A DNA stretch of 64,000 nucleotides from contig NZ_JAHLEL010000044.1 of assembly GCF_020131355.1 (NCBI RefSeq), positions 186,001-250,000 of the forward strand. Reading direction: 5' to 3'. Of this stretch, positions 1 through 64,000 are shown piece after piece (position 1 is the first letter of the stretch; each line of letters begins with the position of its first letter). This DNA comes from Pseudonocardia sp. ICBG1293 (GTDB lineage: Bacteria > Actinomycetota > Actinomycetes > Mycobacteriales > Pseudonocardiaceae). The position numbers and the translations under genes are program-made. The notes beneath the pieces were generated by a model, which saw only the letters and a program-made list of their open reading frames with translations, was not told where the DNA came from and made no database searches.

Positions 1-380
1 ACGATCTCGCAGTCGCGCAGGACGAGCTCACCGGCACCGGAGTGCACCGTCGCCCACGCCGTCGACTCGACCCGGCACTCGACGAGTTCCAGGCGCCCGG
101 CGCTCACCCCGGCCGCCGGGTCGGAACCTCCGGCGCGCAGGGTCAGCCCGGCCACCCGGGCGGTGCCGCCGAGCACGACCAGCGCCGGGCCCTCGGGAAC
201 GTGCACGCGGACCGACCCGGCGCCGTCCTCGGCCGCCACGGTGATGTCACGGTCCAGGACCAGCGGCCCGGTGTAGGTCCCGGCGGCGAGCACGACCGTC
301 GAGCCGGCCGGAGCCGAGGCCACGGACCCCGCCAGCCCGCCCGCGGAGGTCGCGCTCACGGTCAGTACGGCACCGCTCAC
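1..380 (-). CDS. Probable right-handed beta-helix protein, N-terminal part (runs off left edge)
   Basis: The reading frame opens with GTG at 380 and stays open to base 1, giving about 126 residues. The protein shows the short hydrophobic strands, glycine turns and polar corners of a pectate-lyase-like parallel beta-helix: a strand-rich start, an AAGTYTGPLVLDRDITV segment typical of the first helix coil, then LVVLGGTARVAGLTLRAGG and LELVECRVEST. The start is supported by GGAGG seven bases upstream. It lies 126 bp downstream of the gene ending at 507 and is probably co-transcribed with it. In actinobacteria such beta-helix proteins occur near type VII secretion genes, sometimes joined to an AAA ATPase (family knowledge); the part that would show such a fusion is outside the window. 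The function is inferred from fold pattern only. Confidence 0.6.
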   Translation of the reverse strand, partial: MSGAVLTVSATSAGGLAGSVASAPAGSTVVLAAGTYTGPLVLDRDITVAAEDGAGSVRVHVPEGPALVVLGGTARVAGLTLRAGGSDPAAGVSAGRLELVECRVESTAWATVHSGAGELVLRDCEI

Positions 381-387
381 GGCGTCA

Positions 388-392
388 CCTCC
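388..392 (-). promoter_or_regulatory. Ribosome binding site for the beta-helix gene
   Basis: GGAGG followed by TGACGCC and the GTG at 380, a seven-base spacer. This decides the start, because no other candidate nearby has a comparable site. Confidence 0.65.
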
Positions 393-506
393 GGGTCATG
401 GCACGCGGGTCACGGCACGTCGGCAGGGTGGGTCGCCGACGACCCCGGAGGCCGGCCCGTCGTCGTGCCATGGCAGGGCCGGGCCGCACCCGGGGCCCTG
501 CCACGA

Positions 507-1112
507 TCATGACGTCCCGGTACCCCCCGCGGAACCGGTCTCCGGGGCAGCAACGCCGCCCTCCCCGGCGGCACGCGCGGCGACCTGGCGCAGGTCGGCG
601 GCCGAGACCCGCATCGGAGCGGGCCCGAGCGGGTTGAACAGCACGTCGATCCCCTGGGGCGGCAGGATCGCGGCCAGGTCGGCGACCGAGCACAGGCGCC
701 ACTCCGCGACCGGCGGGTCCGCCGCCGCGGCGGCCGCGGGGCAGTGCCGCGGGGCGGTCGTCGCCAGCACACAGGGCACACCCTGCGGCCCCGGCGCCAC
801 CGTCACCGAGCCCTGTGCGTCGTGCCCGACCGCGAGGCCGATGTCGCCGAGGGCGGCGAGCACGTCGTCGCCGTCGGTGTCGCCGCCGGCCATGCCGCGC
901 AGGACGGCGTCCACCGGATCGGACGGCACGTCCGGGCCGGAGGGGATGTGCTCGGGGTTCGGGAGGAATCGGCCGCTCACACCGTTCTCGTCGACCTCCC
1001 ATCCGCCGATGACGAACTCGGTGGGGATGGAGCCATCGTCGTCGGGTTCGGCCGCCGGGTCGACCAGCACCATCAGGTCGCGGGCGGCGGTCCGGTCCGG
1101 GGTCTCACTCAT
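507..1112 (-). CDS. Type VII secretion system-associated protein (SseB-like C-terminal half)
   Basis: This 201-residue protein starts at ATG 1112 with GAGGAGG six bases upstream; an upstream in-frame start at 1232 would overlap the end of the giant gene and lacks such a site. The order of motifs fits the actinobacterial family named 'type VII secretion system-associated protein'. An N-terminal VDP segment is followed by a VIGGWEVDENG strand pair, an NPEHIPS motif, SDPVDAVLRGMAGG and a DDVLAAL helix. The second half has a PCVLATTA strand and ends with a VADLAAILPPQGIDVLFNPLG motif like that of SseB domains. No enzyme motif, signal peptide or membrane segment is seen. The gene begins 61 bp after the stop of the giant gene on the same strand, so it may be co-transcribed and serve as a chaperone, adaptor or immunity-like partner (inference). 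Unlike the giant protein it contains cysteines. Confidence 0.72.
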   Translation of the reverse strand: MSETPDRTAARDLMVLVDPAAEPDDDGSIPTEFVIGGWEVDENGVSGRFLPNPEHIPSGPDVPSDPVDAVLRGMAGGDTDGDDVLAALGDIGLAVGHDAQGSVTVAPGPQGVPCVLATTAPRHCPAAAAAADPPVAEWRLCSVADLAAILPPQGIDVLFNPLGPAPMRVSAADLRQVAARAAGEGGVAAPETGSAGGTGTS

Positions 1113-1118
1113 CGGGGT

Positions 1119-1125
1119 CCTCCTC
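1119..1125 (-). promoter_or_regulatory. Ribosome binding site for the T7SS-associated gene
   Basis: GAGGAGG followed by ACCCCG and ATG at 1112. It is the strongest Shine-Dalgarno match seen in the window and selects the internal start over the upstream one at 1232. Confidence 0.75.
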
Positions 1126-1173
1126 GGGGCGGGGTCGCTGGGCGGTGGGCGGTCCGTGGTTCCGGCGGCGACG

Positions 1174-4100
1174 CTACCGGGCGTCGTCGCCACGCAGCGG
1201 GGGGTCGACGGTGGCCGGCGCCTGGTCACCACCGGGGGGCGGAGCCTCTCCCCCGGGACGCCGTCCCGGGGCCCGCCCGTGCAGTCCCAGGTCGATGACC
1301 GCCGTTGCCAGACGTGGCACGGACAGCGAAGGTGCGTGGATGTCGGGCCGCCAGCGCCGCCGGTAGGCGGCGTAGATCGCGTCCACGGCCCCGGCGGAGG
1401 GTGCGGAGCCGGCGCTCCGGCGCAGACCCCGGCTCACGGCGTGACGTAGCGCGGCCTCCATCTGCTCCGGCGGTTCGCTCCCGGGCCCGGCCGGAGTGTC
1501 GCGATCGGGCTGTCCGACGGCCCGGTCGAGCCGCACGATGTGCTCGGTGATCCGGGCCGCGGTGTCTGTCGCCGTGGCTCCCAGGCGGCGCTGCTCGCGC
1601 AGCCGGCCGTAGACCCGGGCCACCTCACCCCGGTGCACGGGCGGTCCTGCTGTCAACCCCACCTCGGTGCGGCGATACGACACCGCCCGGACGACGAACG
1701 GGTGCAGCACCGCGATCCGTAGGCGAGTCGTCTCGGCGTCGGTCGCCCGGCTCAGGACCTCGGCCGGTGTGGCGCGGCGGACCTCGTCACCGGGGACGAT
1801 CTCCACCCGGATGCGAACCTCGTGTTGCGGCTCGTCGCCCGAGCTGCCGGGCGCGCGTTCCACGACGACGCTGTCGTGAACGGACGCGTACACCACCTCG
1901 ACCGGGAAGTCGGCCGGATCGCGCAGCTCTGCCGGCCACGACGCCCGGGTGCGGATCAGCGCATGGTCGAGCCGCCGCTCGAGCTCGGCTCCGATCGCGG
2001 CCGCGGCTGCCTGATCACCGGCCTCCACGTGCACCCGCAGCCCGTGGGGACCGGCGGCACGCAGGCGGGAGGCCTCAGCGGTCACCCACGCCGGGAGCGC
2101 CGACCGCAGTGCATCGTGAACGACCGACGGGGCGTCGGCCAGATCGGTCACACCGTCGCCCAGAACCAGGACGTGGTCCGGTACCTCCGTCCGGTCGGAC
2201 CGTCCCGTCGGAGCGGGGTGCGCCGGCGCGTCGGGCACCTCGGGAACGGTGAGCCCGCCCTCCGCCGCTCGCGACCAGGCCAGGTCGACCCAGGAGTCGT
2301 CGTCGATCCTGCGGGCGACATCCGTCCACCGTCGCGACGTGGCGAGCGCACGTCCGACGTCCGAACCCGCGTGTGGGCCGAAGATCCGTACCTCGATCGG
2401 GATCAGCGGCAGATCAGCCCGGGACCCGCCCGCATCGTCGAGCGAGCCGAGCTCGGTCATCTGTCCGAACAGTGCCTCCTGCGACACCAACTCGTCCGCG
2501 TCGACCGCCACGACGGCCTGCTTGAGCGCGCCACGGGCCTTCTCCCAGTCCGGCTCGATGTCGAGGTCGTCGTCGGTCAGGACGGCCGAGGCCATCGTTC
2601 CCAGGGCGTACAGGGCATCGGCCAGGTCCGTGTCGAAGGGCGTGTCGTCCGACTCCGCCAGATCCGACACCGAGCGCCGGAACGCCTCGCCGATCTCGTC
2701 GGTCGAGTCGCTCAGGAACGTCTGCACCCGCGCCGGCAGCGCCGCACGCACGAGCGCTGGGGACACCCGCGGCAACAGCGGCGTGCCCATCTTCAACAGA
2801 CCGAGTTCACGTCCGACCTCCGGTGCGAGGATCTGGAGGTAGACGAGCTCGAGGTGACCACGCAGCGCACGGACATCGGCCCACAGGGCACGGGGTGGGC
2901 CGTGCGGATGCTCCGTGCGGAAGGCCTCGGCGACCTCGTCGGCCCAGCCCGCCGCGCCACGCCCGACCGCCGCCCAGAATGGTGCGCGCTCAGGACGCCC
3001 TTCCTCCACGAGCCGTTCCAGCGCGTACTCGAACAGCCGGTGCTGGCCGAAGACCGCCACCCCCGACGTGATCTGAAGGGTCCGGGCGGGCCGATCCGTT
3101 CCCGGCTCCACCAGGACGATCGAGGGATCGGCGACGGTGAGACCGTCGACACCGGACAGCACCTCCCGGAGCCGCTGTCCGGGCCTGCCTGCGGTCAGGG
3201 CGCGGTTCACGATGCGCACGCTCTCCTCCACGTCCGGCTGTGGCCGGTGGTGGTGCTGCTCCCCCCGCAGCACCGCCGACGGTCTGGAGGCGATCTCCGC
3301 GCTCTCCACGTCGAAGTCGAAGGCGTCGGTCACGAGTCGGTAGTCAGGGCCGTCGAGCTCGAGCACATCGGACACCGCCACCTCGGTCTCGATCTCCACA
3401 CCGATGGCGCCACCGAGTAGCCGGCCACGTTCCAACCGCGGCCGACCGTGATGCTCGGCGTAGGCCTTCGCCAGCTCGGCGGTGTACTCCGCCTCCTTCG
3501 GACCGCCGGTCAACGACGGCCCGATCGGACCCAGCCCGGCCCGCCCACGCAGATACTCCGCCAGCTGGTCGAGCTCGTGCCCCTCGGGGAGCGGGGGCAG
3601 TCCCGGCCTCCCGTCGGCTCGGTCCATTCCCCTGCGTACCGCCACCCGCTCGTTGTGGGACAACCGGGGCGGCTCGTGCAGACCGGCCCACGGACGGGCC
3701 GACGACGTGGCGTACAGCCGGTTCGCCAGCAGTTGCACCAGGTCGCGGCGGACGTGTGGACGTCCTCCTGAGCTGTCGATCTCACGCAGCATCGTCAGCA
3801 CCGTCGTGACGGAGGGCGCGTCGGCCTCCGGCAGACCGTCCGCGGCCCGCCGGTCGTCCAGGACGCTCGCCACGTACTCGCGCAGCACCGCAGCATCCAT
3901 CACCTCGTCGTCCAGCTGCCGCCCGATGATGGTCCGATCGGCCCGATCGCCGGTCACCTGCCCGACCCAGACCCGTACCGAACGCCGCTGCCCGGGCCCG
4001 TCCGGCTGCCAGTCCGGCGACCGGCTCGCGCCCGATCCCCGCGACGACACCTCGACCGACACCCGCCGCGTGGAGACTCCCTGGTACAGCGCGCGTGACG

Positions 4101-5626
4101 CCTGCTCCATGGCACCGACGAGCGCATCGTGCACTGTGGTCGCGCGCCGCCGGCCTGCGGCTACGGCGTCCGTGCCGGGCTCGCCGTCTCCACCCCCCTC
4201 GATGTGCACGACGAACCCACCGTTGTCGGGTCGCCCCAGCCGCAGGTAGTGGCTCACCACCTGGTGGGCGAACATCACGAGCTGCATGGTCGGTCCGCCC
4301 AGTCTTCGTGTGATCCCCTCGTCGAACGGCACCTCCACGGGCTGCGGAGCCAGTCCCCCGGCGGGAGGGCGCCGGGGCTCGGCGACGTGTGATCCGGACC
4401 TCGGAGCCGGTGGGACATCGAGGACCGAGTCCCCCGGGTGCACCGAATGTGAGGCGGCAGCCAGGATCCACGCCTGGTCGTCCACCCGCCGGGTGATGCT
4501 CTGCCAGCGCGAGAAGCCGACGGCTTCGCGGCCGGAGCTGCGCGGATCGGTGTCGCGTTCCCTCATCCGTAGTTCGAGCGCGACCAGTGGCAGTGCCGCA
4601 CGACCGCCGAACGTGTCGAGCTCGTCGAGCTCGGTCGTGATGATGCCGCCGACGACCGCCCCGGCCGGGATGACCGTCTGCCCCGGTGGCACCGGCCGCC
4701 ACGCCTGGTCCAGGAATCCCCTGACTGTGAACGGGCTCGGGACGGCGAGCGGTGTCCAGAAGAACCGCCCGCGATCGACGTCGATACTCCGGTCGAGAAC
4801 GTCCTCGGGGATCGTCGCGGAACGGTGGACCGGAGGCTGCGGGTTGCGCCGGAGGACACTCTCGAAGTGCGCGGTGAGGTCGTCGGCGAGATGCTCCAGG
4901 AATGCCTGCACCCGAGGTGGGAGTCCGTCCCGGACCACGGCGATCGGCATCCGGGACAGGGAGAATGCTCTGTTCTTCGCGAGGGTCCCGGTGTCCCGGG
5001 CGAGCGCGGCGACGGCGGCGTGGGTGTAGACGAGTGTCGCGTACCCCTCGAGGGCGACCGCGTCGGCCCACCGGGCCCGCGCCCGCGCCCGCTCGGACAC
5101 ACCCTCAGGTGCCGGATCCGGGTACTCACGGAACCGGTCGGCGACCTCCTCGCCGAACACCCGTCCCTCCTGGAGCCAACGCAGCGTCAACCCGTCCCTG
5201 ATCGGGTTGTGCAGCTGCAGCAGGTAGGCGGCGGTCTCGCGGAAGTGGAGCGACAACCCGAACACCGAGACTCCCACGGTCGGCTGCCGGAGCAGCCGCG
5301 GCATCGCACGATCCACGTCGACTGTGGTGTCGGCGCCGCTGTTCACGATGAACCCGGTGTGTGGGGGGAACAGCGAGCTGACGGTCTGACCGGGTCCCGC
5401 GCTGCGGAGCAGCTGCACGGCCCGGTCCATCTCCCCCCACAGCTCTTCGGCGTCCAGACGGCCCTGCTCGCCCCGCAGCACGGCGACCGGATCGCCCACC
5501 AACTCGATGAACGCGGCGTCCGGGCCACCATCGGTGATGATCTGCACGTGCCGACCCGAGACGTGCACGTCGTGGCTGCTCACGCGCACGTCGAACAGCT
5601 CCACCTCGGTGCCCTGCGCACCCCCG
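1174..5626 (-). CDS. Giant protein, C-terminal segment: two amidoligase-like modules and C-terminus
   Basis: An open frame of about 1,480 codons leads from the left end of the IS to the TAG at 1174, and it is undamaged. Order: the remainder of an amidoligase-like module split by the IS (5626-4400; GTEVELFD at its start); an OmpA-like domain (4220-3950; AGRRRATTV helix, then QRRSVRVW strand); a helical piece (3905-3720); an N module (3690-3440; LSHNERVAVRRGMDRADGR, ELDQLAEYLRGRAGLG, LTGGP); a second amidoligase-like module (3430-2230; GVEIETE); a worn OmpA-like stretch (2175-1760); and a C-terminal helical domain related to modules at 24290-23780 and 18410-17940 (YRRRW, LATAVIDLGLHG). It ends in a glycine- and proline-rich tail. 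No cysteine. It cannot be translated from the upstream part unless the IS is lost, and it has no convincing start of its own. Confidence 0.75.
2230..3430 (-). other. Amidoligase-like module, copy 4
   Basis: The module begins with GVEIETE, the GxExE pattern of the amidoligase (COOH-NH2 ligase) fold. It is followed by a YRLVTDAF strand with an aspartate, then SAEIASRPSAVLRGE, which fits the family's 'ExxSxP' third motif. The later position where active members have a G-x-HVHxG motif reads VDGLTVAD here, so the histidines are missing. This is the only copy with both GxExE glutamates well preserved in a GVEIE context. The family call is inference from motif order; activity is doubtful. Confidence 0.42.
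4400..5626 (-). other. Amidoligase-like module, copy 3 (split by the IS110 element)
   Basis: It starts with NGGAQGTEVELFD immediately after the IS left end, continues VQIITD and IELVGDPVAVLRGEQG, and has TGFIVNSG where active amidoligases have G-x-HVHxG. The N module that should precede it lies on the far side of the IS at 7350-7165. The histidine motif is lost. Confidence 0.42.
5619..5626. repeat. Left flank copy of the short repeat at the IS110 ends
   Basis: CACCCCCG here pairs with CACCCCCCG at 7088-7096 on the other side of the element. It sits in the glycine codons of the GNGGAQG linker of the interrupted module. Confidence 0.55.
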
Positions 5627-5840
5627 TTACCTTCTTGATCAAGCCCGCTGAGGGCTTGCAGGCCGCCGGCCGCGGTATGACTGACTGCCCCTGTCGCCCG
5701 ATGATCTGGGGGGTGTTGTCGCCGTGGCCGGAGGGCGCCAACGACCGCTGATAGAGACCTGACCCGTGTGGTCTGCTCGTAACGTGGCTGCCGGCGCGGG
5801 TGCTCGTGGTCGGCCTGCCGCGACGAGAAGGGAGCGGCGG
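5627..5840 (+). ncRNA. Candidate bridge RNA region of the IS110 element
   Basis: IS110 elements express a bridge RNA from their non-coding end, which guides the recombinase to target and donor DNA (established for the family, shown with IS621). This 214-base region holds a perfect hairpin AAGCCC-GCTGA-GGGCTT at 5641-5657, followed by a GGCCGCCGGCC palindromic stretch. GGGGGGTGT at 5708-5716 is the exact reverse complement of ACACCCCCC at 7087-7095, the right junction, and matches seven bases of the left junction. That is what a guide loop should look like. RNA ends and folding are inferred. Confidence 0.45.
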
Positions 5841-7073
5841 TTGCCCGATCCTGACCAGCACCCGACCGGGTTCGCGGTGTTCTGCGGCCTGGACGTGGGC
5901 AAGTCCGAACACCACGCCTGCGCGGTCGACACCAACGGGAAGCGGGTGCACGACAAGGCCCTGCCCAACGACGAATCGGCGCTGCGCACCGTGCTGTCCG
6001 GGCTGGCCGAGCACGGCGCGGTGCTGATGGTCATCGACCAGCCCGCCTCGATCGGAGCGCTGGCCATCGCCGTCGCTCGTGATCTGGGGATCACGGTGGC
6101 CTACCTGCCCGGGCTGGCGATGCGCCGCATCGCCGACCTGCATCCCGGGCAGGCCAAGACCGACGCCCGCGACGCCCACGTGATCGCCGAGGCCGCCCGG
6201 ACGATGCCGCACACCCTGCGCCGGGTCGGCACCGACGACGAGACCCTCGCCGAACTCACTGTGCTCGCCGGTTACGACGATGACCTGGCTGGGCAGAGCA
6301 CCCGGCTGACGAACCGGCTGCGCGACGCCCTGCTGCATGTTCATCCCGCCCTGGAACGCCTGCTCGGGCCACGCCTGGACCGCGGTGGCGTGCTCGACCT
6401 GCTCGCGGCCGCGCCCACCCCGCAAGCCCTGCGAGAGCTCGGCGCTGACGGGATCGCCGAGACGATGCGGGCCCGGTCGCCTCGACTGGCCCGCACCCTT
6501 CCCGCCCAGATCCTGACCTCGCTCGACGCCCAGAGCCTGACCGTTCCCGGCACGGCCGCGTTCGCCCGTGTCATCACCGGCGTCGCCGGGCAGCTGCGCC
6601 AGGTCCACACCGAACGCGACCAGCTCGCCGACGAGCTCGAAGCCCGCCTGGAGGCCCACCCTCTTGGACCGGTCCTGACCTCGATGCCCGGACTCGGGGT
6701 CAGGACCGCCATCAAGATCCTCACCATCGTCGGCGACGGCTCCGGGTTCCCCACCGCCGGGCACCTCGCCGCTTACGCCGGCCTCGCCCCAGTCACCCGC
6801 CGCTCCGGCACCTCGATCAAAGGCGAAACCCGATCCCAGCGCGGCAACCACGCCCTGAAATCCGCGCTGTTCCTGTCCGCATTCGCCGCCCTGGCCGACC
6901 CCGCCAGCCGCGCCTACTACGACCGCAAACGAGCCGCCGGCAAACGACACAACGCCGCCCTGATCTGCCTCGCCCGACGCCGCACCGACGTCATCTACGC
7001 CATGCTCCGCGACCGCCGCCCCTACAACCCGCCCACGGTCAACAACCCCGATCCAGAACTCGCCGCCGCTTGA
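5841..7073 (+). CDS. IS110-family transposase (DEDD recombinase)
   Basis: A recombinase of 410 residues. The N-terminal RuvC-like DEDD domain opens with CGLDVGKSEHHACAVD (first Asp), followed by VMVIDQP and the conserved KTDARDAHVIAEAAR block holding the last acidic residues. The C-terminal transposase_20 domain has SMPGLGVRTA, a helix-hairpin-helix-like motif, then the AAYAGLAPVTRRSGTS block with the catalytic serine region and a QRGNHALKSALFLSAFAA helix. I chose TTG at 5841 because AAGGGAG lies six bases upstream; an in-frame GTG at 5766 would add 25 arginine- and alanine-rich residues outside the usual family start. The length is normal and no frame damage is seen, so the copy may be active. 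It reads opposite to the giant gene. Confidence 0.9.
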   Translation: MPDPDQHPTGFAVFCGLDVGKSEHHACAVDTNGKRVHDKALPNDESALRTVLSGLAEHGAVLMVIDQPASIGALAIAVARDLGITVAYLPGLAMRRIADLHPGQAKTDARDAHVIAEAARTMPHTLRRVGTDDETLAELTVLAGYDDDLAGQSTRLTNRLRDALLHVHPALERLLGPRLDRGGVLDLLAAAPTPQALRELGADGIAETMRARSPRLARTLPAQILTSLDAQSLTVPGTAAFARVITGVAGQLRQVHTERDQLADELEARLEAHPLGPVLTSMPGLGVRTAIKILTIVGDGSGFPTAGHLAAYAGLAPVTRRSGTSIKGETRSQRGNHALKSALFLSAFAALADPASRAYYDRKRAAGKRHNAALICLARRRTDVIYAMLRDRRPYNPPTVNNPDPELAAA

Positions 7074-7144
7074 CGAACCCATAGAGACACCCCCCGCCCA
7101 CGAGGACGCTCCAACGCCTCCCGACCGTGAAGCTCGGCATAGGC

Positions 7145-7158
7145 ACGCCACGAACACG
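7145..7158 (-). other. Deletion of about 11 bases causing a frameshift in the giant gene
   Basis: Compared with the intact module at 26240-26290, the tract between the GGPRQD codons and the AYAE codons is 11 bases shorter. The frame therefore leaves GGPRQD and resumes as AYAELHGREALERPRGRGG just before the IS. This is not a homopolymer site, so it looks like a true mutation. Confidence 0.6.
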
Positions 7159-10100
7159 TCCTGCCGCGGACCTCCCGTCAACGCAGGCCCCACCTCACCC
7201 AGACCGGCCCGCTCCCGCAGATGATCCACCAGCTGGTCGAGCTCGCGCCCGAACGGCAACTCCGGCAGACCGGGCCGCGGATCCTCCCGCACCATCGCCG
7301 CACGCACCGCCGACCGCTCGTTGACATGCAGCTCGGGAGCGTCCACCCGGCCCCGCCACGGGTACTCCGGCGCGAGATCCCCCGGCCCGGCCGGCACGAT
7401 CCCGTCGTCCGCCGCCGGCCGCGACCCCTTCGGCGACGCCGGCTGCCCGTCGCGGACCTGCTGCTCCGCCTCGTGCCGCGACCGGTCGGCGCGGGCACGG
7501 GCGGAGCGGGCGTCCGCCTCGGCCGCGGCCCGCTCGTCGAGGAGCCCGGCGAGGTCGTCCAGCCGCGCGGCGGCGTCGGCCCGTCCTGCGTCCCGGTGCG
7601 CCTGCGCCGCGGACCGGGCGTCGGTCGCGGAACGGGTCCCGATGATCTCCCGGTACGCGGGGTCGTCGAGTCCCGCGACGAGTTCCACCGCACGGTCCTC
7701 CAGGTCGGACAACCGGCGGCCGGATCCGGTCGACGCGCGGAGATCCTGCTCCGCCCGGGACACATCGAGGGAGTGCTCGGTCGCCACCTCGGCGAGGCGG
7801 AGCCCGTGCCGCGCCGCGGTGCGCTCACGCTCGATCCGGGCACGCACCGTCGTGATGGCGTTGCGGTGGTCGCGCTCGGTGACGGGATCGGTCACGTCCC
7901 GCCCGTCCTCCTGCCGTCGCGCTACGTCCCGCTCCACGGTGGCGAGCCGCCGCTCGGCACGCTCGACGGCGAGCGCCCGCTCCATCCGCACCTGCGTGCG
8001 TTCCCAGCGCTCGCGTGCGTCACGGATCTCGGCCGCCAGGCGCGAGCGGTCGTCGAGGAGCCCGGCGAGGCGCTCCAGCCGGACCGCCGCGCGGGGACGG
8101 CCGTCCGCGGCGTGCGCGGCGGCCCGGTCCCGGGCGTCGTCCGCCTCGACGACGACGTCGAACTCCGCGCGCTCGGGCCCGGCCAGGTCGTCGGCGAGGC
8201 GGTCGCGGCGGCGGCCGAGGGCGGCGAGCCGGTCCTCCGCGTCCGCCCACGCACGGGCCGCCCGGTCCCGGACGGCCGCCGCGTCGTGCACGGCACTGCC
8301 CAGCGCGCCGAGCCGTTGCGCGGCCAGCGGCTCGTCGAGGAAGAACGTGAGGCCGTGCAGGGTCAGCTCGGAGCGCAGCTCCGTGGGCCGGGCGGGCGCG
8401 ACCGCGGGCCGGGGCGCCGCGTCGTCCGCGGGCCGGACGAGCACCGTCCCCTTATCCGGCGGGATCGACAGGGTCAGCACGTAGTGGGTCGCCCCGCCGA
8501 CCTGGCGGACCGGGCCGGACGGACGGTGGATGTTGGCGCGAGGATCGGCCAGCCCGGGGCGCAGCGCCTCGCCACCGCCCCGCTCACGTTCCACCGGGTC
8601 GACCTGCCCGGTGTTGCGGACGCCGTCGCCGTGCCGCAGGTCGGGCACCCCGGCCGGCCCCCATTCCAGGGCGTGCTGGTCGGTGAGGCGCTCGAACCGG
8701 GAATCCGCACCGGTCGTCCCGTAGTGCATCGTCGTCTGGTGGTCGAGGTCGAGGGTGTCCGGTTCGTGGAACACGGCGCTCAGCCGCACGGTGAACCGCT
8801 GCGAACGGTCCTCCGGGTCGTAGACGGTCGCGACCTCCTCCACCCCGGCGAGGACGCGGCCGACGATCGTTCCGAAGAGCTCCGGGCTGAACAGCACGTC
8901 CAGCGCCCGGGACACGCCGGCCGAGTCCCGGAGCCCGGCCGGTACGGCCGGGTCGCCGTGCAGCAGGGCCTGTGCCTCCGACCGCAGCCGCACCGCGTCG
9001 GTGCCTGCCAGCACCATCGCCCGCCGGCCCGGTACGTCCACCGCACCGAGGACCCGGTCCCCGGCCGCACGCCGCAGCGCCTCCCCCGCCCGGTCCGGGT
9101 CGGCCGACGAACGGAGCCCGGTCGCGGGCACCCGGAAGACGAGGTCCTCGGCATCGCTGCGCGGCCCGGCCACGACCCGGTGCCCGCGCTCGACGTCGAG
9201 CTCGAAGCGGACCCGTCCGCCCAGCAGCGCCACCGGGCCCGCGTGGTTCACCGCGCGGGTCTCGCGCAGCGCCGTGCGCCGGTACCGGCGGCGGTCGGCG
9301 CTGCCCGAGGGTTCCAGTTGCGGCCCACCGATCCCGGCGTGCGACGCCCCGGGGTTCTCCGCGTCCGCCCCCCGGGCGCCGAGCATGCCGTGCAGCTCGG
9401 CCTCCGCCCCGGCCGCGTCGACGACGCCCTCCTGCCGGGTCAGGGCCCCGTACTGCTCGTTGCGCATGCGCCACCGGTCCAGGACGACGTCGACGACGGC
9501 GACGTCGTCGAGCGGGACGGCCCGGACCCGTGCGATGACGTCGTCGAACCCGGCGATCGTCCGTGCGCCGTGCATCGTGGTCACGCCGTGCCCGAGCAGA
9601 CCGCCCAGGGTGCTCCCGACCAGGTCGCCGACCATCCAGGTCTCGAGCTGACCGGCGAGCGAGGCGACCTGGTCGGAGGACAGTCCCGGCACCCCGTCCC
9701 GGCGCAGCCGGTCGACGAGGTCCTGCAGCACCGGGGTGTACCGGTCGGCGTCCTCGACGTGGTGCATCCCCGGGATCGGGTTCGACGGGACGATCGTCGG
9801 CGGAAGGGCCCACCGCCGGGCACCGTCGTGCCGGACGGCGGGCAGCGGCGGGGGTAGCAGGCCCCACTCCCGCATCTGCTCCTCGGGGACACGCAGGTGG
9901 GCGCCGTCGGGGTGGAACACCCGCTCCACCGCCCGGCGGCCCGCCGGCTGCACTGCCGGGTGTCCGCTCGCCCGCACGATCGCCAGCGCGGCGAGCAGGT
10001 CCCGGGTGTGCTCGGGGCTGTGCCGGGCGAAGGTGAGCACCGCGTCGACGAGGAGGTTCTTGCGGCGGCCGGTCGCGACGAGGGTGACCAGACTGGCCGC

Positions 10101-11430
10101 CCGCACCCGGTGGGTGTGCAGCGTCGCGGACAGGCTCACCTCGAAGCCGGCGGAGACCACGCTGCTCCCGCCGGTCTCCCGGGAGACGGCGAACCGGCTG
10201 GTGAGCCCGCCGCGACCGGCGACCCGCGGCGCGTCCCCGGGCTGCATCGCCGGGTCGTAGGACAGGTCCGCCGAGCGGAACCCGCCGCCGGCTCCCAGCT
10301 CGTGGCGCACCGACGTCGCCTGCGCGACGCTCTGGTCGCTGCGTCGCAGGATCGCGACGTCCCGGGGCACACCGTTGCGGTCGTCCCCGGCGTCGTGGTC
10401 GTACCGCGCGTCGAACAGCCGGGCGGACGCCGTCACGCCGGTCACGAGGTCGTGGAGCCTGCGCTGGTAGGCGAACTCCGGGCCGCGTACCGGGTGCCCG
10501 AACAACCGGCGCAGGTGCCCCGGCAGCCACGAGCCGACAAGCGCGTGCGTGGCCTCGAGGCCGGCGCCGCCGGGCAGCGTCGCCGCCGCGTCGCCGTCGG
10601 AGGCCCGTACCAGGGCACGATCGACCCCTTCGTGCAGCTGCGCGACGCCGCCGAACCAGCTGAAGGTCGTGGTGGCCCGCAGCGGCAGCGCATCGTCCGC
10701 CGGACCGGGGTCGGTGGGATCGAGCAGCCGGGCCGCGGTCTGTGGCCCCGACACGGGTGCCGCGACCAGCTCGTCGGGGGCCAGGGTGATCGACCAGGCC
10801 GACTCGACGGCGTGCCGTCCGGTCTCGGGCGCCGCGCCCTCCGGGCCGGTCAGTTGCGGGACGTGCCGCCCCGGGAGACCGGGCTGCAGGAGCCTGCGCC
10901 ACGGGGCCTCCCGCTCCCAGACCCGGACCTCGATCGTCCAGCGCGACCGGCCGGTCACGAGGTGGGCGTCCGCGGCGTGGTCGCTGGTCTCCCGCGAGCT
11001 CACCAGCATTCCGGCCGTCATGTCGGTGCCCCGGCGGTAGCTGTACCCGAACCGGCCGATCGGACCGACGCCCGCCTCCTCCGCCGCACCGAGCACGGTG
11101 CCGCGGAACCCGAGATAGGTGCGGCGGCTGGAGCCGGCGGACTCCGTGGTGCCGTGCCCGGACCCGTGGCTGCCCTTGACACGGGCCGAGGACAGTGGCC
11201 CGGTGTCGGTGGCGTCGAGGATCTCCTGCCGCACCTCGACGGTGGCGAACGTGTGCCGGCGCAGGCCACGGCGGACGAACGTCCGGCGGATCGCGTGCTG
11301 GACCGTCTCGTCCAGGTGCACCGCGAGCGACACCTCGCTGAGGAACGCCTCCAGCCGTTGGCCGTTGTCGCCGGCACGGGCCAGGTCCGAGCCGTGGGCG
11401 AGCCGGGCGGCACCGCGTTCGGGGGCGTGG
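7151..11430 (-). CDS. Giant protein segment: beta-rich region, coiled coil, N module
   Basis: About 1,425 codons in one frame. The first half is beta-rich and glycine-rich with paired strands (GRFGYSYRRGTDMTAGMLVS, ATTTFSWFGGVAQLHEG, FRSADLSYDP, GFEVSLSATLHTHRVRAA). It has the same style as the beta-rich parts of the tandem units at the N-terminal end, but no catalytic motif that I recognise. From 8340 to 7430 the protein becomes a long charged helix with heptads. It ends in an N module (7350-7165; LHVNERSAVRAAMVREDPRPG, ELDQLVDHLRERAGLGEVGP, LTGGPRQ). Upstream it joins the next segment at an indel near 11430 (DELI, then HAPERGAARLAHGSD). By chance this frame stays open straight through the antisense of the IS to 5580. 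Confidence 0.68.
7430..8340 (-). other. Coiled-coil region of the giant protein
   Basis: About 300 residues rich in Ala, Arg, Glu and Asp with regular heptads, for example DRLADDLAGPERAEFDVV and RLATVERDVARRQEDG. Two parallel 40-residue sub-repeats share LERLAGLLDDRSRLAAE and LDDLAGLLDERAAAEAD. It may be a spacer or oligomerisation rod. Confidence 0.6.
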
Positions 11431-14400
11431 GATCAGCTCGTCGAAACCGTCGAGCGTCCCGAGCAGGTCCACGGCCTGCTCGCGCAGCAGGCGCGGGGCG
11501 TCACCCAGTGAGACGGGCACGGCACGGCCGAAGCCCAGACGGTGCGCCAGGTACGGGGGCAGGTGCCTGCCACCGGAACCCGTCTCCATCAGCGTGCGGG
11601 CCAGGACCGTACTCAGGCCGACGGTGGTGCTGACGACGGCCGGTTCCTCGCGACGCACCGCCCGGAACGGCAGGGGGTACTGGTCGAGGCGCGACCCGCC
11701 GTCGCCGGTCCGGGCACCGTGCACCACCCGGATCTCCAGGCGCAGGTCGACGTCGACGGCGTGCAGTCCCCTGCTCAGTTCCAGGATCTGCCGCACGAGG
11801 TCGAGGCGGTCCTCGCGGGAGCCCCGGTACCGCTCGCGGCTCTCGCTGTACTCGGCCCCGACGAACTGCCCGGAGGCGTCCGCCGCGCCGCGGTAGCCGC
11901 CGTAGGCGAGCAACTGGTCGTAGAGGCCGGCCAGGCGCGCGACCGACAGGCTCGACTCGTAGCGCTGGGAGATCAGCACCGAGGCGTCGATCGGACCGAG
12001 CTCGGTCCAGCGCAGCGGGAGCAACCGCATCTCGACCATGGCCGTCGCGGCGGACACCCGGCCCCGTCCGTACAGCTGGCCGGACTGGACCCAGTCCCCG
12101 AGCAGGTCGGGCATCCGGTCGAAGATCTGGTCGTCGGACAGGAAGTCGGCCAGTGCCTCGCGCCCCGGGGCGTCCGGGTGCATCGTCTCCGGGTGCAGCA
12201 GGTCCGCCACCTGCTCGAGCACCGAGCGGTGCTTCTCCGCCCGGACGTGCAGACCCGCGCTCAGAGCGCGCCGGAACCCCTCGTCGGGGCGCCTGCTGCG
12301 CGCCGGTTCCACGGCCGGCCGGATCGACACCTCCCAGCCCTCGACATCGCCGCGGACCCGCAGACGGACGGCCGCTGCCGACGGCGTCGCCGCGAGGTGG
12401 ACGTCCACCCGGGCCGGTGCCGGGGCCGGCGGGCCGTGCCGGGTCGTCACACCCCGCTCACCGAACGGGTTGTCGATGACCGTCGTCTCGGTGCCGTCGG
12501 TGACCCGGTGCAGCACCCCACCGCCGGCCAGCACCCCGGACTCGCTGCCATCGGCGCGCAGCGCGACGCCGACGCTCATCTTCTCCCGGTCCCCGAGGGT
12601 GGTGGCCCGTGAGTTCCGCCGGAAGATCTGCGACGCGGTCGTCCCCGCATCGGCCGGTGCCGCCACCGCCGCGCCCCGCTCGGGGGTGAGGGTCACCCGC
12701 ACCTGACGGGTCTCGGTGGCGGCCGGCAGCGGGCCGGGGCGCGGCCGCCGGACCGTCAGCGGGAAGGTCCGGCCGTCGCCGCGGAATGTCCGCGGCGCGA
12801 TCTCCAGGCTGGACGTCAGCTCGTCGAGTCCCTCGATCCGGCCGTCGCCCAGGGCTTCCCGGATGGTGCGGGCGACGTCGTCGGCGAGGCGCGGGGTCGC
12901 CGACTCGAGGTGGCGGTAGCCGGAGATCCCGGCGTCGGTGACGACCTCGCCGCGCCACGGGGCGAGCGCGATGTCGTCGGGCCGCCAGCGCCCGGTCCGC
13001 AGCTCCCGCCGGACCCATGTCGTGGCCGGGTCCAGGAACCGGCCCCAGTGTCCGAGCAGGTCGGCGCCGTGCGTACGCGGAGCGTCGACGTCCTCCAGCA
13101 GCCGGGCCAGGAAGTCCGCACCCGGCGGGGCCACCATCAGGTCGGTCGGCGTGCCACCGGAGACCAGGAGCCCGCCGCCGTCGGTGTGCAGCAGCGGCAG
13201 CAGCGGGACCCCGTTCCGGGCACCCGCAGGGAGCGTGGGCAACACGCTCAGGTCCAGGCCGTGGGCCGGGCGCACCGAGGGGTTGGCCCAGATCCCACCG
13301 AACCGGTCCAGCACCGCGGCCGAGGCGATCAGCTGGCGCCGTGCCGGCGGCGCGGCCGCCCAGCGGGCGCGGGCGGTCGGGTACGGGGCGAGCACCCCGG
13401 CGAGCCGCGGCTCCCGGACCCGGACCCCGAGCCGGCGCAGCGCGGTGCGCTGCTCCCCCGGCAGTGCCAGGCCGTCGGCCCACACGATCACCCGGGCCGG
13501 GTCGCCGACGGCCCGGACCCAGCCCCTCACCACGTCGAGGTCCAGCGCGCCGTGCAGACCACCCAGGTGTACCCGGCCCGGGTCCGCCTGCTGGTGCGGT
13601 GCGGCGCGGTCGGCGAGCACGACCTGCTCCGGCTCGACGACGGTGATCCGCACCGTGCCGCTCGGCGCCGGCCGGGTCGGGGACCGGGGGTCGGCGAGGA
13701 CCGAGCGGGCGGCCTCGATCAGGCCCGGCTCGTCCAGGCGGCGGCTCAGCGCCTTCGCGACGGCGACGGCCCGGTCGTGACCGCGCTGCTGCCGGTCGGG
13801 CCCCCCGGGCAGGGTGAGGGCGTGCGCGTCCCCCTCGATCAGCAGCCGGGCGCGCGGGGTCCCGGCATCCCGGGACCGGCGGTTGTGTTCGTTGATCCGG
13901 TCGGCGAGGGCATCGAGGACCGTGTCGTGCTCGCGGGCGAGGAGACGGTGGGCGGGCCGGAATGTCAGGACTGTCGTCCACGGGCCGGAGCCGTGTCCCA
14001 GGTCGCCGGTGTCGGCTCCGGAGTCGGTGCCGATACTGCTGATGTCGTCGCTCCCGGCGGAGCGGGTCTCCGGCTCGGTGGTGCCCCCCGGCACACCACG
14101 AGGCCCCCCGGGTCCGGTGCCGGGTAGCGCAGGGGCGGTGCGCGGTGGGACTCCGTCACCACCGTCGGAGGCGGGGGTCGTGTCACGCGGCGGTGTGCCC
14201 TCCTGGCGCGGGGACCGCGCCGCGGCGAGCGAGTCCTCCACCACCGCGAGCGCGGCGAACAGCATGGCGGCGGCCCGCCACGGGCCCAGGCCGCTGGGGG
14301 TCTCGGGTCCCCTCTGGTCACGGTCGAGGGCGACGGCGAGGCCGGCGGTCCGGTCGGACGTGGCACCTCCCAGGTAGGGGGCCACGGCCTCCACCACGCG

Positions 14401-17400
14401 CGCCACGGTGCCGGCGACGGTATCCGGGTCCCGCAGGCTCAGGTCTGCGTATGCGGGAACCAGCTCCGCAAGGACGAACCGCACGGCCGACCCGGGGTCG
14501 CTGGACCACATGACGTCGCTGACGTGCCCGTCCGGCCCGCCGAGACCGTCGAGCAGCTCCGCCGCCGCGGGCGACCGTTCGCCGGCATCGAGCAGGAGCT
14601 CGGTCATCGCGTCCAGCCGGGACGCGGCGGCGCCCGCGTGTGCGAGGCCGTCCGGATCGGCGGATAACGCGGTCAGATCGGTGTCCCCCGACAGCGTCGA
14701 CCGGGCGTCCGCGGCCGACGGGCGCCTGTCGTACCACGAGGCCGTCGAGTTCGACGCGGCGTCGTCGGCATCGAGATCGCCGTCGGCGGGGAGCCCTGTC
14801 GCAGAAATCCGGCCCAACGGCCCGTCCGACACGTGGGTGACCGGCACCACCGTCACACCGAGCGTGTCCGCGATCTCCTGTGCCACGGCGCCGGTCCACT
14901 GCGCGTTCTGGGCCCGCTGCGTTCCATCGAGCTGGTCGGCCGCGGCGGCGCGCAGGTCGTTGGACACCTCCCAGCGGCCGTCACGCAGCCGGAGCTCGCC
15001 CGTCCAGGCGCGGTCATCCATGACGGCTCGCACGGTGCCGTCGTCCACGATCCGGACGGGGAGCGCCGGATGACCGGCACCGACGAGCCAGGACCGGAAC
15101 GCAGTGGCCGACATCGTCCCGCCGGGAACGGAGATGTTGCGGTTCGCAGCGGTGTCCGACCAGAACAGCGACGGCAGCTCCGCCGGGTCCCGGGCGATCC
15201 GGACCCGCGCGGCGGAGTCGACGACCACGGTCCAGGACCGGCGTCCGTCTGCGGCATCGAGGATCGCGCCACGGACCCGGTCGATGGGCCGGGACCGTGC
15301 GGAGTACTGGATCCCCGAGCGGTACTCGCCCGGGGTCGGGCCGTGTACCTCCTGCAACCGGGCCAGCTCGCCGGCCGGCACGCCGTCCGGAGTGCGGACG
15401 GCGCCCTCGTGCCGGGCGATGCCGGGCACGACCGGGACGATCTCCCGGCCGAGAAGGTGCCCGGCCTGGGCGGCGGCGGCGTACGTGGAGCGGATCCGCT
15501 CCGACGGGGACAGTCCGTGCCCGGTCTCCGGCCCCTCCGCGGTGTGCCGGAGACGCCAGGTGGCGCCCTCCGGCTCCACGGTCCACTGCAGCCGCCAGGT
15601 CGCGTCCACATCGGCCGAGCGCACCGTGGGGGTCGCGCGCCGGAGCGCCGGCACGTCGAGCAGGGTGTGGGGGTTCCGCGTACCCAGGTCCGGGTTCCCG
15701 GCGAACAACCGGCCGACGGCGTCGGTGCGCACCATCCAGGGTGCGTCGGTCTCCGCGCGCAGGGCGTCCTCCGGCACCGTCTCCAGGTGGTACCAGGCGG
15801 CCGGTTCCGCGGCGGTCAGCGGGTCGGCCGCCCGGTAGTGACCGGCCGCGAGGTCCGCCCGCAACGTCGCGGTCCGGTCGGGGTCGAGGAACCGGGCGAA
15901 CGCCGTCTCCACGACGGCGTCGTCGAGCAGCCGGGCCGGGTCCGCCCGATGGGTCCGCAGGAGATCGGCGACGACGGCCGATCCCCGCCCACCGACCACG
16001 ATCCCCGTGGTGGCGACGGTCTCGCCGCGGACCAGCAGGGGTAGGTACGGCACCCCGGTGCCGTCGGTCACGGGCAGCGGCGGCGCGGCCGTCAGGTCCA
16101 GCCCCTCCGGCCGCACGCCGGGCCCGGCCCACACGTCGCCGTGGGCCAGCAGGACCGAGTACCCGACGAGCCCACGCCACGCGTCGGGTCCCAGCGCGGC
16201 CGGGTCGACCGGGCCGACCGCCGCGTGCACGACGCCCGACGGGTCGTCGACGCGCACGCCACGCCCGGCCAGCGCTGCTGCGGCCGGGGCGGGCAGGTCG
16301 CCCGGAACGCTCCAGACCCGGACCCGGTCCGGATCACCGGTGGCCCGGATCCAGTGGTCGACGTCGGCGAGGTCGACCACGCCACCGGGTGCCCCGAGGT
16401 GCACGACCGGCTGCTCCTCGCGCAGCTCGCGACCACCGCGGCGGCCCATCACGGTGCGGGAGTCACGCTCGGACAGCGTGATCCGGGCGGACGACGACGG
16501 CTCGGGACGCTCGCCGGTCGGCAGGTCCGTCGCCGCCCGGCTGTCGATGACGACCCGGTCCCCCAGCTCGCCGAGGGCCGCGCGCACCGCCGCCGCGGTC
16601 AGGCCGGCCCGCTCGGCACCGGTTCCGGCCCGTCCACCGGAGCGCCATCGGCTGCCGTGCCCGTCGCCCACGACGTCGATGTGCAGGTACCGGCCCTGCG
16701 CGCGTGCGGCCGGGAGTCTGCGGCGGATCTCGGCGGCGATGTGGTCCAACGCCGCCCGTGCCTCGCCGGTGATCGTGCGGCTACGCGCCGCGAACTCGAT
16801 GCCGGACGGGACCGGACCCGCCGGATCCGCCAACCCCGTGTCCGTGACGCCGTGGTGCGTGGTGCCCGGTGGCACGTCCGGTCCGCCGGCCGGGATGGCG
16901 GAAGGTTCGGCGACCGTGGCGATCGGGGACACCGGGTCGGGGGTGGCCGGGAGTGAGCCGTCGGCGGGCTGGGCAGGGGCCGACCACCGTGCCCCGGCGG
17001 GCTCCGGTGGACCCGGTTCGTCCGTCTCGGGGATCGGATCGAGCGTCAGCTCCCAACGGGTCCGCTCCGGGCCGGTCCCGGGGCCCGGCTCCGGTCGATC
17101 CGACTGCCGACGCACCTCGCGGGCCGGGCCGAGCGCGTCGAGCTCGCGGCGCACGGTGTCCTCGACGGTGTCGTCGAGGACACCGTCGAGTTCGGTGCGG
17201 CGGGCCTGCAGTCCGATCAGGCGCCGGTCGGCGGCCGTCCGGAGGTCCCGGTCGTCCATGAGATCGGCGAGCCGCCGCTCGGCGTGCGCGTGCTCGATCT
17301 CCTCGATCAGGTCGGCGAGCTGGTCCAGCGCCGCCGCAGCCCGGTGGCCCCGCCGCGCCGCCGCCTGCTCCCGGATCGCCGCGTGCACCCGGGCCACGTC

Positions 17401-18461
17401 AGCCGCCGTACCGGGCTCGGGGGTGACAGGGCGGGGGTCATCGCTCTGCGCGATCGGGTCCGGCACGTCCTGCCCGGGCCGGGAGGTGTCGTCGCCGGGA
17501 TCGGTGTCCGGAGTGCTGTCGGGAGGCAGGACGGGCTGGGGCGGGTTCGAGGTCTGCAGGAACGGGCCGGGCCCGGTCGACGGTCCTCCCCCGCCGTCCG
17601 GAGGCCCGTCCGCGGGGCCTGCGGGCTGAATCCGGGCCTCGACGATCGAGGGGCCGTCCGCCGTTCCCGGATGGACGACCGTGTCGATCAGGTCCGCGGC
17701 CGCGACGTCCTCGGGCAGGTGGCCGGCGTAGCGGGAGGTCACTGCCCGCAGAGCCTGGTCGAGCTGGGGGGTCAGCCGGAACGTGTCGAGCGGTCCCGCG
17801 CTCGGGCCGGCGTCGACCGGCCGGTGGTGCAGCACCAGGCGCGGCAGCCCGCCGCTCCCGTCGGTCGGTGCGGTCCGGAGCGCAACCACCCAGCGGTCCG
17901 TCGTCTCGTCCCACTGTGCGCGCTCGGCGGCGCTCGGAGCCGGCGGCAGGACGCGACGGGCATCGGTGGACCCGTCGGCGCCACCCCTCAACCCGCGACC
18001 CCCCTCATAGCCGAGCGCGACCACCCACGACGCCAACTCCGCCACCGTCGTCGGAGCCGCGTGCCGGCCCGGCGTCCACCGCCGGAGGTAGGCATCGAAC
18101 ACCCCCGCCACCTCGACCCGTGAGAGCTGCCGCCCGGCCGACCGCCGCACCGCCGACGCCACCTCCGCCCGCAGGTCCTCGTCCATCCGCCCCGGCGGCC
18201 GCCACGACGTCGGCCCCTCCACCGCGGGGTGCTCGCGGACGGCGAGATCGTCGCGGGCGATCCGGTCGGCGACGCGCTCGGTCGTCTCCGCGCGGTCCTC
18301 GGCCGGGTCGAGGGTCAGCCGGTCCAGCACCAGCTCCACCTCGCCGGCCGACACCGGCTCGCCGGCGGGCAGCTCCGCCGCCGTCCGGGCTCGCGCGACG
18401 CGCTCCGCCACGGCCGGGGCGATGCTCGCCGCGTCCGCCGGTGACCAGCCCTCCCGGGGGC
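11430..18461 (-). CDS. Giant protein segment: two OmpA-like plus decayed glycosyltransferase pairs
   Basis: About 2,340 codons without a stop. Order: P module (18410-17940; ARDDLAVREHPAVEG, YLRRWTPGRHAAPTT, LGYEGGRGLRGG); a RAQWDETTDRW module (17935-17550); a coiled coil (17395-17100); an OmpA-like domain (16800-16440); a decayed glycosyltransferase (16405-15800); a W module (15245-14810; WTVVVDSAARVRI); a helical module (14620-14210); a proline- and glycine-rich linker; a second OmpA-like domain (13990-13620); a second decayed glycosyltransferase (13570-12900; RFGGIWANPSVRP where active copies have GGLYLDGDD); then the start of a long beta-rich region. It joins the previous segment at G5CG5 (18456-18466) and the next near 11430. 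No cysteine seen. Confidence 0.7.
12900..13570 (-). other. Decayed glycosyltransferase domain, copy 4
   Basis: It retains WVRAVGDPARVIVWAD, an ASAAVLDRFGGIW core and a FLDPATTW tail, so the GT-A fold of the DxD family is recognisable. The metal-binding aspartates are replaced by Asn, Pro and Ser (GGIWANPSVRP). Probably a non-catalytic binding domain. Confidence 0.5.
15800..16405 (-). other. Decayed glycosyltransferase domain, copy 3
   Basis: It shares the HWIRATGDPDRVRVWSVP start and FARFLDPDRTATLRADLAAG end with the copies in the N-terminal tandem units. The DxD position reads AHGDVWAGPGVRP, so the aspartate pair is missing. It follows an OmpA-like domain, as all four decayed copies do. Confidence 0.5.
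17940..18410 (-). repeat. P module, copy 2 (near-identical DNA to 23780-24290)
   Basis: From 18001, about 130 bases match the stretch starting at 23857 with roughly one difference, and the next 150 or so remain about 85% alike. The protein motifs YLRRWTPGRHAAPTT and LASWVVALGYEGG are the same in both. A worn third copy forms the C-terminus of the whole protein. Confidence 0.8.
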
Positions 18462-18466
18462 GGGGG
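18456..18466 (-). other. Frameshift at a G5CG5 run
   Basis: Upstream the frame reads VEPPPPSPVI and then loses sense. Downstream HPRPREGWSPADAASIAPA continues the P-module lead-in, matching ARPDEAPEAVTRLADVIAP at about 24300. A one-base length change in the run explains the shift. Confidence 0.6.
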
Positions 18467-21400
18467 TGATCACCGGTGAAGGCGGGGGCGGCTCCACGCG
18501 TTCGAGAACCCGGTCCACCCGGTGTCCGAAGGTCAGCGGGACGACCTTGGAGCCGAGCACGTCCGCCAGTTCCTGGGCGGCGTGGACCGTCCGGCTCGCG
18601 GTCGTCATCAGCGGATGGGCGTCGATCTCCGGCAGCGCGACCGGGCCGGCGTGGTTGACCAGCAGGAACGCGCCTCGCCGTTCGTCCCAGGTGACTTGGC
18701 CCAACCAGTGGTGCCCGGCCGGGGCGGGACGTGGGGCACCGACGGGGCCGAAGGTGAGACCGATCGCCGGGAAGCCGAGATCCGCCAGCCGCTTGATGAA
18801 CTCCGGCACCGGCAGTGCCGCCAGCTCGCCCTGCGGGTAGCGGTCGCGGTAGGCGCTATGCATCCCCTGCTGCAAGTCGGCGGGGAGATCCGCCGCCGTC
18901 CAGGTGACGTGCGGGACGCCCTCGTGGTCGAACCGGAGCATCCAGGCCCGCCTGCCGCGCGTCTCCTGGATCAGGTCGGCGGCCTCGGTGAGCGTCATCG
19001 CCGGCACCGCACGCGCCTCGGCGGGCTGCCCGTCGTGGACCACCGGTCCGAGTGCCTGGGCACGGAGGTCGGGGGCGAGATCCGCCATCGGCTCGGCCGG
19101 CCGGGGATTGCGCACCTGGTGCTCGAGGGGGTCCCGGGACGCGGTATGCACGGGAATGACCGGCTCGCCCAGGTGGGCGGCCATCCGGACCGCCACGTTC
19201 CGCAGCCACCGCTCGATCTCCCGGCTGCGGTGCCCGACCGCCAGCTCGTCGGTGAAGCGGTGCGACGCGGTGCTCAGCCGCCAGGCACCGTCCTCGTCGG
19301 ACCAGAGCAGCTCGCCACCGACACGCCCGAGCGGGCCACGGTCGGAGCCCGGCGGCAGGACCGCGATGAGCGACGGGTGACCCCGGCGTGCCAGCGAGGC
19401 GAAGAACTCGCGCACCGGGTCGTCGGTGCGGGCGCGGAAGTCGCGGCCGTGCACGGCGTACAGCTCCTCCTGCTCCTCGCGGCTCAGGATCGCGGCCGGG
19501 TCCTCGTGGCCCAGGATGATCTCCCGGTCGGCGTCGACGATCCACAACCACGTCCCCGAGCGGTGCTCACGCAGCACCGAGGCCGGCAGCGACCCGAGCG
19601 GGTGGAGCAGCGGGTTCGGTACGAGCGTGGTCGCGGTCCGGCCGCGCGCCTCCTGCCGCCGTAGCGGGAGTCCCTCGACCAGCGGCCCGTAGGTACGATC
19701 CGCATCGGCGGCGGCCGGGGCTCCCGGCGGTCCCTGCGGAGCGTTCGACGGCGCGACGGGCCCGATCCCCGGACCGGTGGCGGGCGGTTCGACGGACGGG
19801 GCGGTGCTGGACGTCAGCCGGCTCATCTGAGGGACGTCGGCGGCCGTCCGGCCGGGCTCGATCACGTACCACCCGGCATCGTCCTGCACCGCGAGCGTGG
19901 TCAGGCTCGCAGACCTGACGACGCTCAGCTCGCCGGCCGGCAGGTAGGTCGTCGTCTGGAACGGGTACATGGCCCGCGCCCACTCGGCCACACCGTCCAG
20001 CACCGCGTCGGCGGCAGCCCCGGTGATCCAGAGCAGGTACGGGCGACGGAGGTTGTTGCCGATGTCCGCGTCACGGAACGCGTCGTTCTGCCGTGTCAGA
20101 CCGGCGAGCGTGCGCCCGTCCAGCACGATCTCGGTGTCCGTCCGCAGCACTCGTCCGTCGTGCCGGATCACCGCGGCCCCGGCCGGTGCGGTCACCCGGA
20201 ACCCGCCGTCCCAGCGGGTCGTGATCAGCAACGGTGCCCGGTAGGTCTCCGCCCCGGGCCGTACCCACGGAGCCACCGTGCCGGCGGGCTGCGGGAAGTA
20301 GCCCCCCGTGCCCTGCCGTGTGTGGGGGACCCACTCGAACGGTCTTGCGCCGAGCTCCGTGTCTGCCAGGCTCTGCCCGGCCGATCCCAGCGCCAGGCCG
20401 ATCGTCAGCGGTACCGATCCGCCGCCGTGCGCACGCTGGGTCGTTCTGATCCCGAGGTCACCGAGAGCACCGGCGTCGAGCAGCACGGCCGTCCCGTCGG
20501 CCGTACGCGCCTCGAGGACGGCCGGGTCACCCTGGGTGTGCCGCGCCACCAGGTCGGACGGATCGATGGCGGCGACACCGGGGTCCCCGTCCGGCAACCG
20601 GGCGTCCCGCACCACCTGTCCGGTCCGGAGCAGCTCTTCGATCGCGTCCAGATCCTGCTGCCGCAGCCGAGGACGCCCACGGTGGGCGCCCTCGCCCATG
20701 ACTCCGTCGCGATCGTGGACACCTCCGAGCTGGAAACCGCCGCGATAGCGGTCCGACAGGCCGAAGAAGTGCAGGACCTCGTGTACGAGCATGCCTCCGG
20801 GCGATTCCAACGGCCAGTTGAGCTGGTCGGCTCCCACCCCGTCCGTCCGGACGTGCACCCGGTGGCGCTCGGCCAGGTGGGCGACGAACGGCGCCGGCGT
20901 CTCGACCTCGACCTCGACCTCGACCTCGACGATGTCGAGACGGACGTGCAGCTGGCTGCCGTCCCGGAACCGGTGGAGACCGTTCAGCGCGCTGTCGATG
21001 GCCTCCCGGGCGCGGTCCGCGAGCACCCCGGTCTGGTCCGCCGGTCCCGCCAGCTCGATCGGCACCGTGACCTCGTCCACCCATCGTCCGGGCGTCACCT
21101 CGATCCGTCGCAGGTCCAGGGCCACGGGAGACACGAACCTGTGCGAGGGGTCCGCCACCAGGCCGTGCAGACGCGCCCGCGGGTCGTCCGGGCGGTCCAC
21201 CCGCAGGCTGGACGGCTCGGCCTTCTCCCGGAAGTGGACGGTCCGGATGTGCGCCACGGCCGCCGCGGCCCGACGGTGCGCCCACTGGTGCGGTTGCAGC
21301 GGATCCGCGATCGGTTCGGCGAACGGCCCGGGCTCGGTCCACAGCGGCCCGCGGCGTACCCGCGGCGGATCCGCCCGATCCTCGACGAGGACGTGGACGC

Positions 21401-22116
21401 CCCCGGCGCCGGGGCCGTGTGGCCCGTCGTCGACGGTCGTGTCGACCCGGTGGGTCAGGTCGTCGATCGTCACTACGGCGCGCCACCGGTCGGCGATGTC
21501 GAGCAACCGGGCCTGCACGGCGGCCCGCAGGGTCTGCAGCCGGCCGGCGGCGAGCGCGTTCCCGTCGCTCGGTTCGTGCGTCACCAGTTCCAGTCGGGGC
21601 ACGTCGGCCACGTTCTGTGCGGGATCCGGCTGCGCCAGCGTCCGGGTGACCCACCGGTCGACCACGCCGTGCAGGCGTTGCAGCTCGGCGGGACGATCGT
21701 TCACCCGGTCCGGGGCCAGCTCGGTCGACCCGTCGGAGGCGAACCGGAGCCACACCCGGGACACGGGCACCTGTGCGGGCGGCACGATGCGCGAGTCGCC
21801 GGGATCGGCCGGGAAGGAGCCGGTGCCGGGCACGTCGGAACCGGTGTCCGAGTCCGAAGCCGGTTCCGAGGCCGAGTCGGTCCGGTCCGGGAGGCCGGTG
21901 TCCTCGAGGACCAGCCGCCGGGGCGGCGCATCGGGCAGCTCGCCGAACCCGATCTGCGACCACGGGGCGTTGTCGCGCACCGCGATGCCCACATGCCCGT
22001 CGGCCGTGACCGCTGCGACCGGACCCCCCGCCACGAACACCGACCCGCGGAAGGGATACATCGCCCGCGCCCAGAGCTCGACGTCGGACAGCGCCTCGGG
22101 TGTCCCCTCCGGCAAG
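18461..22116 (-). CDS. Giant protein segment: intact zinc-metallopeptidase module and W modules
   Basis: About 1,220 codons. Order: a tryptophan-rich ELWARAMYPF piece (22090-21940) finishing the preceding peptidase unit; a DRWV module (21750-21400); a metallopeptidase domain (21310-20600) with HEVLHFFGLSD; a following beta-rich domain (20570-19940; LVARHTQGDPAV, LDGRTLAGLTRQND); a second ARAMYPF piece (19985-19800); and two W modules (19640-19120, TWLWIVDADREIILG; 18965-18490, RRAWMLRFDHEGVPHV and FIKRLADLGFPAIGLTFG). Upstream it joins at an indel near 22116 (SRIVLL, then LPEGTPEALSD). This is the one segment with a complete hydrolase signature. Confidence 0.7.
20600..21310 (-). other. Zinc-metallopeptidase domain with complete HExxHxxGxxD motif
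   Basis: HEVLHFFGLSD lies at 20751-20783. It has the two metal histidines, the catalytic glutamate, the glycine turn and the aspartate that serves as third zinc ligand in snapalysin-like metzincins. GVMGEG about 20 residues later sits where a Met-turn is expected. The domain starts with a SPVALDLRRIEVTPGRWV strand pair and a long (VE)n strand. It is probably a secreted endopeptidase acting either on the giant chain itself or on a target (inference). A sister copy at 22730-23320 has lost every ligand. Confidence 0.68.
20901..20930. repeat. Hexanucleotide tandem repeat (CTCGAC)5
   Basis: Five perfect copies, in frame, encoding an alternating Val-Glu strand ahead of the HExxH motif. Copy-number change would alter strand length without shifting the frame. 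Confidence 0.85.
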
Positions 22117-25100
22117 CAGGAGAACGATCCGGGACGACCGGAGCCGGCCCTCCGTGGCCAGGAACGCCGGGGACCGCTGCACCACCAGGGCGAACGTCTC
22201 CGGGGTGAGCCACACCGTGGTTCCCGGCGGCAGCCGGCGCCCGGAGTGTGCTTCGACCACGAGCGGCGGCACGACGACGAACCCACCGTCCCACTGGGCC
22301 TCCACCACGAGCGGGGGCAGCCAGGACTGTGCCGGGACCGCCCAGGGCATGTCCCGGGGCGGGGCTCCACGCAGTACGACCGGCGACGCGTCACCGGGCC
22401 GGGAGCCGGGTTCGACGTGCAGCAGCGAGCCGAGTGGCCGGGGACCCAGGTCACGCCCGTCGAGCATCGATCCGTCGGGATGCGCGGAGATCCCGAGGGG
22501 GATCGTCGTCCCTCCGTTCCGGCTGAAGGTCCGCCGTACGTCGAGGTAGGCCGTGTCGAGCAGCACGGGCGCCCCGTTGACGGTCTCACCGGCCACGATC
22601 GCGGGATCTCCGGCGGTGTGGCGCGCGCGGAGATCACCCGGGTGGGTCGCCGGCGTCCCGGGATCGCCGGCGGACAACGGCATGTCCCGTACGGCGGGCC
22701 CGGTCCGGAGGATCTCGCCGAGCAGTCGCGTCTCCGGCTCCAGCAGGCCGGGATCAGTGCTGTGCGGCGCCATCAGCCCGGCGCCCGAGGCCTCGCTCAG
22801 CCGGGGCCGCCATACGTGTCGCGGGGGCAGCCCGACGCTCCTCATGACGTCGCGCAGCAGATCGAGCGCAGGCGCCTCCCGACTCCAGGTCCGCTCCTCG
22901 GGGCTCCAGAGCAGGGACGTGACGTCGACCCGGACGCGGTCCGGGTCGTCCGGGGCCCGCTCCGAGCTCTCGACGACCTCGACATCCACCAGCAGATGCA
23001 GCTGGCTGTCGTCGGGCAGGAGATAGCGCCGGTTCAGCTCGACGTCGATCGCCGTCCGCACCCGCTCGACCAGCAGCGCGGCATACGCAGTGGGCCCGAC
23101 CAGCTCGATCGGCACCGTCAGCTCGCTGACCCACCGGCCCGGGACCACCTCGATCCGGCGCAGGTCGAACAGCATGTCCGTGACGTACCGGGGCCCCCGG
23201 ACCGCCCCGTCGACCGAGGGGTCCTGCCCGTCCGGCCCCCCGGGGTGGTCGACCAGCCGAAGAGTCTGTCCGGAGAACCGAGCCGGCGCCGCGTCCACAC
23301 GCCGCACCGCCCATTGGTCGGGGTGCAGCGGGTCGGTGACGCGAGGTGCGGGAGGCGCCGGCGGCTGCTGAAGAGATCCTGTGTGCACCAGAGCCGGCCG
23401 TCCCGGACGGTCGAGCGTCACCTCCACCCCGAACGGGCCGAGATCCTCCGGACCGCTGCCGAATCTGTACAGGACCAGCGCGTCCGGATCCACGTCCGGC
23501 GGCAACTCGTCCCGGCGCTCGCGTATCCGATCGGACAGGACGTCCACTACGTCGGCGACGTCGAGGAGGGTCAGACCTCCCTCGGTGACCGGGACGTCGT
23601 CACCGAAACCGTCCCGGGTCGACACGGTGAGGGTCGGGAACCCGGCCCGCCTGCCGACCGAGACGTGCTGCAGGCCGTAGTGCAGGACGACGGCGTCGAG
23701 CCACCGGTCGGCCAGTGCGCCCAGCCGCCCCCGCTCGGTGGGGCCGAGCCGGTCGGTCCCGGACGGAGCGTCGGCGAGGTGGGCACGCACCCGGGCCGGC
23801 GGCAGGGCGCGCCGGGTGTCCGCGGACCCGTCGGCGCCGCCCCTCAGCCCTCGACCCCCCTCATACCCGAGCGCGACCACCCACGACGCCAACTCCGCCA
23901 CCGTCGTCGGAGCCGCGTGCCGGCCCGGCGTCCACCGCCGGAGGTAGGCATCGAACACCCCCGCCACCTCGACCCGTGAGAGCTGCTGCCCGGCCGAACG
24001 CCGCAGCCCGGACGCCACCTCTGCCCGCAGGTCCTCGTCCATCCGCGCCGGCGGCCGCCAGGACGACGACCCCTCCACCGACGGATGCGAGCGGACGGCA
24101 AGATCGTCCCGCGCGATCCGGTCGGCGACGCGCTCGGCCGCACCCTCCCGATTACTGTCCGCGCCGAGCCTCAACCTGCTCAGCGTCATCGTGACCTCGG
24201 CGATTGACACCGGCGCGGCCGCGGCCAGACCCGCCCCTGCCCGCGCCCGGCCCACGCGGTCCGTCACCACGGGCGCAATGACATCGGCCAGCCGCGTGAC
24301 TGCCTCCGGTGCCTCGTCCGGCCGCGCGTGGAACCCCCGGGCCAGGACCTGAACCAGTTCCGCGCGATCCTGTGGGCGCTCCCCGGCACGGTCGAGCGCC
24401 GTCAGCGCCTGCTCCACCGCGGCGACACCCGGCATCCCGGTGTCAGGAATTCCATCCGCAGCCCGCAAGCGGTCCAGGGCAACCATCACGTACTCGCGCA
24501 GCACCGCCGCGTCCAGGGCGGCGTCGGTCCGTGCCGGGCCGATGCCGGCCGCCGCGAGCCGGTCACGGCGCACGGCCTCGGTCCAGATCCGGACCGAACG
24601 GCTCTGCTCGGGACCCTCCGGGGACCACCCCGGTGACCGGCTCGGGCCGGCCCCGCGCGAGGACTGCATCACCTCGATCGGCACCGCGCTGTCGACGAGG
24701 CGTCTGGCCCGCCGCGCGTCGAGGTTCAGCTCCAGGCGGTCCGCGACCACCTTCGCGCGACGCCGGCCCGAGGCCTCGGCACGTTCGTCACCACCACGGC
24801 CACCGTTGCCACCGCCCTCGACGTGCACGACCAGCCCGTCGGCGCCGTTGCGGCCGAGCCAGACGGCCTGGTCCAGCACGGCCGACGCGTACGGCGGGAG
24901 CAGATAGATCTGGTCGTCGAGCCTCGTCTTCTTACCGTTGTCGAACGCCCAGGTGAGGGGGTCCGGCGCCGGACCGTCGGGCCGGGTGAAGGGACTGGGC
25001 TCCGGGAGTGCGGGCGGGAGCTCGAGCACCGGGCTGTCCGGCCTGGCCGACTGCACCGCGGCGGACATCACCCAGGCCTCGTCGTCGATGCGCCGGATCG

Positions 25101-26872
25101 TGTCCGTCCACCGCCGGAACGCCACACGGATCAGCGTCGTATCCGGTACGTCGTCGCTGGTGCCGACCCGGAGCTCGAGGACGACGAGCGGCAACGCCGC
25201 GCGGCCGCCGGAGGAGTCGAGGGCGTCGAGCTCGGTCTTCATCGTGCCCGGGCCGACCACGTGCGAGGGCGGGATGACCGATTCCCCCGGTTCGAGCGGG
25301 CGCCAGGCCTGCCCCAGGAATTGCCGCAGGGTGAACGGGCTGACGTTGCCGTTGACGTCCATGGCCGCGTCGAGGAGGCCTGCGGGGATGCGGGACCGAC
25401 CGTCGACCGGATGGACCGGGTCCCGCCGCAGGACGGCGTCGAACCGGCTGGTGAGCGTCTCGGCGTTCTGTTCCAGGAACGTCCGGACCCGCTCCGGCAG
25501 TCCCTTGCGGACTTCCGCCATCGGGACCCGGGACAGGGCGAACACGAAGTTCTTCGCCAGTGTGTTTCCAGGTTTCTGCGAGAGGGCGGCGACGGCGGCG
25601 TGGGTGTACACGAGCGCCGCGTAGCCCTCGACCGCGGTGGCCTCGGCCGCCAGCGCCCGATCCGGGCCGCGTCGAGGCGTCGAGCTGCGGCTCACGTACT
25701 CGCCGAACCCGGCGGCGACGTCGGCGCTGAACACCACGGACTCGTCGAGCCACCTGCGATTCGGGGAGATATCGGGGGAGATATCGGACAGCACCGGGTC
25801 CTGCGCGATCTCCTGGAACAGGGCGGCCAACCCGAACACCGATACGCCGACGGTCTGCTGGGTGTAGGTGTGCGGCCGGGAGACACCGGCGCGGACCTCG
25901 ACGTCAGCACCATCGTCGACCCTGAATCCGGTCTCGCGCGAAAAGACCTGGCCCAGGGTCTGCCCCGCGCGGGCGTCACGCAGCAGCCGCACAACATGGT
26001 CGATCTCGCCCCCGACCTCGGCGGCACCCGGCCGCCCCTGCTCGCCCCGCAACACCCCGGCGGGCTCACTCACCAGCTCGGTGATCGGCCCGTGGCGTCC
26101 GTAGTCACTGACGATCCGCACGTGCCGGCCGATGATCTCGACATGGGGATTGCCGAGCGCCACGTCGTGCAGCTCCAACTCGGTGCCCTGGGCACCCCCG
26201 CGACCCCGCGGCTGCTCGAGTGGCCGCAGACCGTGGTGCTCGGCATAGGCACCCGCCAGACGGGACGCGATCCCGTCCTGGCGCGGTCCCCCGGTGAGCA
26301 CGGGCCCGACCTCACCCAGCCCCGCCCGCTCCCGCAGATGATCCACCAACTGGTCCAGCTCACGACCGTACGGGAGCTCCGGCAGACCCGGCCGCGGGTC
26401 GGCCCGCAGCATCGCCGAACGCACCGCCGTCCGCTCGTTGTGCAACAGCACCGGGGCGTCCACGAGCCGGTCCCACGGCCGGTTCGTCGGGGCGTCCGCG
26501 GCGGCCGGCGTGATCTCGTCTCCCGGTCGCTCACGGACCGGCAGCTCGGAACCGGGCACCGACCGCCGGCCGCTCACGATCGCGTCCGCCCGCGACGGCA
26601 GGGTGTCCTCGATGTCGAGCGGCAGCATCGTGCTCGCGAGCGGACCGGTCGCGGTGTCGGGCAGGCCCGACGACGAGTCCCCGGGTTCGTCCGGTGCCGG
26701 AGCCGCCTCGGTCGGCCAGTCCCCCGCCACGAGGGGCGTCGGACCGTCGGCCGGGGCCGGTCCCCCGTCGTCGTCCGGACGGAACCGGGCCGGGGTGACC
26801 TCCTCGCCCAGGAAGACGACGGGCTCACGCGCGTCGTCGACCAGCAGGTCGCCCAGCTCCGGCGGGTGCCGC
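22116..26872 (-). CDS. Giant protein segment: N module, amidoligase-like, OmpA-like, P module, decayed peptidase
   Basis: About 1,585 codons. Order: an acidic linker (26770-26500) with PGSELPVRERPGDEI; an N module (26480-26230); an amidoligase-like module (26190-25050; GTELELHD); an OmpA-like domain (24850-24570; VVHVEGGGNGGRGG, ASGRRRAKVVADRL, QSRSVRIW); a helical piece (24550-24300); a P module (24290-23780); a RLGALADRWLDAVV module (23745-23360); a peptidase-like domain lacking zinc ligands (23320-22730); and a following beta-rich domain (22650-22120). This order repeats, with losses, in the segments downstream. It joins upstream at an indel near 26872, where GVDEVR is followed in another frame by HPPELGDLLVD. 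Confidence 0.7.
22730..23320 (-). other. Metallopeptidase-like domain without zinc ligands
   Basis: RDVMRSVGLPP at 22822-22854 aligns with HEVLHFFGLSD of the next module: His to Arg, Glu to Asp, His to Arg, and the third-ligand Asp to Pro. Strands before it (DLRRIEVVPGRWVSELTVP) are nearly the same as in the intact copy. It is a pseudo-enzyme, possibly structural. Confidence 0.65.
23780..24290 (-). repeat. P module, copy 1
   Basis: Helical module of about 160 residues with ARDDLAVRSHPSVEG, YLRRWTPGRHAAPTT and LGYEGGRGLRGG. Its DNA from 23857 is almost identical to that from 18001. Confidence 0.8.
25050..26195 (-). other. Amidoligase-like module, copy 2
   Basis: GTELELHD gives the GxExE pattern. 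VRIVSD and ITELVSEPAGVLRGEQG give the second and third motifs, and TGFRVDDG stands where active members have G-x-HVHxG. The copy is undamaged and is the best template for the IS-split copy. Inferred from motif order only. Confidence 0.45.
26512..26564. repeat. 53-bp perfect direct repeat, copy A
   Basis: Identical base for base to 28586-28638 by eye. It encodes the GSELPVRERPGDEI linker ahead of an N module. The two copies bracket the third glycosyltransferase domain, so recombination between them would cut out about 2.07 kb. Confidence 0.8.
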
Positions 26873-28165
26873 GCGAACCTCGTCGACACCGGCGAGGAAC
26901 GACACCGCGGCCCGGCGGACCACGGCCGGCTCCGCGGGCCGCGCCAGCAGCTCGTCGACCTCGGAGAACCACAGGTCACCGGGCCGGTTCACCAAGTGCC
27001 GGAGCAGCACCGTGACCACCCGGGCCGTCAGATCGGTCGTGCCCGCCACGTCGGTCGTCTCGACCAGCGGCGGCCGCGGAACTTCGACGTCCGCCGGCCG
27101 GGTCCAGGCCCCCTCCTGCCCGATCCGCACACCGGACAGCGGGGTCGCCGTCACACCCATCCGGTCGAGGACGGTGTGGAAGACGCTCGGGCCGACCCGG
27201 TGGATGACCGACCGGCGCTGGGTGACCCGCCGAGGATCACGGTCGGCGGGATCGTGACTCGTGTGCGGCGGGAGGATCTCCGGTTGGGTGCGGCCGTAGT
27301 TCGCCAGCTGGCGCGCGATCACCGCGGACAGCACCGGGTGCTCCCGGGCGCCGAGGATCCCGCTGTTGTTGAGCGCGGTCGGGACGAACGCCAGTCCGAA
27401 CGGGCCGCCGCGCACTGGCGCCAGACCGAAACCGCTCTGCTCGATGCCGTCCTCCTGGAACGGGTCGGGGCCCCAGGAATCCAGCTTGTCGTCGCCGTCC
27501 ATGTAGAGCCCGCCGAACCGGTGCAGCAGGGCGACCCGCAGCAGATCCGAGGCCGCGGCCCGACCACGGCCGTTGCCGCGTAGGACCTCGCTGCGGTACG
27601 CCGCGTCCGCCGCCATCGGCTCGTCGCCGTGGAACAGCTCGTCCACATTGACGAGCCGGATTCCGTAGGCGTGTGCCCAGTCGGCCATCCCGCCGACGCC
27701 GGGATCGACCCGCTCCGCGGCTTCGCGGTCGGTGATGGCGGCGGCGAACCGCGCCCGGGAGATGTCGGTGACGAGCACGGCGGGACCGTCGAACTCCCGA
27801 GCCGAACGGGCGAAGCCTCTGGCGAACATCCGGCCCGCCCCACCCCGTGGGGAGACCGGATCCCCGATCCAGACCCCGAAGAGCACCTTGGGTGTCGTGA
27901 ACGTCTCGGGCACCGGTCCGAACGTCCGGCCCGCCCACTCGGCCTTCTCGGCGGCGGACAACTCGTGCCGCAGGACCTCGGTGGAGTCCGGCAGGGCAGC
28001 GAGGGTGAGGTGTGCGGGGGCGGGCGGGCGAGCCAACATGTTGAGCCGGTCGAAGAACGACCCCACTTTCTCGGGCGGTAGCGCCTGCTGATCGACGTCG
28101 GTCAGGAACTCCGGCGTGGGCGGCGGAGTCGCGATGATGCCGAACGGATCGAGACCGAGCTGGGG
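26800..28165 (-). other. DxD glycosyltransferase domain, copy 3
   Basis: VLFGVWIGDPVSP is the N-terminal strand of the TcdA/TcdB-like sugar-binding DxD family. SDLLRVALLHRFGG leads into GGLYMDGDD at 27488-27514, the metal and nucleotide-sugar site. ARQLANYGRTQPEILPP and RRSVIHRVGPSVF follow as in copy 2. Residues look catalytically competent. Confidence 0.7.
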
Positions 28166-31100
28166 ACCCGCGGAGAGGGCGCCCTCCGTCTGCTCCGCAG
28201 CGCGCTCGCGCAGCCGCTCGGCCACGTGCGCGGCGGGATCCTCGGAGCCACTGCCGAGCAGGCCCGGACGCCCCAGTGCGGGGACGCCGAAGTGCTCCGC
28301 GTACGCGGCGGCGAGACCCCGGCCCAGCACGGTGCTCCGCGGCCCGCCGGCCGGCGCGTCGTCCAGATCCGGGCTGCCGGACCGGCTCCGCAGGAACTCC
28401 ACCAGCTGGTCGAACTCCCGGCCCGCCGGGAGCTCGGGCAGGGCCGAGAACATCTCCGACCCCGGGCGCAGGTCGGCGGCCAGGATCGATCGCCGGACCG
28501 CGACCTGCAGGTTGTGCGGCAGCTCGGGTGCGTCGACGAGCCGGTCCCACGGCCGGTCCGCCGGTGGCTCCTCGTCCGCCGGCGCGATCTCGTCTCCCGG
28601 TCGCTCACGGACCGGCAGCTCGGAACCGGGCACCGACCACGAGCCGTGCTCGTCGGTCCCGGCGAGATCGGTCAGTTCGTCGGACGCCCGGTCCCGGGCG
28701 ATCCCGCCCTCCCAGCCCGACTCCTGGCGCCGCAGCGACCACTGGCCACTCGCGATCGCGTCCGCCCGGGACAGCAGGGTGTGGTCGACGTCCAGCGGCA
28801 GCACCGTGTCCGGGCGCACCGGTGCGCCCAGCAGGTCGGCGACCAGCCCGGCGGCGGCGTTGCGCTCCCGCAGCTCGGTCTGGTCGACGCGCACCAGGCT
28901 CGCGGGATCGGCGTAGGCGTCGTTCTGCAGGACGAAACCGTCGGCCTCCCGGACGAGCAGGCCCGACCACCGGCGGCTGTCGCCGGCCGGGACCGGCACG
29001 CCGTCGTCGTCGAAGCGGACACCGGTCTCCGGGTATCCGGCGGCACGCAGCGCGTCCACGAACCGGTCGAGGTCGGCATCGGCGAGCGGGCCGTCGGGGA
29101 ACCGCTCCCTGTGCCGGCCGAGGGTCTCCGGCCAGCCGTCGCCCGCGAGCTCGTCCGGGCGCGCGGCGAGCCGCGCGACACCGGCGGCGTCGATCATCAC
29201 GGTCCACGACGACCGGGCCGGCCAGGGCGCGCCGGGCTCGGCGTCGCGGATCTCCGCTGCCGAGTCCGCGAGGGGCCGGTACACCGCCTCGAGGTCGGGG
29301 GCGGCGTCGACCGGTGCGGACGGGCCGAACCGGGCCGGATCCACCGGGGCGGTCCCGGCGCGGGGCGCGACCGGCTCGCCCAGGTGCCGGGACCGTTCGG
29401 CCAGCTCCGGCGGCACCCAGGTGCCCAGGTGGTCGCTGAGGGTGCGGGAGATCCGGTAGAGCCCACCGACGACGGAGCTCCAGCTCCGGGTGTGTGCGGT
29501 GTCGGCCGGCCCGGCGGTGCCGTCCTCCGGGACCAACCGCACCACGGGAACCCCGGCGCGCAGGTCCAGCTCACCCCGCAGCGACGCCGTGCCCGGCGGC
29601 ATCGTCACCCCCGTTCCGGTCGCTCCGTGCGGCGGCCGGTCCCCCAGATCCCGACGCCCGAGGAGGATCTCTCCCGAATCGTCGGTCGTCAGGTCCCAGC
29701 GCTCCTCGGGCGCGGACCGCAGCGTCTCCCGGGACAGGTCGGCCAGCGGCCACCAGAGCGTGGTCGCTGCCGGGCCCCCGGGGCCGCCCTCGTACAGGCC
29801 GGCGGGCCTGCTGCCCTGCTGCGGGGCCTCGCCGGCAGCCTCGTCCGGACCGGGCCGCCAGGTCCCGTCGACGAGCGGGTGCCACGGGATCACCGGAGCG
29901 TCCACCGGCACGTCCGGTGCGGGTCCGCCGAGGTCACGGAGCCGCACGGGCAGGACCTGCTCGCCCCGGAACGTGACGGAGAACCCTCCGACGTCCTCGA
30001 ACAGGTCGGCGAGCTCCGGCGGATGACCCCGTCCGTCCGGGCCGAACGGCACCGGATGGGTTACCGAGCGCACGGCCGTCCGCGTGCCGTCGGCACCGGC
30101 GATGAACCGGACCGCGGCCCGGCGGACGACCGCCGGGTCCGCGTGCCGCGCCAGCAGCTCGCCGACCTCGGAGAACCAGAGGTCACCCGGCCGGTTCACC
30201 AGATGACGCAACAACACCGTCACGACCCGGGCGGTCAGCTCGGCGGTCCCGGCCGTGTCGGCCACCTCGATCAGCGGCGGGCGGGCGACGTCGGCGGCCG
30301 GCGGCCGGAGCCAGGACAGACCGCCTCGCGCACGCACGCCGTCGAGCTGCGTCGCGATCGTGCCGAGTGCGGTCAGGGTCTGTCCGAACGCGATGGGGCC
30401 GACCCGGTGGACGACCGAACGGCGCTGAGCGACCCTCCGGTCGGCGCGGTCCGCGGGATCGTGACTCGTGCCCGGCGGGAGGATCTCGGGCTGGCTGCGG
30501 CCGTAGTTCGCCAGCTGCCGCGCGATGACCGCGGAGAGGATCGGGTGCTCCCGGGCGCCGACGAGCGCGCTGTTGTAGATCAGGCCGTTGCCGAAGGTGA
30601 GGCCGAACCCGGTCCGCCGGACCTCGGGGTCCGCGAGCGGATCGGACCGGAACTCGTCGCCGCCGTCGAGGTAGACCCCGCCGAAGCGGTGCAGCAACGC
30701 CGCCCGGACCAGGTCCGAGGCCGCGGCCCGGCCGGGACCGGTGCCACGGGCGACCTCGCTGCGGTACGACGCACCGGCCGGCATCGGTTCCCCGCCGTGG
30801 AACAACTCGTCCACGTTGACCAGCCGGATGTGGTGCCGGCCGGCCCAGTCGAGCATCTCACCGACGCCCGGGTCGACCCGGTCGGCCACGGCGCGGTCCG
30901 CGACGGCCGCGGCGAAGCGCTCGCGGGAGATGTCGGTGACGAGCACGCCGGTCGCACCGAATCGTCGGTGGGAGGTGGCGAAGCCGCGGGCGAAGTCCCG
31001 GCCGATCCCGCCGTCCGGCGAGACCGGGTCACCGATCCACACGCCGAACAGCACCCGCGGGATCGCGAACTCCTCGGGTACCCGGGTGATCCCCCGGCTC

Positions 31101-32774
31101 GTCCATTTGGCGGCCTCGGCCGGTGTCAGCTGGTGGCGCAGTACCTCGGTGTCACGGGTCAGCGCCGACGGTGCGAGGTCCGCGGCGACCGGGACCGGGT
31201 AGCGCATGTCCATCCGGCGGAAGAACGAGCCCAGCCCCTCCGGCGGGAGGGACCGCTGCTCGACAGCGGCCAGGAAGCCCGTGGGCGGCGGCTCCATCGC
31301 GATGGTGCCGAAGGGGTCGGGGCCGAACATCCACGGCGCCGCGCCGCGATCGGACGGCCGGCGGGCAGCCAGGTCGTGCAAGCGTGCGACAACGGCGTCC
31401 GCGGTCGCAGCCACAGCCGGATCGATCGGCGCGGGGTACGCCGCCAGTGCGCCGACGGTCGAGGAGGACGCACCCCGGTGCGGCGGGCCGGCCGGCTGCT
31501 GCGCCGGATCCGCGTCACCGGATCGGCCGAACCCGGTCGGCTCCGGAACGCGACCGAAGACACCGATCGACACCACGTCCACGGCGAACGGGCGCGACCC
31601 CGCAGGAACCGGACGCTCCGGGCTCACCACCGAACGGTTCGCCAGGTAACCCTCGAACGCCTGGTCCGCCGCATCCCGACCCGACGGCAACCCCATTCGC
31701 CGCAACTCCGACATGACCTCCAGGCGCTCGAACTCGTCGAGCACCGCAGGCGGCTCGGCCCGGAACCGGAGACCGCCGGACCGGCCCGGGGCGTCCTCCG
31801 GGGCGTCGGGTCCGGCTCCGGCGACCCGGGTCCACTCGGCGTCGTCCCGGACGGTGATCGCGGTCGTCCCGTCCAGATCCCCACGCTGCACCGGGCCACC
31901 GGCGGTCGCGGGCTCCCGCTGCGGGCCGCGGCCGGCACCGTCGGCCGAGCCCGGGGATCCGCCCTGGGACGGGCCGGACGGGTGCGGCGCGGGCGGGGGT
32001 TCCGGCGCCTGCTGGAACGGGCCGGGCCCGGTCGAGGGTCCACCGCCCTCGGCCGGGGACTCGTCCGCGGGGCCTGCGGGCTCGACCCTGGCCTCGACGA
32101 CCGAGGGGCCGTCCACCGCCCCCGGGTGGACCGCCGTGTCGATCAGTTCCACGGCCCAGACGTCGTCGGGCAGCTCGACGTCTCCGTCGAGCAGATGATC
32201 GTAGTACCGCGAGTTCACGGCGCTGAGAGCCTGATCGAGCCGGGCGGTCAGCTGGTACGTGTCGACCGGTCCCGCATCCGGGTCGGCCTCGACCGCCCGA
32301 TGGTGCAGCACCAGGCGTGGCAGCGCCCCGCCCCCGTCGCCCACCGCGTCCCCGAGCATCTCCAGCCAGCGGTCAACCGTCTCGTCCCACTGTGCACGCT
32401 CGGCGGGGCCGGGCTCCGGGTCCCCCGCGGGGGGCGTGGGTGTGCCGGGGGTCTCGGCGGCCGGGCCGTCGGCCGGTTCCGATCCCAGACTCGTCTCGGA
32501 CCCGGCCGTCGCTGCACGACCGTCGTCGGTGCTGGTCCCGGTCCGGGTGTCCGAGCCGACGGTCGAAAGCCCGTCGGCGGTGGTCGGCGGGACGGTCAGG
32601 CGATCCGGCGCGTCGTCCGGGGTGCCCGCCACGACGGCCGGGGCGGCCGGCAGGTCATCGGCGAGCGGGCGCGGGCGCAGCGTATGCCGGGAGTCGTGGG
32701 AGGCGGTGTCGGAGCCGCCGAGCAGGTCCCGCTCCGAGGGGAGCAGCCCGAACGCATCGGCCCGGGAGCCGGCC
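26872..32774 (-). CDS. Giant protein segment: two DxD glycosyltransferases with W and N modules between
   Basis: About 1,965 codons. Order: a linker; a RAQWDETVDRW module (32415-32000) close in sequence to that at 17935; a C module (31770-31520; ERLEVMSELRRMGLPSGRD, FAVDVVSIGVFGRVPEPTG); a glycosyltransferase (31335-29930); a WWPLADLSRETL domain (29770-29400); a W module (29215-28780; WTVMIDAAGVARL, RRWSGLLVREADGFVL); a linker carrying one copy of a 53-bp repeat; an N module (28545-28260); and a second glycosyltransferase (28165-26800). Both transferases keep DxD-type aspartates. It joins upstream near 32774, where DPTRLRDRP is followed in another frame by GSRADAFGLLPSE. Confidence 0.72.
28586..28638. 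repeat. 53-bp perfect direct repeat, copy B
   Basis: Identical to 26512-26564 (copy A) and in the same orientation, ahead of an N module. Confidence 0.8.
29930..31335 (-). other. DxD glycosyltransferase domain, copy 2
   Basis: VLFGVWIGDPVSP, then RLVNVDELFHGGEPM and SDLVRAALLHRFGG, with GGVYLDGGD at 30656-30682. One aspartate of the DGDD cluster is glycine here, but Y-L-D and the final D remain. It is about 60% alike to copy 3, so the pair arose by duplication. Confidence 0.7.
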
Positions 32775-35700
32775 GGTCGCGGAGCCGGGTGGGGTCACCG
32801 AGCAGGAGTGCGGTCTCGCTGGGGAGCAGGGCGGGATCGATGTCCGTCGGCAGGATTGTCACCGGGCGCACCGGTGCCCCCAGGATGTCGGCGACGATCC
32901 GGGCCGCGGCCGCGGTCCGGTCCCGGATCACGGACTGGTCGAGGTCCACCAGGTCGGCGATGCCGGCCGCGCCGTCGAAGGTGAGGACGAAACCGTCCAC
33001 CTCGCGGCTGAGGACTCCCGACCACCGGCGGCCGTCCGGGGCCTCGACGGGTACGCCGTCGGCGTCGAACGCCACCCCGGTCCTCGGGTACCCGGCCTGC
33101 TCCATCGCCTGGGCGAAGTCATCGGTGCCCACCGCGGAGAAGGGGCCGTCGGGGAACCGGGACCGGTGCTCGGCGAGCATGGCGGACCACTCCGGAACGG
33201 CGGCGGCCACGATCCGCGGGCCGCCCGCAGCGTCGATCACCACCGTCCCGATCGGCACGGCCGACGACGGCGGGGCCGGAGCGGTCGCGCGCAGGGCCTC
33301 GGCCACCTCGGTGAGCGGCTGCAGCACCGGGGCGAGATCGACGGTCTCCGAGATCGCCGACGGCGGGCCGACCTGGTCGGCGCCGGGCCGGGAGCCGTCC
33401 GTGCCGGGCCACTGGACCTCGCCCTCGTACCGGGACCGGCTCAGCGGGAACGGCGGGACCCAGAACCCCATGTGCTGGGTGACGGCCCGGGCGGCGAGGT
33501 AGAGCCCGCCGACGACCGAGCCCCAGCTGCGGGTGTGGGCGGTGTCGGCGAAGCCCACACCGCGGCGCTCCGGGACGAGCATCAGCGCGGGGTGCGCGTC
33601 GCCGAGCCGGACGAGGCCCAGGAGCCGGGCCGACCCCGGCTGCACCCGTACGGCCGTCCCGGTCACGGGGGTGCCGGGTTCGGCCGTGCTCAGGACGGTG
33701 GCCGGGTGCCGCTCCTGGATGTCCCGGCGCCCCACCAGGACCCGGTGTGCGTCGTCGACCAGCAGGTCCCACTCGCCGCCGGAGGGCGCCAGGAGCGTCC
33801 AGCGCGACAGGTCGGTCAGCGGCCACCAGTGCATGGTCCGGTCCGGGGAGATCGGCAACAGCTCGGTCGGCTCGGCCGGCCCCTCCGGCGTCGGCCCCGC
33901 GTGCATGACGGGGGTGACGGGCTCGTCGAGCAGGCCGACGAACTCGCGGGCGAACGCGCGCAGCCCCGGCGGGACCTGGGGTTCGTCCATCAGGTGGGGC
34001 AGGCTGTCGTCCAGCGTCCAGCGGCCGGTGCGCGGCGAGAGCACCAGGCGGCCACCGAGCAGGACGGTCGCGGCCCGCAGGTCGGCCAGCGCCGTCGGGG
34101 TCTCCCGCGCAACGATCAGCGGCCCGTCCGGGGACCGGGTGAACCACAGCCACGAGGTACCCGCCTCGGCGGCGAAGGTCCGCGCCGGGAGTTCGTCCAG
34201 TCGCGCCCAGCGCTCGTCCACCCCCTCCGGGATCTCGTTCACCGGCTCGTCCCGGGTGCGCTCGGACGAGACCAGGGATGCGTCATCGGAGTCGTCACCG
34301 ATCTCGACCTCGGTCTCGATCTCGGTCCCGGCGGGCTCCGGATCCGGGGACGCGGGCGGCCGGCCGGGCTGCACGGGGTGGTGCGCCGGCGACCGCACCA
34401 GCTCGGGCTCGGGCTCGGCGCGCTCGAGCAACGGCGTGTCGTCGTAGGACTCCGGGGAGGACTCCGACGTCACGTCGCTGCCGAGAGAGCCGTCGACGGA
34501 GCCGTCCTCCGTCCGCTCGGCATCCGCCGTGCGGGCGAGCGTGTCCAGCGAACCGAACACCGGGAGCCCGGGATCGGGCTCGGAGACGTCCGCGACGGCC
34601 CGGGTCGGGGCCGGTGCCGTGGCCGGCCCGCCGACCCGCTCCGCCGCCGGCACCACCGGTCCCGGCACGACACGCAGGTCGGGGCCGCTGTCCGGCGTCG
34701 GGTGCAGGCGTGTGCCCGGCGGGAGGGTGTACCGGGTGCCCCCGTCGGGATCGACCACGGCGAGCAGCGGTGTGCCCGCGGGCGCGTGCACCCGCACCGC
34801 ACCGGACGCCGGCACCCCCCGCCCGGACCGGGCAGGGACGACGGGCAGCCCGTCACGGACCACACCATCGGTGTCCAGGGCGGTGGCCTGGACCTCGGCG
34901 TCGAACACGACCGGGCGGGGCGTGCGGGTGCGCTCCGCCGCCGTCGCGAGCGCCACCCGGTCTCCTACGGTCGGTGCCGGGGTGCCCGGGCCACGCTCCG
35001 CGGTCACGAGCCGGTCGTGGATCTCGGCGGTGCCGTCGTCGAGCGCCACCTGCTTGCCGGCCCAGGTGTCGAGTTCGGCCGCGACCGGGCGGCTGGACAC
35101 GCCGGGGGCGTCGTCGTGGAGCGGTGCGGCGGGCGGGCGTCCGAAGCCGGTCGGCTCCGGGATGCGCCCGAACCGGCCGATCGCCACCACGTCCACCGTG
35201 AACGGCCGCGCCCCTCCCGGCACCGGACGCTCGGCCGGACGGATCACCGTGTACACGGCGAACACCCGATCGGCCTCGGCCCGGTTCGACGGCAGTCCCA
35301 GCCGCCGCAGCTCCAGCATGACCTCTGCACGCTCGACCTCGTCGAGCGCGGCAGGAGGCCCGTCCCGGAACCGGGGCGCCGTACGGCCGGTGGGCTCCGG
35401 TGCGCCCGTTCCCGGCCCCGAGATCCGCCGCCGCTTCGGGGCACCCGCACCGTCGGCCTCGTTCTCCCCCCGGGTCTGCCACGGGGACCGCTGCCACCCG
35501 CGCACGGTGTTGGCGGAGACCAGCCCACCGGACCGGGCGGCCAGGTCGGGCGCGCTCCGGCCGGCCAGCAGCCCGGCGCGCACCCACAGCCGGACGAGCG
35601 CCGTCTCGTCCCGCTTGGTGAACGGGGTGTCCGCGGCGAACCCCCCGCCGTGGACGGCGCGCAGCCCGTCCAGCAGGTCGCGCAGGGACCCGGCGTCGGC

Positions 35701-38700
35701 GGGACCGTCGCCGACCCACCCCTGCACCTGCTCGGCCACATCGGGGTGCGTGGCACGCCAACCGTCGGCCCGGTGCTCGGCGAGTGTCTGCGCACTCCAC
35801 CGGTCACCGGCCAGCACGTTCGAGGCGGCGTCGTCGAGGTTCGCGGTGGTCGGGGCCGAACGGCCGCGCTCCTCCGCGAGACCGGCGAGATCGGCGAGGA
35901 ACCCGGCGTCCGCCCGGATCGCCGCCCAGGCGACACCGTCCACGCCGGGGGTGGCCGCCAGCTGGGCACGCTTCGCGAGGACCAGCACACGGAAGCCGGG
36001 GCTCCCCGACATCGAGGCAACGTCCCACCGTGGTCCCGCCGGGCGGGGATCAGCCGCCCCGACTACCCGGCTCTGCTGGTCCCGCCACCTGCGGACCGCA
36101 GTGTCAGCGGTCAGCCCGCCCGACGCACGGGCGAGTTCGGCGGCCGGCCTACCGACGGCCAGCCCGGCCTCGACCCAGATCCGGGCCAACGCCCGCTCGT
36201 CCCAGCTCGTGAACGGAACCCCGCGGACGAACCCGCCATCGTTCGTCCCGCGCACCGCGCCGAACCGGTCGCGCAGCGTCCCACCCGAGACATCCGAGGC
36301 CCACCCCTCGACCTCCGCCACGAAGCCCGGATGCGCCAGGCGCCAGCCCTCGACACGCCCCGCCATGAACGGTTCGAATTCCCATCTGTCCCCCGCCAGC
36401 GCAGCGGACACCGCGGCACGGAGGCCCGCGCGGGACGGCGCCGGGCGGCCGGCGTCGAGCGCGCGCCACGCCGCGGCGGTTCCGACGCCCTCGTCGACCA
36501 GGAGCGCGTTCTGGTTCATCTCGGGCCTCCCAGGCGTGCGCACCAGCTCGCCACGCCGCAGGAGGACGAAGCTCTGGAAGGCCGGATCGCTCGCCAGCCA
36601 CGCGTCGCCGGAGTCGGCGTCGCCGGCGAGGATCCGGGACGCGGCGGTCATGACGTCCCTGGTGGACGGCGTCGGATGACCGCGCTCCTCGGCGAGGCGG
36701 GAGACGTCGGCCCGGATACCGGCATCGGCCAGGGCCGCGTCCCAGGCGGCGTCGAGCACCCCGGGGCCTGCCATCAGCCGCGCACGCTCGGCGAGGACCA
36801 GCTCGCGGAAGCCGGGATCCGCCGTCATCGAGGCGACGTCCCACCCGGGCTCCACCGGGCCGGCTGCCCAGCCGTATCGGTCCTGCCACCCGCTGATCGC
36901 ATCCGCGGTGGTGAGTCCGCCCGAACCGTGGGTCAGGTCGGCGGCGGTCCGGCCGTCCACGAGCCCGGCCTCGACCCAGATCCGTGTCAATGCCCGCTCG
37001 TCCCAGCTCGTGAACGGAACCCCGCGGATGAACCCGCCCTCGTTCGCGCTCCGCATCGCGTGGAGCCGGTCGCGCAGCGTCCCGCCCGACCGGTCCTCGG
37101 CCCACCCCTCGATCACGTCCACGAGGCCCTGATGCGCACGGCGCCAGCCCCCGACGCGCCCCGCCATGAACGGCTCGATGTCCCACCGGTAGGCCACCAG
37201 CGCAGCGGACACCGCACTGCGCAGTTCGGTGAACGTCGGCCCCGGGCGGCCGGCGTCGCTCGCGAGCCGCGTCACGAGCGCGCGGACATCGTCATCGGCC
37301 ACGACCGCGGCGACGGTCATGTCGGCCGCCCCCGGGGTGCGCACCAGTTCGCCACGCCGGCGCAGGACCAGCTCCCGGAACTCGGGGTCGGTCGCCGGCC
37401 ACACGTCCACCGGGCCGGCATCGGTCCGGGCCGGCGACGACGGTCCGGACGTGTCGTCGACGACGATCGTGGCCCGCGCACGCTCGGCGAAATGGCGCGC
37501 CGTCTCCTGCACCGCGTTCCGGACGCCCGGATCACCGATGTCGGGGCCCGGCTCGCCCCGGCCGAACAACTGCACCGCGACGTGATCGGTCACCAGCTCG
37601 AACGCGATCCGGCCCCGCGGCCCGGCAGCGGCGACGTCCCCCATGACCTCGGCGGCCACCGACGACGCGGCGGACCGCAGATTCCCCACCTCGTCGTCGG
37701 CGAGGCCGGCCGCGATGGCGAACCCGTCCCAGTCCAGCCGCGGCAGGACCAGCGCCTCGGTCACCTCACGTTCCAGGGTCTCCGGCGACTGCGCTGCACC
37801 GGGCGCTCCGCCGCGCAACCGCGGCTCCGGGACGTCCTGCTCCCGGTAGTGGCCGAGTAGGCGCGGGGCGAGCGAGCGCGCGTCCTGGGTGCCGATACCG
37901 CTCCCGGACACCACCGAACGCCCACTGCTCAACCGTTCGAACTCCACCAGCCGGTCGAGTTCACCGTCGTGCAGTTCATCGGTGGTGTGCCGGTCCATCC
38001 GGCGCAACGCGGTGCGGATCTCCGTCCGCACGCCGGGGGGAAGCTCCGGTGCGTCGATCTGCCGCCAGTGCACTGCTCCGGGCGCCACGGCGTCGGGGGA
38101 TTCGGCGACGTCGTCCGGTGTCGTCTGCGGACGCTCCCGCGGTGCCGGGGTGGTCTCGGAGGCCGGGTCGGCCCCGGCGTCGTCGGGACGGTCCGCGCCG
38201 TCGGCCGGCCCCGGTCCGGGCTCCACGGGCCCGTCGGTGGGCCGGTCGTCGTCCGGTCCCGCCCCAGCCGGCAGGAGATCGAGGCGTGCGACCCACGCGT
38301 CACCGTCGAACGACAGGTCACGCACCCGCACGACCGACCCCGCCGGCACCACCGTGTGCAGCGCCCCGGTCGCCTGCGGACGCACGACGACGGTCGCACC
38401 AGCAGGCACCGCGACGATCACCGCGGTCCCGCCCGCCGACGACGGCTGGTCGGTCCCCTCCAGCTCGTGTTCCAGCTCGAAGGTCATGTCCACCGGCGGT
38501 ACGGGCGTCGTCACGGGCCACGCGGCCGAGATGGTCCGCCGCTCCGTGGTCATCTCGCTGAACGGCGGAAGGGTGAACGTCCCGTCACCCCGGACGTCCG
38601 GGATGACGGCGAACGAGTCCGTCTGCGTCGTCTGCGGCGCGATCACCGTCAGGACCGCCCGGCCCCGGTGGTCGCCCGCGCGGTAGAGCACCGTCCCCGC

Positions 38701-41232
38701 CGGGAGTGACTCCCGGAGTTCCCCGTCCACCTCCGGTCGGATCAGCGGGGTGCCGGGGGGCATGTCGACCACGACCGGCACGCCGTGCGGCTCGGCGGGG
38801 TCGTCCATCCCCAGGTCGACGCGCAGCACCAGCGTCTCGCCGGTGGTGGAGGGTACCCGCGGCAGGGTCGCCTCGAGCTGCCTGCGGTGGAGGAGCGGGT
38901 ACCGCAGGTCGGGGGCTGCTGCAGCCACCGCGTGTTGCGCCGCCTCCAGCGCGGCGAACAGCGCCACGGCGTAGCTCAAGACCGGTGTGCCCAGCGCCGT
39001 GGGGTCGCCACCCCGCTCCAGTCGTACCGGCGCAGCATCGACCGGCTGTGAGCCGGGGCGGGCGGGCCAGCCGGGAGGGGCCGTCCGGTCGATCTCCGCG
39101 GCCCACCGCGCGACGACGGTGCGCTGGGCGAGGGAGTCGTCCCAGGCCCGGCCCATGGCATCAGCCACCGTCTGCCAGAGCGTCCCGTCGGGCTCTGCTG
39201 CGTCGATCCAGCCGTCGTGCCGGGCGATGACGTCCGCCAGGCGCTCGCTCCGCTCGGTGTGAGCGCCGTCCACGACGGCGGCGACGTCGGCGTCGAGCTC
39301 GGACTCGTCGATCCCGTGGTCGACGCGTGGATCGGGCCGGGCGCCGCCCGGGTGCAGGCGGGCCCGGACGAGCGGGTGCGCGGCGGCACGCGGTTCCAGC
39401 GCCAGGTCCACCAGCTCGACCAGACGGTTCTCGCGTTCCTCAGCGGTGAGCGTCGATGCATCGAGGTGGCGGCCCGCGTGCTGCTCCACGGTGTCGAGGG
39501 CGACCTCGGCGGCACCGAGGAGCTCGTCCACGTTCTGGTCGAGGCCCCGGTACAGCTCCTCGGCCTCGGGGGATCTCGTGGCTGCACGACGCAGATGGTC
39601 GAGCACCGCACCCAGACGGCTGCCCGGCATCGTCGTCCCTGCGGGCACTCCGCCGTCGGAGATCGTCGAGGCCGCGTCGTCGTCCCACAGACGGGGCCCA
39701 CGGGTCGATGCCCCGGAACCGGGGCCGAAGTCGGAGTCGGCGTCGGACACCGACATCGCGTCGTCCGCCGGGCCCGGCGCCGGGCCCGTGGCGGACCCGG
39801 GCTCGTCACCCATGACCTCGATGGTGCCGATCGGCCGCACCCGACTGCCCGTGAGGTCGGCGAGCTGCTGGGCGACCAGCTCGATGCGGGCGAGCACCTC
39901 GGCGCGGGTGGGGCCGTCGGGACCGAGGTCCCCCTCGACGCCGCCGTTGTTCCGGAGCTCGAGCGCGTCGTCGCCGGAGCGGTTCAGCGTGCCGGCCCAG
40001 AGGTTGCCGTCGAGGGTCGGGACCGGGTTGCCGGTGTCGTCGAACGTCACTCCGAGTGCCGGAAAACCGGCGAGCTCGATCGCCGTCTGCCAGTTCTCGC
40101 TCTGCTGCCCGATCTCTTCCATCGCCGCGGCGTCGGCGATCTGGTCGCTGGTCAGGAAGTCCGGCGCGGTCTCGGCGGCCCGGATGCGGTAGGCGGCAGT
40201 CCAGAACATCTCCGGGACCGCGCTCTCGGGCGGGCCGAACCGCAACCGGCCCTCCCTGTCGAGCAGTACCGGTCGGCCTGCACCACCCCGGGGACCCAGG
40301 ACTGCGTGCAGGCTGGGACGCGACACCGGTGCTCCGGTCGCCGCCGGGTACACCGCGTCCTCCGACGGGGCCGCCAGCTGCTCGCGCATCGTGGTCTCGT
40401 CCGCCGGTCCGACGGACCGTGGCTCGCGCACTGTGCCCTCGGACACGGTCAGACCGTGCTCGTCCAGCTCGACGGGCATCGAGCTGGTCCGGTCACTCTG
40501 CTCGGCGAATGCCTGGCGCACCCTGCGGGCCGCCCGGACGACCTCGGCCCACGGCATCGTCGCGGACCGGTCGGGGATGCCGGTGGGCCGCACCTCGATC
40601 GTCCAGCCCGTGTCCTCGGCGACCGCCACCGTCCCGGTCAGCCGGGCCGTGGTCACCGCCGTCCGCGGGGCCCGGTCGATCCGGTCGCCGTAGCTCTCGC
40701 GGTCGGCGTCGGGCAGCAGGTCCAGCGGATGCCGCTCGTCGAGCGCCGGGTGCCCCACGAGCACGTCGCCCTGCTCGGTCAGCACGAACGACCACGGCTC
40801 GTCCGAATCCGGTACCCCGACCAGGACGATCCGGTCCACCGGGTACCAGTCGGTCACCGGTCCGAGGTCGAGGGACGGCGAGGTGCCGTCGACCGGGGCG
40901 TCGCCGTCCGGGACCGTCGGCTCCGGCGACGGGGCCGGTCGCGGGCTGTCCGGATCCGGGTCCGGCACCAGGGTGGCCGGCGGCACCTCGTGCGCCGCAT
41001 CGACCGCGGCGAGCTCGCGGCGCACGGTCTCCCCGACGGTGGCGTCGAGCTCCGCGCCGAGCTCGGCCCGCCGCAGCGCCAGCTCGCCCAGGTCCCGGTC
41101 GGTCTCCCGCCGTGCCTCCCGGTCGTCGAGGAGATCGGCGAGCCGGGCCCGGGCACGGGCCAGCTCGATCTCGTCGAACAAGTCCGCGGCACCGTCCAGC
41201 ACCTCGGCTGCGCGTCCCTCGCGGCGTGCCGT
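32774..41232 (-). CDS. Giant protein segment: W modules, N module, second helical-repeat array
   Basis: About 2,820 codons. Order: the end of a coiled coil just after the TAG; two W-type modules (40850-40400; 40280-39830); a helical module (39620-38910); two P-x-G/LPAGS hairpin domains (38780-38310); an N module (38060-37800); an LDW module (37790-37440); three full and one half copy of a 180-residue helical repeat (37410-35480); a C module (35370-35120); another hairpin domain (34910-34690); an acidic linker; and W and WWPLTDLSRWTL modules (34200-32830). The LPAGS hairpins recall the strand pair before the catalytic glutamate of ADP-ribosyltransferase toxins, but I see no catalytic residue. 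No cysteine seen. Confidence 0.7.
35480..37410 (-). repeat. Array of about 180-residue helical repeats, second array (3 full plus 1 half)
   Basis: Starts near 37410, 36850 (half), 36605 and 36030. Consensus: W-x-x-DPxFRELVLxxRxELxxTPG, then a long helix, WRxAHPxxVxxVEGWA, a GGTLRDRL helix, NDGGFxRGVPFTSWDERAL, RIWVEAGLxxGR, and finally LAxxSGGLxxxxxVxxW, which has helix-turn-helix spacing. The half copy stops after the first third and the next begins at once, as in an unequal-crossover deletion. Confidence 0.75.
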
Positions 41233-41235
41233 CTA
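41233..41235 (-). other. In-frame TAG inside the giant gene
   Basis: The frame reads AAREQ, TAG, TARREGRAAEVLDGAADL. The related helix at about 17370 reads IREQAAARRGHRAAAALDQ without a stop. It is a base change, not an indel, so it points to true decay or a substitution error. Confidence 0.7.
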
Positions 41236-41850
41236 CTGCTCGCGGGCGGCCCGCTCCGCCATCTGTTCGCTCGTGGTGATGCCGTCCAGCTCCCGGCGGG
41301 TGGCGTCGGGCAGTCCTGGGTCCAGCACGTCCAGGCGGCGCGCCACATCGGTGCGGCGCGGGTCGGTGGGCTCCGCCAGCTCAGGGTCGATCGCGGCGAG
41401 CTCGGCTGCGAACCGGGCGCGGGCGTCGTCCACCAGGATGGCGGCCAGCTCTGCGTGCCACCGTTCGGCCGACCGCCGGGCATCCGCGTGGCTCCGGGCC
41501 ACCTCGGCCGCGGTGAGCGGCCCGGGTTCGACGGTTCCGGAGCCGTGCAGGGACGGTTCCCGCCGCAGCAGGCCCGCGTGGTCGTCGTCGCCGTGTGTGT
41601 TGCTGCCGGACAGGTCGGGTCCGCCGGCAGCGGAGCCCTCGTCCGGCGCGTTCTGAGCGTCGGCCAGAACGGCGTCCAGCGACGGGGTCGTCGGGCTCTC
41701 GGGCCGTGGCTCGAAGATGTCGGTCCGGGTGTCCGTACCGACTCCGGCGGTGCTCGTGCGGGGGTCGGCTTCTCCGTCGGGCAGCGGACCGGTCGACGGG
41801 CCCCCGGGCGGCTGCGGGGCACCGCCCCGCAGACCCGGCCGATCCAGGGG
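41233..41850 (-). CDS. Giant protein segment: linker and start of coiled coil, ending in the TAG
   Basis: About 205 codons in a frame entered at the G6 run and left at TAG 41233. It reads RPGLRGGAPQPPGGPSTGP (the tail of an N module and a Pro-Gly linker), an acidic linker with GSNTHGDDDHAGLL, then a helical EVARSHADARRSAERWHAEL stretch. The same frame continues after the stop, so a single substitution separates it from the next segment. Confidence 0.6.
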   Translation of the reverse strand, partial: PLDRPGLRGGAPQPPGGPSTGPLPDGEADPRTSTAGVGTDTRTDIFEPRPESPTTPSLDAVLADAQNAPDEGSAAGGPDLSGSNTHGDDDHAGLLRREPSLHGSGTVEPGPLTAAEVARSHADARRSAERWHAELAAILVDDARARFAAELAAIDPELAEPTDPRRTDVARRLDVLDPGLPDATRRELDGITTSEQMAERAAREQ

Positions 41851-41852
41851 GG
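41847..41852 (-). other. Frameshift at a six-base homopolymer
   Basis: Six C on the coding strand after GTG (FGVPP) put LDRPGLRGGAP out of frame; seven would restore it. This is the typical site for slippage or for a long-read homopolymer error. Confidence 0.7.
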
Positions 41853-44800
41853 CACCCCGAAGTACACGGCGTAGGCATCGGCGAACCGGCCGGCCGGATC
41901 CGTCCGGGGCGCACCGCCATGACCGGGTCCCGACCCGATGTCGTCCACCCGGGCGCGCAGGAACTCGACGAGCTGGTCGAACTCCCGGCCCTCCGGCAGT
42001 TCGGGCAGCGCGGCGAACACCGCGGAACCCGCACGCGGATCGGCCACCTGCATCGCCCGCCGGAGGTCGCCCCGCTCGTTGTGCGAAAGCTCGGGGGCGT
42101 CGACCAGCTGGTGCCACGGGCGCCGGGCCGGGCGGGTGGGCAGATCGGTCCTCTCCGTGCCGTGTACGTCGTCCGGGCCGAGGATCCGTGACCGTTTCGA
42201 GGCCGGCTCGGCTTCCGGCTCGATCGCCCCCGGGTTCGGTGCGATACCCGCCGTCCGCACCCGCCGGGCGAGCTCGTTCGCCACGGCTCGGGTGCCCTCC
42301 GCGGCGGCGGTGCCGGCGGTGGGCGAGCCCGTCAGCCCCCACTCGACCAGCTCCACTGCGATTCGGTCCACCATCAGGCTGAACGCCACTCGGCCTCGAG
42401 GGCCGGACCAGAGCAGATCCGGCAGAACCTCGGAGACCAACTCCCTCGCCGCAGCATCCAGGTCGAACAGCTGGCCGACGGTTCTCCCCATTCCTGTTGC
42501 GAGGACATGCCAGTCCAGCCGCGGCAGTTCCAAAACCTCCGACACCGACCGTTCCAGGTCGGGCGGGAGCTCGGGGCCCGGTGTCGCGTCGGCCGCCGCA
42601 TCATCGCGGATGCGCGTGTCCGCCGTGGTCGGCGTCTCGTCCGCGCGCGCCGAGGAAGGCACCGAGCGACGACGGTTCGCGTCCCACTCGTACAACTCCG
42701 CCCAGTCGCGGATCGTCGACACGCCCACCAGGCCGTCGGCCCAGTCCGCAAGCTGCTCCGGTGACCGGCCCGACAGGTACCCGGCTCGCGACGCGATCTG
42801 GACGAGTGCCATCTCGTCCCGGCTGACGAACGGGATGCCTGGTACGAAACCACCGTCGTTGGTCGCCCGCAGGGCCGCCAGTCTGTCCGGCAACGATCGG
42901 TCCGGGGCGGGGTACTCGCGACTCCATCCCCCCACGAGCGCGACCAGCTGCGGCTGATCGGTGCGCCATCCGTCGGCTCTGAGCTCGACCTGCCTGTGCT
43001 GTCCCCACGGGTGATCCGCGAGAACCGCAGACACCGCAGCCGACAGGGACGGATCGGAAAGCATCGCACGACCCACCTCGATGCCCAGGCTCACGACCCT
43101 CTCCGCGAAGACGGCGCTCGTCCCGAGCGTGCCCGCCATGGTGTCCGGGACGCCCGGCGTACGGGCCAGCTCCGCGCGAACGCCGAGAACCACCGTCCGG
43201 AACCCGTCGTGCTGCGTCAGCACACCGACATCCCGGAACTTCGGGACCCACGTGTGGGCGTCCCGCCAGCCGTTGATCTGGGTTGCGGTCGCCAGTCCGC
43301 CGGAAGCCCAGGACAGCCACGGAATGGGCCGCCCGCTGACCCAGCCGGCGCGAGCCCAGATCCGGGTGAGCGCTTCCTCGTCCCGCTTCTCGAAGGGCAC
43401 CCGCGGTGCGAATCCGCCGTCGTTGGCCGCCTTCAGCTCGTCGAGCCTGCCACGGAGTGACGGAACCGCAGTTCCATCGGTCGCCCAGCCCTCGACCATC
43501 TCCACGAGTTGCGGATGCTCGGTCCGCCATCCCTCCATCCGCCGGTCGACGAAGTCGTGTCTCCGCTGCGGATCACGAGCCAGGACCTGCCTGATCGCCT
43601 GACGCAGTACCGCAGCAGGCAGTTCGACTCGGCCGTCCCCGGCACGGAACCGTGTCAACCGGTCTCGGAATGTTCCGTCGACCTGAACCGCGTCCTGGGA
43701 GAAGTTCGCCGCGCCCGGTGATCTCACGAGACGGTCCCGCGCCTCGCGGACGATCTCCGTGAAAGCGCCGTCCGACGCCAGGGCGTCGGCGTCCCAACGG
43801 GAGACCTCCCCGACCGGTACATACGGGGGTGGTGCGGTCCGCGACGGTCCAGCCGGGGCCATGGTGGACGTCGAACCGTGCGAGCGCCCCGCCGAGCCGA
43901 TGAACGGCCACAGGAAGCCGGCGTCCTGTGCCTTCTCCACCAAGAGCCGCGCGGACTCCGTGATATCCGATGGAACGTCCGTACCGACGAGCCCTGGTTC
44001 CCAGATCCGTTGCTCGACCAGTGCCGTGGCCACGTGGTCGATCAGCAGGTTGTAGACGATCCGCTCACTCGGCGGCGGGTCCGGGCTGACGACCGTGCCC
44101 ATCACTCCGGTTGCCGTCTCGCCGGCGATGGCCAGCAACTCGGTCTCGCTGCCGTCCTCCCACCCGCGGTCGGCAGCGAATCCTCCCCAGTTCTGCTGGT
44201 GGACGTCGAGCTCGCGCGACACGACTCCTGGATCGGTGACAACACCTCGACTCCATTTCCCCAGCGTCGTCGTGTCCACCAGGCCTCCGGACCGTCTGAT
44301 CAGGCTGCGTGCGGAGGAGCCCGCGCGGAGCGCCGCCTGGGCCCAGACGCGGACGAGGGCCGACGTGTCGAGAGTGGTCATGCGTGTGCCCGGCAGGAGC
44401 GACCGCCCGCCTTCCTGCCACCCGCCGTCCAGACGGCTCCTGACGGTGCTGGGGTCATCGGCCCCCGTGGCCGCCCATTCCTCCAAACGCTGGACGAACT
44501 CGGGGTACTCCGCCCGCCAGCCGCGCGCACGAAGACTCAGGGTGAGCGTCGGCAGTATCTTGTCGGCGCCGAGCACGTGGGACACCGCTTCCGTGAGAGC
44601 TTTGCGGCCCGGGAGCGTGCGCCCACGTTCATCGGCGAATCGACGGAGTTCGGAGAGGACGTCGGCACGGCTCACCAGACTCGGTGCGCCGACCGACGCC
44701 ACGCCGGGGGTTCGGGCCAGCTTCCGGCGGCCCTCGACGACGATGTCTACGAATCCGGGGTCGGCCCTCATCGACGAGGGATCCCACCGCGCGGGCAGAG

Positions 44801-46476
44801 AGCTCTCGACGGGGACGTTCCCGACGGCGTCGGACGTCCGCCGCGACGACGTCGTCCCGCCTGTCTCGTCGAGGTCGTGGGGACCGCTCCCGGCGAGCCT
44901 CCTCTGTGCGCCGCGGGTGCTCTCCCGGAGACCCTCGATCGCCGCCACCGACTCTGAGGTTGATGCATCCACACCCGGTCCCGGTGCACCGCCGCCCAGC
45001 CCCGGCTCGCCCGGCGTCTTCCCCTCCCGTGCCAGAAGCGCCCGGGCTAGACCACCGGCCAGAAGCGTCGCCTGCAAGCCACCGATCCTGTCGCGCGGAA
45101 CCGGGCCGAGTTCCCGCACGGGCCACGACGCGGCCTCTCCATCGGTTCCCAGCCCCGAAGCCGCCGACTCCCGCCGACGCTCCAGCGCGACCCGGGTCTC
45201 CTCCCGCAACTGCGACACGAGCTCGTCGAACTCGGCACCGTTCGGCAACTCCCGGCCCCCGAGCAACGTGCCCAGTTCCCGACGTAACACCGCGCGCACG
45301 TTCGGGTGGATCTCCTCCACCCAGACACCCGGCGTCACGCCGCCCGGCTCCACCTCGAACGATCTCTCGGGAGACTGCTCGACGAGGTCGGCCCCGGGGG
45401 TCGGTACCGGTTCCCGGGCCGGGGTGTCCGGGCCGAGGGCACGAGCCGGCCGGGAGGGTCCGGCGCCCAGGATCTCGTCGATCGACCCGACCAGGGGCCG
45501 TTGCCGCGGAGCGAGCACCCCGGGGGATCCGCGCTCGGCGCCCCGCCCGACCGAACTTCCGCTGGAACCGTCGGAACTGCTCGACCCGGACTCCGAGTCA
45601 CGGTCCGGATCGGGCCCGAGGTGCTCCAGCACCAGGTCGGCGACCCGGAGACCACCCGTGTCCGACTCCCCCATCACCGACATCCGGGTACCGGCCGGCA
45701 ACCTCGGCCCGGATCCCCCGGGGCCGCTCCACCAGGCCACGGACGCCGGCTCGGGGACGAGCAGCCGCACCGGGCTGCCCGCCTGCAGCGGACGGAAGGA
45801 CGGGTCGAAGTCGGCCGTCAGCTCGAACGACCGGCCGACCGCGGGGATCTCGGCCGGGAGCAGGCCGGACCAGATCCGCTCGCCGACCGACTCCGCCCCG
45901 GCGTCCTGCCCGGCCCCGCCCGTACCCCGCTGCCGCTCGCGCAGGCTGTCGACCAGGCTCGTCGACGGGACGTCGAGGATCATCTCCGGCGTGGGCCCGT
46001 AGGGCGGGTAGGTGTGCAGGATCGCCGGCCGCACCCGCTCGCCGATCTGCGTCAGCGGTTCCGACGGGATCTCCTCGATCAGGGCGGAGAGGTCGGCGGG
46101 GAGCGCGACCCGGTTCTCGCCGGTTCCGAGCGTCACGCTCTCGACCCGCAGCCGGACCTGCGGCATCGACGCGAGGAACCGCAGCGCACCGCGCCAGATC
46201 AGGTCGGGCTCGACGTGCCGCGAGACCAGCGGCTCCACGGCGGACAGGTGCAGGTCGCCGGGGCGGTTGTGCAGGTCCCGCAGCAGGGTGCTCACGACCC
46301 GGGCGGTGAGGGCGACGGTCGGCTCGACCGCCTCGGCCGGGATACGGGGGCGCGCATCGGGCGACGGCGGGCCGTGCCAGCTGTTGTCCTCCCCGATCGT
46401 CACGCCCTCCATCAGCGGAGGGAGCGGCATCAGGACGCCGGGCAGGCTGGGGAGCGAGGTGAGGCTCCGGGGGAAG
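41850..46476 (-). CDS. Giant protein segment: end of glycosyltransferase, first helical-repeat array, N modules
   Basis: About 1,540 codons. Order: the C-terminal helices of glycosyltransferase 1 (to about 46010; TARVVSTLLRDLHNRPGDLH); an LPAGT hairpin domain (45880-45590); a Ser- and Gly-rich linker; an N module (45310-44990); a helical repeat (44795-44220); an LDxxW module (44215-43900); two more helical repeats (43800-43240; 43240-42670); a second LDW module (42575-42220; LELPRLDWHVLATGMGRTVG); and an N module (42120-41850). Helical and LDW modules alternate here and again at 37790-35480, so the block as a whole was duplicated. It joins upstream near 46476, where VLYR is followed in another frame by FPRSLTSLPSLPG. 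Confidence 0.7.
42670..44795 (-). repeat. Array of about 180-residue helical repeats, first array (3 copies)
   Basis: Starts near 44795, 43800 and 43240. These copies are more diverged than those at 35480-37410 but keep LARTPG, GWRxExPxxVxxxExWA, the ANDGGFxPxVPF loop, an RIWARAGWVSGR helix and an ASGGLATATQINGW end. No family was recognised. Confidence 0.68.
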
Positions 46477-47350
46477 CGCGGTAGAGCACCGACATCCGCC
46501 GGACCGGCTCGTCGCCCTCGAGCTCACTGGGCACGATCTCGATCTGCGTCCGGTCGTACTGCTCGGCGACGACGCGCAGGCGCTCCCGCACGACCGGGTG
46601 ATGACGGGCGGCGAGGAGGTGGCTGTTGGAGTAGCGCCCGCCGGCGTGCCCGTCCAGGACACCCGATCCGAACGCGGCGTCGGCGTCGGACAGGATGTCG
46701 TCGCCGTCGAGATAGAGCCCGCCGAACCGGTGAAGGATCTCCATCCTGGCGATGTCGGACGCCTTCGCCCAGCCGCCCTTGGTCCCGCGCAGCATCTCGG
46801 AGCGGAACTCCGCGTCGAGTTCGAGCATCGGGGCGTCGCGGTGGAAGAGCTCGTCGATCGAGGCCAGCCGGACCCGGATCTCTGCCGTCCGGTCCAGCAT
46901 CTCGGCCAGGGCGGGGTCCGCGGCACCGGGGTCGCGGCGGACGGCCGCGATCTGCTCCCGGGTGAGATCGGTCCAGAGAACGGCCGGGCCGTCGAACGCC
47001 GCCCGGGACCGGGTGAGACCCGCCATGAAACCCTGTGACGGCCCCCGGTGCGGGGACGCCGGACTGCCGAACCAGATGAAGTGCAGCAGCCGGGGGGTCT
47101 CGCTCTCCCCGCGCGCGCCGAGCTCGGCCCAGGTCTCGGCCTCCTCGAAGCGGTCCCAGTCCTCCCGGATCACCGGGGTGTCGCCGGTCAGGTCCGCCGT
47201 CCGCAGGGGCGCCGTGGGCGCCTCGGGGGCAGCGAGATCGACGGCGGCGAAGAAGGAGCCGAGCGACTCGGCCGGGATCGTGTCCTGGTCGAGTCCGCGC
47301 AGGAAGCCCGGCGCGGCGGGCGGCGACAGCAGGCCGAACAGGTCCGGTCC
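46010..47350 (-). other. DxD glycosyltransferase domain, copy 1 (broken near 46476)
   Basis: RLLHFIWFGSPASP, then SDIARMEILHRFGG with GGLYLDGDD at 46697-46723, the fullest DxD-type site of the three copies. The indel near 46476 falls after the catalytic core, so only the C-terminal helices are out of frame. Confidence 0.7.
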
Positions 47351-50300
47351 GAGCATCGGGCGCACCGCGGGGGCGCCGCCGGGACCGGTCAGCGCCCGGG
47401 TGCGCAACGACTCGGCGAGGTCGTCGGCCGGGTCCGGCCGGTGCACGGCCCCGACGACCGGCGGACGACCGGCCCCGCCCTCGTCGAGGACCTGCAGCAC
47501 GCTGCCCGCGGGCAGTACGGTCCGCGGTCCCGTCGACGAGCCACGCACGACGACCGGGACACCGGCCGGCACCTCGACCGTCACCGTGGTGCCGCGGGCC
47601 GGGGAGCCCTCGGTGAGGTCGTGGTCGAGCACGAACGTGTCGTCGCGGCCGAACGACCGCGGCGCCACCGATCCGGTCCAGCGCTCGGCGGCGGTGGTCC
47701 GGGAGACGAGCACCTGGCCGGGCTGGAGCTCCGGGCGCGGTGCGGGCCGGGTGGACGGGCCGGGGTCGTTCAGACCGGATGCCGCCTCGGGGGTGCGCCC
47801 GAAGCCGGTCGGCTCCGGCACGTGTCCCAGCCGGCCGATCGCCACCACGTCCACCGCGAACGGCGCCGACTGGGTCGGCACCGGACGGTTCGGATACCGG
47901 TCCCGCCGGTTGCTCCGGTAGCTCTCGTACAGCGAATCCGCCAGCTCACGACTGCTCGGCAGCCTCTGCCGACGCATCTCCGAGATGACCGCCATCCGCT
48001 GGAACTCGTCGAGCACCGCCGGCGGCTCGTCCCACCATCGCCGTCCCGCCGGACCCGTGTTCGCATGGTCGTGCAGCTGCCGCGCGATCTCCTGGGCGAA
48101 CGCCGTGCGGGTCGACGGCCGTCTCCTGAACCGGTAGGTCTCCTCGATCGTCCGCAGTACCTCACCGGCGTCCGGCGGCGCGACACGACGCCCGTCGTCG
48201 AGTGACATCCGCTCCAGCAGCGCCGCGACGGTCGGGCGCAGCACCGCCGCATCCAGCGCCGCCTCACTGATCTCCGGATCCCTGGGAGCGGGCGCCGTGT
48301 GTCCCCGCCGGACCGCGTCGGCCCAGAGCCGCACCTCACGTCGTTCACCCGAGTTCCTCGGCTCCGGCAGCGGGCTCGCCCCGGAGCCCGAGCCGCGGCT
48401 GGACCGCTCGACCCGGATCGGGATCGGGTTCGCGGCCGCCCGCTCGGTCCGGAGCTCCGCGATCCGGCGTTCCAGTTCGTCAGCGACGATCCCGGCCCGC
48501 TCGTCGCCCCGCGCGACCGCACCTGCGCGGCTGCGCAGCCCGCCGTTGCCGCCGCCCTCGACGCGCAGGACCAGCTCCGGCACCTCGCTGTCGGCCAGAT
48601 CGACGGCCCGGTCCAGCGCATCCCTGGCGAACGTGTCGACGGTCCGGGCCCACCTACCGTCCACCGGGGTGTCGCCGTGCTCGGCGAAGCCGACCCGCGC
48701 CGGGTCCGGGAAGGGCTCGTCGGACAGCAGGACGCCCTCGGGCCTGCGTGCCGGCGGTGGGAGCGTCGCCACGAACTCCGGCCCGCGCTCCGCGACCGCG
48801 GACTCCGCCATCGCGACCCACGCGTCGTCGTCGATCCGCCGCGAGATGTCCTGCCAGCGCAGTTGCCGGACGTAGGCGCGGGCGATGCCGTCGCCGCCGG
48901 AGACGGTGCGGAAGTAGCGGTGCTCCAGCGGCACCAGGGGCAACGCCGGACGGCCGTCGTCGGCGGTGTCGAGCCGGTCGAGCTCGGAGTGCATCCACAG
49001 GACCATCGCGTTCGGCGGGACCACGACCTCGCCCGCCGGGACCGGGCTCCAGGTCTGGCTGACGAAGTGTCTCCCGGTGAACGGGCTTCGGCCCCGGCCG
49101 AGCCGCTGGTCGAGGAGTGGACCGGCGGTGTCGATCCCCGTGCGCGGGCCGTTCGCGGCGATCGTCTCCTCGAACAGCGTGGTGAGCCCGGCGGAGTTCT
49201 CGTCCATGAACCGGCGGACCCGGCCGGGCAGGCCACCGCGGACCGCGGAGATCGGGACCCGGGACAGGACGAGGGTCAGGTTCTTCTCGATGGTCTGTTG
49301 CGGCGCCGACTTCCGCAGGCCCGGAAGCAACTGTGTGTAGGCGAGCGCGGTGTGTCCCTCCACCGCGTCCAGGTCGGCCCGCAGGGCAGGGTCCGCGGCG
49401 AGCCGGGACCGCGCGTCGGGGCCGGCGACGGCGATGAGAAACCGCTCGCCGACCTCCTGTCCGAACGCCCGGGCATCCCGGTTCGCCCGCATGGCGAACT
49501 CGTCGGTGGGCACGCCCTCACGGAGCGCGTCGTCGTAGGCCTCCCGGAGATGCCTGCCCAGACCGAACACCGAGGACCCGACCGTGACGTGCTCACCGAT
49601 CGCCCGTACCGGGAGCTCGTCACGGCGGATCTGCTCGACGTGCCCCTCCCGGACCGAGAAACCCGCCTCCGTACCGAAGATCGACCGGATGGACGCGCCC
49701 GGCCGGGCGTCGCGCAGCCTCCGGAGCAGGCGGTCGATCTCGGACCAGACCTGGTGGGGCGGCGGGCGACTCTGCTCGCCGCGGAGCGCCGCCATCGGAC
49801 TCGCGACGATCTCCGCGATCCGCTGGCCGTCCTCCAGCAGGTCGGTCTCGAGCCTGACGTGCCGGCCCGCCACGACGGTCTTCCCGGTCAATCGGACGTC
49901 GGCGACCTCCAACTCCGGTCCGAGTGCGCCGCCGGTCAACGCCACACCCGGCGTTCTGCCGTCGCGGGCCAGCAACGCCTGTACCAGGTCGCGGACGAGA
50001 TCAGCGGCCTCGCCGCGGCCGATCGCGTCCCCGGAGACCGGGGCGATCTCCCATCGGGGCCACCGGTCGGGCTCGCTCACGGCGCGGTTGCGCTGGTAGG
50101 CCGTGTGCGTCTCGTCGCGTAGTTCCTGCACCAGCCGGTCGAAAGCCGGCCCCTCGGGCAGGTCGGTCCCCGGGAGCGAGGTGAGGATCCCGGTACGCAA
50201 CTCGGCCCGCACGTCGTCGGACAGGCTCGGGATCCGGCTCCCGGCCGTGGTGTGTTCGACGGTCCGGTAGTCGTTGCTCTCCGGATCGAACTCGTCCTCG

Positions 50301-53300
50301 GGGACCGGGTACCCGCGTTCGGGTGAGTGCTCGATGGAATCGGGGTCCGATCCGGACCGCGCTGCGGCGCCCGGGGTGTCGCGCACCGACACCGGTGCGT
50401 GGTCCACATCCACCGACGCGACGACAGGCCGTCCGAGAATCGGTGCGGACTCCGCCGCCAGCCCGCGCATCCGCAGCTCGGCCTGCGCCTCCGGCAGCCG
50501 CTGGACGAGGTCGTCGTCCAGGATCCAGCTCTCCAGCTCCGGCACCCAGGTCAGATGCCCACCCATCACCGATCGCCGCTGCAGGTCGGCGAGCGCCTCC
50601 GGGGTCTCAGGGGCCACCCGCACCGGGTCCTTCGCCGTCTCCACAGACCACAGGTGGGCCGGACCGTCGGGCGACGGTGCCGCGGTCTCGTGCGGGCCGC
50701 CGAGCTCCGTCCACGACGGTGCCGCAGACACGGTCAGGCTCCCGCTCCGGGGAGCATCCGTGACCGGGACATCCGTACCGGCAAAGTTCGTTCCCGCGAG
50801 GTCCGTACCCGTGGAGTCGTCGTGCACCGGTGTCGAGATGCGGAGATCGGCCCGCACGTTGTGGGAGAGGTCCGGAGCCGGGTCATCGGCTGGCGTGCGG
50901 TCGGTCCCTGAGGGACCGTCGAGCAGTGGCGGAGTCGCCTGCCGTGTCGCCGGCTCCAGCGGCGACGGCTCCGGGGTCTGTGTCCGCGGGGCCGGGGGTG
51001 GTGTCGGAGGGCTGTCGAGGTCGGTGCCCGCATCGCGGCCGGTGTCGCCGGCCGGGGGCTCGGTGTTTTCGGGCGCCTCCTCGATCGGGGCGATCCGGTC
51101 ACGCTCCCGGTTCGGCGGCACGGGCCGCTCGCCGACGAGGTCGACCACCGCGGCGTCGTTGCCTTCGAGCGTCATCGGCTCGGCGAACTCGCGCGTGATG
51201 TCCGCTGCCCCGGTCCGGCTCTCGTAGTGCAGCGTGTGCTGCGCCTCGACGCGGAGCACGGTCATCTGCGACGAGGTCTCGTCGGTGCCGGTCGTCGAGT
51301 GCTCGACCCCCGAGGCCCGGGTGCGCACCGAATGGATCGGCGCGGAGTCGACCACCGAGGTGTAGGGGGTGTACTGGGACGACTCGTTCTGGCCGTCACC
51401 GTCGGTGTCGAACTCGGCAGGCCGGGTCCGCAGCTCGACCGAGCCGTAGGAGTGCGCGGCGAAGTAACGGCCGTGGTCGCGGCTGCCGGACCGGGTCTCG
51501 GCCACCGATCCGGTCCGGAGGCCGGCGACCGGGCCGTGAACCTCGACGGTGGTGAAGTCGGTGCGGATCGTGACCGCGGAGTACCGCCCGCGGTTCAGTT
51601 CGATCCGGCGGCCGCCCGGCCCGAGCTGGGTCCGCAGGTTCTCCGCGGTGTTCGACCGGGACAGTTCGAGGAGCAGTGTGCGGCGCTCCGCGGGCGGCAT
51701 CACGGTCGGGTCGGGCCGGTCGTCGGGCCCGTGGGTGATCGGGTCGAGCCCCCGCGGGATGGATACCGCCGGGTTCGGCCGGACCCGGATCCGGGCGTTC
51801 TCGGAGAGCCCGGGACCCGGCCCGGCCTGCCGGGCCTGCCAGGAACCCTCGACCTGCTGGGTCGGTTCGGTGGCGGGCTCCGCGGTCGTGCGCAGCGCCC
51901 GCTCGATGGTCTCCCTCGCGGTGAAGTCGGCCCGAGCGGGCTCGCCCCGGCCGAAGAACTCCAGCAGCGGGTGGAGCCGCCGCAGGACCGAGCCACGGCG
52001 GGCGACGGCGTGGACGCCGAACTCCAGGTTGAGGTCGCGCACCGTCCGGGCCCGGTCGGCGACCCGGTCGGTGCCGGTGGAGGAGCGCTCGGTGGAGCGT
52101 CCGGACACCGATGTGTCCGTGGCCTCGTAATCGACGAAGTAGGCGGCGAACATCCTCGGCCGGGCCCGTGTCGCGTCGCCGAGGAAGGCACCGGCGCCCC
52201 CGTCGTGCCGCACCGACCATTTCCGGGACTCGCTCTGCCCGGTCTTCTCGGTGTGGGTGGGCCGGGTGGTCCCGGTGACGTCGGACGGGGCGTCGCCGAA
52301 GCGGCGCGCAACGCCGAGCGAGCCCCTGACGTCGACCAGCAGGTCCAGCGACCGTCCCCCGGAAGCCGCGGTCACCAGCAGCGGCCAGCCGTTGCGCAGC
52401 AGATCGAGGACCAGCGCATCCATCCGGGCGGGGTCGTTCGTCGGACCGAACTCCCGGTCCTGGACACGCATCGCCAGGACCTTCAGCGGCCCGGAGGCGC
52501 CCTGCTCGGCGCCCCACGCGTCCAGGACGCTGCCCAGCCGCTCATGAAACTGCTCGACGACCCCGCTGCGGTGAAGCTCGACGTGGCCCGGCGTGCCCGC
52601 CTCACCGTCCGGAATCCGGTCGTCGGGCGGGGTCGTACCGGGTTCCGGCGCTGCCGCCCGGTACGCGGAGCTCTCGCCCGGGTTCAGGAACCCCAGCGAG
52701 GCCTCGTCGAGGACACCGACGTCGTGGATCTCGCTCGCCGGGACCCACTTGGTCAGCCCGCCGGGCACCTCGACCCACCGTTCCGGGGCGTGGTTGCGGT
52801 TCGGCAGGCCGTGGTCGATCCCGAACGGGTCGACGACCCGTTCCTGCACCTTCCCCTCGAACTTGTCCGTGTAGTCGTAGACCACCTGGAATCCGCGCTC
52901 GGTGTGGGTCCGGGTCTGCAGCTCGCGGTCCCTGCCACCCGACGTCGACCGGGACGTCGTGAGCCGCTGGACCTGCAGGTCCCCACCGAAGCCTGCGACC
53001 ACATGGTCCAGTACCCAGGTGATCCCGAGTGCGCCGACCCGGCCTCGCCAGCCGCCGTGCGTCCCCGCCTCCCGGCCGACGTCGACGCCGGGGTCGACGG
53101 TGTGGGTGAAGGTGTGTGCCTCGTCGACGGCGACGATCCGCGGGTTGCCCAGCGTGCGGGTCTGCCGCAGCTGCAGCAGGTCGGCACGCTGGCCGAACCA
53201 GCCCTCGCGGCCGCTGGTCGTGAGGTGGATGTCGCGGTGCCGGGCGGCGGCCTCGTCCCCGATCGCGCGCTGGGCGTGGGGGGAGGTCGAGGTCTCGAGG

Positions 53301-56300
53301 ATCTCGAGCGCGGCGTTCTTCGAGTTCGCGCCGTCGCGGCGCGGGTCGTGGCGGAAGAACCGGCGGGCCCGGTGCGGCTCGTCGATCCGGTCCGGCCGGG
53401 AACCGACGAACGGCGCGAACAACGGCCGGAGGACCCCGCGGACGACCGCGCCGACGCCCGTCGCCGCCGGACGGTGCAGCAACCGGGCGGCCTCGACGGT
53501 GAGGTCCGGCGCCTGCTGCACGGTCTCGTTCTCCGAACGCAGCGGCGGATTCCCGCGCCGCGCGAACGGCTCCGGCGCCGTATCGCTCCAGCGGGCCGTG
53601 GCGGCTCCGGTCCCGGGTGCGTCGCCGGCCGGCGGGTCGGCGGCCGGCGCGGGCACGATCACACCCACCCTTCCCGGCAGCGCAGCGCCGTCCGGGCCGG
53701 GCGTCGACCAGCTCCCACCGATCCCGACGTGGAAGCTCGCCGGGTAGTCCCAACCCTCCAGCGGGCGGGCCGTCGTCGTGCTGGTGGCGTTCGCCAGGAG
53801 CGCGGCGGTACTGCTCTCGGCCGCACCCCACTTGTAGGTGGCGCCGGCGCTGACGTAGTAGAGGCCCTGGGCATAGCCCTGGAAGGTCGGTCCGAGGTTG
53901 GTGTCCTTCCGGTACGCCACACCGGACTCGTCGCGCTGACCGGTGCCGGTCGTGCTGCTCCCCGTGCTGTTCGGGATCTCGTGCCGGCGCCCGGAGCTCT
54001 CGCCGACGGACGCACCCACGAACACGTCCGGCGCGCCCCGGACGATCTCGTTCATCGGGAACCGGGCGCGCCCGGTCGTGATCTCCTCGGCGTGGGTGTC
54101 GAGGAACCTCCGCAACGGGCCCGCAACGAGATCCGGGTCCACCCCGTGCTCGGCGGCGAGGCGCTCGGAGGCATGCGCCACCACCAGGTCCCGGCTGTCC
54201 TGGTCCAGCAGATGGACCGCGCCGGCCCGCCGGCGGGCACGGGCGCCTTCGGTGATCTCGGCAGGATCGACACCGCGACGGGTGGAGTCGGTCCCGGTGG
54301 ACGGTACGGGCTCGGGCTTGACCCACAGCCGGGCCGTCACGACACCGCCGCCCTCCAGCACGGTCGGCGGACCCGACTCGGGCGCGATCGTCGCGAACAC
54401 CCGGCGCCGCACGTCGTGGCGCTGGATCGGCCCCGAGTGGGTCCGGACGTCGACGACCTCCTGCTCACCCACCGTACGGTTCGTCGTCGTGGTCGTGCGG
54501 TAGCGGTTGTAGGCGGGCCCGCCACCCAGCCCGAACACCCCGGGGAAGAACACCCCACCCATGACGGTGAGCCCCAGGCCCCGCCAGCGGCCGCGGAGCC
54601 GGTCGTACCGCGTCTCGACGGTACGGATGTCGCGCTGCTCGGCGGTGCCCTCCCGCGGCGGGTAGGACCACCAGGCGACGCCGTCGGTCGGGCCGACCGT
54701 GACCGTCACCGGCCGGGACGCGCGCGTCGGTCCGGACGACACCACGGAGAACGTGCGCGACTCCGGCCCGGTCAGCAGGGACTGGTCCATCTCGTGCAGC
54801 CAGCTCCGGATCTCGTCCGCCGCGGGGTCGCCGACCCTGATGTCGAGTCGGGTCCGGAGCCGCTCGGCCAGGTCGTCGAGACCCTCGAGCTGGGCGTGCA
54901 GCACGTCGTCGGGCCGGGACCACACCGGGCGCTCGGTGCCGGGATCGCGCAGGGTCGCCTCGGCGCCGGTGCGCTGCCCGATCTCCGCGGTGGCCCTCGC
55001 CTCGCGCCGGGCGTGTCCCGGGTCGCCGGGCAGATCGAGGTCGAGTGCGAAGCGGACCCGGTTACGGGCGGTGTCGACCTCGACGCCGCTCTCGGCCACC
55101 GAGGTGCTGCGTCGGTAGGACCGGACCGATCCGAGATCGCTCCCGCGGCCGGTCAGCAGACCCGCCGCCCGGATCATGAGATGCACGAACAGCAGCGGGA
55201 TCGAGATCGTCAGAGGCTCGCTGAAGACGAGGCCACGGCCGTGCGAGACGCGGCGGTCCGACAGCGACCGTTCCGCACTGCGCGCCAGGTCGTGCAGGCT
55301 CCGGCGCGCCGGCTCGGCGTCCGGCTCCACCGAGACGGTCCGGACCCGGATCCGGGCACCCTGCGCGGCCTTCGCGCCGAACTCGACGACCTGCACCGCC
55401 CCCGGGTCGCGCCGCAGCTCGGCGGCCAGGTTCGAGTCCGACAGGGCGGCGTCGACCATCGCGCGGGCGCCGTCCACGGCCCGCTCCGGCAGCGTCACCT
55501 CGTCGAGCAGGGCCCGGGCCTGCGCACGGACATCGGCTCCGTCGACCTGCTCGACACGGGCCCGCTCGCTCGAAACGGGTGGCGACGCGCGGAGCTCACG
55601 TGCGCGGGCCTCGCGTTGCGCTGCGGCGGCGGGGTCGCGCAGCTCGTCGAGCCGGGCGTCGCTCAGCTCGCCGACGCGGGGATCGCTCGCGCGGGCCTCC
55701 ACCGCTCGGGGATCGGTCAGCCGGCCGTCGAAGGTGAGCTCGGACAGCTCGATCGCACCGGCGAACTCGGGGGCGGGCGGTGCGGGGGTCACCGGCCGGG
55801 ACTGCGGAACCCTCAGAGCCTCCCGGGGCAGTGCCTCCGAGGCCCGCGGGACCGCCGGCTCGGCCAGCGGGTTCTCCGCACGGTAACGACCAGAGGCGAA
55901 CTCCTGGCGCAGCGGCGTGGTCGAGGACGGGTCCAGGTGGCGGGCGAACACCCCCTCCACTGCGGTGTCGTCCAGCATCCGCGCCGGGGAATCCCGGTGA
56001 GCGTTGAGCAGCGCGTTCACCGCCGGAGACATACGCGGACCGACGACGATCCCCGTGGTACCCGACTCCCGTCCCTCGGCCAGGCGCGGCAGATAGGGCA
56101 GGTCCGCACCGGCGCGCACCGGCAGCGGCACGGCAGCGCGCACCTCGATCCCCTCCGGGGAGACACCGCGGTCGACCACGATCCCGCCCCAGGCGTACTG
56201 CGGCACCCACTTCAGCAGCGCGTCCCGGGCGTCGGCGTCGAGTCCACGGACGTCGACACCGAGGTTCTCCTGGACCTCCCTGGCCCCGTCCTCCAGGACC

Positions 56301-57040
56301 ACACCCAGGTCGGCCAACCTCCGGTAGCTCTCCGGCCCGACCAGCTCGGGAACGCCCCAGACGCCTACCCGGGAAGGATCTCCGGTGGCCTCGACCCACG
56401 CCTCGACCTGTTCGAAGTCGATCTGCGAGTCGGGGGTGCGCAGGAGCACCCGCGGCGGCGCGTCACCGACGACCCGCCCACCCCGGTCGCCCATCACCGT
56501 CCGCGGCTCCGGCGCCACCACCGACACCACCGCCGACGCCGACCGCGGCGGCCGTTCCGCCGGGTCGAGAGTGGCGGCGGCCCGCGTGGTGATCACGACG
56601 TCCCGGCCACCGGGCACCTCGGCCAGGATCTCCCGCAACCGGGTGGCGGTGATCTCGGCGCGCACGGCGCCGGTCCGCTCCCGGCGGGCCGCGTCCCACC
56701 ACGCGCCCCGGCCGTCGCCCACGACCTCGAACCGGCGCCTCGGCCGGTCGGATCCCGCCTCGGCGTCACGCCGGTCCGCGGCCACCAGCGACTCGACCAG
56801 CCCGCGCAGAGCCGCGTCGTCCTCCGGCGCGATCGTCCGGCCGCGGCGGCCGAACCCGACCCGGTGGGTCCCGGCGCCGTCACCGGACCCACCCGTCCGG
56901 CCGGACGAGTCGGACCCGTCCGACGAGTCATCCCCGCTGCCGTCTCCGTCCGATACCTCGGAGCCGGGTTCGTCGGTGACCGGCCGGGAGTCCTCCCGGA
57001 CCAGCGCCCGAGGGTCGCTCCCCTCCGTGTCCGGACTCGA
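46476..57040 (-). CDS. Giant protein segment: second tandem unit, amidoligase-like module, glycosyltransferase 1
   Basis: The longest undamaged stretch: about 3,520 codons with no stop, no indel and no cysteine. Order: an acidic Ser-Gly-Asp linker; the second 6 kb tandem unit (56971-50990) with OmpA-like domain, decayed glycosyltransferase, hydrophobic helix and beta-rich region; a TPPPAP linker; a W module (50720-50390); an N module (50240-49900); an amidoligase-like module (49925-48800); an OmpA-like domain (48590-48290); a helical piece; a C module (48030-47800; RMAVISEMRRQRLPSSRE); an LPAGS hairpin domain (47720-47440); and the catalytic part of glycosyltransferase 1. The order N, amidoligase-like, OmpA-like, helix is the same as at 26480-24300 and 7350-3720. 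Such a long clean frame beside broken ones argues for recent damage. Confidence 0.78.
48800..49925 (-). other. Amidoligase-like module, copy 1
   Basis: GPELEVAD replaces the GxExE start in part, followed by VRLETD and IAEIVASPMAALRGEQ; the HVHxG position reads AGFSVREG. The most worn of the four copies. It is identified by alignment with copies 2 and 4, so a catalytic role is unlikely. Confidence 0.4.
50990..56971 (-). repeat. Second copy of the 6 kb tandem unit
   Basis: Aligns module for module with 57940-64000 at an offset of about 7,030 bases at the start and 6,960 at the end. Most blocks are 75-85% identical in protein by eye, e.g. GGRDVV, LDPSSTTPLRQEFASGRYRAENPL and FGQRADxLxLRQxRTLGNPRIVAVD. 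It carries about 30 extra residues near 55650 (DPRVGELSDARLDELRDP). Confidence 0.85.
55870..56450 (-). other. Decayed glycosyltransferase domain, copy 2
   Basis: AWVEATGDPSRVGVWGVP start and VFARHLDPSSTTPLRQEF end, with YAWGGIVVDRGVSPEG where active copies have GGLYLDGDD. A single aspartate is left of the metal cluster. Confidence 0.5.
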
Positions 57041-58890
57041 CCGACCGGCCGACCGACTCCGGCCGCGGCGCCGGTTCGGGTGTCTCCCCACCCAGCTCCC
57101 GTAGAAGGCGATCCGCGACCTCGGCGTCCTCGACGAGCGAGTCGCGGGCGGTGAGGCCGGCGGGCCCGGTCCGGCTCGGGAGGAGGTCCTGTGGAACTGA
57201 CACCTCGGGCTCCGGGATCGTCGGGTCCTCGACGATCTCGGTCCGGTCGTCCATGGAGGTCGTGTGCGACGCCCGGGTGCGTGCCTCGAACGCCTCGGCC
57301 GCGACGTCCGCGTCCGTGCCGACGGCGAGGTCGGCCGGCGGGTCCGTCCGCCGGAGGTTCTGCTCCGGGATCACATCGCCGACCTCCGGGGACCACACCA
57401 CGATCTCCGGCACCGGCGGTGGTGTCACCACTCCGTCCGGCTCCTGCGGAGGCGTCACCACGATCTCCGGCACATCCGGCGACGACGGGCGCGTCCCGTC
57501 GGCGGTCTCGGGGGTACCGGCCCGGGGGGCGCTCGTCTCCGTCGTGGCCGGACCACCACCGGTGTGCGTGTCGAGTGGTCCGGGCGCTCCGCCGCGCAGG
57601 CCGGGTCGGCCCGGTGTCCTGCCGTTGTCCTGCAGCAGCTGGTGGACCAGGAACCCGGCGTGTCGGTCCGCCTCCAGCCGCCCGATCTCCTCCGTCGGCA
57701 GCTCCGGCAGCGCCGCCGCCTGTTCCGGATCCGCCAGCAGCCTCGCCCGCAGCTCCGCGACACCCCGGTCGAACGCCGCACCGCGCGGCATCTCCAGGCC
57801 CGGCACCAACCGCGTCATCGCCTGCCGCAGCTCGTCCTGCACCCGGGAGCTGAGCTCCGGTACCCACAATGTCGGCAGGTCGTCCGAGCGCGCCGGTTCG
57901 ATCCGATCGGCGGCATCCCCGGGGACCGGGGGCGGGGCCTGGGTGCGCGGGGCCGGGGGTGGTGTCGGCGGGCTGTAGAGGTCGGTGCCGGTGCCGCTAC
58001 CGCTGCGGTCGCTGCCGGTGTCCCCGGGCGGGGTCCCGGGCTCCTCGGGCTCCTCCTCGATCGCCGGCAACCGGGTACGGCCCGGGTCCGGCCGGACGGG
58101 CCGCCGGTCGGCGAGGAGGTCGGCCAGCGCGGTGTCGTCGCCCTCGAGGGTCATGGGCTCGGCGAACTCGCGGACGGTGTCGTCCGTGGTCCCGCTCCGG
58201 TGCTCGTACTGCAGCGTGTGCCGCGCCTCGACGCGGAGCAGGGTCATCTGCGACGAGGTCTCGTCGGTGCGGGTCGTCGAGTGCTCGACCCCTGATGCCC
58301 GGGTACGCACCGAGTGGACCGGCGCCGCGTCCACCACCGAGGTGTAGGGGGTGTACTGGGAGCCCTCGTTCACGCCGTCGCCGTCGGTGTCGAACTCCGC
58401 AGGCCGGGTGCGGGCCTCGAGCGAGGCGTAGCTGTGAGCGGCGAAGTAGCGGCTGTGGTCGCGGCCGCCGGACCGGGTCTCGGCCACCGAACCGGTCCGG
58501 GTGCGCTCGATCGGGCCGTGGACCTCGACGGCGGCGAAGTCGGTGCGGATCGTCACCGCGGAGTAGCGGCCACGGTCCAGCTCGACCCGGCGGCCCTCGG
58601 GCCCCAGCTGGGTCCGCAGGTTCTCCGCGGTGTTCGAGCGCGACAGCTCCAGAAGCAGCGTGCGTCGGTCGACCGGCGGCATCACGTCCGGATCGGGCTG
58701 GCCGTTGGGCCCGTGGGTGATCGGGTCGAGCTCCCGCGGGACTCGCAGACCCGGGCTCTGCCGGACCCGGATCCGGGCGTCCTCGGAAAGACCAGGAGCC
58801 AGCCCGGCGGCCCGCCGGGCCTCCCGCCAGGAACCCTCGACCCGCTCGGTCCGTCCGGTGGCGGGCTCCGGGATCGCCCGCAGCGCCCGA
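57040..58890 (-). CDS. Giant protein segment: end of first tandem unit, N module and linker
   Basis: About 615 codons. It starts inside the beta-rich region (VMPPVDRRTLLLELSRSNTAEN) and passes a DTDGDGVNE loop (58365-58391) that fits a calcium-binding DxDxDG motif. The unit ends in a TPPPAPRTQ linker. Then follow an N module (57860-57590; LSSRVQDELRQAMTRL, LRGGAPG) and a long Pro- and Asp-rich linker with three PEIVVTPP-like repeats. Both ends are indels: near 58890 one base appears to be missing in CTCGTCGGGCG; near 57040 PESVGRSV is followed in another frame by SPDTEGSDPRAL. Confidence 0.65.
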
Positions 58891-61800
58891 CGAGGGTGCC
58901 GGTCGCCGTGAAGTCGGCTCGGGCATGCCTGCCCCTCCCGAGGCGCTCCAGCAACGGATCGAGCCGCCGCAGCACCGATCCACGGCGCGCGACGGCGTGG
59001 ACGTCGAAGGTCAGGTCCAGGTCACGCACCGACCGGGTCCGGTCGGTGATCGTGTCGGTCCCGGACGAGGAGCGCGTCGTGGACCGTTCGGTCGACGACG
59101 TGTCTATGGACTCGTAGTCGACGAAGTAGGCGGCGAACATCCTCGGCCGGGCCGCGCTCCCGTCACCGGCGAAGGCACCGGGACCGGCATCGTGACGCAC
59201 CGACCACTTCCGCTCCTCGATCTGCCCGGAGCTCTCGGTGCTGCTGGGCTCCACGGTCGACTCGACCTTGGACGGGGCGTCGCCGAGCCGGCGAGTCGCT
59301 CCCAGCGAACCCCGCACATCGACCAGCAGGTCCAGCGACCGGCCCCCGGCGGTCGCGGTCACCAGCAGCGGCCAGCCGTTGCGCAACAGGTCGGGGAGCA
59401 GAGCCTCCATCCGCGCGGGGTCGTTCGTCGGACCGAGGTCCCGGTCCTGAACCTGCGTGCGCAGGACCTTCAGCGGCCCGGACGCCCCCTGCTCCTCCCC
59501 CCATCGCTCCAGAACCCTGTTCAGCTCGGCGTGGAAGTCCGCGACGACGCCGCTGCGGTGCAGCTCGACATGGCCGGGGGCCCCCACCTCTTCGGCCGGG
59601 ATCACGTCGTCGGGCCGGTGCTCCCCCTCCTGCTCCGGGAGCGAGGCGCGGTACGCGGCAGTCTCCGACGGCGCCAGGAACTCCAGCGAGGCGTCGTCGA
59701 GCACGCCGACGTCATGGATCTCACTGGCGGGGACCCACCGCTCCAGGCCGCCCGGCACCTCCACCCACCGGGTCGAGGTGTGCTCGCGCTTGCGCAGGCC
59801 GTGATCGATGCCGAACGGGTCGACGACCCGCTCCCGTACGCGCCCCTCGAACTCGTCCACGTAGTCGTAGACGACGTGGAAGCCACGCTCGGTATGGGTG
59901 CGCTTCTGCGGCTCACGAGTCACCTCACCCGATGTCGACCGGGTCGCCCGCAGGCGCTGGATCTGCAGGTCCCCGCCGAAACCGGCGGCCAGGTAGTCCA
60001 GGACCCACGCCAGACCCAGCGCGCCGACCCGGCCGCGCCAACCGTCGTGGGTCCCCACCTTCCGGCCGACGTCGACGCCGGGGTCGACGGTGTGGGTGAA
60101 CCTGTGCTCCGGGTCGACGGCGACGATCCGCGGGTTGCCCAGCGTGCGGCTCTGACGCAGCCGCAACACATCGGCGCGTTGCCCGAACAGTCCTTCACGG
60201 CCACTGGTCGTCGAGTGGACGTCACGGTGCCGGGCCACGGCCTCGTCGACGATGGACTGCTGGACGTGCGGTGTGGTCGAGGACTCCAGGATCTCCAGCG
60301 CGGCGTTCTTCGCGTTCACCCCGTCGCGCTGCGGGTCGTGGCGGAAGAACCGGCGGGCCCGGTGCGGCTCGTCGACCAGGTCCGGCCGCGTGCCGACGAA
60401 GGGCACCGCCAGCGTCCGGAGGATCCCCCGGACGACCGCGCCGGTCCCCTCGGCCGACGGGCGCTGCAGCAACCGGGCGGCCTCGACGGTCAGGTCCGGC
60501 GCCTGCTGCACGGTCTCGTTCTCCGAACGCAGCGGGAGATTCCCGCGCCGCGCGAACGGCTCCGGCGCCGTATCGCTCCAGCGGGCCGTGGCGGCTCCGG
60601 TCCCCGGTGCGTCGCCGGCCCGTGGGTCGGCGGCCGGCGCGGGCACGATCACACCCACCCGCCCCGGCAGTGGAGCACCCGCGGGGCCGGGCGCCGACCA
60701 GCTCCCCCCGATCTCCACCGTGAAGCTCGCCGGATAGTCCCAGCCGTGCAGCGTGCGGCCCGCGGTCTCGGTCGTGGCAGTGGCGAGCATGGCGGCGGTC
60801 CCGGCCTCCGCACCACCCCACTTGTAGGCGCCGCCCGCGCTGACGTAGTAGAGGCCCTGCGCGTACCCCTGGAAGGTCAGACCGGCGTTGGCGTCCTTCC
60901 GGCGGGTGATCTGGGACTCGTCGCGCTGACCGGTACCGGTCGTGGTGGCCCCGGTGCCGTCCGGGACGTCGTGCCGGCGGCCGGAGAGCTCCCCGACGGA
61001 TGCGCCGATGAACACGTCCGGCGCGCCGCGGACGATCTCGTTCAGCGGGAAGCGTGCCCGGCCGGCCGTGACCGTCTCGACATGGGAGTCGAGGAACTGC
61101 CGGAGGGACGTCACGACCGTGTCGATCTTGCCGGCCTTGTCGGTCCCGTCGATCGCATCGACCCTGCCGGGCTCCAGCACACCCTCGTCGAGCAGGCGCC
61201 GGACCACGTGCTCGACGACCAGATCACGGCTGTCCTCGTCCATCACGTGGAGGGCACCGGACCGCGTGCGGGCACGGGCGCCCTCGGTCACCTCGTCGGG
61301 ATCGACACCACGCCCGACGATGTCTCCGTCACCGGTCGAGAGGGCCGGCTCGGGACGGGCCCACAACCGGGCCGTGACCGGGACGGTGATCTGATCCGCG
61401 GGGGGCGACGGTCGGCCGTCGCGGTCCGGGCCGGTCGGTCCACTCGGGTCGGATGCGATCTGCGCGAACAGCTGACGGCGCACGTCGTGGCGCTGCAGCT
61501 CCCCGGTGTACTCACGTCTGCCGACGACCTGGCCCTCCTGGGCCGCACGGTCGGTCGTGGTGGTGGTGTTGTAGCGGTTGTACACCGGGCCGCCGCCGAC
61601 GCCGAACGTCAGCGGGAAGAACACCCCGCCCATGACGGTGAGGCCCCACCCACGCCACCGGCCCCGGGACCGGTCGTACCGCGTCTCGACGGTGCGGGTG
61701 TCACGCTGCTCGACGACGGCCTTCCGTGGCGGATGCGACCACCACGCCACCCCCGTGGTCGGCCCGACCGTCACCGTCACGGGCCGCGACACCAGCATCG

Positions 61801-64000
61801 GCCCGGACGCCACCGAGAACGTGCGCGACTGCGGTCCGGTCAGCAGACCCTGGTCCATCTCCCGCAACCAGGTCCTGATCTCGCCCGCCGCGGGATCACC
61901 GACCCTGATGTCCAGTCTCTCCCGCAGCTGTTCACCGAGCGCATCGAGCCCCTCGAACTCGGTGTGCAGGATGTCATCGGGCCGGAACCACACCGGGCGC
62001 TCGCTCTGCGGGTCACGCAGGGTCGCGTCCTCGGCGGTGCGCCGCCCGATGTCGACGGTGGCCGTCGCCTCACGCCCAGGACGGGTCCGGCCACCGGGGA
62101 GGTCGAGCTCGAGCTCGTAGCGGACCGTGTGCCGGGTCGTGTCGACCTCGACTTCCTTCTCCGTGACCGACGTGTGACGGCCGTGGGTGCTGACCGAGCC
62201 CAGGTCGACCCCGCGGCTGGGCCACAGACCGGCCAGCCGGATCAGGAGGTGCACGACCAGCAGCGGGAGCGAGATCGTCAACGGCTCGCTGAACACCACA
62301 CCGCGCCCGTGCGAGACCCGACGGTCCGACAGCGAACGCTCAGCACTGTGCAGGACGTCACGCAGCCCTCGCCGCGGTGGCTCGGCGTCCGGTTCCACCG
62401 CCACGGTGCGCACCCGGATCCGGGCGCCCTGCACACCCGACCCACCCCCCGCGAACGGCATGCTCTGCTCGGCCTTCGCGCCGAGCTCGACGACCTGCAC
62501 CGCCCCCTGGTCACGGCGCAGGTCGGCGGTCAGCCGCTCGTCCGACAGCGCCGCATCCACCATCGCGCGGGCGCCTTCCAGAGCTCGCCTGCGCAGCCCG
62601 ACCCCGTCCAGCAACCCGTGGGCCTGTGCACGGACCTCGGCGCCGTCGACCGGCCCGACGTGCGTCCGCTCGATGGCGAACGGCGTCTCACGAAGGTGAC
62701 GGTCGCGGGCTGTGGCGCGGGGGTCGGCCAGCCGGCCGTCGACGGTGAGGGCGGACATCTCGATCGCATCCGCGAGCTCGGGAGCGAGCGCCGCGGGGGT
62801 CGCCGACCGGACCGGCGGGAGACCGAGCGCCTCCCGGGCCAGATCCTCCGACGTCCGCCGGACCTCCAGCTCCACCGGCTCCGCCTGCTCCACCAGCGGG
62901 TTCTCCGCACGGTAACGACCCGAGGCGAACTCCTGCCGCAGCGGCGTCGTCGACGACGGATCGAGGTGGCGAGCGAACACCCCCTCCACAGCGATGTCGT
63001 CCAGCATCCGCGCCGGAGAGTCCCGATGAGCGTTGAGCAGCGCATTCACCGCCGGGGACATGCGCGGACCGATCACGACCCCCGTCGTCCCGGTGTGCCG
63101 ACCCTCCGCGAGCCGCGGAAGGTAGGGCAGGTCCGCACCGGCACGCACCGGCAACGGCACCGCACCACGGACGTCGACCCCCTCCGGGGAGACCCCACGG
63201 TCCACGACGATCCCACCCCGGGTGTACTGCGGCACCCACTTCAGCAACGCGTCCCGCGCGTCCCGGTCGAGCCCACGGACGTCGACACCGAGATTCTCCT
63301 GGACCTCCCTGGCCCCGTCCTCCAGAACCACACCCAGATCGGTCAACCTCCGGAAGCTCTCCGGCCCGATCTGCTCGGGCACGCCCCACAGCCGCACCCG
63401 GGACGGATCACCCGCCGCCTCGACCCACGCCTCGACCTGCTCGAAGTCGACCTCCGAGTCGGGAGCGCGGAGGAACACCTGCGGCGGCGTGTCACCGACC
63501 ACCCGACCACCCCGGTCGCCCATCACCGTCCGCGGCTCCGGCGCCACCACCGACACCACCGCCGACGCCGACCGCGGCGGCTGGTCCGCCGGGTCCAGAG
63601 ACGCAGCGGCCCGCGTGACGACCACGACGTCCCGCCCACCGGGCACCTCGGCCAGGATCTCCCGCAACCGGGTGGCGGTCTCCTCCGCACGCAGGTCACC
63701 GACCTGCTCCCGGCGGCCGGCGTCCCACCACCGGCCCCGGCCGTCACCCACGACCTCCAACCGGCGCCTCGGCCGATCGGACCCTGCCTCGGCGTCGCGC
63801 CGATCGGCGGCCACCAGCGACTCGGCCAGCGTACGCAGAGCAGCAACATCCTCCGGCGAGATCGTGCGGCCACGCCGACCGAACCCGACCCGATGGGAAC
63901 CGGGGCCGTCACCGGACCCACCCGACCGGCCGCCCGACGAACCGGACCCGTCCGACGAGTCATCCCCGCTGCCGTCGCCGTCCGAGATCTCGGAGCGGGA
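58890..64000 (-). CDS. Giant protein segment nearest the N-terminus: first tandem unit
   Basis: About 1,700 codons, open to the right edge, with the true start outside the window. Order: an acidic linker; an OmpA-like domain (63900-63510; RRRLEVVGDGRGRWW, TATRLREIL, RSASAVVSVV); a decayed glycosyltransferase (63480-62890); a helical stretch; a 20-residue hydrophobic helix (62222-62284; SLPLLVVHLLIRLAGLW); a strand-rich domain with a glycine-rich GLTVMGGVFFPLTFGVGGG turn (about 61600); a QGYAQGLYYVSAGGAYKWGG barrel-like stretch (about 60850); and a RFTHTVDPGVDVG block. I recognise no catalytic motif in the beta-rich part, which in composition is closest to surface or pore-like proteins. No cysteine until the frame is lost near 58890. 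Confidence 0.72.
62222..62284 (-). other. Hydrophobic helix in tandem unit 1
   Basis: PLTISLPLLVVHLLIRLAGLW, about 20 mostly Leu/Val/Ile residues in an otherwise soluble chain. The second unit keeps it at about 55155-55220 (SIPLLFVHLMIRAAGL). Candidate membrane or translocation segment. Confidence 0.55.
62890..63480 (-). other. Decayed glycosyltransferase domain, copy 1
   Basis: AWVEAAGDPSRVRLWGVP start, YTRGGIVVDRGVSPEG at the DxD position (about 63190-63225), and a VFARHLDPSSTT end. It follows an OmpA-like domain. The fold is inferred by chaining through the RFGGIW copy at 12900-13570 to the active RFGGLYLD copies. Confidence 0.5.

Follow-up and report, generated by a model that had tools for sequence, protein, structure and literature searches.

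Actinobacterial proteins of very large size, each with several enzymatic toxin-type domains, are described in the available text of Zhang et al. (2012, PMC3482391), where one giant example contains lethal-factor-like metallopeptidase, caspase, ART and MCF1-SHE domains. For actinobacterial T7SS (WXG) proteins the same paper counts a PF04488-type glycosyltransferase among the toxin domains. No mention of giant actinobacterial multi-toxin proteins was found in the available text of PMC11573180 or PMC12419801. The window (the whole 64,000-nucleotide stretch of Pseudonocardia DNA analysed here) contains the larger portion of a giant ESX-linked gene (1174..64000, minus strand). Its product resembles the giants of PMC3482391, as far as their text is available, in its huge chain with several enzymatic toxin-type domains, but differs from the example given there in its glycosyltransferase, amide-ligase-fold and OmpA-like modules, in its ~23,000 codons and in being disrupted. 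It also resembles WXG100_2 (PF25547) proteins encoded beside NF033532 genes in its N-terminal domain and downstream partner, although most of these, among the matches listed, have far shorter frames. In our reading the tract probably encoded a giant multi-effector exported through ESX and is now disrupted; the kind has been noted before in actinobacteria, this member being unusually large.

Extent and genomic context

On the minus strand one long open frame succeeds another, eleven in all, between a point beyond the right window edge and position 1174, with coding-type codon usage across their in-frame parts. The long tract is genuine, and one ancestral gene of this Pseudonocardia genome is the best reading of it. 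The gene starts at a GTG at window-scale position 71506, outside the window and preceded by GGAGGGAGG, and extends to 1174, i.e. ~22,950 codons with the IS110 element described below excluded. The ancestral product is reckoned at ~2.4 MDa (105 Da per residue). The earlier note had placed the start outside the window, where extension to the right located the GTG together with its WXG100_2 N-terminus; its single gene of more than 20,400 codons stands as one ancestral gene, but not as an unbroken coding tract (IS110, TAG). It is fair to count the product, as the note did, among the largest bacterial proteins known. Still larger bacterial proteins exist in Chlorobium and Omnitrophota. NRPS/PKS, a first guess from size and GC, was rejected, with no NRPS/PKS Pfam domain in the 11 pieces at E 1e-5.

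The N-terminus of the giant protein is a WXG100_2 domain (PF25547; 48.9 bits, cut-off 27, E 9.1e-13), matched once among the pieces scanned. EccB and EccD are located upstream, with the giant gene 7 kb downstream of them. A gene for a T7SS-associated protein (NF033532; 510..1115, minus strand; E 8e-30, 105.9 bits, cut-off 85) follows directly downstream; its start at ~1115 was picked by eye. Domain and gene context, both read from sequence, argue for the secretion that had been proposed. 'Lonely Cys', a candidate family name from database annotation, gave no match in NCBIfam scans of the 11 pieces, and the phrase 'lonely Cys domain' was not found in a literature search (bioRxiv not covered).

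The layout is kept in two relatives of the same genus, whose open frames run to 9,586 and 8,708 codons, and four genomes from three other genera have the gene as one open frame, between 16,056 and 19,808 codons long and 17,426 in one of them. Start, T7SS N-terminus and downstream T7SS-associated gene recur in the relatives, which agrees with one giant ancestral gene as proposed in the earlier note. At the sites homologous to the 58.9- and 11.4-kb frame shifts, relatives run on in one frame. The unbroken homologues suggested as a check thus exist as shorter single-frame relatives, and separate genes at the break points, named beforehand as refuting evidence, were not seen in the six relatives examined. 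Within the genus the giant gene is patchy (3 of 62 genomes); a scan of genome contigs gave one homologous locus from a named strain, Pseudonocardia sp. MH-G8.

Module composition

The giant protein possesses three copies of a TcdA/TcdB-type / Gly_transf_sug glycosyltransferase on the minus strand: copy 1 at 29894..31381, copy 2 at 26876..28252, extending over the 26.9-kb frame shift, and copy 3 at 45966..47443, crossed by the 46.5-kb frame shift. Single copies score 18-22.6 bits, slightly under the Pfam cut-offs; whole piece F reaches 35 and 34.9 bits (cut-offs 23.6 and 23). An acidic Y-x-D-type motif after FGG is aligned in all three copies, which are closest to toxin and secreted-effector families. 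The glycosyltransferase assignment of the earlier note is borne out by the piece-level score and the shared motif.

A second module type occurs in five copies. In the copy that was modelled (24301..26235, minus strand; pLDDT 70.9, model from five sequences), a predicted glutamine-synthetase-like amide ligase with an actin-crosslinking fold precedes a predicted OmpA-like domain. The first half of the model matches the fold of the GS-like amidoligase / actin-crosslinking domain, including that of MARTX/VgrG (4dtd, 4dtf, 4e1f), at 13-14% identity over the aligned part; the second half matches an OmpA-like peptidoglycan-binding fold. Module comparison places the other copies at 48050..49936, at 3709..5628 (adjoining the IS element), at 1555..3534 (a more divergent copy; all minus strand) and, outside the window, at ~65297-67096. 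A Pfam search with four copies gave no match, PF12224 included, nor did a PDB sequence search with the amide-ligase-fold module. Aligned by hhalign with the Amidoligase_2 copies of relatives, the window module gave no significant match; the profiles are shallow, and the one used took in 6 of 11 stretches over 150 residues. An amidoligase-like module, as formerly suggested, is hence supported by predicted fold only and not by sequence profiles (Pfam, PDB sequence, profile-profile), and the OmpA-like part is backed by the fold match of the model. Amidoligase_2 arrays in giant WXG100_2 proteins of the family (G153, G133, G245) likewise consist of repeated amide-ligase-type modules behind the same N-terminus, but the window modules gave no match to PF12224 or, by profile, to those copies, and carry an OmpA-like half.

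The module at 19839..21695 (minus strand) contains a zincin-type motif, HEVLHFFGLSD, identified by eye, and comparison of copies reveals a paralogous module without HExxH at 22108..23454 (minus strand). The metallopeptidase formerly suggested comes down to this HExxH-type motif, present in one copy and absent from the other; no family match was obtained. A large module is duplicated in tandem (minus strand), with an upstream copy at 58068..63895, crossed by the 58.9-kb frame shift, and a downstream copy at 51035..56866 in a single frame. Their main parts share 71.6% amino-acid identity; the structure prediction (pLDDT 28.8) was set aside. Another module of ~1,900 residues (8289..13983, minus strand), crossed by the 11.4-kb frame shift, is common to the relatives G042 and G011. 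One chain thus combines several toxin-type catalytic domains: three glycosyltransferases, the zincin-type motif seen by eye and the predicted amide-ligase fold.

Disruption of the gene

The giant gene is disrupted in three ways, by nine frame shifts, by a TAG in the reading frame and by an IS110-family element. The element (1,475 bases, ~5621..7095, plus strand), whose ends were set by comparison with 22 other copies, contains a transposase ORF (5766-7073, plus strand) with the domains PF01548 (DEDD_Tnp_IS110, 8.6e-48) and PF02371 (Transposase_20, 1.3e-20). Because this ORF lies on the plus strand, the frame read straight through the element is spurious. The element is full-length in 34 genome rows at 100% rounded identity, inserted copy counted, and its insertion is not a consensus error. 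The TAG is located at 41233..41235 (minus strand), with a coding score on its upstream side of +41.5 in its frame versus -55.5 in the other. The IS110 insertion and this nonsense codon were both overlooked in the earlier note.

Homology spans six of the nine frame shifts, near 58.9, 57.0, 46.5, 26.9, 22.1 and 11.4 kb. The 58.9-kb shift is bridged by the internal paralogue and G042, the 11.4-kb shift by homology to G042 and G011, and at 57.0 kb continuity follows from module order only. For those at ~41.8, ~32.8 and ~18.5 kb it follows from codon usage only, so that the claim of homologous modules running across each break holds for six.

Under an automatic frame-change rule the tract shows six changes in ~70 kb, of which the one near 68.7 kb, situated in low-complexity sequence, is probably spurious. 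The identical rule yields 22 changes in 341 kb of coding sequence at 20 other loci of the same genome, picked for holding IS110 copies and therefore possibly biased to decayed places, and three in 127 kb in two relatives. The break rate of the tract is not far above that of the 20 control loci, hence decay cannot be claimed break by break, and some of the frame shifts may be consensus errors. The controls that bear on genome-wide error as the whole cause of the breaks differ in degree. The ratio of nonsense to shift mutations was discarded as a decay test; it is uninformative, as ~2% of single-base changes create a stop.

It is possible, if rather doubtful, that most breaks are such assembly errors and that the gene was intact until very recently save for the IS110 element and perhaps the TAG. 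The excess of frame changes at the other loci over the two relatives points this way, as do the predominance of shifts over stops and the small indels in two IS110 copies, one with three single-base deletions ~1.1 kb from a contig end and one with a two-base insertion. Against this, 20 of the 22 other IS110 copies are free of insertions or deletions, of the 76 AMP-binding matches in the genome just one is interrupted by a stop and a few are partial, the control loci may be biased as stated, and neither the TAG nor the IS element can be an indel error. Programmed frame shifts yielding one protein would fit the strong coding signal on either side of the breaks, but are hardly credible given that relatives stay in one frame at the sites homologous to 58.9 and 11.4 kb and that frameshifting cannot bypass an IS element. 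Several genes arranged head to tail, as a stop overlapping GTG or ATG at some breaks might indicate, are highly improbable as well: homology and codon usage continue through the break points, relatives have the gene in one open frame, with start domain and downstream gene unchanged, and the WXG100_2 match is the only one among the pieces scanned.

Role and significance

As a giant multi-effector, the protein would be sent through the ESX (type VII) exporter by its WXG100_2 N-terminus. The remaining chain is a mosaic of duplicated modules: glycosyltransferases, amide-ligase-fold/OmpA-like modules, the zincin-type motif and others without an assigned fold. Its enzymatic modules might alter target proteins or wall peptides, and its OmpA-like parts might hold the exported chain to peptidoglycan. 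Its past role was most likely that of an exported multi-effector belonging with the giant polymorphic toxins; in the present genome IS110 insertion, in-frame stop and nine frame shifts disrupt the gene. The secreted or surface polymer of the earlier note agrees with domain and context as regards secretion, and a structural polymer is one option only. Alternatively, the protein might be no effector but serve the producer's own wall, as a bound scaffold or a wall-working machine in which amide-ligase-fold domains modify peptidoglycan peptides and OmpA-like domains anchor the chain. The ESX context and five module copies joining the predicted amide-ligase fold to a predicted peptidoglycan-binding fold speak for this alternative. 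We regard it as unlikely, since the glycosyltransferases are closest to toxin and secreted-effector families, the distribution in the genus is patchy, and similar giants are termed multi-toxin proteins in the available text of PMC3482391.

Through the giant gene and its relatives, genes of between ~9,000 and 23,000 codons become linked to one export locus in which start domain and downstream partner stay constant. The gene itself is a clear case of the giant ESX-linked type that was enlarged by duplication and later interrupted. The relatives with open genes make it directly testable how a chain of ~2 MDa could pass through a type VII exporter. Tentatively, and with considerable doubt, we propose that members of the Pseudonocardia family may export single chains of 1.5 to >2 MDa through ESX as multi-enzyme wall-working or target-attacking machines, each repeated amide-ligase-fold domain paired with its own peptidoglycan-binding domain; their genes would grow by tandem module duplication and be lost by insertion and frame breaks, with intact and broken stages readable side by side.

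Extent, neighbours and relatives of the giant gene

Contig C44 (706,940 bases) of Pseudonocardia sp. ICBG1293 (G000; 7.96 Mb in 86 contigs) carries eleven consecutive minus-strand open frames of 697 to 4,293 codons each, which run from beyond the right edge of the window to 1174 and show coding-type codon usage across their in-frame parts. The window covers bases 186001-250000 of this contig. In window numbering carried on past the edges, the first frame opens at 71563, with a GTG at 71506 preceded by GGAGGGAGG; the N-terminus matches WXG100_2 (PF25547, E 9.1e-13). Same-strand genes for EccB (78500-79909) and EccD (79905-81416) are located upstream. At the other end the last frame closes at 1174, and a T7SS-associated gene (NF033532, E 8e-30; start picked by eye) begins about 60 bases past this end. 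The span from 71506 to 1174 comprises 70,333 bases or, less the 1,475 bases of an IS110 element, about 22,950 codons, with a product of about 2.4 MDa (reckoned from 105 Da for each residue). Another five frame changes lie close together at 72.9-78.5 kb (L004), between EccB and the giant gene, and an IS5-family transposase is located at about 82930-83802.

The N-terminus is matched in 3 of 62 genomes of the genus, own genome counted. Open frames of the same-genus relatives reach 9,586 (G042) and 8,708 codons (G011), with an apparent frame change in G042 shortly before the C-terminus (L012-L013, G042:C1 near 3525.2 kb). At E 0.001 the N-terminal profile finds matches in 155 of 200 sampled family genomes, many in short frames; at least seven open frames exceed 10,000 codons (19,808; 17,426; 16,768; 16,056; 15,988; 12,699; 11,825), and the giant gene is longer than every open frame among the family matches listed. 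The four longest among these, from three other genera, are each a single open frame without N. Third-position GC is highest in 39/39 (G245), 34/34 (G153), 19/33 (G110) and 30/32 (G133) blocks; G110 has 65% GC, with close first- and third-position values. A T7SS-associated gene lies at most 300 bases from the giant gene end in G000, G042 (measured from the coding end past its own frame change), G011, G245, G153 and G133, and at 3.1 kb in G110. In all five genomes examined, EccB precedes the gene by 7-13 kb in the same orientation. G153 has four consecutive T7SS-associated protein matches downstream of its giant gene (L076, G153:C1:859596-863132), and four also occur downstream in G133 (L081).

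Interruptions of the coding tract

A codon-usage change-point scan combined with a Viterbi frame scan located nine frame shifts, near 58.9, 57.0, 46.5, 41.8, 32.8, 26.9, 22.1, 18.5 and 11.4 kb. Homology spans six of them: 58.9 (internal paralogue and G042), 57.0 (module order only), 46.5 (glycosyltransferase), 26.9 (E 1e-7), 22.1 (E 7e-11) and 11.4 kb (G042 and G011). Continuity at 41.8, 32.8 and 18.5 kb is supported by codon usage only. At 41.8 kb the coding score is +41.5 for the frame entered and -55.5 for the one left behind. The frame entered there contains a TAG at 41233-41235, past which coding resumes.

The IS110-family element occupies about 5621-7095, with its transposase on the plus strand (PF01548, E 8.6e-48; PF02371, E 1.3e-20), and the frame change across it equals its length modulo three. 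It is only the GC content, which keeps antisense frames open, that lets the frame of the earlier note cross the element. With 40 of 701 first-look candidates scored, so that counts are lower bounds, G000 contains at least 41 IS110 matches: at least 34 full-length at 100% rounded identity, giant-gene copy included, at least three partial at 100%, and at least four divergent at 81-82%. The expansion thus counted appears recent. Two copies adjoin head to tail on C53 (G000:C53:154287-157232), and about 1.3 kb of intervening sequence apparently divides another (G000:C47:260193-262939).

A constant start and neighbourhood, homology across the breaks and single frames in relatives together indicate one gene. 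The main point of the earlier note, one giant gene, is thereby upheld; its reading of the tract as uninterrupted does not hold, given the IS110 insertion and the TAG.

Authenticity of the breaks

Evidence on the reality of the breaks is mixed. An automatic rule finds six frame changes in about 70 kb of the giant tract, one probably spurious, 22 in 341 kb of coding sequence at 20 other G000 loci, picked for carrying IS110 copies, and three in 127 kb of coding sequence in two relatives. Besides the giant-gene copy, 20 of 22 aligned IS110 copies are free of insertions or deletions; one has a two-base insertion, and one (G000:C14:459803-461280, L046), whose distance to a contig end is about 1.1 kb, carries three single-base deletions that point to a local consensus error. 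One of 76 AMP-binding matches in G000 contains a stop, and a few of the 76 are of partial length; in G042, none of 61 contains a stop and several are partial. A partial-length AMP-binding match with an in-frame TGA lies at G000:C44:57789-58364. From these three comparisons, some of the shifts may be consensus errors. The IS110 element cannot be explained in this way, nor is the TAG an indel. As about 2% of single-base changes in the giant gene create stops, the ratio of nine shifts to one stop cannot separate decay from error.

Past constraint and possible role

Between the tandem module copies at 58.9-63.9 and 51.9-56.9 kb, dS is 0.43 and dN 0.17 (ratio 0.39 over 1,622 codons), with block ratios from 0.23 to 0.62; the continuation of the duplicated module in piece B, one of the eleven open frames, has 0.62 over 270 codons. 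Judging from these substitutions, constraint at the protein level acted after duplication.

Alongside the established anatomy, context, domain matches, past constraint and disruption, we propose that the giant protein would have been exported via ESX, its enzymatic modules acting as effectors and its OmpA-like domains as a tether. It could also have been a scaffold of the producer's own wall. We prefer the effector reading on the basis of Zhang et al. 2012 (PMC3482391), who describe giant actinobacterial proteins in which multiple toxin domains are united, count a PF04488-type glycosyltransferase among the T7SS (WXG) toxin domains of Actinobacteria and mention peptidoglycan binding of the OmpA type in connection with toxins; the patchy presence in the genus also fits effectors. 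The giant gene is a very large and disrupted case of an already known kind.
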